DNA of 35,278 bases from a virus, in the IMG/VR virus record IMGVR_UViG_3300047550_003572, positions 1 through 35,278 of that record. One strand, given 5' to 3'. Under the pieces are notes generated by a model that saw only the letters and a program-made list of their open reading frames with translations, was not told the origin of the DNA and searched no databases. Position numbers and translations under genes: made by a program. Of this stretch, positions 1-35,278 are shown piece after piece; position 1 is the stretch's first letter; every line of letters begins with the position of its first letter.

Positions 1-174
1 CATTTCAGCAATATAAGCAGGATGGGGCCGATAGAGTTCGGCGCCCAAGATTTTTGGAAAATCGTTATCAATGAACACTTTGGTTTATCCTCCAGTGTCG
101 CGGAAGTGTTTTTATCGGGTGAAAGATTCAGACATTATTATGTCTTATCTAACACAAATTTTAGCAGTCGGTAA
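1..174 (+). CDS. C-terminal end of an unknown protein (partial)
   Basis: The first plus-strand frame is open from the window edge to a TAA at 172-174, giving the last 57 residues of a protein that begins outside the window. The residues are mixed polar and hydrophobic (it contains DFWKIVINEHFG and ends NTNFSSR), not low complexity, which argues for a real gene. It converges with the minus-strand gene ending at 183, leaving only 8 nt between stops. I do not recognise the family. It could be a chance open frame, since only 174 nt are visible. Confidence 0.45.
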   Translation, partial: HFSNISRMGPIEFGAQDFWKIVINEHFGLSSSVAEVFLSGERFRHYYVLSNTNFSSR

Positions 175-182
175 TTTATTTA

Positions 183-758
183 TTACACATACTGCATGGT
201 AGGTGCTTTATAGCGAGCACCTTCAGAATTACTAGAACCGTAAGATTCAGGATCAAGGGCAACATTCTGCTGGAATCCTGGGATACCCATAGCACCAGGA
301 ATAGCGCCAAGGGCTACGCCACCAAGGCCAGCGGCAACGGCGGACGCTGGTACTGCAGCCGCTGCAAAGGCAGGTTTTGCTGCTGCAGCAATATTTGCTG
401 GTGCTGCAAGTAAACCTGTTCTTGCAATGTTGCCAGCAGTGGCAGGAGAATAAAGAGTCGCAGATTGACCGCGACGCATGTATTCAGGACTATTAACAAT
501 TGCTTGATTAATCCGTTGACGCGTAGAAAGACCGGACTTACCTACAGACTTGTCCAAACCTTTTTCGATTAGCCCTGGAACAACTTGGCCATATTTACCT
601 GCGAGTTTACCTGCGCCAAGTAAACCTGCGGCACCACCTAGGCCACCTGCAGCACCAGCAAGAATTGCAGAACCAGGATCTTCACCTTGAGAAAGGGCGT
701 ACCCACCCGTGGCTAAGCCAGCGGCAATAGGTACGCCATATTTAAGAGCGCCACGCAT
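183..758 (-). CDS. Gly/Ala-rich hydrophobic protein, probably virion-associated
   Basis: This 191-aa protein has two hydrophobic Gly/Ala-rich blocks (about residues 8-50 and 118-160) with GxxxG-like spacing, separated by a polar stretch. Such blocks can form membrane-active or glycine-zipper helices. The ATG at 758 lies 4 nt after the stop of the upstream gene (763-1737), and GGAG in the coding end of that gene can act as Shine-Dalgarno. It is the last gene of the minus-strand virion module. The role is inferred only from position and composition; an internal virion or ejection protein is one possibility. Confidence 0.7.
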   Translation of the reverse strand: MRGALKYGVPIAAGLATGGYALSQGEDPGSAILAGAAGGLGGAAGLLGAGKLAGKYGQVVPGLIEKGLDKSVGKSGLSTRQRINQAIVNSPEYMRRGQSATLYSPATAGNIARTGLLAAPANIAAAAKPAFAAAAVPASAVAAGLGGVALGAIPGAMGIPGFQQNVALDPESYGSSNSEGARYKAPTMQYV

Positions 759-762
759 GGCA

Positions 763-1737
763 TCACTCCATCACAAACAGTTTGTTTGCAACAACTTGAG
801 GCTGAGCTTGGTTCAGAATGCGCCAAGCTTGGCTGGGGTCCATATCCATTTGTTGCTTAAAGGTGCCCCAGAAATTCTCTGGCTGCTGAGGAGCAGCTGC
901 GGCAGGAGGTGCCGGGAACTGATTAAATGCAGGATTCACCGCTTGAGTCGGATAACCTTGGGTCTCCAGTTCGCCTTCGTTCTCATACACAGGGTACGGA
1001 CCTTCTGGACCAAAGAACTTCAGGGTGTAGTCACTCAGCACATCGGGATTGGTGAGGATCTCGTTATAAGCAAGATTCTCTTGATGCTCATTGACAGCAA
1101 AATTGGCGTAGCCCTCGATCAATTCTTTGGCTTGACCGCCCCAAGCAACTGCACTATCCAGCATGCCTTCCAGCTGGAGGGCATAGTTATTTAGGATTGC
1201 GGGCGCCTCGAGACCGTACGCGCTGATTACGTACTGGCTTTCCGGGCTCAGGTTTTGCACTACTGCTTGCGCCGCCTGCTCCAAGTACTGATTGGAGGAA
1301 GTTGGGGAAGAGTTGGGCGAGGATGTCTGGCTGGGAGACCAGGTCTGCGGAGCCGATTGTTGCGTAGCTGGGCTGCTGTACTGCTGGCCGTAGTTGGCCG
1401 GACTGTACTGAATCGTCGGTGTTGACGATTGATTCTGGAACGGGGATTGAACTGGTGCGCTCAGAAGGTTCACCACCTTGTTGAACGCCGATTCCCATGG
1501 GTTGCTGCTCGGAGCCTCCGGTTGGGATTGGGGGGCGTACTGAGTAGGGGCGGATTGGTAGCTGGGGACCGCCTGAGGTACCGCCTGTGGGTAACTGGTA
1601 CCCACCTGATAAGCCACCGGTGCTGTCTGAGCTGGAGCTGCCTGGTAGCTGGGTGTTGGGACCACGTAGCTGCTTGGAGCCACCGCTGCCGGAGTTTGGC
1701 TCGTCTGTGGGATCGATTGGACGGTAGCGTCCTGCAT
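763..1737 (-). CDS. Pro/Gln/Ser-rich protein next to the portal; scaffold candidate
   Basis: This 324-aa protein has a disordered Pro/Gln/Ser/Ala/Tyr-rich N-terminal half (about residues 1-150). A more ordered helical part follows (about 150-235), then another Pro-rich linker and an ordered tail. The start at 1737 is well supported: AAAAGGAG sits just upstream with a normal gap. Its first 551 nt lie inside the 3' end of the portal gene in another frame, so the two proteins share DNA. A gene directly after the portal is often a scaffold or capsid-assembly protein; that role here is inference from position. Confidence 0.75.
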   Translation of the reverse strand: MQDATVQSIPQTSQTPAAVAPSSYVVPTPSYQAAPAQTAPVAYQVGTSYPQAVPQAVPSYQSAPTQYAPQSQPEAPSSNPWESAFNKVVNLLSAPVQSPFQNQSSTPTIQYSPANYGQQYSSPATQQSAPQTWSPSQTSSPNSSPTSSNQYLEQAAQAVVQNLSPESQYVISAYGLEAPAILNNYALQLEGMLDSAVAWGGQAKELIEGYANFAVNEHQENLAYNEILTNPDVLSDYTLKFFGPEGPYPVYENEGELETQGYPTQAVNPAFNQFPAPPAAAAPQQPENFWGTFKQQMDMDPSQAWRILNQAQPQVVANKLFVME

Positions 1738-3484
1738 AACTCATCTCCTTTTGTAGAGCTTCTAATGTTCGATACAGATATGGTGTTAAATCCAATCTTG
1801 GATCCGCAGCCATCGGAAGATCCGGTGCTTGCGGGTGAGGAGTCTGCATCATTCCCCCCACTAGCTTTGAGAATGCAGCGTATGCACCCTGCAACTCATT
1901 AACCATCCTGAACGGGAACCCAGATAACATCTCGGCCCGTTCCTCATCCGTCTTAGACGGGAAGAGGTATTTCAGTGCTTCAATGCTATCAACACCTAAT
2001 TCCTGAAGGTTTCGCACCACAATGGAGTTGTTCAGGATGTCCTGTGTAGATTCCTCATAAACAGGACCAAGCCAACGCCAAAGGACAGTAACGTCACCAT
2101 CCGGAATAAGACCCATAACTCCAGGTGGAATCACCTGGGTCTCCACAAGAGCAAGCATAATCCTTTTCAGGATGTCATTATGTTGTTTCATTGCTTCTTT
2201 ATATGCCTGCTCTTCTTCTGGTGTTGCATTAGGTCCAAGATCAACCGGTTTTTCAATACCTGCTGCCGCCGCAAGTGTTGTCTTGAATAACTGCTCTTCT
2301 TGATAAATAATTAACTCAAGGCAACGACAAATGCCATGTGTATAGATTGCATTTGCTTTCTTTTTGGATGTTGCGGCAACACGACCAAATAATGATTTGT
2401 ATTCAGTTGCAGTAACACCAGCAGAAATAGACAGCTCATCCACGCCGCCTAATGCCGTGCGAATTTCTTCTCGATATTGACGAGCAAATGCATTCTGGTC
2501 ACCAGTAATTGCATCTGGAACAATGTAACCAACTCGATCGTTTGGCTCCAGGTTTGCAATGATACGCGGCACACGAATTGCACCATCCATGCCACGGCTG
2601 ACTGGATCAGCCTTAAACATAGAACGACTTAAAGGTGCGGCACTGGTGAAGCCAGAGTTTGCCGCAATCGATGGCCGCTGTACAACTGCAGTATCTCCTG
2701 CTTCCATGAGATCTGTCTTGGGCCTGGAAGACAGTAATGTTGGGTTACCAAAGAATGTAATGTTTTTGCGTATCGTTCGCATCAATTCGTCGTGAGTACA
2801 AATATGATTTGCCATGGCATCAAACTCACCGACGCCTTCAGTGGAGAAACCTTTGGGATTATTAAAGATCTCAACACAAGGAATAAACCCAAGGGTGTTC
2901 TTGAAATTTTTGGTAGTGCCCGTCAAGGCATACGTTGGCATTTCAAACGACAACTCTGAGTCTGAGTGCGTTTCTTCAATTTCGCGTTGTTTAATTGATA
3001 AACGAATATACCTTTTAGCTCCTGGGCTCCAGGTTGATTTGCCACCAGAAATATTGCTGGTTGCAATATCGGTACCAAAGCCGTTGCCCCGACGCACCTT
3101 GTAGCTGTAGATAATTACAACTTCATCCAGCTCGCCATCCACATTGTAATAAGATCGATATTCATGCTCACGAAAATAATACAGACGATAACTCTGCTCT
3201 GTTGGGCGGATATAAAACAGGCCTTTTCCATCGCACAAAAAATATTCCCAGATGGAATCCAAGCGGGTATCCATCTTGTTGTATTTGAGGACGCGATCGA
3301 TAAAATCTTTGCGCTGCCCGCCAAAGTTATCTTGCGAGGGAAAAAATTCAACACCCTGGCGGATGCCAAATAATTTCATCTGTGCAACATGAGACGCAAC
3401 AACGCCGGTGTCAACAACAATGTCACTATCTTTTTCAAGATAGGAATTGATGATTTCTTGAAGCCGTGCCTTGGCGTCAGCCAT
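1187..3484 (-). CDS. portal protein (probable)
   Basis: This 765-aa protein follows TerL and a few tiny genes in the packaging module, the normal place for a portal. Residues 1 to about 560 look like a folded, mixed alpha/beta protein of portal length, with a helical segment near ISAGVTATEYKSLFGRVAATS similar to portal stem regions. Residues from about 580 on are a disordered Gly/Ser/Pro/Gln tail that overlaps the next gene for 551 nt. The ATG at 3484 overlaps the stop of the 51-aa gene upstream. Family assignment is from memory and context; the portal ring would sit at one capsid vertex and take the terminase. Confidence 0.65.
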   Translation of the reverse strand: MADAKARLQEIINSYLEKDSDIVVDTGVVASHVAQMKLFGIRQGVEFFPSQDNFGGQRKDFIDRVLKYNKMDTRLDSIWEYFLCDGKGLFYIRPTEQSYRLYYFREHEYRSYYNVDGELDEVVIIYSYKVRRGNGFGTDIATSNISGGKSTWSPGAKRYIRLSIKQREIEETHSDSELSFEMPTYALTGTTKNFKNTLGFIPCVEIFNNPKGFSTEGVGEFDAMANHICTHDELMRTIRKNITFFGNPTLLSSRPKTDLMEAGDTAVVQRPSIAANSGFTSAAPLSRSMFKADPVSRGMDGAIRVPRIIANLEPNDRVGYIVPDAITGDQNAFARQYREEIRTALGGVDELSISAGVTATEYKSLFGRVAATSKKKANAIYTHGICRCLELIIYQEEQLFKTTLAAAAGIEKPVDLGPNATPEEEQAYKEAMKQHNDILKRIMLALVETQVIPPGVMGLIPDGDVTVLWRWLGPVYEESTQDILNNSIVVRNLQELGVDSIEALKYLFPSKTDEERAEMLSGFPFRMVNELQGAYAAFSKLVGGMMQTPHPQAPDLPMAADPRLDLTPYLYRTLEALQKEMSYAGRYRPIDPTDEPNSGSGGSKQLRGPNTQLPGSSSSDSTGGLSGGYQLPTGGTSGGPQLPIRPYSVRPPIPTGGSEQQPMGIGVQQGGEPSERTSSIPVPESIVNTDDSVQSGQLRPAVQQPSYATIGSADLVSQPDILAQLFPNFLQSVLGAGGASSSAKPEPGKPVRNQRVRSRGARNPK

Positions 3485-3632
3485 TAATATCTTCCTTATT
3501 GTTTAAATTCATCTTAGCAGCTTTCTTGCGCTCTTTTCGTAAGCGCAACCAGCATTGAAAATAAGCAAGTTCAGCCGGTGTATATAACCCTGGATTTTTA
3601 AGGGCAAGTTTTACCAGTTTTTTCTTTTTCAT
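3477..3632 (-). CDS. small basic protein, 51 aa
   Basis: ATG at 3632 overlaps the upstream stop (TGATG), and the stop at 3477-3479 lies just inside the portal gene, so this gene is translationally coupled on both sides. The protein starts MKKKKLVKLALKNPG and has a basic helix (CWLRLRKERKKAAK) in the middle. Compact spacing and the strongly charged, non-repetitive sequence support coding. The function is unknown. Confidence 0.7.
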   Translation of the reverse strand: MKKKKLVKLALKNPGLYTPAELAYFQCWLRLRKERKKAAKMNLNNKEDING

Positions 3633-3958
3633 CAAGAAACAAATTTATTTTGGAATCCGGCTGGCATTTGTCCCATCTGCGGTCCAGCAAAGAAGCCGGC
3701 ATTACCCATAGGAACAGGGCCAAACATGGGGTTGTATGCAAGCGGAAGTTGTGGACCAGAACCTGGCATGATACCCCGACGACGGAGTTCCTCATTCAAC
3801 TGCTGGTTTTGCTGCGTCCCGCCTTCATACAAGCGCTTCAACTGTTCGCCAGAACGCCCACCAAGTGAGCCGGGGGTACGATTAATGTCAAAACTAGGGC
3901 CACCAGCAAGTAAATTACCTGGTGCTCCTGGAACGTTTGATTCGCCGCTATAAAACAT
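3632..3958 (-). CDS. hypothetical protein, Gly/Pro-rich, 108 aa
   Basis: The protein is Gly/Pro/Asn-rich at both ends (N-terminal GAPGNLLAGGPSFD, C-terminal GPQMGQMPAGFQ) around a short helical centre with EQLKRLYEGGTQQNQQLNEEL. It is coupled to the following 51-aa gene through TGATG and lies between the AbrB-like gene and the portal. I do not recognise the family. Its place suggests a virion or assembly role, but nothing in the sequence shows one. Confidence 0.65.
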   Translation of the reverse strand: MFYSGESNVPGAPGNLLAGGPSFDINRTPGSLGGRSGEQLKRLYEGGTQQNQQLNEELRRRGIMPGSGPQLPLAYNPMFGPVPMGNAGFFAGPQMGQMPAGFQNKFVS

Positions 3959-3978
3959 GATCTTATTTTTTCTTTATT

Positions 3979-4164
3979 CTAATCTTCTAAAACTTCATAT
4001 CCGGATGCGTCATTCACCTTGGATAAAACAATACCATTTCCTTTGACATCCCAATCGAGAACATCGCCTTCTTGCCAGCCGAGATCTTCAATCACTTCAT
4101 CTGGAAGGGTGATGTAACAATCTCCGTTTTCGTCTTCTTGAACCTCAAGAATGTAGCTAGTCAT
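3979..4164 (-). CDS. AbrB/MazE-like small beta-barrel protein
   Basis: This 61-aa protein (MTSYILEVQEDENGDCYITLPDEV...) has the short swapped-hairpin pattern of AbrB/MazE-type DNA-binding domains: an LP(D/E)E motif, then LGWQEGDVLDW, then a beta-strand with GNGIVLSKV. Small acidic proteins of this kind are common in cyanophages. It overlaps the preceding gene by 4 nt (ATGA). DNA binding is possible, but the chain is acidic and a different partner cannot be excluded. Confidence 0.7.
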   Translation of the reverse strand: MTSYILEVQEDENGDCYITLPDEVIEDLGWQEGDVLDWDVKGNGIVLSKVNDASGYEVLED

Positions 4165-4454
4165 TTGCTAAGTAACTTTTCAATCAGTTTATCAAGTTTA
4201 TTGTTGATCTCACGGAAATTATCCTGCATTTCTTGAATTTCTCTTAAGAAATCAACCTTCAGTACATATTCAATAGGCATGCGGTTGATCTGATCTTCAA
4301 GCATATCAACACGCCGTTTCTGAGAACTGATGTAACTATAGGCCTGATCCAGCTTTTCCTGCTGCCTGCCCAGTAGTTTATTCATAGCCCAACTACCGCC
4401 TGTAACAGCAGAAATGATAGCCGTAAGGCCAACAGCTAAATATTCTGGTCCCAC
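4161..4454 (-). CDS. membrane-anchored coiled-coil protein
   Basis: The 97-aa chain begins with a hydrophobic segment (about residues 4-27, YLAVGLTAIISAVTGGSWAM) and continues as a long charged helix likely to form a coiled coil to the end (EIQEMQDNFREINNKLDKLIEKLLSK). This layout resembles small phage membrane proteins, including i-spanins and holin-like proteins, but no signature settles it. The start is a GTG at 4454. It lies directly after TerL and overlaps the AbrB-like gene by 4 nt. Confidence 0.7.
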   Translation of the reverse strand: MGPEYLAVGLTAIISAVTGGSWAMNKLLGRQQEKLDQAYSYISSQKRRVDMLEDQINRMPIEYVLKVDFLREIQEMQDNFREINNKLDKLIEKLLSK

Positions 4455-4483
4455 TGGAATAAAGCTTTTTTCTAATTCTAGAT

Positions 4484-6010
4484 TCAGTAATCAAGATGAA
4501 GATTACCCTTACGCATTAATCCGTTAATCAACCAAACTAAAGCATCAACACAGTCATCATGACTACTAACACCAAAGTTGGTTAACTCTTCAAACATGGC
4601 AGTGAAATTACGGTAGCGATTAAAGATAATCTTGCGTTCCTCAAATAGACCCATGCACCCACGGAATCGCGCCAGCTTATCGGAACGGAAGCCTTTGACG
4701 GGATGCCACAACAAGTTCCAGAGGCCCTCATTGTTTAAGCAGATACGTTTGAAGTCTGCTTCCAGGGATGCCTGGTACTGTACAGCTTCTGACCAGATGT
4801 CACACGTTGAGTGGGTTGGGAAGTAATTACCGTTTTCATCTTTGCCGAGGATTGACCAATCATTAAGTAGTTCTTTGAGCGCATCTAATTTCTCAAGATT
4901 GCCCATTACACGAATACGGCGATAATCAATAATGTGAATCTGATCGCCAATACGGCCACCAAGTACCATGACGGTATAGTCATTCTTCTCTTTAGTGCCA
5001 GCAGACAAATCAATGCCAACTCCTAAGGTATCAAACTCTGTTGAAATTTCTGCTTTAACAATCAGTTCAGGTGCAAGTGATAACTCATTTTGCCTGATGA
5101 CTTGATTCATGTACTGGAAAGAAAAAGCAATTGGCGCCTGCCTTTTCTTTTCTTTTAAGTAATCCAGTGACCACATCTCTGGCCAATACGATAATTCCTC
5201 ACCTGTCTTGGGATCATTCAAGATTGCAGATAAGACAATTTGACGCCAGTTGTTTTGTTCATTGAATGTAGTTGAATGAATGTCATCATGTCGGAATCGA
5301 GTGCCAAGACAGATGGCCCTGGCACCCTCAAACATGGTTGGCGCAATCACCGCATTCCAGTTCTCCTGCATCTGCTTGCGGATATCTGGATTTGCAATAT
5401 CAGCAGCAGATTTAATGGCGTCATCAATCATCACAAGGTGTGATCGTTTTGATGTCACGGAACCTTTTAGACCTGCAGCGCAGAGAGTAAATTGTTCATC
5501 ACCTGTTGTAGCAATGCCAGCAAATTTGTGGTCAATAGACCAGTACTCATTACTGGTTGCACTCTTCAGTAAACGAACCTTGGGAAATACTTCTTGATAT
5601 CGCTTGCTTTCAATGATCCGCTTAATAGTTGCAGATTTGGAGCGTGCAATATCAACCGTGTATGACAAATAGAGAATCTGCAGAGGCATTTTGGCATGTG
5701 TGTGAATACCAATTGCCCATGCCGTTAGAAGGCCAAGAACAGTGGATTTTGCAGAGCCACGAGGCGCAAGTAAATCAATATTTGGTCCAGCAATTTTAAT
5801 CAGGCAACTACTGTTTTCTTCTGTTACGAATTGCCTGTGCCAATGTTTGTGATGCTCTGCTGGGGGTTTATCGGCTACATACTCACAAAAAAAGCCAAAG
5901 TCCTCGCGTGCACGCTGAAGAGCTTCGGCATTTTTAGGTGGTCTAATTTGTTGCTGTTGCGCAGCCGCGCGTGCATTGCGTCGATAAGCAAGATGTTGAT
6001 ATGCTGGCAC
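4484..6010 (-). CDS. terL: terminase large subunit (TerL)
   Basis: This is the packaging motor ATPase and nuclease, 508 aa, a normal length. The ATPase domain has Walker A APRGSAKST at residues 82-90 and Walker B LVMIDD at 192-197. The RNase H-like nuclease has GVGIDLSAG (Asp at 334), an acidic TCDIWSE at about 402-408, and a final SSHDDCVDALVWL at 482-493. All metal-binding acids expected of an active nuclease appear to be present. The start is a GTG at 6010 with no clear Shine-Dalgarno; no in-frame ATG lies nearby. It cuts concatemers and drives DNA into the procapsid through the portal. Confidence 0.95.
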   Translation of the reverse strand: MPAYQHLAYRRNARAAAQQQQIRPPKNAEALQRAREDFGFFCEYVADKPPAEHHKHWHRQFVTEENSSCLIKIAGPNIDLLAPRGSAKSTVLGLLTAWAIGIHTHAKMPLQILYLSYTVDIARSKSATIKRIIESKRYQEVFPKVRLLKSATSNEYWSIDHKFAGIATTGDEQFTLCAAGLKGSVTSKRSHLVMIDDAIKSAADIANPDIRKQMQENWNAVIAPTMFEGARAICLGTRFRHDDIHSTTFNEQNNWRQIVLSAILNDPKTGEELSYWPEMWSLDYLKEKKRQAPIAFSFQYMNQVIRQNELSLAPELIVKAEISTEFDTLGVGIDLSAGTKEKNDYTVMVLGGRIGDQIHIIDYRRIRVMGNLEKLDALKELLNDWSILGKDENGNYFPTHSTCDIWSEAVQYQASLEADFKRICLNNEGLWNLLWHPVKGFRSDKLARFRGCMGLFEERKIIFNRYRNFTAMFEELTNFGVSSHDDCVDALVWLINGLMRKGNLHLDY

Positions 6011-6044
6011 AGCTTAAGCATTCAGTCAGTTACTGAATACTAAC

Positions 6045-6206
6045 TCATTTCTCAGAATCTTTGTCTTTTTGATTCTTATACTTGCGGGCCTTGTCCAAAG
6101 CGGCCTTGCGCTTCTCGTTGTCCGACATTTCGCTGCCGTCCTGGTTCTTGGCTTCTTTCTTCTTGAAGTGCTCCAGGAGCTGGGGCGGCATTTTGTTCTT
6201 GCTCAT
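6045..6206 (-). CDS. small basic conserved phage protein, 53 aa
   Basis: This short gene reads MSKNKMPPQLLEHFKKKEA and ends KNQKDKDSEK. The N-terminal MPP(Q/A)LLE(H/Y)FKKK pattern is one I recognise from small proteins encoded beside terminase in cyanophages; the function is unknown. An in-frame TAA lies just upstream, so the ATG at 6206 is the first possible start. No Shine-Dalgarno is seen. Its first 131 nt are shared with the 104-aa gene 6076-6390 in a different frame. Of the two, this one has the more protein-like, conserved-looking sequence. Confidence 0.65.
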   Translation of the reverse strand: MSKNKMPPQLLEHFKKKEAKNQDGSEMSDNEKRKAALDKARKYKNQKDKDSEK

Positions 6207-6390
6207 TTTGTTGTTTGTTTTTACTTAAAGCATTCAAAACAGCAGATCCTTTTGCTTCGGCTCCGATAGGAGAACCTTGCAGTTCACGTAACCCACCAAA
6301 ACGATTCTTTTGGAGCTGTTGTACCACAGACATCAAACCACCCGCAAGACGGGCGTCGGAGGCTGCAGGTGGTTGTGCGTTGGAATCCAT
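6076..6390 (-). CDS. hypothetical protein, Gln/Gly/Arg-rich C-terminus
   Basis: This 104-aa frame has a plausible helical N-terminal half (LMSVVQQLQKNRFGGLRELQG). Its C-terminal half is rich in Gln, Glu, Gly and Arg, and that half lies over the 53-aa gene in another frame. The ATG at 6390 is 14 nt after the stop of the TerS candidate. The skewed C-terminus may be a by-product of sharing DNA, or the real protein may be only its N-terminal part. No family is recognised. Confidence 0.5.
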   Translation of the reverse strand: MDSNAQPPAASDARLAGGLMSVVQQLQKNRFGGLRELQGSPIGAEAKGSAVLNALSKNKQQNEQEQNAAPAPGALQEERSQEPGRQRNVGQREAQGRFGQGPQV

Positions 6391-6404
6391 GTATCTACTT
6401 TAAG

Positions 6405-7025
6405 TTAACCTTCATCAAATTGTATTTTAGCCCAGACGCTCATCGAAGCTTCTTCCAGAGGAATTTCAATTGGATCGTCTTTAAACACAGAAAGTAATTC
6501 ACGAATGGCACGATCAGCACCTGCCATCAATAAACCTTTGCGATCACGGTTATTAACAAACTGTTCAATCTGTGCAATGGTGCCGCGTAATTCTTTTTGC
6601 ATAGAAGCAATTCGTGCAACACCAGCATCACGCTTAACAAGACCTTCATCCACATCACTGCGAAGCTTGCGAATGTCTTCTTGCATCTCTTCAATTTCAT
6701 ACAGCAGGGTTTTACGATGATCGGGCTTGGGATACCGATCATTAACCCAAGCTTCACAAGCAACAATGCTTCCTCTATACCCAAGGAACCGGGCATAAAG
6801 GAAGGCTTCAATAATTGAATAATTGCTGGCAGAAAAAGAAGTAAACGCTTCTTGTTCTGAGCAAGTTAAGTTATCAACCCATTGGTCAAATAACTCAATA
6901 TCGATAAGCTCGTTGGGCTTGGTTGTAATCCCTTGCTTCGTCTGTTTGACGGAACTGTTGCCCTTGCTCTGCGGAAGTGCGCTGTTCTTCTGCTCCTTTT
7001 CCAATGGTTTCGCGTTCTTGTTCAC
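6405..7025 (-). CDS. terminase small subunit candidate
   Basis: This 206-aa protein is encoded just upstream of TerL with one small gene pair between. After a polar N-terminus (1 to about 40) comes a compact helical part containing FDQWVDNLTCSEQEAFTSF and FLGYRGSIVACEAWVNDRY. A long coiled coil follows (about 105-160). A helical DNA-binding part plus an oligomerising coiled coil is the usual TerS plan, so TerS is a reasonable guess but unproven. The start is a GTG at 7025 preceded by GGAGA at normal distance. Its first 131 nt overlap the 82-aa gene upstream. Confidence 0.6.
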   Translation of the reverse strand: MNKNAKPLEKEQKNSALPQSKGNSSVKQTKQGITTKPNELIDIELFDQWVDNLTCSEQEAFTSFSASNYSIIEAFLYARFLGYRGSIVACEAWVNDRYPKPDHRKTLLYEIEEMQEDIRKLRSDVDEGLVKRDAGVARIASMQKELRGTIAQIEQFVNNRDRKGLLMAGADRAIRELLSVFKDDPIEIPLEEASMSVWAKIQFDEG

Positions 7026-7143
7026 CAGCGGTCTCCATTTTTTTCTTAGAGAAACTATAAGCTACTTCAGCAGCTTGTTTGTATTTATCTAGATCAAACC
7101 AGTCATCAGTATCTAGCTGACCAGTGGGAACGCTGGATGTCAT
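6895..7143 (-). CDS. third member of the MT-S-VP-GQ small-protein family
   Basis: The N-terminus (MTSSVPTGQLDTDDWFDLDKYKQ) matches those of the two following 59-aa paralogues. After about residue 22 the chain diverges into a Glu/Gln/Arg-rich helix ending DYNQAQRAYRY. This gives a shared N-terminal module with different tails. The last 131 nt overlap the TerS-candidate gene in another frame. A role in virion assembly is inferred only from location. Confidence 0.65.
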   Translation of the reverse strand: MTSSVPTGQLDTDDWFDLDKYKQAAEVAYSFSKKKMETAGEQERETIGKGAEEQRTSAEQGQQFRQTDEARDYNQAQRAYRY

Positions 7144-7154
7144 TGGGATTTAAA

Positions 7155-7334
7155 TCAGAAGTTGCTCATCATGCTGGCAAGACCTTGGGCAAACACGTCA
7201 CGACGACCTTCAACCGACTTTTGGCGTGTTTGACGACCCTTGGAAGCCTCTAATTTATCGAGGAGTTGCTGGAAGCGATCAATATTAAAATAATCGTCTG
7301 CTTCGGTTTGACCAGTAGGTACAGAAGATGTCAT
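7155..7334 (-). CDS. tandem small paralogue A, 59 aa
   Basis: The protein starts MTSSVPTGQTEADDYFNIDR and ends QGLASMMSNF. It is nearly identical to paralogue B (7346-7525), and most nucleotide differences are at third codon positions. That pattern shows both are translated and under purifying selection. The middle is a basic helix (LDKLEASKGRQTRQKSVEGRRD). The gene is too short for most gene callers. The function is unknown. Confidence 0.75.
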   Translation of the reverse strand: MTSSVPTGQTEADDYFNIDRFQQLLDKLEASKGRQTRQKSVEGRRDVFAQGLASMMSNF

Positions 7335-7345
7335 GGCTAGTTAAA

Positions 7346-7525
7346 TCAGAAGTTGCTCATCATGCTGGCAAGGCCTTGGGCAAACACATCGCGTCGACCC
7401 TCTACGGATTTTTGACGTGTTTGACGACCTTTAGAGGCCTCCAGCTTGTCTAAAAGCTGCTGAAAACGATCGATATTAAAATAGTCGTCTGCAGCACTTT
7501 GGCCAGCAGGCACAGAAGCTGTCAT
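7346..7525 (-). CDS. tandem small paralogue B, 59 aa
   Basis: The protein starts MTASVPAGQSAADDYFNIDR and is identical to paralogue A from YFNIDR to the C-terminus at the protein level, while its codons differ at many third positions. The gap between the two genes is 11 nt. Duplicate retention with silent drift suggests that dosage or small differences at residues 3-12 matter. No known family is recognised. Confidence 0.75.
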   Translation of the reverse strand: MTASVPAGQSAADDYFNIDRFQQLLDKLEASKGRQTRQKSVEGRRDVFAQGLASMMSNF

Positions 7526-7563
7526 AGATAATGCCCGTTAATCTCTCTATATTTTATAGCAAA

Positions 7564-8442
7564 TTAACCAAATACTGAACCAATTAATCCATACTGCGCG
7601 CCAGCGAGCTGCATTTTGCCGATGGCTTTGTCTGCTTCAGAGCGTGTGCGCATGGACTCCAGGCTATAACGACCGGTTGTTTCAGCAACATCACGAGCGG
7701 CTGCACCTTCAATCTCAGCAACACGTGCAAGGCCAGCATTGATAATTGGCTGGAGATTTAATCGACCTTCTACTTCAATTCCAGCAACTGCCTTGCGCCA
7801 CTCTGATTCTTTATCAGCAGAATATTTAGTACCTTGTAAACCTAACTCACCGAGATAACGTTGCGCGTCTGTTTGAAGTTGTGTACCTTGTAAGCCTAAC
7901 TCACCAAGATAACGCTGAGCGTCTGTTTGAAGTTGTGTGCCTTTTAATCCAAGCTCACCAAGATAACGTTGTGCAGAGGTTTGGGACTCAATTCCTTTTA
8001 AGCCAAGTTCTGCCGCATATCGATCAGCTTCAGTTCGGGCACGATTAATTTCTTTATCGGCCTCAGCTCTAGTTTGCGTAGAACTAAGCTGTGCATTTGC
8101 CGCAATATCAGCAGCCCTTACGGAATATTCACCTTGTGCGTTAATTAAACCGAGCTCATAATCATACTGGTTTTGAAGATTTGTGGCATATCCACTGGGA
8201 GCAATGCCAGAAGCATTTCCACTTGTAGTGGTATCTCCGCTTGTTGTAGTGGTGCCTCCTCCTTGATATGTTGGTGTAGTAGTGGTTGTACTTCCAGAGG
8301 GAAAAAGAATATTCTTTTTTAAGGCAAAAGCATTTAGCTTGTCTGCCGATACGTTACCATAAGAAGTTTTAAACTGATCGTATTCTTCATGGCTTAAACC
8401 ACCTAAAGAAAGTTCTTGTAATTCTCGTTTCCACTTGGCCAT
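7564..8442 (-). CDS. repeat-containing probable virion protein
   Basis: This 292-aa protein has an N-terminal helical part (1-45), then a Thr/Gly/Ser-rich linker (about 50-80). A long, mostly alpha-helical region follows. Its core is an 18-residue repeat built on AQRYLGELGLxGTQLQTD, with three good units (about residues 151-204) and a decayed fourth before them. The C-terminus ends GAQYGLIGSVFG. Such helical repeats can form a rod or an amphipathic surface. The ATG at 8442 has a weak AGAGAG upstream. The family is unknown; the structural role is inferred from the module. Confidence 0.7.
   Translation of the reverse strand: MAKWKRELQELSLGGLSHEEYDQFKTSYGNVSADKLNAFALKKNILFPSGSTTTTTPTYQGGGTTTTSGDTTTSGNASGIAPSGYATNLQNQYDYELGLINAQGEYSVRAADIAANAQLSSTQTRAEADKEINRARTEADRYAAELGLKGIESQTSAQRYLGELGLKGTQLQTDAQRYLGELGLQGTQLQTDAQRYLGELGLQGTKYSADKESEWRKAVAGIEVEGRLNLQPIINAGLARVAEIEGAAARDVAETTGRYSLESMRTRSEADKAIGKMQLAGAQYGLIGSVFG
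7831..8046 (-). repeat. 54-bp tandem repeats inside the 292-aa gene
   Basis: Units begin at 7831, 7885, 7939 and 7993. The first two are nearly identical (each starts accttgta and ends gaagttgtgt), the third is diverged and the fourth strongly diverged. They encode the 18-residue protein repeat, so copy number changes stay in frame. Confidence 0.75.
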
Positions 8443-8470
8443 GTCAACTCTCTTTGTTATATTAATTTTA

Positions 8471-9166
8471 TTATGTAGTTGGTGCTAGTTGAGAAGTTTC
8501 AAATTTTGAAACAAAGCCAGGTTTGGTAGATGTTCGCAGGGCTTGATAATAGTTTCTATAACGTCCCGTTTCATCACGATATGGATCTCCAAATACCAGG
8601 CTTAATTGCTCTTGTTGCGGGGTCATCACCTTGCCCCCTGCAATTAACTGCTGTTTTAACATATCACTAAAAGCCTGTGGACTACGGATATTGAGCCCCC
8701 TGGCCCGGTCAGCAAAGGAAGCAAAATCTTCAGGGCTAAATCCTAAGTTTTGTTGTTTGTACAATTCGTTTGCTTCATTCCAATAACTACCTTGGCTGTA
8801 ATCAATATCTTGCTGATAGCTCTTTGCCAATGCTTTTTCAAAAGGCTTGGAATTGGAGTAACGATTTACATATTGCTCTAGGAAATTCTCTGCCGCACCA
8901 CGGTTACCCGCGCGTATCATCGATTCGTATTCGCTAATAATACGATCTTGTGTTGCGCGAGTTGCTTTAACTTGTTTTTGCCCGTAGCTTGTTAAATCTT
9001 TTTGTAATTCAGTTGGTTGGTATTGTGGTGTTTGACCGGATCCACCGATGCCACCAAACAGGCCACCACCGATTGCGCCGATTGCAGTACCAATTGGACC
9101 AAAGGTAGAGCCCGCTGCTGCACCAGAGCCTGCGCCACCTAGGAAGCCACCTAAACTAAAAGCCAT
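8471..9166 (-). CDS. Gly-rich N-terminus plus helical domain; probable virion protein
   Basis: The 231-aa chain opens with about 45 residues dominated by Gly and Ala in GGxxGG patterns, hydrophobic enough to insert in a membrane. A soluble, mostly helical region rich in Tyr, Gln and Arg follows (for example KQVKATRATQDRIISEYESM). Similar Gly-zipper starts recur in neighbouring proteins. I know no homologue. An internal or ejected virion protein is one idea. Confidence 0.65.
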   Translation of the reverse strand: MAFSLGGFLGGAGSGAAAGSTFGPIGTAIGAIGGGLFGGIGGSGQTPQYQPTELQKDLTSYGQKQVKATRATQDRIISEYESMIRAGNRGAAENFLEQYVNRYSNSKPFEKALAKSYQQDIDYSQGSYWNEANELYKQQNLGFSPEDFASFADRARGLNIRSPQAFSDMLKQQLIAGGKVMTPQQEQLSLVFGDPYRDETGRYRNYYQALRTSTKPGFVSKFETSQLAPTT

Positions 9167-9205
9167 ATTTGATACTCATATTATGTATATTTTAACTGTA
9201 AAAAT

Positions 9206-9625
9206 TTAAGCGACGAAGGCACCAAAGCGACCATAGCGTCCAGCGAGATCTGGCAGATTTTGGCGTAGTTGATTTTGACGATAGAAAGGATTAGTGGCAC
9301 GGTACTTATCAAAAAACCGTGGCATATCTCTTTGTTCAAAAATATCTTTATTTGCAGCAAAAAGATCTGTACCAAAATCAATATCACGTAAGTCAGCCAT
9401 GGTATCCAAACCCGCTTGTCCAGATTTACCGGCTGCTTCTTGACCCGCAAGCTGAGCACCAAACTGGCCAATGCCTAGCATGCCAGCCATCTGCATTGGA
9501 TTGTAGCCACCAAACAAACCAAAGCCACCAGTAGCACCTTTAGCTAAAGGAAAAGAATTAATTGTTGGTTGATCTGGAATTGCTCCGTATTGACTAATGC
9601 CAGAAAGAATACTTCCTAAGTCCAT
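9206..9625 (-). CDS. hypothetical virion-module protein, 139 aa
   Basis: The N-terminal half is hydrophobic and Gly-rich (GGFGLFGGYNPMQMAGMLGIGQFGAQLAG, about residues 33-61). The C-terminal half is charged and aromatic (IFEQRDMPRFFDKYRATNPFYRQ) and ends RFGAFVA. It sits in the tight minus-strand series, with about 30-40 nt gaps on each side. The function is unknown. Confidence 0.65.
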   Translation of the reverse strand: MDLGSILSGISQYGAIPDQPTINSFPLAKGATGGFGLFGGYNPMQMAGMLGIGQFGAQLAGQEAAGKSGQAGLDTMADLRDIDFGTDLFAANKDIFEQRDMPRFFDKYRATNPFYRQNQLRQNLPDLAGRYGRFGAFVA

Positions 9626-9656
9626 GATTATTTTTCTTTTAGATTAACATAAAAGA

Positions 9657-10178
9657 TTAAACAACAGTTGCGTATTGCCTGGTTACAAAACTAGAGTTTT
9701 GCGGCGGTTGAGCAACCTGTAACTGATAAGGCAGGTACTCCAGGCGACGTTCAGCTGCTGTAGCAAATTGTTTTGGCAGGCTTAATAGACCAGCAAAAAG
9801 ATTGCTTTGCATGGCACGAGCATTTGCTTTATCTGCCATTTGATTCATGATGTCACCATAAATCTGTCCACGTTGACGAATGATCTCTGGATCATTTTCA
9901 TACATATCGCGGAAGATTGACCAACGCATTAATTTGGACATTGGGTCTTTGTCATCACCAAATAACTCTGGTGGCAACTGTGACATTACCCGTTGATATG
10001 CATTGCCGGTAGATGTTTGCCCAGCTACTGGAATTTCACCATTCCATAGTTGTGGCGTGGTTGCAGCAGGTGTTTGTTGCGGGGTAAAATCCCGCATGGT
10101 GACCTGGGGTTCCTGAGAACCGTAGTAGTTCACCCAGCTCAATGCATTTGGTTTCTCAAAAAAGTTGCGTGGTGCCAT
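9657..10178 (-). CDS. hypothetical virion-module protein, 173 aa
   Basis: I start this gene at the ATG at 10178, 2 nt after the stop of the upstream gene, rather than at the in-frame TTG two codons earlier. A disordered Thr/Pro/Gln stretch (about 25-55) leads to a helical region (PPELFGDDKDPMSKLMRWSIF and an Ala/Arg-rich helix) and the polar end FVTRQYATVV. No recognisable domain is present. Gene order suggests co-translation with the gene upstream. Confidence 0.65.
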   Translation of the reverse strand: MAPRNFFEKPNALSWVNYYGSQEPQVTMRDFTPQQTPAATTPQLWNGEIPVAGQTSTGNAYQRVMSQLPPELFGDDKDPMSKLMRWSIFRDMYENDPEIIRQRGQIYGDIMNQMADKANARAMQSNLFAGLLSLPKQFATAAERRLEYLPYQLQVAQPPQNSSFVTRQYATVV

Positions 10179-10180
10179 GA

Positions 10181-11140
10181 TCAACCAAAGCGAATTTGGG
10201 GAGCTTGCAGTACAGCGCCTGCATATGGAGCAGATGTTAATGCTGTGCGGAGTGTTGCACCAGACTCAGCTTGTGCACCTTGTGCCAGGGCACCTGCAGT
10301 TGCCAAAGTACCAAGCATGGCCTGTTGTTGCGCCATGTGTGCATTAAGGGCTTGCTGACGAACAAGCTCAGAGTTCTTCATTTTTTCGATCAGCGGCATA
10401 TTGCGCTGCAGATCGTAATACTGTTGATCAGAATAATGTTTGGAAAGATCTTTAAGAGCACTTGTATATGTACCCATCTGATCGCGATATTGCGTGGCAC
10501 CTAACTCATTGATTTGCTGAGCCATTGCCATTTGAGTACTGAACTCACCCTCTTTACCTTTGGTGGGCTCACCTGTTGCTTTTTGACGAATGGACTCAGC
10601 CGCTTGAGCGCCTGTAGGAGCGCCGATCATACCGCCCACAGTGGGAAGAACAGCACCAGCAATCTTACCCAGACGGCCAGGAATTAAGCGGGCTGCGGCG
10701 GCGCCAAGACCGACACCAGCGGCACCACCACCAATGGCACCCAGAGCACCGACTGGACGGCCTTCAGTTGCTTCCCCGATAGCTGTAATGGCTGGTGAAA
10801 TCATTCCAGCAGCTGCACCAATACGGCCAACTGGCAGGGCAGAGGCACCCTGAAGAAACGCATTTAAAAATTCTTGTCCCTTACCTTTCGCTGTCTGAAG
10901 CCCTTCTCGAATGCGTTGGCCGGTACCAGGCTGAGGTGCTTGAGGACCGCCTGCAATACCACCAAGATTTACGCCGCCTGCAGTCGCGGTTTGCTCGGCC
11001 AATACTTGTTGTGCGCGTGGATCAAGACGTACAGAAGGTGCTGCACCACCAGCAAACATACCAGGCTGTGGAGCAAAAGATCCTGTCGTTCCTAATTGAA
11101 AATTAGGCGTAATTCCGTAAGATGCGTAAGGATTAAGCAC
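10181..11140 (-). CDS. Gly/Ala-rich protein with hydrophobic core; probable virion protein
   Basis: This 319-aa protein starts at a GTG (11138-11140). Residues about 95-185 form one long Gly/Ala/Pro-rich hydrophobic tract with repeated GxxxG spacing (GALGAIGGGAAGVGLGAAA). It is flanked by polar helices, including a Gln/Met-rich one near the C-terminus. The pattern suits a membrane-spanning oligomer, such as an ejection channel, but this is inference. No family is recognised. Confidence 0.7.
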   Translation of the reverse strand: MLNPYASYGITPNFQLGTTGSFAPQPGMFAGGAAPSVRLDPRAQQVLAEQTATAGGVNLGGIAGGPQAPQPGTGQRIREGLQTAKGKGQEFLNAFLQGASALPVGRIGAAAGMISPAITAIGEATEGRPVGALGAIGGGAAGVGLGAAAARLIPGRLGKIAGAVLPTVGGMIGAPTGAQAAESIRQKATGEPTKGKEGEFSTQMAMAQQINELGATQYRDQMGTYTSALKDLSKHYSDQQYYDLQRNMPLIEKMKNSELVRQQALNAHMAQQQAMLGTLATAGALAQGAQAESGATLRTALTSAPYAGAVLQAPQIRFG

Positions 11141-11170
11141 TTCAACACTCTACCTTTTTTATAAATTCTA

Positions 11171-12133
11171 TCACTGCATCATTTCATACTGAGCAGTGGT
11201 TGGCATGGTCTGTTGTGTTGCTTTTGATGCTAATACTGCATTGGCAAGATTACCTACCATTGCACCAGCAGCCGAACCTGCAGCAGCGCCAGCAAGACCA
11301 CGACGGAATGCATTCTTAACAGTTGGTGCAGTACGAATGGATAATGCTGCGCCAGCAATACCACCAACCGCTGTAGTCACAGATGGAATAGTAACTGGAT
11401 AACCAAGAACTCGAGCTTCTGGTACACCTTGCAGATTTTCTGGAGTTGCTTTTACAAGACCCATAAATCCATGGTCTTGATAATAATTACGCAGATAGTT
11501 ACCATAACGCTCTGGCGTTAAAGAGGGAATATCTTCTTTTGCTGTTTCATAACTTAATGGGCGGCCAGTGCGTCCAAGGAAGAAACGTTCAAATAACTCT
11601 GGTACAGGTTGCGATGTTTCTCTACGATCTTGTGAACCTTCTTCTGCATAACCTTGAGCAAATCCTTTGGGGCGAAACATCTCCCCTGGATTCAAGATGT
11701 CGTATGCGCCTGTTAATGCAGTGGCAGGTAATGCAACACCAGCACCGACAATAAGTCCGGTTTTTGTGGGGCCAAGTTCTTTATACGCTTTTTCTCCGAT
11801 GGCAGCCTTGGCGCCTTCTTCTAACCAGGCAAGGGGATGGTTATAACGCCAATAGATACCACGGGTACCGTCATTAGTAAGATCCGTAAGCAAACGTGTA
11901 CCGAAGGCACCGGCTGCCTCAATGGGCGTTTCTTTTAATGAAACACCAAGAGCATGAAGTTCAGCATGGTAACGACCGCGTAAGCCAGGAATGCTTTTAA
12001 GGATACTTGGACTGCGTTCAATATCTTGTTTGATTTCTGGAGGCAAATCTGGGTTGTATTCTGTAGCGCGTTTACTTGCCTCTGCACTTTTACGTGCACC
12101 TGTTGTTAATTTGTTAAGAAATTCTTGAAACAT
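11171..12133 (-). CDS. hypothetical virion-module protein with hydrophobic segments, 320 aa
   Basis: I choose the ATG at 12133, 1 nt after the stop of the upstream gene and with AAGG 8 nt before it. An upstream in-frame GTG at 12157 would add 8 residues. The first about 120 residues are soluble. Hydrophobic segments occur near TGLIVGAGVALPATALTGAY and in the C-terminal VTTAVGGIAGAALSI and GLAGAAAGSAAGAMVGNLA blocks. The middle (ETSQPVPELFERFFLGRTGRPLSYE) is unlike its neighbours. The function is unknown. Confidence 0.7.
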   Translation of the reverse strand: MFQEFLNKLTTGARKSAEASKRATEYNPDLPPEIKQDIERSPSILKSIPGLRGRYHAELHALGVSLKETPIEAAGAFGTRLLTDLTNDGTRGIYWRYNHPLAWLEEGAKAAIGEKAYKELGPTKTGLIVGAGVALPATALTGAYDILNPGEMFRPKGFAQGYAEEGSQDRRETSQPVPELFERFFLGRTGRPLSYETAKEDIPSLTPERYGNYLRNYYQDHGFMGLVKATPENLQGVPEARVLGYPVTIPSVTTAVGGIAGAALSIRTAPTVKNAFRRGLAGAAAGSAAGAMVGNLANAVLASKATQQTMPTTAQYEMMQ

Positions 12134-12134
12134 A

Positions 12135-12674
12135 TTACAACCTTGGTGAAACAACACCAGCGATTAAAGCCTGATCTTCTGGGCTCAGATATTGAGTCCA
12201 ATTGCCACGTTGGTTAAGAAGTTGCTCGAATTGACTTGCATCGGGTAATCCAGCCATTTGGAATTGCGTGCCAGGGGAAACAAGTTGTTGATTAATGGGT
12301 GTTTGATTTACAAGAGAACGTTGTTCAATTTGCTGTTGAATTTGTGGCGTCTGTGTATATTGATTTCCATATAACAAGTTGGCGGTGGCCATGGTTCCAC
12401 CAATAGAGCCAACAACGTTTGCCGCACTTTCTAAACCACCACGAATTGCCTCTGGTTTAATACCTGCAATTGGTTTTTTAATTCGAGATCCCAAGGCTTT
12501 GGCTGCCAGGACTGCAGGGACACTACCTGCTAGATCACCAAGACCATATGCAACAGCAGCGCCGGGTCCTTCCAGGAGGCCGAAACCTGCTGAAAGCAAT
12601 GTACCTGGAGCTGTTTCTGCCAGTGTTTTTGGCAGATTGCGCGAAGCAAAATTTAGCAGGCGCTGAAAACTCAC
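12135..12674 (-). CDS. hypothetical virion-module protein with hydrophobic N-terminal half
   Basis: The 179-aa protein starts at a GTG (12672-12674) preceded by AAAAGGAA at normal distance. Its N-terminal half is Gly/Ala-rich and hydrophobic (LLSAGFGLLEGPGAAVAYGLG). Its C-terminal half is Gln/Asn/Pro-rich and looks disordered before an ordered NWTQYLSPEDQALIAGVV end. It shares the general design of the 10181 and 11171 genes. The family is unknown. Confidence 0.65.
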   Translation of the reverse strand: MSFQRLLNFASRNLPKTLAETAPGTLLSAGFGLLEGPGAAVAYGLGDLAGSVPAVLAAKALGSRIKKPIAGIKPEAIRGGLESAANVVGSIGGTMATANLLYGNQYTQTPQIQQQIEQRSLVNQTPINQQLVSPGTQFQMAGLPDASQFEQLLNQRGNWTQYLSPEDQALIAGVVSPRL

Positions 12675-12720
12675 TTATCCATTTCCTTTTTAATTATTAT
12701 AAAGTGTGGGTATTAAATAA

Positions 12721-13314
12721 TTAAGCTGGTTTTGCTTCTGGTGCCGAGCGATAGTCGGATTTTTCTGATGGACCATCTGTTGGCTTATCTTCTGTTTTGT
12801 TGGAAAGTAATTGAGCAACAGATCGATTGCCTTCTAATTCATTTTTGGCACGGTTTTCTGCTGCTGCCATAATATAACCGTTGGGATCTGGGTTGCTCAA
12901 CCGAGGCATTGGATTGCTTACTCGATCATCAGGTTTAAGTGTTGGACTTAAATTGTATGCATCCATCCAGGTTGAACTATAGCCAGGCTGTTCTTGCGGC
13001 CTTAATTTTGTAAGTGGGCGGCCAACTGTAAAGTCATATCCTTCTTTACGTGTAAACCTACCAATATTTGCAAAAACCTCATACTCTTCTGGTGTATCAC
13101 CAACAAAATTAAGAGATGGATTAAGTTTTAGCTTACGCGTTTGAATGCGACGAAGCAAGTCTGTCGTTTCAAACCTGCTTGGCATCCAAGGGGCTGCACC
13201 TGTTGATGCTTTGGCAGAAAAAAGATCATCAAAATTTAATTGTTTCTTTTTGGCAAAAACATCCTTGGAGTAATCAATATAACGCCCAAGGTCTAAACGA
13301 TAATCTTTAGCCAT
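12721..13314 (-). CDS. hypothetical soluble protein, 197 aa
   Basis: Unlike its neighbours this protein has no hydrophobic tract. The N-terminal 150 residues look folded and basic (YRLDLGRYIDYSKDVFAKKK). The last 35 residues are polar and disordered (NKTEDKPTDGPSEKSDYRS). The ATG at 13314 overlaps the stop of the upstream gene. No domain is recognised; a minor virion protein is likely from context. Confidence 0.65.
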   Translation of the reverse strand: MAKDYRLDLGRYIDYSKDVFAKKKQLNFDDLFSAKASTGAAPWMPSRFETTDLLRRIQTRKLKLNPSLNFVGDTPEEYEVFANIGRFTRKEGYDFTVGRPLTKLRPQEQPGYSSTWMDAYNLSPTLKPDDRVSNPMPRLSNPDPNGYIMAAAENRAKNELEGNRSVAQLLSNKTEDKPTDGPSEKSDYRSAPEAKPA

Positions 13315-13643
13315 CAGCTCTCTGCTTTACGTTTTGAATCTTGTGCTCCGGTGGTACCTTGTGCTCCGGTGGTACCTTGTGCTCCGGTGGTACCTTGTGC
13401 TCCAGTGTTGTTCGTAGAGCCTTGCACGCCTTTGCCTCGTTTCTTTTTCTTTTTTAAGCTTACTAATGTTTGACGCAACCGTGCTTGCTTTACTGTTTTT
13501 TCATCGTATTTATCTGGATCAGATAATACGTTTTCTTGAAGCTGAGCAGAGGTGATGCCCTTACGGCGTGCTTTGGCAGTAAAGGCACCCTCCTTCATAT
13601 CCATGTCTTGAATCCACTTTTTGTCTTTCTTGTCGTCAGCCAT
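13314..13643 (-). CDS. basic protein with collagen-like GAQGTT repeats
   Basis: Residues 1-65 (KWIQDMDMKEGAFTAKARRKG and then VKQARLRQTLVSLKKKKKR) follow a pattern I recognise from small conserved phage proteins: a WIQ start, GAFTAKA, then KTVKQARLAxTL. The C-terminus carries three GAQGTT units, that is Gly-X-Y triplets as in collagen-like phage proteins, then a basic end. The very basic character suggests nucleic-acid contact. It is tightly spaced with both neighbours. The function is unproven. Confidence 0.65.
   Translation of the reverse strand: MADDKKDKKWIQDMDMKEGAFTAKARRKGITSAQLQENVLSDPDKYDEKTVKQARLRQTLVSLKKKKKRGKGVQGSTNNTGAQGTTGAQGTTGAQGTTGAQDSKRKAES
13340..13403 (-). repeat. 18-bp tandem repeats
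   Basis: The unit ccttgtgctccggtggta is repeated about three and a half times with almost no variation, encoding the GAQGTT protein repeats. Low divergence points to recent expansion. Confidence 0.8.
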
Positions 13644-13645
13644 AA

Positions 13646-15520
13646 TTAAACTTTAAAACCACGTTGACGTAAAACCATCTGCGGATCACGTCCTTCTATA
13701 ATAGCTCTACGAACAATCTCACTTGCTTCAAGACTACGTTTAGCAGCTGCGGTTGGACGGCGTTCTGTGATTTGTGAGATTGAGGGAGGAAGCGGAACAT
13801 CACCCTCTGGAGACGCAGATGCTTGTTCAAGGCCTTCCCTAACTAACTCTGACATTGTAAGTTGAGTAGGTCGGGTGGCAGCACTGGATTGTTTGGCAGT
13901 TTGCTCAACGCCATAAATACCTTTTGTACTTCCGGTTTGACCTTCTGGATCGTATTCAGCAAACAGGCGCCCACCTCTTGTCTTGGGACCAAAATCAACA
14001 CTCTGACGGCCTCCCCGTAACTCAAGAGTTGACGGAATAATACGATTTAATTCATCATATTCAAAATACGGACGCACTCCTTCTTGTACGTTTGTTAGGC
14101 GATAAGTAGATCCAAGATTTTGCAACGATTCCATTAGATTGCGAACAAAATCTCGTTGGGCCATTGCGTCGCCCAAATCAACATTTAGACTTTCTGGATT
14201 CGGGAGGTTTTGTTGTTGATTCTTAACTTGTGCAAACATTTTGGTATAGGCACCCCCAGATGCTGGTTCGCGCTCCATTGCAACCCGAAGCATTAGTTCC
14301 TGTTCACCAAGTTCACTTGCTTTGTCGATCAGATTCTGTTTCTGTGCCCCAAGCTCAGAAATGCGGTTTGTTAATTCGATATCTTCTTCCAATAGATCAC
14401 CGACATACTCTGGATAACCTGTGGGTTGGAAGAAAAATTTTGTTGGCAATTCCTCTTGATTAATTGCCATCTGAACCATAGGTTTAATAGTTATGGGGGA
14501 AGAAGGAGCAGAAGCAAAACGCGATAAAACATTAGGGTCACCAGTAGAAGCATATAATTCAGCTGCTTCCGCAACCGCAGGATCACTAGCCAATACTCTT
14601 TCAGCCCTTGTAGGACTAAAGATTTGCATTAACTGTTCCCGTTTTTGTTGCAAAAAAGATTGGGCTCGTTGTTGACGACCTTGCGTAGAAGAAGGCAGTA
14701 ATTTTAAAGGTGAAGGACCGTAATCATTTTGCTGTTGTCTAATTTGAGGAATTGTAGCCGCCCCCCAGAGATCAGTTTGATCTTGCGGCACTCCATCAGG
14801 AGTTAAACTTGTAGCAGAAATTACATCACCTGTTTGTTGTTTTAACTGATTAACCTGAGAAGAATCTAAATCTTCATTCCGTTGGACGCCACGCATAATG
14901 CGTTCAGTGACTTGGTCTTCCCCTGATTCCAGGGCGCCGACAGTTTGAGATAAAATTTTGGCGCGTTCTTCTTCAATAATCTGATCACCAATCTCTGTAA
15001 CTAAACCGCGATACTCATTACGTGCTCTAGATTCAGCACCACGAAGCTGAGATAGGGCTGGCCCAGTTAAACCTTCGGTAAATTCTTGGTACTCAACTTG
15101 CGAAAGTAAACTTGGATCATTGAGTAATTCATCAACAAAACCAAGATCTGTCTGAACCACGCCTTGTGGACGCTGTTTACTCAACTCACGTTGTACACGT
15201 TCAGCATTTTGCTGTTTTGCAACGGCGCTAACATCAGAAATACCCTGCTGCGTCAGGTTTGGCACCTTAGAAGGGGCTACAACAGCACGACCAGCACCAA
15301 ATCGCTTGGCAGCATACAGGCCACCGGCCAGTAAACCTAAACCTGCAGCTACAGTCCCAAGGGCAGCCAGCGGGTTTGATTCTTGTTGTGGAGCTTTGAG
15401 CTGATTACGGCGGAATTCAAGCACCTCAGGCGCCATCTGCGCTCGTTCTTCTGGATCTTCTGGAACTGGCGTACCAGTAGCGCGGCTATAAGCGTAAAAA
15501 TCAGCAGGTGCTAGCGCCAT
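13646..15520 (-). CDS. large protein with one N-terminal membrane segment; probable virion protein
   Basis: At 624 aa this is the first and second largest gene of the minus-strand module. A hydrophobic segment lies at about residues 48-72 (PLAALGTVAAGLGLLAGGLYA). The rest is mostly polar and helical, with a long coiled-coil-like part near ELTNRISELGAQKQNLIDKASELGEQEL (about 375-405). The ATG has AAAAGG upstream at normal spacing. Length, single anchor and place fit an internal virion or ejection protein, but no homologue is known to me. Confidence 0.7.
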   Translation of the reverse strand: MALAPADFYAYSRATGTPVPEDPEERAQMAPEVLEFRRNQLKAPQQESNPLAALGTVAAGLGLLAGGLYAAKRFGAGRAVVAPSKVPNLTQQGISDVSAVAKQQNAERVQRELSKQRPQGVVQTDLGFVDELLNDPSLLSQVEYQEFTEGLTGPALSQLRGAESRARNEYRGLVTEIGDQIIEEERAKILSQTVGALESGEDQVTERIMRGVQRNEDLDSSQVNQLKQQTGDVISATSLTPDGVPQDQTDLWGAATIPQIRQQQNDYGPSPLKLLPSSTQGRQQRAQSFLQQKREQLMQIFSPTRAERVLASDPAVAEAAELYASTGDPNVLSRFASAPSSPITIKPMVQMAINQEELPTKFFFQPTGYPEYVGDLLEEDIELTNRISELGAQKQNLIDKASELGEQELMLRVAMEREPASGGAYTKMFAQVKNQQQNLPNPESLNVDLGDAMAQRDFVRNLMESLQNLGSTYRLTNVQEGVRPYFEYDELNRIIPSTLELRGGRQSVDFGPKTRGGRLFAEYDPEGQTGSTKGIYGVEQTAKQSSAATRPTQLTMSELVREGLEQASASPEGDVPLPPSISQITERRPTAAAKRSLEASEIVRRAIIEGRDPQMVLRQRGFKV

Positions 15521-15641
15521 TAGATACCTTTTATTTACGTATTCATTAATAGTTGAATTCTACTGTGGATAAATAAAGAAAAAACGCCATGCTATAGACT
15601 ATCTTTATTGAAAACAAGTTGTTTACGCAAAAAAAAGGACA

Positions 15642-15854
15642 ATGCACCCACGTAATCGCATGGAGCGCGGTCTTGCTTTACACGCAATTGCTGATTCCGC
15701 AGAGCAAATGGAAAAAGCAGGCGCAAATAATCTAGAAGTTGCCAATTTTATTATTGGTGCCAAGGAAGAGCTGTCTAAAGAACGTCCTGATTTAGATAGC
15801 AGGGCAAAAGCTGCTACTGCTGCCATGAAATGGGCAGATGCAAATAAAAATTAA
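15642..15854 (+). CDS. small soluble helical protein, 70 aa
   Basis: The protein reads MHPRNRMERGLALHAIADSA and continues as amphipathic helices rich in Ala, Glu and Lys. AAGGAC lies just before the ATG. A good terminator follows at 15880. The opposite-strand frame here is hydrophobic, has no Shine-Dalgarno and would run against the terminator. It stands alone in the divergent region between the two modules, so it may be an early or independently expressed gene. The function is unknown. Confidence 0.7.
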   Translation: MHPRNRMERGLALHAIADSAEQMEKAGANNLEVANFIIGAKEELSKERPDLDSRAKAATAAMKWADANKN

Positions 15855-15879
15855 TTACATAAAAACAATTTAAATTACC

Positions 15880-15905
15880 GCCAGGAGTAAAATCCTGGCT
15901 TTTTT
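15880..15905 (+). terminator. Rho-independent terminator
   Basis: A 7-bp stem GCCAGGA with TCCTGGC, loop GTAAAA, is followed directly by six T. It closes the single-gene unit 15642-15854. Confidence 0.9.
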
Positions 15906-16116
15906 GTCTAAAAATTAGGGCAAAACCCTTGATATGCCGACACTTTTTATCAAAAAAGCGGCCCCGTATAGGGCCTAAAAAGGAAAATAAAATTTCTGGG
16001 ACTTCTCCACACACCTACGCGACACGAAATGTGGGAAGAAAAAAAGAAATGTGTGATGGGTAAGAGGAAGTGGGGGTTAGAACTCACTTCGTTCGTTAAG
16101 AGAAGGCTAAGGAATG

Positions 16117-16158
16117 CTCACTGCGTTCGCCCGGAGGAGCGAGCGACAATTTAGTGAG
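16117..16158 (+). other. nested hairpin
   Basis: CTCACT (16117) pairs with AGTGAG (16153). Inside it, CGTTCGC pairs with GCGAGCG with one G-T pair. The loop CCGGAGGA holds a Shine-Dalgarno-like GGAGG with no start codon at the right distance. A second CTCACTTCGTTCG copy lies about 35 nt upstream at 16083. Confidence 0.6.
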
Positions 16159-16183
16159 AATTTTAGGTACTTCTACCTACTTT

Positions 16184-16189
16184 TATACT
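16184..16189 (+). promoter_or_regulatory. candidate -10 box TATACT
   Basis: The hexamer lies in a T-rich stretch, 7 nt before the perfect palindrome at 16197, so the palindrome would cover the transcription start. No good TTGACA-type -35 box is visible, so the call is tentative. Confidence 0.35.
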
Positions 16190-16196
16190 GTTTTTT

Positions 16197-16212
16197 GATA
16201 CGAATTCGTATC
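16197..16212. promoter_or_regulatory. perfect palindrome, copy 1 (operator candidate)
   Basis: GATACGAATTCGTATC is its own reverse complement and occurs twice in the window (also at 17169). Here it is not followed by a T-run, and it sits where a promoter start would be, as an operator for a dimeric regulator would. Confidence 0.5.
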
Positions 16213-16313
16213 GCACATGGGAGTGTCGCGCCCCACGCCGCACGTTTGTTCAGTCAGAACAGTTGCCATAACTACAGTTTGTTAATTCCGACCTGACAAC
16301 TCGGGATTAATCA

Positions 16314-16336
16314 CGCCAAGCTGGGCGTTAAACGTA
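16314..16336 (+). promoter_or_regulatory. CGTC-hairpin/TTAAAC element, copy 1 (diverged)
   Basis: Stem CGCC with GGCG (6-nt loop), then TTAAACG; the start of 16368 follows about 31 nt later. Compared with the other copies, the T-A pair of the stem is replaced by C-G, so pairing is kept. It lacks the internal ATG of the other copies. Confidence 0.5.
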
Positions 16337-16367
16337 GCAACTTCAACTTCATTTCATTCAGTTCACA

Positions 16368-16547
16368 ATGGACATTTACTGCACTGTCAGCACCAAGGAA
16401 GCTGTGTATTTCTTCGTGGCTAACGACAGCATTGGCCTTGCTCGTATCACCAAGCAGATCCGTAAGGGCTGCAAGGGATACGATGCCAGCACAACAATGA
16501 CTGTCAATCAAGCACGACAGTTTTACAAGCAGCTTCAAGCCAGGTGA
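16368..16547 (+). CDS. small protein, 59 aa
   Basis: The protein reads MDIYCTVSTKEAVYFFVAND and ends RQFYKQLQAR, with two beta-strand-like stretches and a basic helix (ARITKQIRKGCKGYD). The ATG follows a CTTCAACTTCATTTCATTCA leader with no Shine-Dalgarno. It is the first gene after the switch region and lies under the first CGTC-hairpin element. The family is unknown. Confidence 0.65.
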   Translation: MDIYCTVSTKEAVYFFVANDSIGLARITKQIRKGCKGYDASTTMTVNQARQFYKQLQAR

Positions 16548-16626
16548 GTAATAGCTCCCATGCCAGGTGCAATGCCTGGCTCTGGTATTGCCACACACTG
16601 AGTGTGGCTTACATTCAACTCAACTC

Positions 16627-16812
16627 ATGACCAAGAATCAGTTCTTTATCCTTGTCATTGTTACTGCCATCGGTGCAGGCATTGCTAGTCAGGTTGGTGT
16701 ACACATGCTGGACCAAGCTGCTGCCAAGCAATGCCGTGAGCACGCATGGCCTAAAGCTGCGCATCAGATCCATATGGACTGGTGTGCAGACAATGGTTAC
16801 AAGACTAACTGA
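16627..16812 (+). CDS. small membrane-anchored protein with two cysteines
   Basis: I start at the ATG at 16627, right after CAACTCAACTC, not at the longer frame. The 61-aa protein has a hydrophobic anchor (residues 6-23, FFILVIVTAIGAGIASQV). A short outside domain follows with Cys at both ends of CREHAWPKAAHQIHMDWC. The W-P...HQ(I/V)HMDWC pattern is familiar from picocyanobacterial and cyanophage small proteins. The role is unknown; the pair of Cys could form a disulfide outside the membrane. Confidence 0.75.
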   Translation: MTKNQFFILVIVTAIGAGIASQVGVHMLDQAAAKQCREHAWPKAAHQIHMDWCADNGYKTN

Positions 16813-16824
16813 CGTTTGCACTTT

Positions 16825-16867
16825 CCCCTGGTGAGAGCCAGGGGTTACTGCAGACCTCAAGTCTGCA
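16825..16867 (+). promoter_or_regulatory. two-hairpin intergenic cassette, copy 1
   Basis: Hairpin A: CCCCTGG with CCAGGGG, loop TGAGAG (16825-16844). Hairpin B: TGCAGAC with GTCTGCA, loop CTCAA (16849-16867). A CTCAACTCAATTC leader and the start at 16905 follow. The stem of B differs from the other copies at matched positions, so pairing is conserved. Confidence 0.6.
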
Positions 16868-16904
16868 TCAAACTCAACTCAATTCACACCAACTGGAATC
16901 AATC

Positions 16905-17144
16905 ATGACTCCTAAAGCTGTTGAATATCTGCTCACGCAAGATGCCCGCCTGCTTGCCAGGAGGGATGCCCCTGTCATTGACCAGGAACTAGAGAGTCAG
17001 CGTCAAGCTGCACTCGATTTGTTTTTCCAATGGCAGGACGGCATGCGTGAGTTTCAAGACCTGATGCCATTCTGCGTGGTGCTCCAACGGAAGGTAGATC
17101 TCAACCGAGAACTACTCAAGTGGGAGTACCGTAACGCAGACTGA
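16905..17144 (+). CDS. hypothetical protein, 79 aa
   Basis: An all-helical, charged small protein (MTPKAVEYLLTQDARLLARR...) with no anchor and a single Cys. It is bracketed by hairpin cassettes on both sides, so it may be an independent transcript or processing unit. The ATG has no Shine-Dalgarno. The family is unknown. Confidence 0.65.
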   Translation: MTPKAVEYLLTQDARLLARRDAPVIDQELESQRQAALDLFFQWQDGMREFQDLMPFCVVLQRKVDLNRELLKWEYRNAD

Positions 17145-17156
17145 CTCTTGCACTTA

Positions 17157-17220
17157 ACCCTTCCGTTTGATACGAATTCGTATCGGACGGTGGGTTTTCT
17201 GCAGGACTCAATATCCTGTA
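17157..17220 (+). promoter_or_regulatory. two-hairpin intergenic cassette, copy 2, containing the palindrome
   Basis: Hairpin A has a 12-bp stem (17163-17174 with 17179-17190, including two G-T pairs) and an AATT loop, outer ACCC/GGGT pairing, and ends in TTTTCT. The second 16-bp palindrome (17169-17184) forms its top. Hairpin B: TGCAGGA with TCCTGTA, loop CTCAATA (17200-17220). Hairpin A could terminate transcription. Confidence 0.65.
17169..17184. repeat. perfect palindrome, copy 2
   Basis: Identical 16-mer to 16197-16212, here inside the stem-loop of the cassette before the SSB-like gene. Confidence 0.7.
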
Positions 17221-17243
17221 CCTCAATTCAACTCATTACTAAC

Positions 17244-17645
17244 ATGTTTACTCAAGCGATTGTCGGCAACATCTGCTACTTGGAAGTTGCTACCCATGAA
17301 GGTAGCGAGTTCCTTGCAGTTACCATGGCTGTCAACGACAAGTCTGGTAATGGTTGCCGCATCAAATTCAATAATGCCAATGGTTTGCTTACAGCATTTC
17401 GTAATGGCACCCTGGTCGTAGGACAAGAACTTATCCTCACGCAGTGGGAGGTTCGTATCAATACGATCCGCAGCCATTACATCAAGGATGGTCAGCTTAT
17501 TGCATTGCGTTACCCACAGATCAACCTCACGAATGTGAGGGCTATCATTGGTGCCGCACCGCAATATCTGCCTCCTGCTTCTGCAATACCAGTGGCTATG
17601 GCATCAGCACCAGCTGTGCCCACACTGGAAGAAATTCCATTCTGA
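17244..17645 (+). CDS. single-stranded DNA-binding protein-like, one OB domain
   Basis: I start at the ATG at 17244, after CTCAATTCAACTCATTACTA. The 133-aa protein looks like a short OB-fold (beta-rich residues 1-105, with LEVATHEGSEFLAVTMAVND and VGQELILTQWEVRI). A flexible Ala/Pro linker follows and the chain ends LEEIPF. An acidic tip ending in Pro-Phe is the hallmark of SSB tails that recruit other replication proteins. The OB core is diverged, so the call leans on fold pattern plus tip. A second SSB with two OB domains lies at 29983. Confidence 0.6.
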   Translation: MFTQAIVGNICYLEVATHEGSEFLAVTMAVNDKSGNGCRIKFNNANGLLTAFRNGTLVVGQELILTQWEVRINTIRSHYIKDGQLIALRYPQINLTNVRAIIGAAPQYLPPASAIPVAMASAPAVPTLEEIPF

Positions 17646-17658
17646 CTTCTGCATCAAG

Positions 17659-17703
17659 GGCCTTGGGTTACCAGGGCCTTTCTTGCAGGACTCAATATCC
17701 TGC
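17659..17703 (+). promoter_or_regulatory. two-hairpin intergenic cassette, copy 3
   Basis: Hairpin A: GGCCTTGG with CCAGGGCC (one G-T pair), loop GTTA, then TTTCTT (17659-17684). Hairpin B: GCAGGA with TCCTGC, loop CTCAATA (17685-17703). The start at 17728 follows. Confidence 0.6.
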
Positions 17704-17727
17704 TGTCATTACTTAATTATCTACACC

Positions 17728-18090
17728 ATGATGGAACTTACTTTTGATTATCAAGACATTAAACGGGTTTTTGAAATTATGAACATCACTATTGATGATG
17801 TTTATTTTGCTGTGAAGACTGAAAATTCTGGCAAACAGATTTCAGCACATATGTATTGGATTGGACAACCAGACGTTTTTAATTATTACCAAGATTTACC
17901 TTGTGAAATTGACAATGTTTATTTAGAGATTAAAGGCAAGTGGTGTCATATGGATTATGACGAATCAGATTTTTTGATTTATCAAGAAATTATTGATTGG
18001 CTGAAAAGACAGAAGCACGTTAAATGCCGTTATTTTATTGATGGCACTGGAACAGGTTCTATTGGTGATCCTGAAGGTCCGTTTAGCTGA
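17728..18090 (+). CDS. hypothetical acidic protein, 120 aa
   Basis: Starts at the double ATG (17728/17731) after a TTAATTATCTACACC leader. The chain is acidic and aromatic (MMELTFDYQDIKRVFEIMN, HMYWIGQPDVFNYYQDL, CHMDYDESDFLIYQE). It appears mixed alpha/beta, with no metal or ATP motif. Its DNA is more A/T-rich than neighbouring genes. The next gene (18170) is similar in size and has a similar acidic, Tyr-rich style with EIQDALKRFNIKEDDYY against DIKRVFEIMNITIDDVY. The two may be distant paralogues. Confidence 0.65.
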   Translation: MMELTFDYQDIKRVFEIMNITIDDVYFAVKTENSGKQISAHMYWIGQPDVFNYYQDLPCEIDNVYLEIKGKWCHMDYDESDFLIYQEIIDWLKRQKHVKCRYFIDGTGTGSIGDPEGPFS

Positions 18091-18102
18091 TTTCTGCACA
18101 TT

Positions 18103-18145
18103 CCCATCAGCAATGATGGGTTTCTGCAGGACTCAACATCCTGCA
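18103..18145 (+). promoter_or_regulatory. two-hairpin intergenic cassette, copy 4
   Basis: Hairpin A: CCCATCA with TGATGGG around a GCAA tetraloop, then TTTCT. Hairpin B: TGCAGGA with TCCTGCA, loop CTCAACA. An ATCTCAACTCAACC leader and the start at 18170 follow. Confidence 0.65.
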
Positions 18146-18169
18146 TCCACCCAACATCTCAACTCAACC

Positions 18170-18433
18170 ATGGCATTGACAACAGATCATCAAGAGATAC
18201 AAGACGCACTCAAGCGGTTCAACATTAAGGAAGATGATTATTATTTATTGTGTGAACCTAACGTTATTTATATCGTTTGGTGCACCAAGGGTCCAAATGC
18301 TTTTCATTTAGCATCGTTTACAGAATGCATGGACATTGACATCAAGGGGCAATGGTTCTGTTATGAAGAACTGCCCCCGAACTACGAACCAGAACCTTTG
18401 GTCTGCGTTCGATACATTCTCAACACACTCTGA
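18170..18433 (+). CDS. hypothetical acidic protein, 87 aa
   Basis: The ATG at 18170 follows CATCTCAACTCAACC. The N-terminal segment (DHQEIQDALKRFNIKEDDYYLL) and the later IKGQWFCYEELPPNYEPE resemble parts of the preceding 120-aa protein (IKGKWCHMDYDESDF), so I infer a duplicated, diverged pair. No catalytic motif is visible. It ends 1 nt before the small membrane protein gene. Confidence 0.65.
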   Translation: MALTTDHQEIQDALKRFNIKEDDYYLLCEPNVIYIVWCTKGPNAFHLASFTECMDIDIKGQWFCYEELPPNYEPEPLVCVRYILNTL

Positions 18434-18434
18434 C

Positions 18435-18641
18435 ATGAAACACATCGTTCCTCTTGGCAAGGGCAGGTTCATGCACCTTGATTCTTACGGTGAGTCTCAT
18501 AAGACTCGACGGTGGAATCTATTCATTGGTGTCATTGCCATTGCCATCAGTTCAATCACTATCGGTGCCATGCTTGGCATTGATATCACATCACCTCAAT
18601 CCTCACCTGACCATGAACAACTACATCGCGTTAGTCGCTGA
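18435..18641 (+). CDS. small single-span membrane protein, 68 aa
   Basis: The ATG comes 1 nt after the previous stop. Residues 1-27 are basic and polar, residues about 29-48 are a hydrophobic span (LFIGVIAIAISSITIGAMLG), and the tail is polar. The positive N-terminal flank predicts an inside N-terminus. The last 29 nt overlap the next gene. The function is unknown. Confidence 0.6.
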   Translation: MKHIVPLGKGRFMHLDSYGESHKTRRWNLFIGVIAIAISSITIGAMLGIDITSPQSSPDHEQLHRVSR

Positions 18642-18840
18642 CGCATCCGGTCGTTATGCCCATGTCTGGGGCAACGCACCAACATGGTCTAAGTTCTCAG
18701 ATCAACTCGAAGACATTGGCTGCGAGGTGATTGAGGACCAGACTGACGACTGGGTTGGTTGTAGCAAGGAGGAGATTGCTGAAGACTGCTTGTCAGTTCA
18801 TCAGCTCCTCAACGACTCTGACTTCATACCACACGGCTAG
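18613..18840 (+). CDS. hypothetical protein, 75 aa
   Basis: Starts at ATG 18613 inside the end of the membrane-protein gene (MNNYIALVADASGRYAHVWG). The chain is acidic, with LEDIGCEVIEDQTDDWVGCSKEEIAEDC and three Cys. Mixed alpha/beta content suggests a small folded domain. No family is recognised. Confidence 0.65.
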   Translation: MNNYIALVADASGRYAHVWGNAPTWSKFSDQLEDIGCEVIEDQTDDWVGCSKEEIAEDCLSVHQLLNDSDFIPHG

Positions 18841-18865
18841 TGTCCTACGTCAGCCAAACGCTACG

Positions 18866-18895
18866 GCTGGTACTTGCATCCTTGTACGTACCAGC
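18866..18895 (+). other. intergenic hairpin
   Basis: GCTGGTAC pairs with GTACCAGC over a 14-nt loop in the 97-nt gap before the gene at 18938. No T-run follows, so it is not a normal terminator. Confidence 0.5.
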
Positions 18896-18937
18896 TATTC
18901 TTGCTTTGCATCCATCAACTCAGACCATCTCATCTCA

Positions 18938-19375
18938 ATGGAAGCACTCAGCCAACTCGACGTTCAACACCCAGATCACGTATCTGTCATCACGCGTGAT
19001 GGCAAGGTCACGATCTCCGTTGTCAAAGACGGCACATCAGTGACACTTGGGTTCCCACTTAAAACCACTCCCCTCTCCATTACGCCACCAGCAGCACCGG
19101 CTGCAGTGGTGACAAAGCAAGTAACTGGAGATGGACCCAGGCTTAAGCCTGTGGGTGGAGTGGGTACTACACATGTTCGTTACACTGGCTACACACCAAA
19201 ACTTACTCCGTCTGATGTTCGTGACATCAAGATGATGGTCAACGATCCAGACATCATGAGTAAGTATTCAAGTAAGACGAAAGCATATGAAGAGATCGGT
19301 AAAGCATACAGTGTGACAGGCTGTGCCATTGGCAACATTGCACGTGGCATTGCCTGGCGTCACATCACTGTATGA
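18938..19375 (+). CDS. HTH DNA-binding protein (probable regulator)
   Basis: I start at the ATG at 18938 (MEALSQLDVQHPDHVSVITR), after a CATCTCA leader. The 145-aa protein has a beta-rich N-terminal part (to about 55), a Pro/Ala linker, and a C-terminal HTH. The HTH runs LTPSDVRDIKMMVNDPDI, then KAYEEIGKAYSVTGCAIGNIARGIAWRHI. This tail matches the HTH of the gene at 25179 in layout (T.SDI...S.A..Y.....I...IAWRH), so they share a domain. Likely a phage DNA-binding regulator; its target is unknown. Confidence 0.65.
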   Translation: MEALSQLDVQHPDHVSVITRDGKVTISVVKDGTSVTLGFPLKTTPLSITPPAAPAAVVTKQVTGDGPRLKPVGGVGTTHVRYTGYTPKLTPSDVRDIKMMVNDPDIMSKYSSKTKAYEEIGKAYSVTGCAIGNIARGIAWRHITV

Positions 19376-19395
19376 ACTACCTCTTCATGGGGTGA

Positions 19396-19418
19396 TACCA
19401 CCCTCTTCTGGGGTGGTA
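19396..19418 (+). other. intergenic hairpin
   Basis: TACCACCC pairs with GGGTGGTA, loop TCTTCTG. It is followed by CTATTCC rather than a T-run and lies just before the CGTC-hairpin element copy 2. Confidence 0.55.
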
Positions 19419-19425
19419 CTATTCC

Positions 19426-19449
19426 CGTCCTGAGTATGACGTTAAACTG
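19426..19449 (+). promoter_or_regulatory. CGTC-hairpin/TTAAACTG element, copy 2
   Basis: CGTC and GACG frame an 8-nt loop, followed by TTAAACTG; the start at 19476 is 26 nt downstream. The inside reads ATGACGTTAAACTG. Confidence 0.7.
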
Positions 19450-19475
19450 CTCATCCACTCAACTTCAACTCAACC

Positions 19476-19676
19476 ATGAGAGACCCTAACTTCATTGACG
19501 AACAACGCAATGCTGATTACCTCGATGCGATGGCAGACATTGCCTATGAGCAAGAGGAAGCAATGCGTGAAAGCAATCAATCTGACTGGGATGGTATCGA
19601 AGAGATCAGCTCAGCAGAACGCAACGCATGTGACCACTACAACGAGAGGTATGTAACCCATGACTACCATGACTGA
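19476..19676 (+). CDS. small acidic protein, 66 aa
   Basis: The ATG at 19476 follows CAACTTCAACTCAACC. The protein (MRDPNFIDEQRNADYLDAMAD...) is very acidic, helical and His/Asp-rich at its end (HYNERYVTHDYHD). No domain is recognised. The end overlaps the start of the next gene by 17 nt. Confidence 0.6.
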   Translation: MRDPNFIDEQRNADYLDAMADIAYEQEEAMRESNQSDWDGIEEISSAERNACDHYNERYVTHDYHD

Positions 19677-20154
19677 AACCAAGAATGTATGGGATGAAGA
19701 TCCAATCATCCTATGTATTGTCTTCATCTCAATCACAATCACACTCATTGGAAACTTCATCAAATGTCTATTGACACTGCACCAGCCCGCCGTTGGATCT
19801 CAAGGTACAACCTGCACTGTACCTTTGAAGACCAAGAACCAACCACCATTTGTGTCTACGAATGCGACAGCAGGTACGGTGGACCAGAAGAAGGAGGTTG
19901 GTACTACCAGCAAGGATGGCCCGTCAAAACGGTCTGTGTCTTCTCCAAGAAGCAAGCCATCCGTGAAGCAATCAAGCTTGAAGCAGAAGCAACAGAAGCC
20001 TACGGACCACAGCGTGACAACCTCGGTTGGGACGCATGGTCTGTTACCTTCTCCAACGGATACGCCAAGCCGTACCCGCAGGAGCGTCCGTACTACTGCT
20101 AACACACAACCCAAAGAACTCCGTGCCAAGCCAACTGGATTTGCCCAAGCTTGA
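19660..20154 (+). CDS. small membrane protein with a long tail overlapping another gene
   Basis: The 164-aa frame begins MTTMTETKNVWDEDPIILCI; an alternative start is the ATG at 19669. A hydrophobic span lies at about residues 16-44 (IILCIVFISITITLIGNFIKCLLTL). The tail of about 115 residues is rich in Ser, Thr, Lys, Gln and Pro. It shares its DNA with the 112-aa gene 19764-20102 in another frame. The span is convincing. The tail may be real or only an open shadow. Confidence 0.5.
   Translation: MTTMTETKNVWDEDPIILCIVFISITITLIGNFIKCLLTLHQPAVGSQGTTCTVPLKTKNQPPFVSTNATAGTVDQKKEVGTTSKDGPSKRSVSSPRSKPSVKQSSLKQKQQKPTDHSVTTSVGTHGLLPSPTDTPSRTRRSVRTTANTQPKELRAKPTGFAQA
19764..20102 (+). CDS. conserved cyanophage-type protein, 112 aa
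   Basis: The frame from ATG 19764 reads MSIDTAPARRWISRYNLHCT and continues with YECDSRYGGPEEGGWYYQQG and FSKKQAIREAIKLEAEA. The combination of a CDSRYGGPEEGGWY-like motif and a downstream helix looks like a small protein family I know from cyanophages, with no known function. The sequence is folded in style, so I treat this as the main gene of the region, wholly within the 164-aa frame. Confidence 0.65.
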   Translation: MSIDTAPARRWISRYNLHCTFEDQEPTTICVYECDSRYGGPEEGGWYYQQGWPVKTVCVFSKKQAIREAIKLEAEATEAYGPQRDNLGWDAWSVTFSNGYAKPYPQERPYYC

Positions 20155-20398
20155 CCCAAAGATCAAGCTATCAATCAACCAACGGAATCTTTGGTTCTAC
20201 TTCCTGAATCACAGGAAGAAACATAGAAACACACCGTGTTTTGTACCAAAGCTTCCGATGCAATCCACCAGGATTAGAGACTATCTACATGCATTAAGAC
20301 GACTGGAAGAATACGGATTAATACGTGTGGATCGTACAGCGTTTCGATACACCGGTTGGATCATGCTTGATCCAGAGAAACCGCAAGGTAACATGTAA
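20123..20398 (+). CDS. winged-helix-like protein, 91 aa (start uncertain)
   Basis: The strong part (SINQRNLWFYFLNHRKKHR, then QSTRIRDYLHALRRLEEYG and LIRVDRTAFRYTGWIML) is a helix, helix, wing pattern typical of small winged-helix DNA-binding proteins. The frame has an ATG at 20027 deep inside the previous gene. I prefer the GTG at 20123, which gives 91 aa and a short overlap. No Shine-Dalgarno decides it. A possible local transcription regulator. Confidence 0.5.
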   Translation: MPSQLDLPKLDPKIKLSINQRNLWFYFLNHRKKHRNTPCFVPKLPMQSTRIRDYLHALRRLEEYGLIRVDRTAFRYTGWIMLDPEKPQGNM

Positions 20399-20636
20399 CC
20401 AACATATAAGCTCAGCTTATATAACGGTAGCATTATTCGCTATTCGCGAATAGAGAATGCACAGGGTAAGGCCAGACACGAAGTGTGGTAAACACAGTGT
20501 TTAACTATGTGTGGTTATTAACCATCACAGTAAATCACCACAGCTTCGCTGGCCTACCCCCTGCACCCCCGAAAGGAGTACCAGGAGCACACTTATATTT
20601 CTATTAGATACATACCATTCATTCCACACACCAACC
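20399..20636 (+). other. 238-nt gap dense in inverted repeats
   Basis: No gene is supported here. It contains ATATAAGCT/AGCTTATAT (20404-20422), the palindrome CTATTCGCGAATAG (20440-20453) inside a larger GCATT...AATGC (20430-20460), and the multi-hairpin element 20464-20559. A GAAAGGAG sits near 20571 with no start codon at Shine-Dalgarno distance. Confidence 0.65.
20464..20559 (+). ncRNA. candidate multi-branch structured element
   Basis: GGGTAAGGCCAG (20464-20475) pairs with CTGGCCTACCC (20549-20559), 11 bp with one bulged A. Inside are short hairpins: ACAC/GTGT around 20476-20486, AAACACAGTGTTT (20490-20502) and TGGTTATTAACCA (20512-20524). This looks like a three- or four-way junction. 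It could be an RNA, a processing site or a DNA feature such as an origin; no match to a known RNA is claimed. Confidence 0.5.
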
Positions 20637-20927
20637 ATGAATCAACAACAGAAGTACCCAGAGATTACATGGACCAAGAATGAGTATGTCCATGTACAAC
20701 AAGCATTGACAATCCTCAAAGACATCATTGCTCGTGAGGATAAACGTCATGAGATGGATCAACATCTAACACCAAGCATGTACTCATTGTTAACCGATGA
20801 GATTATCCCCATGCTTGACAATGAATTGGATGTTGATTATTCAGATGATGAAATCACTGAACCACCCATGACACAATCAGAGTTACATGCAATTGCTTGG
20901 TCTGATCACCAGGCATTGCATTCATAA
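20637..20927 (+). CDS. hypothetical acidic protein, 96 aa
   Basis: Starts at ATG 20637 (MNQQQKYPEITWTKNEYVHV) after CACACACCAACC. The protein is helical (QQALTILKDIIAREDKRHEMD) and strongly acidic near the C-terminus (LDNELDVDYSDDEITEPP). No domain is recognised. It lies alone between the folded region and another hairpin. Confidence 0.6.
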   Translation: MNQQQKYPEITWTKNEYVHVQQALTILKDIIAREDKRHEMDQHLTPSMYSLLTDEIIPMLDNELDVDYSDDEITEPPMTQSELHAIAWSDHQALHS

Positions 20928-20952
20928 CGAAACATTAAGAGAATCTGTAGTT

Positions 20953-20979
20953 CTACCCTGGACTTGACATCCGGGGTAG
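20953..20979 (+). other. intergenic hairpin
   Basis: CTACCC pairs with GGGTAG with further GG/CC pairing inside. It is followed by ACTGACCAGG, then an ACTCAACCTCAATTC leader before the start at 21032. Confidence 0.5.
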
Positions 20980-21031
20980 ACTGACCAGGTCTTAGACTCA
21001 ACCTCAATTCACTCTACAAATCACACATCAA

Positions 21032-21235
21032 ATGTCCGACAAACCACGCATTCCTGATTCCATTGACAAGCAACGTCTTGCTGCTATGCAACTTGTTGCA
21101 CGCATGAAGGAATCAGCAGATAAACATGGCGTTGGATTCATTGGGGGCTTCATTGCCCCCAATGGAGAGAAATTTGTAATGACAAATATGGAAGATGATG
21201 ATGTTCGGTACCTCATGCCTGATGAACTCCAATGA
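21032..21235 (+). CDS. small soluble protein, 67 aa
   Basis: The protein (MSDKPRIPDSIDKQRLAAMQ...) has a basic helix, then a beta-hairpin-like GVGFIGGFIAPNGEKFVMTN and an acidic end. The gene begins a tight set of three with 4- and 8-nt overlaps. The opposite-strand open frame is a shadow, because only this strand fits the coupling. The function is unknown. Confidence 0.65.
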   Translation: MSDKPRIPDSIDKQRLAAMQLVARMKESADKHGVGFIGGFIAPNGEKFVMTNMEDDDVRYLMPDELQ

Positions 21236-21534
21236 CATCTAATGTTCATGAAGAATTAATCATGGAAGTTATTGAAGCATTTGACTTCATTAAAGTCCAT
21301 GCTGCAATGACAGCTCTTGATTGGCGTTGGCAAACAACTAGAGGTAATGGACTGGAACTTCCATCCATACCACGATTGAAAGCTGCTGCTTCACATTTAT
21401 TACGTGAAGCAATCAAGCTTGAATCTATTGGTAGTGGTGGGTTCCATGCCCGTTACCATCCAGCAACAGATAAAGATCAAGAGTATTTCCATCTCAAGTT
21501 TGTACTAGCTGAAGCTTACAACGATTATGACTGA
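21232..21534 (+). CDS. conserved phage hypothetical protein, 100 aa
   Basis: ATG overlaps the previous stop (ATGA). The pattern VIEAFDFIKVHAAMTALDWRW, then PRLKAAASHLLREAI and SIGSGGFHARY, matches a small conserved family seen in many phages of diverse bacteria, with no known function. The chain has a DW(R/K)W core, a helix, and a GGF beta-edge. Length is normal for that family as I remember it. Confidence 0.7.
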   Translation: MTSNVHEELIMEVIEAFDFIKVHAAMTALDWRWQTTRGNGLELPSIPRLKAAASHLLREAIKLESIGSGGFHARYHPATDKDQEYFHLKFVLAEAYNDYD

Positions 21535-21724
21535 GAAATCACCAATCAACTTTGACAAGACTATCGTTGGATTTAACATCACTGAACATGGTGTTAAGTC
21601 TTATACCAAATCATTTCAGCTTGGCCCATTCCAACTAACGTTGAATGCACGCAAGTCTGGTGTCCTTGGATCGATCAGTATCCCAGGCACTGGTATCAGC
21701 AAGCGCAACATCAAACTGTTCTAA
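21527..21724 (+). CDS. DUF4236-like small protein
   Basis: The 65-aa protein contains SFQLGPFQLTLNARKSGVLG and SISIPGTGISKRNI. This fits the DUF4236 pattern (FRKSxKLGPFRxNxSKSGxGxSxGxPGxGIS), a short beta-rich domain of unknown role found in phages and bacteria. It overlaps the previous gene by 8 nt. The folded RNA element follows 1 nt after the stop. Confidence 0.65.
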   Translation: MTEKSPINFDKTIVGFNITEHGVKSYTKSFQLGPFQLTLNARKSGVLGSISIPGTGISKRNIKLF

Positions 21725-21725
21725 T

Positions 21726-21785
21726 GCCTGGGCATCTGTAATCGCTGTGCACATAGCACAGAAAGATACAGTGTAAGTCCCAGGC
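21726..21785 (+). ncRNA. candidate long structured hairpin
   Basis: Three nested stems: GCCTGGG/CCCAGGC (outer, 7 bp), CTGTA/TACAG (5 bp) and CTGTGC/GCACAG (6 bp), with internal loops and an ACATA end loop. The total is 60 nt. There is no T-run after it, and the start at 21810 follows with a CAACTCAACTC leader. It could be an RNase III site, a small RNA or a cis-regulatory element. Confidence 0.6.
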
Positions 21786-21809
21786 CAATGTCCAACTGCA
21801 ACTCAACTC

Positions 21810-21995
21810 ATGTCTGCATTAATTGATGAACTTACTTTGTTCGACCGCATTAACCTTGCACATTGTGCAATGAAGCGTGCCGAACAAAACGTATGCAACA
21901 AAGAACGATTCATTGACGAGTATGAAACTGCTCGTCATTGGAACAAGTATCGTTGCATCATTTCCAAGAAGTACCAGTACGTAGAGAACCACTGA
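21810..21995 (+). CDS. small helical protein, 61 aa
   Basis: The ATG at 21810 directly follows CAACTGCAACTCAACTC. MSALIDELTLFDRINLAHCA and the rest suggest two basic helices (AMKRAEQNVCNKERFIDEYE, HWNKYRCIISKKY). The stop overlaps the next start by 1 nt (TGATG). No family is recognised. Confidence 0.6.
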   Translation: MSALIDELTLFDRINLAHCAMKRAEQNVCNKERFIDEYETARHWNKYRCIISKKYQYVENH

Positions 21996-22255
21996 TGACT
22001 TACATCCTTGCTGTCGAATCCACCACCATCAAGAACAACAATGTCACAGTTGAAGCAGTGGTTAATGACATGCGCTGCATCTATAAAGGCAGCCATGAAG
22101 ACCCTGCTGAATACGCTCCAGCATTGTGTTCAGCAAGTTTTACTCTGGATCCAGAAGAATCAATCCCTGTTGATGAAGATGGGTTCTGCGAGTATCTTGC
22201 TCACCTCGATCTTGACTGGCAACTCGTCGATACCTCCGACTGGTATCTAGACTAA
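21995..22255 (+). CDS. conserved small acidic protein, 86 aa
   Basis: Starts at ATG 21995 (MTYILAVESTTIKNNNVTVE). The chain has PAEYAPALCSASFTLDPEE and later EDGFCEYLAHLDLDWQLVD; the EYGPALC and LDLDWxxVD patterns are familiar from cyanophage small proteins. It is beta-rich and acidic, with no function known. The gap to the next gene holds a CGTC-hairpin element. Confidence 0.65.
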   Translation: MTYILAVESTTIKNNNVTVEAVVNDMRCIYKGSHEDPAEYAPALCSASFTLDPEESIPVDEDGFCEYLAHLDLDWQLVDTSDWYLD

Positions 22256-22260
22256 CCATC

Positions 22261-22284
22261 CGTCCTGAGCATGACGTTAAACTG
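22261..22284 (+). promoter_or_regulatory. CGTC-hairpin/TTAAACTG element, copy 3
   Basis: CGTC and GACG frame an 8-nt loop, followed by TTAAACTG; the start at 22317 lies 32 nt downstream. It precedes the PcfJ-like gene. Confidence 0.7.
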
Positions 22285-22316
22285 CTCACTACCCTGAACT
22301 AAACCCTGAACCTACC

Positions 22317-24092
22317 ATGCAATTCCAACTCCCTACTAACCTGCAAACTGAGCTGCTTGCCTACGATCCAACGCTTAAGAAGTTGGCACGGCAAGAGAAA
22401 GCTCAAACATCTAAGACTAAGAAACCTAAGTATCCTGTTGGACTGCCACCAGTCCTGATACCAAACGATGTGGTGCGTTCTTCATTGTATGAAGGTGCAA
22501 TTGATGACATCAATGCTAATCCTGCACCAGAGCGTTTCCATGAATTCCGTATGCCTGTTGGCACCATACCCGATGTTGAATACATCACACATGCAGTGAT
22601 CTATCACTGGGAAGGTTTATGGGTAGCAGCATGGCTGCCGCCTAAGGGCAAGGAATCTGAATACATCTACGCCTATACACATTGTTACAAGGACACTGCA
22701 ACAACACGCAAGATGTTGATGCACAGTATTGTGTCAGACACTACATTCTTGCGTGAAACTGTTGGTCGCAGCGATTACCTTATTAAGACTGTATATGTCA
22801 CCAAGGAATTTATTCAACAATCAGAGAGATGGCGTGATCGTCCATGGTCTATGTGCAATAGCTACGGCCAGAAGGGCAGACTGATGGGCGAAGCTGTGCG
22901 TCGATTTGACAAACAGCTATTTGCATCTGTACCTACATGGGATGATTCAGTCAATAGCTTTGAGCGTCTACGTATTGGTAATGATCTATTCAAAGTATTG
23001 TTTGAACGTATCTCTGGTAAATACAAAGATAAGTACTTTGATATCTGCCAAGAGAAATATCAGATGACACTTGACAATTGGCAGCTGACATCTGATACAT
23101 TCTTTGAATTAATTGATGTATGTCATACAAACGACATTGGCTATGGTTATGTTGGTATCCGTTCTATTTGTGATAGCAAAAAGATTCTAAGTACACCATT
23201 CTTTCGTAAGTGGATTCAATTGCAATGCGATTTAGCCACGCAACGATTCCATGATCCAGACAACTGTACACGTAAAAGTATTGTTGTACCAATACAACGC
23301 ATCTATCAACTGGCAGATGCAATTAGTACAATCAATCGCATCTGGCCTGATACTCCAATTGATTACTATCAGAATCATCTTGATGTACTGCTTGGCATCC
23401 GTCGTCTCTATGAGCCAGACGTTCCTCTGTGCAAAGCATGGTTGCGTGAGCACATGCCTGTTGCATCATTGTTTCAGATCATGAACAAATACTATACAGA
23501 CAAAGTAGCAGAATCTACTGCTGCATCAGAAAGGCGTCGTCGTTGGGATTGGGATGAGGACACCGACCATTGGCTGTTCCGATTCAATGAACTCAACGAC
23601 ACATTCTCAATGCTTGCTCGTATCTTTGATAACGGCAAGACAATTGATCCGCCACGTCGTTGGCGCATCACAGAATTCCATGATCATGTGCAAGCAGAAT
23701 CATGGAAAATTCAGAATCCAAATCACTCACTACCACAAGATCTATTCCCACAACCTGTCAAGGTTACTTATCAAGATGACAACTGGTCATTCTTCCAGCC
23801 CATTGATACACATCAACTTGCGCAATGGGGCCAGGCCGTACGCAATTGCGTTGGCAATGCTGCATCGTATGCCGAAGGTGTACGTAAGAAGCAACACTTC
23901 ATTGTCCTTGGTATGTTGAATGGCAAGCCTACATTTACCATTCAGCTTAAGGTGAACATGGGTGTCATGTCCGTTGAGCAGATTGTTGGTTTTGCCAACA
24001 CCAGACTCAGCGATACAGAACGTAACACTTACACGCAAGTGTTTAGCAACGCATTGCGCATTCGTGATGAGCAACTAAAATCAGAACGTTGA
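22317..24092 (+). CDS. PcfJ-like protein of unknown function, 591 aa
   Basis: The C-terminal domain (about residues 490-580) reads LAQWGQAVRNCVGNAASYAEG, then a central KKQHFIVLGMLNGKPTFTIQL and EQIVGFANTRLSD. The xxHCVG/NCVG...Y...V pattern followed by a beta-sheet and a Q(I/M).G..N motif is the core of the PcfJ family, found on plasmids and phages and biochemically unknown. The N-terminal 480 residues are mixed helix and strand, unlike any domain I recognise. It is the largest gene between the switch region and the polymerase. Confidence 0.65.
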   Translation: MQFQLPTNLQTELLAYDPTLKKLARQEKAQTSKTKKPKYPVGLPPVLIPNDVVRSSLYEGAIDDINANPAPERFHEFRMPVGTIPDVEYITHAVIYHWEGLWVAAWLPPKGKESEYIYAYTHCYKDTATTRKMLMHSIVSDTTFLRETVGRSDYLIKTVYVTKEFIQQSERWRDRPWSMCNSYGQKGRLMGEAVRRFDKQLFASVPTWDDSVNSFERLRIGNDLFKVLFERISGKYKDKYFDICQEKYQMTLDNWQLTSDTFFELIDVCHTNDIGYGYVGIRSICDSKKILSTPFFRKWIQLQCDLATQRFHDPDNCTRKSIVVPIQRIYQLADAISTINRIWPDTPIDYYQNHLDVLLGIRRLYEPDVPLCKAWLREHMPVASLFQIMNKYYTDKVAESTAASERRRRWDWDEDTDHWLFRFNELNDTFSMLARIFDNGKTIDPPRRWRITEFHDHVQAESWKIQNPNHSLPQDLFPQPVKVTYQDDNWSFFQPIDTHQLAQWGQAVRNCVGNAASYAEGVRKKQHFIVLGMLNGKPTFTIQLKVNMGVMSVEQIVGFANTRLSDTERNTYTQVFSNALRIRDEQLKSER

Positions 24093-24100
24093 AGCCAACA

Positions 24101-24136
24101 GGACCTGTCCTAGTCTTGCATTAGGGCAGGTCCTTT
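24101..24136 (+). terminator. probable terminator hairpin
   Basis: GGACCTG pairs with CAGGTCC (7 bp), with CCTA/TAGG pairing inside, then TTT. The T-run is short, so termination may be weak; the next ATG is at 24141. Confidence 0.55.
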
Positions 24137-24140
24137 ACTT

Positions 24141-24362
24141 ATGTCTGACTTCACTGACGAACAACTACTTGCCATGGCCATGGCCAACATTGGTGAGTAC
24201 ATCCACCAGCATGGGACACCTGATTACATTCTCATTGATCAGCTTGACCCACGCAACGAGGAGGATTACGATAGCTGGTGTTATGGCACTGAGCCATTAC
24301 CACACGATCACACCTGGCGTTCAACATCGATTGATGTAAGTCCAGGCACAACGGCCGAGTAG
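24141..24362 (+). CDS. small acidic protein, 73 aa
   Basis: MSDFTDEQLLAMAMANIGEY begins this Asp/Glu-rich protein. The ATG lies only 5 nt after the hairpin, with no Shine-Dalgarno. Its stop TAG (24360-24362) lies inside the tRNA gene, so the last 10 nt are shared with the tRNA 5' end. The function is unknown. Confidence 0.6.
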   Translation: MSDFTDEQLLAMAMANIGEYIHQHGTPDYILIDQLDPRNEEDYDSWCYGTEPLPHDHTWRSTSIDVSPGTTAE

Positions 24363-24430
24363 CCCAATAGGAAGCAGGCAAGCGACTTAAAATCGCTACA
24401 GTGTGGGTTCGAGTCCCACCTCGGCTACCA
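24353..24430 (+). tRNA. tRNA-Leu (UAA), CCA encoded
   Basis: The acceptor stem is GGCCGAG with CTCGGCT (one G-T pair at the end), then A and CCA. The anticodon arm is AGCGA, loop CTTAAAA, TCGCT, giving anticodon TAA. The T arm is GTGGG, TTCGAGT, CCCAC. The D stem has only three clear pairs (GCC/GGC). The variable loop is 5 nt (ACAGT), unlike the long arm of normal bacterial tRNA-Leu. It would read UUA codons. Confidence 0.85.
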
Positions 24431-24456
24431 AACAACAACACACTCAACTCAAGATC

Positions 24457-24819
24457 ATGTCAATCTTCTCTGCCTTCAAGCACATCATCCCTCAGTTCCA
24501 TGCCTACGCTGACGATGACAATCGTTACAACGTAGGTGCTACATGGACTGGCACTGATAACCTCCAGGACTACCACAACATCGAGTTTAGGTACGTCCAT
24601 AACTCAGAGCGCCTTGCCCTCCAAGGCGAGCCTCAGCCTGATGGCAGCTGGCGTTACGTGGAGCCCAATGGCAACGTCCATACCATGTCTGCTGAACGTG
24701 CCAAGCACTTCATGGAGCAGACCCAGACTCATGCCTCAATCATGGTTGGGATGCTTCAAAAGTTACAAGATGCTGGCGTTTTGAGCAGCATCGTGGACAC
24801 AGATGCACAGCCTGCCTAA
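24457..24819 (+). CDS. hypothetical protein, 120 aa
   Basis: I start at ATG 24457 (MSIFSAFKHIIPQFHAYADD) after CACTCAACTCAAGATC; the longer frame would include the tRNA. The middle has EFRYVHNSERLALQGEPQPD and then DGSWRYVEPNGN, a beta-rich stretch. A helix (AERAKHFMEQTQTHASIMVG) and an acidic tail follow. No family is recognised. A terminator follows 17 nt after the stop. Confidence 0.65.
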   Translation: MSIFSAFKHIIPQFHAYADDDNRYNVGATWTGTDNLQDYHNIEFRYVHNSERLALQGEPQPDGSWRYVEPNGNVHTMSAERAKHFMEQTQTHASIMVGMLQKLQDAGVLSSIVDTDAQPA

Positions 24820-24836
24820 TCTCTGAACGCAACTAC

Positions 24837-24864
24837 GCCCCTGGTTTTCCAGGGGCCTTTCTTT
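24837..24864 (+). terminator. Rho-independent terminator
   Basis: GCCCCTGG pairs with CCAGGGGC (8 bp), loop TTTT, then CTTTCTTT. The next start (24865) follows at once, so the downstream gene must be read from a leaderless or read-through RNA. Confidence 0.8.
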
Positions 24865-25182
24865 ATGTCAACTACTGAACTTATCGATCTTGATCTTGTT
24901 GATCAAATCGTTCAACACATTCCATCTCACACTTGGGACATTGTCAAGACAGCTATTGTTGAATACTTTGTAGACAACATGACATCTGATGTATTAACCA
25001 AATTAACAGGCGAGCCTGATGGTTTTGAGAAAGCAGAAATCATCCTTGACAATTACTATGACATTCCAATGATGGGTAAAGAACTTATCATTGACCTTAT
25101 TAAAATTTCTGGTATTGAAGCTACTGTTAATCTTCTTGATCGTTTACAACTAGACAAAATTAGAACAGGTGATTTTGCATGA
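24865..25182 (+). CDS. hypothetical protein, 105 aa
   Basis: An acidic, helical protein (MSTTELIDLDLVDQIVQHIP...) with no Cys and no signature. The ATG directly follows the T-run of the terminator, with no Shine-Dalgarno and no leader, an unusual arrangement. It ends in an ATGA overlap with the zinc-ribbon gene, so the two are coupled. Confidence 0.65.
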   Translation: MSTTELIDLDLVDQIVQHIPSHTWDIVKTAIVEYFVDNMTSDVLTKLTGEPDGFEKAEIILDNYYDIPMMGKELIIDLIKISGIEATVNLLDRLQLDKIRTGDFA

Positions 25183-25523
25183 GGTGTCGTGAATGCAACA
25201 GCACGAACACACGCGTTACATGTACTGATCACTACGACAAATTTACCAAGCGTTATTGTCGGTGTCTTGATTGTGGCGCTAAGTTTCGTACTGTTGAGCA
25301 GTATGAAAAACCAAAGCCTGGCCCTGCGTTTGGCAAACCAAGGCCAGGTAAAATTGCTCGTGGTTCATCCCATGGATCATCAGTCTTCACAGAATCTGAT
25401 ATCCATATGATGCGTCTGCTATTTGAAGAAGGGCAAACCCTGAAATCAATTGCAGACAAATATGGAATCAGTACGTCTTACACATCACGCATTGTCAACC
25501 GCAAAGCTTGGAGGCATGTTTAA
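25179..25523 (+). CDS. zinc-ribbon plus HTH regulator (probable)
   Basis: Residues 1-45 form a zinc ribbon with Cys at 3, 6, 29 and 32 (MRCREC, then RCLDCGAKFRTVEQYE), very like the NrdR-type ribbon. A basic linker follows, then a C-terminal HTH (FTESDIHMMRLLFEEGQTLK, then KYGISTSYTSRIVNRKAWRHV). The same HTH style with the WRH end occurs in the gene at 18938. No ATP-cone domain is present, so it is not NrdR itself. Likely a phage transcription regulator; targets are unknown. Confidence 0.7.
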   Translation: MRCRECNSTNTRVTCTDHYDKFTKRYCRCLDCGAKFRTVEQYEKPKPGPAFGKPRPGKIARGSSHGSSVFTESDIHMMRLLFEEGQTLKSIADKYGISTSYTSRIVNRKAWRHV

Positions 25524-25819
25524 TGACCAAGAAACAATACAGTTTTCAAATTGGTGATCGTGTCGCAGAGCGCCCTAAGGCACATGCATTAATGGCCGTT
25601 AGGCCAGAATCATTGGAGATTGCTAAACGTAATCGCAGTCAGCGTTATGGCACAGTCCTTGGTTATGAAACCAAATTAAACAAGAATGGTGCACGCACTA
25701 AATTTCTTGTTATTCAATGGGACCACCTCAAGTCTCCAATGGTTCATGCGAGACATCGCATCTGTCCTATTGATGAACTTGCCAAGCTGACCTCCTCTGT
25801 TAATGTTCCAGGGGAATAA
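25523..25819 (+). CDS. conserved phage hypothetical protein, 98 aa
   Basis: I use the ATG at 25523 (overlap TAATG with the previous stop) with GGAGG upstream at normal distance. The chain has IGDRVAERPKAHALMAVRPE and RNRSQRYGTVLGYETKLNKN, then FLVIQWDHLKSPMVHA, a short SH3-like beta-barrel pattern (RYGTVxG...KxxRTKFxxIQWD). I know it from phage small proteins with no assigned role. Confidence 0.65.
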   Translation: MTKKQYSFQIGDRVAERPKAHALMAVRPESLEIAKRNRSQRYGTVLGYETKLNKNGARTKFLVIQWDHLKSPMVHARHRICPIDELAKLTSSVNVPGE

Positions 25820-25837
25820 CCGATTTTATTTCAAACC

Positions 25838-25993
25838 ATGGACGAAACAACTTTCAATGAAATTATTGCTATGGCAAAAGATTACAAACTTAAACAACAA
25901 AATGAGGTTGTTCGCTACCTGGTAAGTACTGCCTATAGCTTTGGCTACAAAGCTGGCATTGAATCTCAAAACAAAACTGAAGAATCCAAATGA
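25838..25993 (+). CDS. small helical protein, 51 aa
   Basis: The protein reads MDETTFNEIIAMAKDYKLKQ and ends QNKTEESK. It is coupled to ThyX by ATGA (ATG 25990), and the spacing to the gene upstream is 18 nt. Mixed charged helices with one aromatic AYSFGYKAG stretch. Too short for most callers. The function is unknown. Confidence 0.65.
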   Translation: MDETTFNEIIAMAKDYKLKQQNEVVRYLVSTAYSFGYKAGIESQNKTEESK

Positions 25994-26640
25994 CAGTATC
26001 CTTGGTCTGGGCAACACCTAACGCAGAGGAACTCATTACCTATATGGCAAGAGTTTCTGCACCAAAGAATCAATCCAACATGGATACAGCTCCAAAGTTA
26101 TTGCGTTATCTCATTACGCATAAACACTGGAGTCCATATGAGATGGCTGGTATGTGCATTGAGATCAGTACAACACGTGCTATCTCAGCTCAGATATTAC
26201 GTCATCGTTCTTTCAGCTTTCAGGAATTTAGCCAGCGTTATGCAGACACCAGTGAGCTAGGCTCTTGTGTCATGCCGCATCTGCGTCGGCAAGATACCAA
26301 GAACAGACAGAACTCTATTGATGATCTAGATCCAGAGCACATCAGCCATTACTACCGTCGCATCAGTCAGCTGTTTGAAGATGCTGAACACCTTTATCGT
26401 GAGATGGTTAGCAGTGGTGTTGCCAAGGAATGCGCACGTAGCATCCTGCCGCTTGCAACTCCTACTAAGCTATACATGAACGGAACACTCCGTTCGTGGA
26501 TACATTACCTACAACTACGTTGTGACAACGGAACCCAACTCGAACACCGAGTCATTGCAGAACACATCAAAGAAATCTTCTGCGAACAATTCCCAATCAT
26601 TGGAGAAGCTGTCTTTCAATCAGCAGAAGGAATCTGCTGA
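25990..26640 (+). CDS. thyX: flavin-dependent thymidylate synthase (ThyX)
   Basis: This makes dTMP from dUMP using FAD, NAD(P)H and methylenetetrahydrofolate, in the cytoplasm. The 216-aa chain has the ThyX motif RHRSFSFQEFSQRY (residues 71-84). It also has the second signature AKECARSILPLATPTKLYMN followed by GTLRSWIHYLQLR (about 145-177), which carries dUMP- and FAD-binding residues. Length matches the family. The ATG overlaps the previous stop by 4 nt. Phages with this gene can secure thymidine for rapid DNA synthesis. Confidence 0.95.
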   Translation: MTVSLVWATPNAEELITYMARVSAPKNQSNMDTAPKLLRYLITHKHWSPYEMAGMCIEISTTRAISAQILRHRSFSFQEFSQRYADTSELGSCVMPHLRRQDTKNRQNSIDDLDPEHISHYYRRISQLFEDAEHLYREMVSSGVAKECARSILPLATPTKLYMNGTLRSWIHYLQLRCDNGTQLEHRVIAEHIKEIFCEQFPIIGEAVFQSAEGIC

Positions 26641-26685
26641 AGAACAATGGATTAATGAAGGTTACGCCCGTTTGTTTTTTTAATC

Positions 26686-26916
26686 ATGACTGACCTTTCT
26701 CCTGCTGCCCAGGCGGTACTGGATGCGTTCCGTGCTGTGCCTGACCTGCGTGATTGTCCCAGTATTGCCGCCGCTCTGCGGGCTGCCGCAGATCAGGTGG
26801 TGCCACTGACGAAAACGCCCTGGGGAACGACACTAATTCCAGTGCTGACAGCACAGGAAAATCGTGATCGGCTCCTCGCCATCGCTGCCGAGCTGGAGGG
26901 TGTGACCTCACAGTGA
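26686..26916 (+). CDS. conserved picocyanobacterial-type protein, 76 aa
   Basis: The pattern LSPAAQAVLDAF...IAAALRAAADQVVP...RDRLLAIAAELE is one I recognise from cyanophages and picocyanobacterial genomes, with no known role. The chain is helical and Ala-rich. The DNA here is much richer in G and C, especially at third codon positions, than the A/T-leaning neighbours, which suggests recent arrival from a GC-rich host or phage. Confidence 0.7.
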   Translation: MTDLSPAAQAVLDAFRAVPDLRDCPSIAAALRAAADQVVPLTKTPWGTTLIPVLTAQENRDRLLAIAAELEGVTSQ

Positions 26917-27023
26917 TCAACCTGCAAGGTCATTCGCTTTCCAGCCAGGGGAAGCAGCAGAAACCCCAGCTCCCTCAGACCTGACGCTGCTCTTCTGCGG
27001 TCCTTACATATCCTATAGTGACT

Positions 27024-27047
27024 CGTCCTGGGCATGACGTTAAACTG
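27024..27047 (+). promoter_or_regulatory. CGTC-hairpin/TTAAACTG element, copy 4
   Basis: CGTC and GACG frame an 8-nt loop, followed by TTAAACTG; the start at 27071 is 23 nt downstream. It precedes the GP88-like gene. Confidence 0.7.
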
Positions 27048-27070
27048 TTTGCACTTCAACTCAACTCATC

Positions 27071-27838
27071 ATGAAACTGCTCAAGTTCTCCACCGGTAAC
27101 GGCAAGCTCAAGAACCGTCTCATCTTCTCGCTGCCAGCGGGTTACGCATGCCCTCACGCTGGTGTGTGCAAGACCATGGCTGATCGCACCACAGGTCTGA
27201 TCCATGACTTGCCGCAGTACACAGGCACCACAGCAGAGGAGTTCCGTTGCTTTGCTGCCATGGCAGAGACCAGGCCTACCGTGCGGGAAGCACGCTGGTA
27301 TAACTGGGATCTCATCCGTGAAACAATCCATGCCAATGGCAACCAGGCACTGCTGCTGCGTGATTTGATTGATCTATCACTCACCATGCAACCGCCTAAG
27401 GAATTGGTGCGTGTGCATGAGTCAGGTGATTTCTTTACAGAGAATTACCTCAAGGCATGGTTGATGGTTGCCAAGCAACGACCCAAGCAAACCTTCTATG
27501 CCTACACCAAGTCCCTTGGTATGTGGCTCAATCTGCGTGACATCATTCCATCTAACTTTTATCTCACCGCATCGTACGGTGGCACACTCGATTACTTAAT
27601 TCCCAAGCATCAAGATGTGTTTCAACGTATTGCGTACGTTGTTTACACAGAGCAAGAGGCAGCGGAACGCGGCCTTGAGATTGATCATGATGACAGCCAC
27701 TGCTTAGGTAATAAACCATTTGCACTACTGGTGCATGGCTCCCAGCGTGCTGGAACTGACGCATCTAAAGCGTTGTCTCAACGCAAGAAGGAAGGTGGAT
27801 TTGTGGGCTATGGCACATCAAACAAGAAGACTTCCTGA
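27071..27838 (+). CDS. GP88-like phage protein, 255 aa
   Basis: The order of motifs fits the mycobacteriophage gp88 family: FSLPAGYACPHAGVC (residues 19-33), EFRCFAAMAETRPTVREARW (about 57-76), RVHESGDFF (about 114-122), LTASYGG, and the late EIDHDDSHC. Conserved Cys and His residues could hold a metal, but the reaction is unknown. The ATG follows CAACTCAACTCATC. The family is widespread in phages and has no proven function. Confidence 0.8.
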   Translation: MKLLKFSTGNGKLKNRLIFSLPAGYACPHAGVCKTMADRTTGLIHDLPQYTGTTAEEFRCFAAMAETRPTVREARWYNWDLIRETIHANGNQALLLRDLIDLSLTMQPPKELVRVHESGDFFTENYLKAWLMVAKQRPKQTFYAYTKSLGMWLNLRDIIPSNFYLTASYGGTLDYLIPKHQDVFQRIAYVVYTEQEAAERGLEIDHDDSHCLGNKPFALLVHGSQRAGTDASKALSQRKKEGGFVGYGTSNKKTS

Positions 27839-27894
27839 ATAATTTGCATATCAGATAAAACCAGATAACATCTGACAGTTATCTTCTTGTTCAG

Positions 27895-28128
27895 ATGAGC
27901 TACGTCATTGTTTCTTGGAAATCAGGTAGTCCACATGCCATTCGTGCATGTAGTGAATCCAACTCATTTGAGTTGATTCCATTAGACTCTGACGTAGCTC
28001 TTAACAAGATCTTTTCCCATCCTTATCGCGCTGGGGCACAACAGATCTTGACCTGGATTAACAAGAATGATGACCAGCTCGCCTGTCAAGAACTCAACAT
28101 TTACGATGAAGCCCAGTTCCGACGCTGA
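27895..28128 (+). CDS. hypothetical protein, 77 aa
   Basis: A small mixed protein (MSYVIVSWKSGSPHAIRACS...) in the gap before the polymerase. Its last 23 nt overlap the polymerase start (28106), suggesting coupled translation. No Shine-Dalgarno is visible. The family is unknown. Confidence 0.6.
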   Translation: MSYVIVSWKSGSPHAIRACSESNSFELIPLDSDVALNKIFSHPYRAGAQQILTWINKNDDQLACQELNIYDEAQFRR

Positions 28129-29929
28129 GAATTGGCTCATCTTTGATTGTGAAACTGATGGGTTGTATGACAAGGTATCTGTCATTCATTGCATTGTTAT
28201 CTATGACATCAACAGACAACAAACTTTTACTTATGGGCCTGATCGCATTGCTGATGCTATTACTCATCTGGCAACCGCTGACGTACTCATTGGCCACAAT
28301 GTAATCTTCTACGACGTACCGGTTCTGCAAAAGCTTTATCCTTCCTTCCAGCCAACCGCACGCATCATCGATACCCTGGTATGCAGCCGTCTCATCTGGC
28401 CCAAGGAACTTTTGTATGACCTTGACACAGAACAATATACGCAGGTTCCATCGCACCTACGTGGATCCCCATCGCTTAAGGCCTGGGGATGGCGCTTGGC
28501 CAACCATAAGATCGACTTCAAAGACTTCAAAGAATATTCTCAAGAGATGTTGGACTACTGTGTCCAGGATGTGGTCGTCACAACAAACCTTTGGGAACTC
28601 ATTGCAGTACAAAACTATCCAGGCTCCACACTCAAACTGGAACATGACTTTGCGCTGGCAATTAATCGACAGATTAGAGCTGGTTTTCCTTTCGATATGG
28701 ATGCATGTCTTGATCTGGTGGATGATCTCAGAACAAAACAAAAAGAACTTGAGGACAAACTAAAAGAAATCTTTCCGCCTATTAAACACGAAACTGTATT
28801 CACTCCTAAGGTCAATAACAAAACTAGGGGCTATGTCAAAGGCGTACCGTTCACCAAGGTAACGTACGAAACATTTAACCCTGGTTCGCGTCAGCAAATT
28901 GTTGATCGCTTGCAAAAGAAATACGGTTGGGTCCCAGAGAAAACAACTGAGAAAGGTAATCCAATCTTGGATGATGATGTATTGGCAGCACTTCCGTATC
29001 CTGAAGCACAGCCGCTGGCAGAATATATGTTGTTGAATAAGCGTCTTGGTCAGATTGCCGATGGCAACAATGCCTGGACCAAGCTCTATAACAATGACAC
29101 TGGTTGTATCCACGGCGACATTATTACTAACGGTTGCATTACTGGGCGCTGTGCACACCGCAATCCAAATATGGGTCAGGTCCCAGCAGCTTACTCTCCT
29201 TATGGAAAGGAGTGTCGCAGTTTGTTCTCTGCTCCTCACGGCTGGAACCTCATTGGTGTTGACGCTAAAGCACTTGAATTACGTTGCCTTGCTGGATACC
29301 TCGCCTACTGGGACCACGGTGAATACGCTGCTCTGGTAACAGATGACACTGTTGATATCCATGAATACAACAGACAACAATTTGGTGTGGCAACCAGGGA
29401 TATCAGCAAGCGTTTGCTGTATGGGATGTTATATGGATGTGGTGCAGTTAAGGCTGGTACCATCATTGACCCGAATGAAAAAGATGAAACAGTTCTGCGC
29501 AAACTAGGAAGTACTGCTATCAATTCATTTATGCGTGGTGTGCCAGCACTGCGTGAACTTAAAGAAAAACTCAGTGCAAACCTTGGTAATCGTGGTGTCC
29601 TGCGGGGTCTTGATCAACGCGTGCTTTACTGCCGCTCTGATTTCAAAGCATTGAATGTTTTACTGCAATCAGCTGGTGCCATCATCATGAAACAAGTTGT
29701 CATTAATCTTCATGCCAATATGGAGACCACTGGTCTCATCTATGGAGAAGATTGGATCCAACATGCGATGGTTCATGATGAGATCCAGGTGGGATGCAAG
29801 CCACAGCACACCGAGCTGCTCAAAGAGAAGGCACTGATCTCATTCCCCCAAGCGCAGAAATTCTTTAATTTCAGATGTGACATTGAGGGCGATGCTAAGG
29901 TGGGCCACACCTGGTACGAGACACACTGA
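28106..29929 (+). CDS. DNA polymerase family A, T7-type, with 3'-5' exonuclease
   Basis: Using ATG 28106 gives 607 aa; the ATG at 28067 would add 13 residues that do not look native. Exonuclease motifs: LIFDCETDG (Asp14, Glu16), LIGHNVIFYD (65-70) and DYCVQD (Tyr151, Asp155). Polymerase motifs: A at GVDAKALELRCLAGY (Asp386), B at RDISKRLLYGMLYG (431-444), C at MVHDEI (558-560). All catalytic acids are present. The residue matching E. coli Phe762/T7 Tyr526 is Tyr439. It copies the phage genome. Confidence 0.95.
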   Translation: MKPSSDAENWLIFDCETDGLYDKVSVIHCIVIYDINRQQTFTYGPDRIADAITHLATADVLIGHNVIFYDVPVLQKLYPSFQPTARIIDTLVCSRLIWPKELLYDLDTEQYTQVPSHLRGSPSLKAWGWRLANHKIDFKDFKEYSQEMLDYCVQDVVVTTNLWELIAVQNYPGSTLKLEHDFALAINRQIRAGFPFDMDACLDLVDDLRTKQKELEDKLKEIFPPIKHETVFTPKVNNKTRGYVKGVPFTKVTYETFNPGSRQQIVDRLQKKYGWVPEKTTEKGNPILDDDVLAALPYPEAQPLAEYMLLNKRLGQIADGNNAWTKLYNNDTGCIHGDIITNGCITGRCAHRNPNMGQVPAAYSPYGKECRSLFSAPHGWNLIGVDAKALELRCLAGYLAYWDHGEYAALVTDDTVDIHEYNRQQFGVATRDISKRLLYGMLYGCGAVKAGTIIDPNEKDETVLRKLGSTAINSFMRGVPALRELKEKLSANLGNRGVLRGLDQRVLYCRSDFKALNVLLQSAGAIIMKQVVINLHANMETTGLIYGEDWIQHAMVHDEIQVGCKPQHTELLKEKALISFPQAQKFFNFRCDIEGDAKVGHTWYETH

Positions 29930-29934
29930 TTCCT

Positions 29935-29959
29935 CGTCCTTAGGTATGACGTTAAACTG
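29935..29959 (+). promoter_or_regulatory. CGTC-hairpin/TTAAACTG element, copy 5
   Basis: CGTC and GACG frame a 9-nt loop, followed by TTAAACTG; the start at 29983 is 23 nt downstream. It precedes the double-OB SSB. Confidence 0.7.
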
Positions 29960-29982
29960 CCTTACCACTACCCATCACACAC

Positions 29983-30789
29983 ATGAACAACTTTGTTTCT
30001 GCTTATGCACAAACCTTGGAAGAACCAAGGGAGGTGTATACATCTGCTACATCAACCGCCATCCGTTGCATGGTAGGGATTCCAGCAGTTGGTAACAAAG
30101 CAGCAACTCACATTGAACTCAATGTCTACGGCAAAAACGCAGAGCGATTTGCACGAGCGCCCAAGGGAGCCCATGTGTACATTCACGGCGCCAAGCTACG
30201 TCATGATCTCGACACCAGAACGCACTCGCTCCATGGAGGAACTATTGCAGCGGTTAATGATCAGTTCCCAATTTTCAATGACGTCATCCTTGTTGGACGA
30301 TGTGTCAAAGATTTAGATGGTGATGCCAGGGCATTTAAGACCACCGAAGGTGGGCTGATGATTTGCCAACAAACATTATCTGTTAGCACGGGTAAAAATC
30401 AGGCAGATTTATTTAACTTTTATGCAATTAATTCAGCTAGTGATAAGCTGAATAACGCAGAACTTTTGTTGAATTTTACACGTAAAGGCACTGGTCTTAC
30501 TTTGCGTGGTCGTCTTGTTACCGATAGCTGGACTGATCAATCCACTAAAGAACGCAAGTCGCAAACCAAAATTCAATTAGTCAGCATGACCCTTGCTCCA
30601 AGGGGAGCAGCAGAGCCTAAAACGGTGCAACCACAAACAACTGTGCGTGATGCCACGGAAGTCCAACCCCTTTGGAACAACACCAACAACGCTCCTGTTG
30701 ATCCTTGGAACGTGGCTTCTGGTGGTGGCCTTCCTGACCTACCTGGTCATTATGGTCCTGCTCCTGAACTAGACGATCAACCTTTCTGA
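29983..30789 (+). CDS. ssb: single-stranded DNA-binding protein with two OB domains
   Basis: The 268-aa chain has two OB-like halves. The first covers about residues 1-100 (HIELNVYGKNAERFARAPKGA, then VYIHGAKLRHD). The second, about 105-208, is more typical (FNDVILVGRCVKDLDGD, then LFNFYAINSASDK and GLTLRGRLVTDSWTDQSTKE). An acidic-tipped linker ends LDDQPF, an SSB-type partner-binding tip. Domain two resembles the cyanobacterial SSB core, while domain one is diverged. It lies directly after the polymerase, as expected for a replication protein. Confidence 0.8.
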   Translation: MNNFVSAYAQTLEEPREVYTSATSTAIRCMVGIPAVGNKAATHIELNVYGKNAERFARAPKGAHVYIHGAKLRHDLDTRTHSLHGGTIAAVNDQFPIFNDVILVGRCVKDLDGDARAFKTTEGGLMICQQTLSVSTGKNQADLFNFYAINSASDKLNNAELLLNFTRKGTGLTLRGRLVTDSWTDQSTKERKSQTKIQLVSMTLAPRGAAEPKTVQPQTTVRDATEVQPLWNNTNNAPVDPWNVASGGGLPDLPGHYGPAPELDDQPF

Positions 30790-31022
30790 TGCAAGAACGC
30801 ACCCTCACTTTTCTCTGCAAAGAGGATGACTTTACAATCTCGTTTGAGTCCCAAGGTGTTACATCACATGAGGTAATGCACCACTTTGTTCAGTTTATGG
30901 TTGGCATTGGTTATGGACGGGAAACTGTTCAAGATGCCATGCGTGAAATCGTGGAAGAACATGATGATTACCTCAAGTCTTATGAAGGACTCAAAGCTGA
31001 TCTTCCCTTCGAGGTAAACTGA
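30789..31022 (+). CDS. hypothetical acidic protein, 77 aa
   Basis: ATG overlaps the SSB stop (TGATG). The chain (MQERTLTFLCKEDDFTISFE...) has a small beta-hairpin followed by helices rich in Glu (QDAMREIVEEHDDYLKSYE). It could serve the SSB/polymerase unit, but no family is known. Confidence 0.6.
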   Translation: MQERTLTFLCKEDDFTISFESQGVTSHEVMHHFVQFMVGIGYGRETVQDAMREIVEEHDDYLKSYEGLKADLPFEVN

Positions 31023-31027
31023 GGTCA

Positions 31028-31050
31028 CGTCCTGGGATGACGCTAAACTC
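31028..31050 (+). promoter_or_regulatory. CGTC-hairpin/CTAAACTC element, copy 6
   Basis: CGTC and GACG frame a 7-nt loop, followed by CTAAACTC; the start at 31076 is 25 nt downstream. The change TTA to CTA in the ATG-frame is synonymous (Leu). The inner ATG (31037) is in frame with the next gene. Confidence 0.65.
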
Positions 31051-31075
31051 ATCCACTGTTCACCCTGAACACACC

Positions 31076-32176
31076 ATGACACAAACACCGATTGATCCCC
31101 TGACTGATGAATGGATGGATAACATCCAAGCTGAAACTGTCACTCCTCCTTCCCTGAAAACTCTCAACAAAATGACCACGAAAAAATCCTCTGCTCTTGC
31201 TACCCGTGGCCTGGAATCTTTTCAAATGTTCCAGTCCAAAGAATTTGTTTCTGGTTACCAGAATCTTGTTACTATTCAACCTCTAAATAAATCCAAGACA
31301 CGAGGTTGGTTTATTCGTAAGTCTGACCTTGATACTTGTGGTTGGACTGCAACTGAAGATGAGTTTGCCAAAGGCTCAGTTATCTGGGGTTACAAGCAAA
31401 CCTTTGGCATGGCACCCAATACATCCGTCGAAGAAGGCTTGAACTTTGTTGAGCCGCGCATTCAAATTCTGTTGCGCTCACCACTAATGGTGGAAGAGAC
31501 AACTGGGATGCGCATGACAATTGGTACCTTTGAGAATCCAGAGGTCAAAGAATTATTTGAAGCTGACAAGATTGCAGCTGATCTTGCTTCCAGTAAAGGT
31601 GAGATGTACAAGCGTAAGTACAGTGTGCGTACCAAGTACTTGGTATTTATTGTTACCAAGGACAATAAGCGTGCGCACAAGATCCCAATGGTACTGACAC
31701 TTAAGGGATTGAATGGCACTGATGTTTCAGATAAAGTGCGGCTGTATGAAAAAGAAATGTCTAAGTGTTTGAGCAAAGCGCTTGATTCTGAGGTGCCACT
31801 GGCATTCAACGAGAAGTTCTATGCCACCACTGTGTTTGCTCCCGTCCTTGCCAACGAGATGCGTGGTGCAAACAACGTAGAGATCTGTGCTATTGAATCG
31901 TTTGATATCCCTGACTACAGCAGCCAGGAAGATGCAATCGAATCATTGAACCGTCTCTCAATCCCTGATGAAGATCGGGAATCCACCTGGAAAATGCAGG
32001 AGATGTTTGATGACTACATCAACGCACATTCGCGCCAAGACGCTGAAAAGCTTGGGGGCGCTTACGGCATTAAAGCTGGTGTACAAATTCTTCCCGAATC
32101 ACGTACCACTGAAGCCATTGATGTCAAATCCTTGCCCTCCCGAGATGAAGTAACAGGTGAAGACTCAAGTCTCTGA
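31076..32176 (+). CDS. hypothetical protein near the replication genes, 366 aa
   Basis: I start at ATG 31076 (MTQTPIDPLTDEWMDNIQAE). The in-frame ATG 31037 would add MTLNSSTVHPEHT encoded by the CGTC element. The chain is mixed alpha/beta; the part from about 55-250 has beta-strand-rich blocks such as GWFIRKSDLDTCGW and SVRTKYLVFIVTKDNK. It may resemble DUF5895-type cyanobacterial proteins, but that is weak memory. A disordered acidic tail ends it. It lies after the SSB, so a replication-linked role is a guess. Confidence 0.6.
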   Translation: MTQTPIDPLTDEWMDNIQAETVTPPSLKTLNKMTTKKSSALATRGLESFQMFQSKEFVSGYQNLVTIQPLNKSKTRGWFIRKSDLDTCGWTATEDEFAKGSVIWGYKQTFGMAPNTSVEEGLNFVEPRIQILLRSPLMVEETTGMRMTIGTFENPEVKELFEADKIAADLASSKGEMYKRKYSVRTKYLVFIVTKDNKRAHKIPMVLTLKGLNGTDVSDKVRLYEKEMSKCLSKALDSEVPLAFNEKFYATTVFAPVLANEMRGANNVEICAIESFDIPDYSSQEDAIESLNRLSIPDEDRESTWKMQEMFDDYINAHSRQDAEKLGGAYGIKAGVQILPESRTTEAIDVKSLPSRDEVTGEDSSL

Positions 32177-32434
32177 TTGAGTTTTAATTGGGGGATTAAC
32201 AATATCATCTTCATTAATGGCAACGTTATTGAAGATGAACATATCTTGAACCAATCCCCTAATTACCCCCTGGCGATTCGTGGCGATCTGCGCAAGCAAG
32301 GTCGCCATTTCCTTTAACTCACTTACTGATCCACAATCTTGTATGGAGCGTTTGATTTTTTCTAACCAAAACTTATCATCAATCGTTGGTTCGATCTGGA
32401 ATTGAGTCAACGGTACGTACTTAATCTCTTCCAT
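32165..32434 (-). CDS. small conserved protein on the opposite strand, 89 aa
   Basis: MEEIKYVPLTQFQIEPTIDD begins this protein, which continues KFWLEKIKRSIQDCGSVSEL and KEMATLLAQIATNRQGVIRG. The DKFWLEKIK..I.....S..ELK.MA..LA.IATxRQ...KGL pattern looks like a conserved cyanophage protein of unknown role. It is the only minus-strand gene in the right half. Its 3' end overlaps the convergent 31076 gene by 12 nt. No Shine-Dalgarno is seen before the ATG. Confidence 0.65.
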   Translation of the reverse strand: MEEIKYVPLTQFQIEPTIDDKFWLEKIKRSIQDCGSVSELKEMATLLAQIATNRQGVIRGLVQDMFIFNNVAINEDDIVNPPIKTQSET

Positions 32435-32512
32435 TGTGTATTAAATTGTTACCGTTTATTCTAACCATACAATTAAACTGTATTCAAATCTTCCAATTGC
32501 ATTAACATTTCC

Positions 32513-32710
32513 ATGAAACGTGAAGAAAAAGCGGCAGTCAAAGCAGCAGGTGCCACGGCCTTGCTAGCTGGTGCAGTAGCTGCTACTATTGCAAATCCTG
32601 TCGCATGGGCTGCCGTCCTTTACGGTGCCTATAGGATGGGGAAGACGGCCTACCAGGCGTCTAAAGACCGGCAAGCCGCTGGTATCAAAGAAGATGATCT
32701 CTTCATCTGA
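32513..32710 (+). CDS. small hydrophobic protein, holin-like architecture
   Basis: The 65-aa chain (MKREEKAAVKAAGATALLAG...) has a charged N-terminus, a long Ala/Gly/Val hydrophobic stretch (about 12-38, ALLAGAVAATIANPVAWAAVL), and a polar C-terminus. One span with a basic start could be a holin or other membrane protein; no clear family signature. No Shine-Dalgarno is present. Confidence 0.6.
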   Translation: MKREEKAAVKAAGATALLAGAVAATIANPVAWAAVLYGAYRMGKTAYQASKDRQAAGIKEDDLFI

Positions 32711-32733
32711 ATCCAACTCACTTAACTCAACTC

Positions 32734-33687
32734 ATGACAACCAAACACTTTGCCACAGTCCTGGAACTCAATGCTGCCCAGGCATGCATCTATACCCGTA
32801 CTAACATCCGTCGTGCGTATCCCGACTTTGATGACACCGAGATTGCTGGCATTGGTGTGCGAGATAACAATTGCATTGTGGTGCGTCGCGATGGTACTGA
32901 GCAAACTTACGACAGGACACTGATTAAATCTGCTTACAGTACCTACACCCATCGCCTCAAGAATTTCTTCTCCTACCTCGGACCTAACTACCGTGGTCCC
33001 AGTGTCTGGCGTAATAACGCTTACGTACTCTTCAAAGGATGGACCTACACCCATGCTCTCGGACACCTCACACCAAACGCCAAGCTCCAAGCCCACTGGG
33101 CAGATCGATTCATCCATCTCTCAGACCCAAACAAACTCATCACCCTGCTTCAGTCTGACCAGACGGACCTGGGCCATTTGGTGGCGCCCGACGGACTTCG
33201 GCTTCCGAATCAACCGCTTGATCTGGACTCTGAACTGGACTCTGATACCGAACAAGAGCCGCTGTTTGGCAAACCTACCTGCTCGTGTGGGTCGTTTCAA
33301 CGTCAGCTCAACAACTTATCTGCTTTCCAAGAAGAGATCCAGGGATTTGAACCGTGGTGTATACACCTGACCTGGTTCCAGAAGTATCGTGAGTTGCTCT
33401 GCAAACGCACGGAACTACGCAATGCAGCACCTAGTGGTGTGTCTGATAAGTGCGTCGCTTGGTGGTATGCCCCTCCCGTTGACGCCAACAGTGACGGACG
33501 TTTTGTATTGCTACATACCAAGTCAGGTGCACAAGCACCGCTCAGCCACTGGCGTACCTACAAACCCAATGACGTATTGACACAGCACCATGCGTGGGAT
33601 CTGTTCTTCAATATGATGGAGGCAGGCTACGTTCCATTCCCTGGTACTGCACTACCTCAACTCAAGGAGGCTGTTAAGAAATCATGA
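32734..33687 (+). CDS. SWIM-type zinc-finger protein, 317 aa
   Basis: Residues 183-211 give Cys-x-Cys (C183, C185) and, 23 residues later, Cys-x-His (C209, H211), the CxCx(n)CxH pattern of SWIM zinc fingers. They lie between an acidic linker (DLDSELDSDTEQEPLFG) and a soluble C-terminal domain. The N-terminal part (1-150) is mixed and unknown. SWIM domains bind DNA or protein; which holds here is unclear. The ATG follows TTAACTCAACTC. Confidence 0.65.
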   Translation: MTTKHFATVLELNAAQACIYTRTNIRRAYPDFDDTEIAGIGVRDNNCIVVRRDGTEQTYDRTLIKSAYSTYTHRLKNFFSYLGPNYRGPSVWRNNAYVLFKGWTYTHALGHLTPNAKLQAHWADRFIHLSDPNKLITLLQSDQTDLGHLVAPDGLRLPNQPLDLDSELDSDTEQEPLFGKPTCSCGSFQRQLNNLSAFQEEIQGFEPWCIHLTWFQKYRELLCKRTELRNAAPSGVSDKCVAWWYAPPVDANSDGRFVLLHTKSGAQAPLSHWRTYKPNDVLTQHHAWDLFFNMMEAGYVPFPGTALPQLKEAVKKS

Positions 33688-33845
33688 TCCTTTCCAATGG
33701 CAAATACAAACTTGATTTAGAGATTGATGAAGAAACTTATTGGCTTCTCATTAAGGCAGGTGCAGAATATAAAATGCACATAGAAGAATACGCTGAATCT
33801 GTTCTTACAAACCATGCCCTCCTTCATCGACAAACTACACATTGA
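33684..33845 (+). CDS. small protein, 53 aa
   Basis: The protein reads MILSNGKYKLDLEIDEETYW, then LLIKAGAEYKMHIEEYAESV. The ATG overlaps the previous stop (ATGA), and AAGGAGG lies somewhat far upstream (about 11 nt). The last 32 nt overlap the next gene. The function is unknown. Confidence 0.6.
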   Translation: MILSNGKYKLDLEIDEETYWLLIKAGAEYKMHIEEYAESVLTNHALLHRQTTH

Positions 33846-34029
33846 ATACAAAGAAAACCCAGATGGTGGTGGTGACATCACCATCGAATGGGATGAAAAT
33901 GACTTAGAACTTGCTGAATGGACATCATGGGGTGAAGACAAACAAAAACAATTCATCCTTGATGCCCTTACTATTGCTGTATCTGACGCTCTTCCTGAAG
34001 ATGAAATTGAACCCCTGCGGCTTACCTGA
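33814..34029 (+). CDS. conserved small acidic phage protein, 71 aa
   Basis: MPSFIDKLHIEYKENPDGGG, then DITIEWDENDLELAEWTSWG and EDKQKQFILDALTIAVSDAL. The pattern IEYKENPDGxGxITIxWDEND...WTSWGEexQxxFIxDAL is one I know from cyanophage and cyanobacterial small proteins without a known role. It is flanked by overlaps on both sides (32 and 29 nt), so translation is coupled. Confidence 0.7.
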   Translation: MPSFIDKLHIEYKENPDGGGDITIEWDENDLELAEWTSWGEDKQKQFILDALTIAVSDALPEDEIEPLRLT

Positions 34030-34327
34030 AGATCAATTCATTGAGATCTTCCGAGAAAAAGCTAAGTTCCTTGGCAAACTATTAGTTGCTTTTGATCCAG
34101 GTACTCGTCAAGTCATGGACGAGAAACTTGCCTGGGAGATGTTCCAAGAATGTGTGTATGCAGCAGAAGCTGAAGCACAAAAGATCTCAGACCCTGATGG
34201 TAAAAATGATCCTTACTTGCCAGAGATCTATGTATCTCGCAAAGAAATGATGGATGAAATTAAAGCTGTCAGCAATAAAGTTGACACTCTTATGGATTAT
34301 CTCAGCAAATGGCAACTCAAAAAATGA
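34001..34327 (+). CDS. hypothetical protein with C-terminal coiled coil, 108 aa
   Basis: I choose ATG 34001 (MKLNPCGLPEDQFIEIFREK); the longer frame would start inside the previous gene. The chain is helical and acidic, with FGRLL-like and MDEKLAWEMFQECVYAAEAE blocks, and a C-terminal coiled coil (EIKAVSNKVDTLMDYLSKW). No family is recognised. It ends in ATGA with the next gene. Confidence 0.6.
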   Translation: MKLNPCGLPEDQFIEIFREKAKFLGKLLVAFDPGTRQVMDEKLAWEMFQECVYAAEAEAQKISDPDGKNDPYLPEIYVSRKEMMDEIKAVSNKVDTLMDYLSKWQLKK

Positions 34328-34650
34328 CTGACCAACACCCAATCACCCCACCGCCGGAGCTGATCCGCAAGTGGAACGAAGAAGCTGCCACTGCACCAAT
34401 GGCAGATCAGCGTTACATCGCCACCCAAGCCGCCCGCTGGGGCGCCGACCAGGAGCTGGAGGCGTGCTGTGAGTGGCTTTGCGCTGTTGAGATATGGAAA
34501 ACCGGTGCAGACCGTCTGCGCTCTAACCGCCGCCCCAAGCCGCCGAGCTTGAAGGAGCAGGCGCTACATGCGTTGCTTCACATTGATCAAGGGCAACACA
34601 CCGAGCGCTACCACATCATCCGCCGCGCACTGGAGCAGCTCGATGATTAA
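34324..34650 (+). CDS. GC-rich conserved picocyanobacterial-phage protein, 108 aa
   Basis: I start at ATG 34324 (MTDQHPITPPPELIRKWNEE), which overlaps the previous stop; the start at 34309 is less likely. The pattern ITPPPELxxxW...YIATQAARWGADQELEACCEWL...RRPKPPSLKEQAL...IRRALE is a family I recognise from picocyanobacterial phages and metagenomes. The function is unknown. Base composition is GC-rich against its surroundings, as with the gene at 26686. Confidence 0.75.
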   Translation: MTDQHPITPPPELIRKWNEEAATAPMADQRYIATQAARWGADQELEACCEWLCAVEIWKTGADRLRSNRRPKPPSLKEQALHALLHIDQGQHTERYHIIRRALEQLDD

Positions 34651-34655
34651 TAAAA

Positions 34656-34679
34656 CGTCCTAGTCATGACGTTAAACTG
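34656..34679 (+). promoter_or_regulatory. CGTC-hairpin/TTAAACTG element, copy 7
   Basis: CGTC and GACG frame an 8-nt loop (CTAGTCAT), followed by TTAAACTG; the start at 34710 is 30 nt downstream. The inner ATG runs straight into a TGA (MTLN). Confidence 0.7.
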
Positions 34680-34709
34680 ACTAACACATTTCATCAACTC
34701 ATCTCATTC

Positions 34710-34829
34710 ATGTTTGAATCCATTCTTGGTGCTATTGTCCCAGTGCTGAAAGATTTGTTGTGGGCAGCAGCAGGCATGCTGCTGTCCTACTGCATCAACA
34801 AAGTTCAATCCCATTTCCATACCGTTTAA
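34710..34829 (+). CDS. very small membrane protein, 39 aa
   Basis: The protein reads MFESILGAIVPVLKDLLWAA and continues AGMLLSYCINKVQSHFHTV. One hydrophobic span covers most of the chain. The ATG follows ATCAACTCATCTCATTC. It resembles short cyanophage membrane proteins with unproven function; holin is only a guess. It is directly downstream of a CGTC element. Confidence 0.6.
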   Translation: MFESILGAIVPVLKDLLWAAAGMLLSYCINKVQSHFHTV

Positions 34830-34832
34830 ACA

Positions 34833-35048
34833 ATGACTAACAGCGAACCTGATTTTCGTAATGGCACTAGTGAGTACAAATTGCGTGAGTTAATTCATGG
34901 AAATTATTCTGCCATGGTTGACGCTAACAATGGAATAGGCTTGAAGCTAGTTCTTGAGTCTGCTCGGGAATCACGACGACGTTTAGCAAGACAAAATAAA
35001 AAGTTTAAACAAATAACCAATTTTAATATCATTACCCAACTCAACTGA
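34833..35048 (+). CDS. hypothetical basic protein, 71 aa
   Basis: ATG 34833 is 3 nt after the previous stop. The chain (MTNSEPDFRNGTSEYKLREL...) is helical and basic towards the end (ESARESRRRLARQNKKFKQI), compatible with nucleic-acid contact. No family is recognised. The gap to the next gene is 3 nt. Confidence 0.6.
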   Translation: MTNSEPDFRNGTSEYKLRELIHGNYSAMVDANNGIGLKLVLESARESRRRLARQNKKFKQITNFNIITQLN

Positions 35049-35051
35049 CCC

Positions 35052-35278
35052 ATGGCCCAGATCACAGAAACAAAACTGAATAAACTAAATGTTTACGAGT
35101 TGTACAAGCATTATGCTGCTCTCGAGCAGTCTCTCCCTCTTCTCACTCCTGAGTCCCAAGAGCTTGCTAAAGCGGAACTGGAGACTTGCTCCCAGCTTCG
35201 CTCTGAAAAGATTGATCGTATCTACTACGCCATGGCGGCGCACGAAGACGCCCTGGAACGCATCAAGAAAGAATCTGA
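35052..35278 (+). CDS. Gp157-like protein, N-terminal part (cut by window edge)
   Basis: The visible 75 residues (MAQITETKLNKLNVYELYKH, then ALEQSLPLLTPESQELAKAE and EKIDRIYYAMAAHEDALERI) have the layout of siphovirus Gp157 proteins: a YEL...Y start, a segment with Glu-rich helices, then KIDxIxYxxxxxEAxxExxKxE. Gp157-like proteins are phage-encoded and associated with recombination or resistance functions. The frame runs off the edge with no stop. Confidence 0.6.
   Translation, partial: MAQITETKLNKLNVYELYKHYAALEQSLPLLTPESQELAKAELETCSQLRSEKIDRIYYAMAAHEDALERIKKES

What the first reader, a model, noticed from the sequence alone, without database searches (positions are those of the whole stretch)
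16314..34679. Recurrent CGTC-hairpin plus TTAAACTG element before gene clusters (seven copies)
Copies at 16314, 19426, 22261, 27024, 29935, 31028 and 34656 consist of CGTC, a 6-9 nt loop, GACG (or CGCC/GGCG), then TTAAACTG or a close variant. Each lies in a gap and 23-34 nt before a start codon. Copy 1 changes the stem but keeps pairing; copy 6 changes TTA to CTA. Copies 2-7 contain ATGACG(T/C)TAAAC, so a conserved leader peptide MTLN(C) is an alternative to a promoter or RNA hairpin. Genes served include the PcfJ-like, GP88-like, double-OB SSB and 31076 genes, which suggests one shared control signal.
Basis: partly seen in the sequence, partly recalled or inferred. Interest (0 to 1): 0.75.

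Follow-up and report, generated by a model that had tools for sequence, protein, structure and literature searches.

The report
Phage mRNA pseudoknot resembling coremin xrRNA
Seven copies of a small RNA knot of 25 to 28 bases sit between genes of this virus of bacteria; phages of many other bacteria carry the same knot, it looks like a plant-virus RNA that stops RNA-digesting enzymes, and it probably protects the part of the message behind it.

Summary
The seven copies are real, at the stated coordinates, all on the + strand. A descriptor that leaves the letters of both stems free finds exactly these seven; shuffles average 0.5. Both stems covary: 99 distinct copies, 95.6% of cells paired, covariation score 0.467 against 0.196 shuffled. 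In IMG/VR, stem CGTC/GACG gives at least 118 stretches and the compensated CGAC/GTCG at least 120; both broken stems and two reversed patterns give 0. The core is that of coremin, an Xrn1-blocking RNA of plant viruses; 18 viral stretches, one at the orthologous PolA-SSB site, carry its hexaloop form. Copies lie between genes, most often exactly 5 nt after a stop codon. Best reading: an intercistronic exonuclease-resistant RNA that halts RNase J-type decay and spares the downstream gene. The fold is near certain, membership in the coremin type likely, the nuclease function inferred. Promoter and MTLN-peptide readings are not supported. My searches of the open library list no phage coremin.

The parts
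16314..16338 (+). copy 1, sub-type: stem 1 CGCC/GGCG, loop AAGCTG, spacer TTAAACG, stem 2 GCTG/TAGC
16368..16547 (+). ORF of 59 aa downstream of copy 1 (read; no family searched)
   Evidence: sequence; ATG confirmed
19426..19452 (+). copy 2: CGTC CT GAGTA T GACG TTAAAC TGCTC
19476..19676 (+). 66-aa ORF downstream of copy 2, no PHROGs match
22261..22287 (+). copy 3: stem 2 GAGCA/TGCTC; 5 nt after stop at 22253-22255
22317..24092 (+). PcfJ-like gene (PF14284 24.3 bits, just under the cut-off of 25)
27024..27050 (+). copy 4: stem 2 GGGCA/TGTTT, three G-U pairs; no ORF stop close upstream
27071..27838 (+). GP88-like gene (PF17338, E 4e-42); 70% identical to the S-EIV1 gene that also follows a copy
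29935..29962 (+). copy 5: 9-nt loop, stem 2 AGGTA/TGCCT; 5 nt after the stop of the PolA gene
29983..30789 (+). single-strand DNA-binding protein gene (PF00436; phrog_44)
31028..31054 (+). copy 6: 7-nt loop, stem 2 GGAT/ATCC; 5 nt after stop
31076..32176 (+). DUF5895 gene downstream of copy 6
34656..34682 (+). copy 7: stem 2 AGTCA/TGACT; 5 nt after stop
34710..34829 (+). ORF of 39 aa downstream of copy 7 (read; no family searched)
   Evidence: sequence; ATG confirmed

Best explanation
The element is a 25-28-nt H-type RNA pseudoknot of the coremin (xrRNA-C) type, placed between cistrons of polycistronic phage mRNA. Proposed mechanism: once an endonuclease cut (RNase E in cyanobacteria, RNase Y in many Gram-positives) or removal of the 5' triphosphate has opened the message, a 5'-3' exoribonuclease (RNase J) digests the upstream cistron and halts just before stem 1, where the tail paired into the loop braces the 5' strand. 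The downstream cistron (PcfJ-like, GP88-like, SSB and DUF5895 genes here; scaffold genes in several Gram-positive phages; tRNAs in some) keeps a protected 5' end and lasts longer than its neighbours. The spacing, rarely under 5 nt after a stop codon and 20-29 nt before a start codon in the window, would let ribosomes end and start on either side without melting the knot. Shown by sequence: pseudoknot, conservation, placement, coremin core. Inferred: arrest of the exonuclease, which enzyme, effect on expression.
For: Pseudoknot: stem 2 inner four pairs intact in 147 of 152 copies and all five in 130, against 50.6 on average for all five with tails dealt anew; 99 distinct copies, 95.6% of cells paired against 81.5%, covariation 0.467 against 0.196, 0 of 500 shuffles; compensated stem at least 120 stretches, broken stems 0 and 0. 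Coremin: the published core GUC-loop-GAC-GUUAAACU is kept, and the spacer CU that is essential for arrest is present in the main phage type; 18 viral stretches carry the YGNNAD hexaloop form; in L151 that form stands between PolA (67% identical) and SSB (53%), where window copy 5 of the long type stands. Placement: 61 of 201 copies start exactly 5 nt after a stop codon, 118 within 20 nt against 6.6% of random positions, 2 of 201 inside a same-strand ORF of 100 or more codons against 52%. Enzyme: Synechocystis RNase J has 5' exonuclease activity; a flaviviral xrRNA halts RNase J1 in vitro; the exact consensus query has no match in 20,395 E. coli records, a species said to lack RNase J.
Against: No experiment on any phage copy. 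In the long form the second loop base is U, not the G of YGAD/YGNNAD, and no following hairpin is consistently present, though one is required in coremin. Some copies are in Gammaproteobacteria, for which RNase J is not expected (recalled): Moraxella and Vibrio phages, Acinetobacter plasmids. One MAG with a copy has no RNase J match over the cut-off. Copies 1, 2 and 4 are not close behind a stop codon. The 5-nt rule would also suit an effect on ribosomes, and coremin slows scanning ribosomes.
Confidence: 0.68

Rival explanations
1. A ribosome-directed pseudoknot: it meets a ribosome paused at the upstream stop codon, or shapes the next initiation site, and so sets termination, reinitiation or translation of the next gene.
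For: Peak at exactly 5 nt after stop codons, like the spacing of frameshift and readthrough pseudoknots (recalled); 20-29 nt before starts in the window and no SD-like match in the 20 nt before them; coremin slows scanning ribosomes.
Against: Copies also stand directly before tRNA genes (L144 before tRNA-Met and tRNA-Lys; Nostoc and Arthrobacter phages) and at varied distances from starts in Gram-positive phages; the gap after the stop is often longer than 5 nt.
Confidence: 0.15
2. A binding site for a phage or host protein (autoregulation or antitermination), working like the T4 gene 32 pseudoknot or a nut site.
For: Strongly conserved unpaired bases (CY, UAAAC); a copy before the SSB gene in the window, S-EIV1 and L151.
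Against: Found before unrelated genes and tRNAs in phages of distant hosts, where one shared cognate protein is hard to imagine; the core coincides with an RNA shown to act without a protein partner against Xrn1 in vitro.
Confidence: 0.1
3. A transcription signal (promoter) in DNA.
For: Repeated, strand-specific, in front of genes; copy 4 follows TATCCTATAGT (sequence only).
Against: Compensatory changes in two interlocked RNA helices; frequent start 5 nt after a stop codon.
Confidence: 0.03
4. A conserved leader peptide MTLN.
For: ATGACGTTAAAC in copies 2-5 and 7, ATGACGCTAAAC in copy 6.
Against: 20 of 99 distinct copies lack ATG, 44 of 99 lack the string, no common length or stop.
Confidence: 0.01

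Closest known systems
Coremin motif, xrRNA-C (beny-, cucumo- and other RNA viruses; Dilweg et al. 2023, PMC10520033)
   Same: Stem GUC/GAC, spacer GUUAAACU, loop with A before its last base; tolerance for longer loops; 18 viral stretches have the tested YGNNAD loop pattern.
   Different: Phages of bacteria; the main form has an 8-base loop CYNNNNAN whose NNNNA pairs with the tail in a 5-bp helix that covaries; no consistent following hairpin; placed between cistrons and before start codons; no nuclease test yet. The tetraloop form was not found in IMG/VR.
Flaviviral and tombusvirus-like xrRNAs (PMC5760640, PMC12191101, passages)
   Same: A pseudoknot thought to brace the RNA against 5'-3' exonucleases; one is shown to halt bacterial RNase J1.
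   Different: Larger (a 59-nt construct) and unrelated in sequence.
Bacterial 5' mRNA stabilisers such as the phage SP82 polypurine stabiliser (recalled)
   Same: Shield downstream mRNA from 5'-dependent decay.
   Different: Those act through ribosome binding (recalled), not through a pseudoknot.
T4 gene 32 pseudoknot and pistol ribozyme (recalled)
   Same: Small pseudoknots linked with phages or small RNAs; pistol is remembered to have UUAAA after its first stem.
   Different: No third stem or cleavage site seen here; no Rfam family matched.

Membership tests
Coremin xrRNA-C | First stem of about 4 bp with GUC/GAC | tested here: met
   Main type CGTC/GACG; compensated variants also occur.
Coremin xrRNA-C | Loop YGAD or YGNNAD | tested here: inconclusive
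   Met in 18 stretches by construction of the search; the long form, including copies 2-7, has U or C instead of G and is longer.
Coremin xrRNA-C | Spacer GUUAAACU with essential C and U | tested here: met
   TAAACT occurs in all rows of A1, but the search key required it; an independent megablast-free BLAST look also found variants (AAAAAC, TGAAAC, TAAAAC). Copies 2-7 of the window have it; copy 1 has TTAAACG.
Coremin xrRNA-C | A following hairpin hp2 | tested here: inconclusive
   Downstream structure of -3 kcal/mol or below: short form 15 of 17, long form 62 of 207; z-scores differ with p 0.009, 17 against 257.
Coremin xrRNA-C | Halts a 5'-3' exoribonuclease | not testable with these tools
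   Needs an enzyme assay.
Phage or host promoter | Transcript start set by the DNA element | not testable with these tools
   Placement and RNA covariation speak against it.
Known Rfam RNA families | Match to a covariance model | tested here: not met
   No match at the copies in the window stretch 16000-35278 (E up to 10) nor in six loci with named-phage copies (E up to 5).

The most novel reading that the evidence does not exclude
Tailed DNA phages of cyanobacteria, Gram-positives and other bacteria use a minimal exoribonuclease-resistant RNA knot as a movable intercistronic module that sets mRNA life gene by gene against RNase J, and RNA viruses of eukaryotes use the same knot against Xrn1: one solution to two unrelated 5'-3' exonucleases, by shared descent or convergence.
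Probability: 0.55. Interest if true: 0.93.

Novelty: new variant of a known kind. Interest (0 to 1): 0.85.

Why it matters
As far as my searches show, it would be the first class of exoribonuclease-resistant RNA in viruses of bacteria. It comes with over a hundred natural variants, a size of about 27 nt suited to biochemistry and crystallography, and a direct test of how phages set unequal expression inside operons. It would offer a portable mRNA stabiliser for cyanobacteria and Gram-positive bacteria, and comparative data for coremin, whose structure was called unsolved in the 2023 paper.

Tried and rejected
Promoter: set aside because of RNA covariation and the post-stop position. Leader peptide: set aside. 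Rfam families: none at the copies. Pistol-like ribozyme: suggested by a remembered UUAAA after the first stem, dropped because no third stem or cleavage site is seen. Minimum-free-energy folding of three of the seven copies gives stem 2 for copy 3, stem 1 for copy 7 and neither for copy 5; it cannot draw pseudoknots, so I relied on covariation. Tetraloop coremin: sought, not found. Host test with RNase J in 5 of the 6 genomes: 4 of 5 have a match over the cut-off, the Bacteroidetes MAG has not; whether that contig is a mis-binned phage was not tested. S. aureus 5'-end paper (PMC3937233, passages): no mention of phage; one search gave nothing. A tRNA after the tandem copies of L045, thought of from the letters, is not called by ARAGORN, so I do not claim it.

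Rows dropped before counts: identical contexts or identical 27-mers were counted once (many Staphylococcus rows), 9 of 210 copies near contig ends were left out; copies with fewer than 3 stem-1 or 4 stem-2 pairs were left out. Copies include orthologous sites and are not independent. Of 17 distinct 27-mers, 3 are also in alignment A1.
Full report
WHAT IS THERE. The window is a whole virus record of 35,278 bases, related to Synechococcus phage S-EIV1: its PcfJ-like protein is 43% identical over 99% of its length, its GP88-like protein 70%, and 15% of the right arm matches at 75% DNA identity. The seven reported copies are present, all on the + strand. A geometric descriptor that leaves the letters of both stems free recovers exactly those seven and nothing on the other strand; 200 dinucleotide shuffles give 0.505 on average, at most 3.

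THE STRUCTURE IS A PSEUDOKNOT. Copies from other viral contigs showed that the loop and the bases after TTAAAC change together: GAGCA with TGCTC, GGACA with TGTCC, GGTCA with TGACC, GGCCA with TGGCC, CACCA with TGGTG. Of 152 unique copies, the inner four pairs of this helix are intact in 147 and all five in 130; with tails dealt out anew, all five pair in 50.6 copies on average, at most 65 in 500 shuffles. Stem 1 covaries too. Among 215 candidates picked on stem 2, stem 1 is fully paired (G-U allowed) in 194: CGTC/GACG 161, GGAC/GTCC 10, TGTC/GACA 7, AGTC/GACT 4, CGAC/GTCG 3, GGTC/GACC 2, AGAC/GTCT 2, TCTC/GAGA 1 and two G-U types with 2 each; in the other 21 it is not. I aligned 99 distinct 27-mers found by a key that requires no pairing: stem 1 complete in 94, stem 2 with at least four pairs in 95. 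95.6% of cells pair against 81.5% shuffled; covariation 0.467 against 0.196 (sd 0.012, 0 of 500). Seven of nine pairs show changes on both sides; that count alone is weaker (shuffled mean 5.8, reached by 6 of 500). Slid registers pair at most 52% of cells, with covariation at most 0.113. The key fixes the pairs C-G next to the loop and A-U, so those two invariant pairs prove nothing.

COMPENSATION ACROSS A COLLECTION. Each single change that breaks the stem gives 0, and the long and short patterns read backwards give 0. In the CGAC set, 16 of 17 distinct copies keep the inner four pairs of stem 2; shuffled mean 9.0, maximum 13 of 1000; 14 of the 17 are not in alignment A1.

WHO HAS IT. Named records whose copy I read, with the usual spacer: Synechococcus phage S-EIV1 (four copies, among them before the SSB gene and the GP88-like gene), Nostoc phage NMeng1, Acaryochloris phage A-HIS1, Cylindrospermopsis phage Cr-LKS4 (three copies), S. 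aureus phages B166 and 80, Lactobacillus phage phiEF-1.1 and prophage Lj771, Latilactobacillus phage TMW 1.1365 P1 (stem 2 only three pairs), Anoxybacillus phage A403, phage D6E, Moorella phage MTATph1 (two copies), a gut Christensenellales phage and Vibrio phage D456. With a changed spacer: Microcystis phage Mwe-JY13, Mycobacterium phage Labelle, Arthrobacter phage Molivia, Paracoccus phage ParMal1, Synechococcus phage S-H35, Moraxella phage Mcat4 and a Microviridae record marked unverified. Staphylococcus makes up 90 of the 120 records matched, mostly not read; nor were most of the 137 records. Among 84,980 bacterial and archaeal genomes the strict pattern gives six stretches: two Enterococcus, Fictibacillus, Hornefia and two MAGs. 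One consensus query has no match in 20,395 E. coli records and 8 weak ones in plasmids, of which two Acinetobacter copies were read. The genes that follow are scaffold genes in phages 80, phiEF-1.1, D6E, A403 and Lj771.

WHERE IT SITS. Of 201 copies with enough flank, 118 begin within 20 nt of the stop codon of a same-strand ORF (6.6% of random same-strand positions; 20 of 201 for the opposite strand at the same sites); 61 begin exactly 5 nt after it, 94 at 5-8 nt, one nearer than 5; 12 have no such stop within 300 nt. Two of 201 lie inside a same-strand ORF of 100 or more codons, against 52% of random positions; 13 lie inside such an ORF on the other strand. These copies include orthologous sites. 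More independent: in the window four different genes (stops ending 22255, 29929, 31022, 34650) are each followed by 5 nt and a copy. In annotated phages the gap is 5, 5 and 6 (S-EIV1), 6 (Paracoccus), 6 (Mycobacterium), 6 (Arthrobacter), 8 (Acaryochloris), 5, 7 and 22 (Cylindrospermopsis), 9 and 9 (Staphylococcus), 10 (Latilactobacillus), about 9 (S-H35), 17 (Anoxybacillus), 17 (Moorella), 24 (D6E), but also 43 (Microviridae), 48 (phiEF-1.1), 99 (Nostoc), 170 (Lj771) and 173 (Microcystis); the Christensenellales and Vibrio copies overlap short ORFs annotated on the other strand, and no CDS is annotated before the Moraxella copy. In the CGAC set the gap is 5-17 nt in 38 of 51, 0 in 2, 22 in 1, and no stop within 40 nt in 10. 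In the window a copy stands 20-29 nt ahead of the next start codon; elsewhere the first downstream ORF start is at 29 nt in the median (10% at 20, 90% at 144). From general knowledge of ribosome footprints, this is about as close as a fold can stand to both ribosomes without being melted. Some copies precede tRNA genes: in L144 a long copy ends 5 nt before tRNA-Met and a short copy stands just before tRNA-Lys; Nostoc and Arthrobacter phages likewise.

WHAT IT RESEMBLES. The core is that of the coremin motif GUCCGAAGACGUUAAACUAC. Dilweg, Peer and Olsthoorn 2023 (PMC10520033, parts 1-5 of 6 of the text) report that it halts Xrn1 one base before the first stem, that loops YGAD and YGNNAD work, as do a 7-base and an 8-base loop, that replacing the spacer C and U abolishes arrest, that a small following hairpin is needed, and that it slows scanning ribosomes. 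The words phage, bacteri- and RNase J do not occur in that paper. I scanned IMG/VR for the hexaloop form: 18 stretches, 10 of them on contigs of 30-74 kb, the size of tailed DNA phages. In L151, CGTCCGAAATGACGTTAAACTAC stands 15 nt after a PolA ORF (67% identical to the window's) and before an SSB ORF (53%), the very place where the window has its long copy 5 and S-EIV1 its SSB copy. L045 carries long and short forms in tandem, twice. So the two forms stand in for each other. The short form is more often followed by stable structure (15 of 17 at -3 kcal/mol or below, against 62 of 207 long copies; z-scores p 0.009), as if the five-pair second helix replaced the following hairpin; this is weak, since short rows include close relatives and only 8 of 17 reach z below -1.

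HOW IT MOST LIKELY WORKS. Synechocystis RNase J has robust 5' exonuclease activity, blocked by a 5' triphosphate, and could not be deleted fully; RNase E cutting followed by RNase J trimming is the model that paper finds more consistent (PMC7283877, passages; PMC10989914, passages). A flaviviral xrRNA halts bacterial RNase J1 in vitro (PMC5760640, passages). A coremin-type knot between cistrons should stop decay that began upstream and leave the downstream gene a protected 5' end. Shown: fold, conservation, placement, core. Inferred: arrest, enzyme, effect. Against: the long loop is untested, gammaproteobacterial copies do not fit an RNase J-only view, and a ribosome-directed role would also explain the 5-nt rule, though not copies before tRNA genes.

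NOVELTY. Searches of the open library for pseudoknot with cyanophage, phage RNA pseudoknots, coremin (140 papers hold the word-start, 40 listed; those on the motif that I could see concern plant and other RNA viruses), exoribonuclease-resistant RNA with bacteriophage or RNase J (20 of 97 listed), xrRNA with phage or RNase J1 (40 of 87 listed), Xrn1-resistant with bacteriophage and pseudoknot (2 papers) and RNase J1 with phage and pseudoknot listed no report of such an element in phages. I saw listings, and the named papers in part. Most subscription papers and preprints are not held, so an unseen report is possible.

Noticed in passing
window 19380-19425 +: An inverted-repeat-like stretch (GGGGTGATACCACCC ... 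TGGGGTGGTAC) just before copy 2; similar GGGGTGGTATCAC strings precede copies in L019, L051 and L064.
   Followed up: no
window right arm, e.g. 16616, 17229, 19466, 21799, 27057, 32728, 35037: CAACTCA occurs 22 times on + and 2 times on - in the window, often just before start codons; none of the seven genes after the copies has an SD-like match in the 20 nt upstream. A possible non-SD leader.
   Followed up: partly
window 24353-24430 +: A tRNA-Leu gene, anticodon TAA.
   Followed up: partly
window about 7145-7525 -: Two near-identical stretches of about 195 bases in tandem, each with a small reading frame.
   Followed up: no
window 13340-13410 -: An 18-base unit (GGTACCTTGTGCTCCGGT-like) repeated several times inside a structural-arm gene.
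   Followed up: no
L288 and L289, about position 1000: Coremin-like stretches on two small Acinetobacter plasmids, near replication genes.
   Followed up: partly
L025, L046, L084, L105, L118: Copy-1-type elements (CGTCRAGCTGGACGTTAAACGYAGC), several followed by AGACAACTCRRCGGTCG-like bases rather than a start codon, so perhaps part of a larger leader RNA.
   Followed up: no
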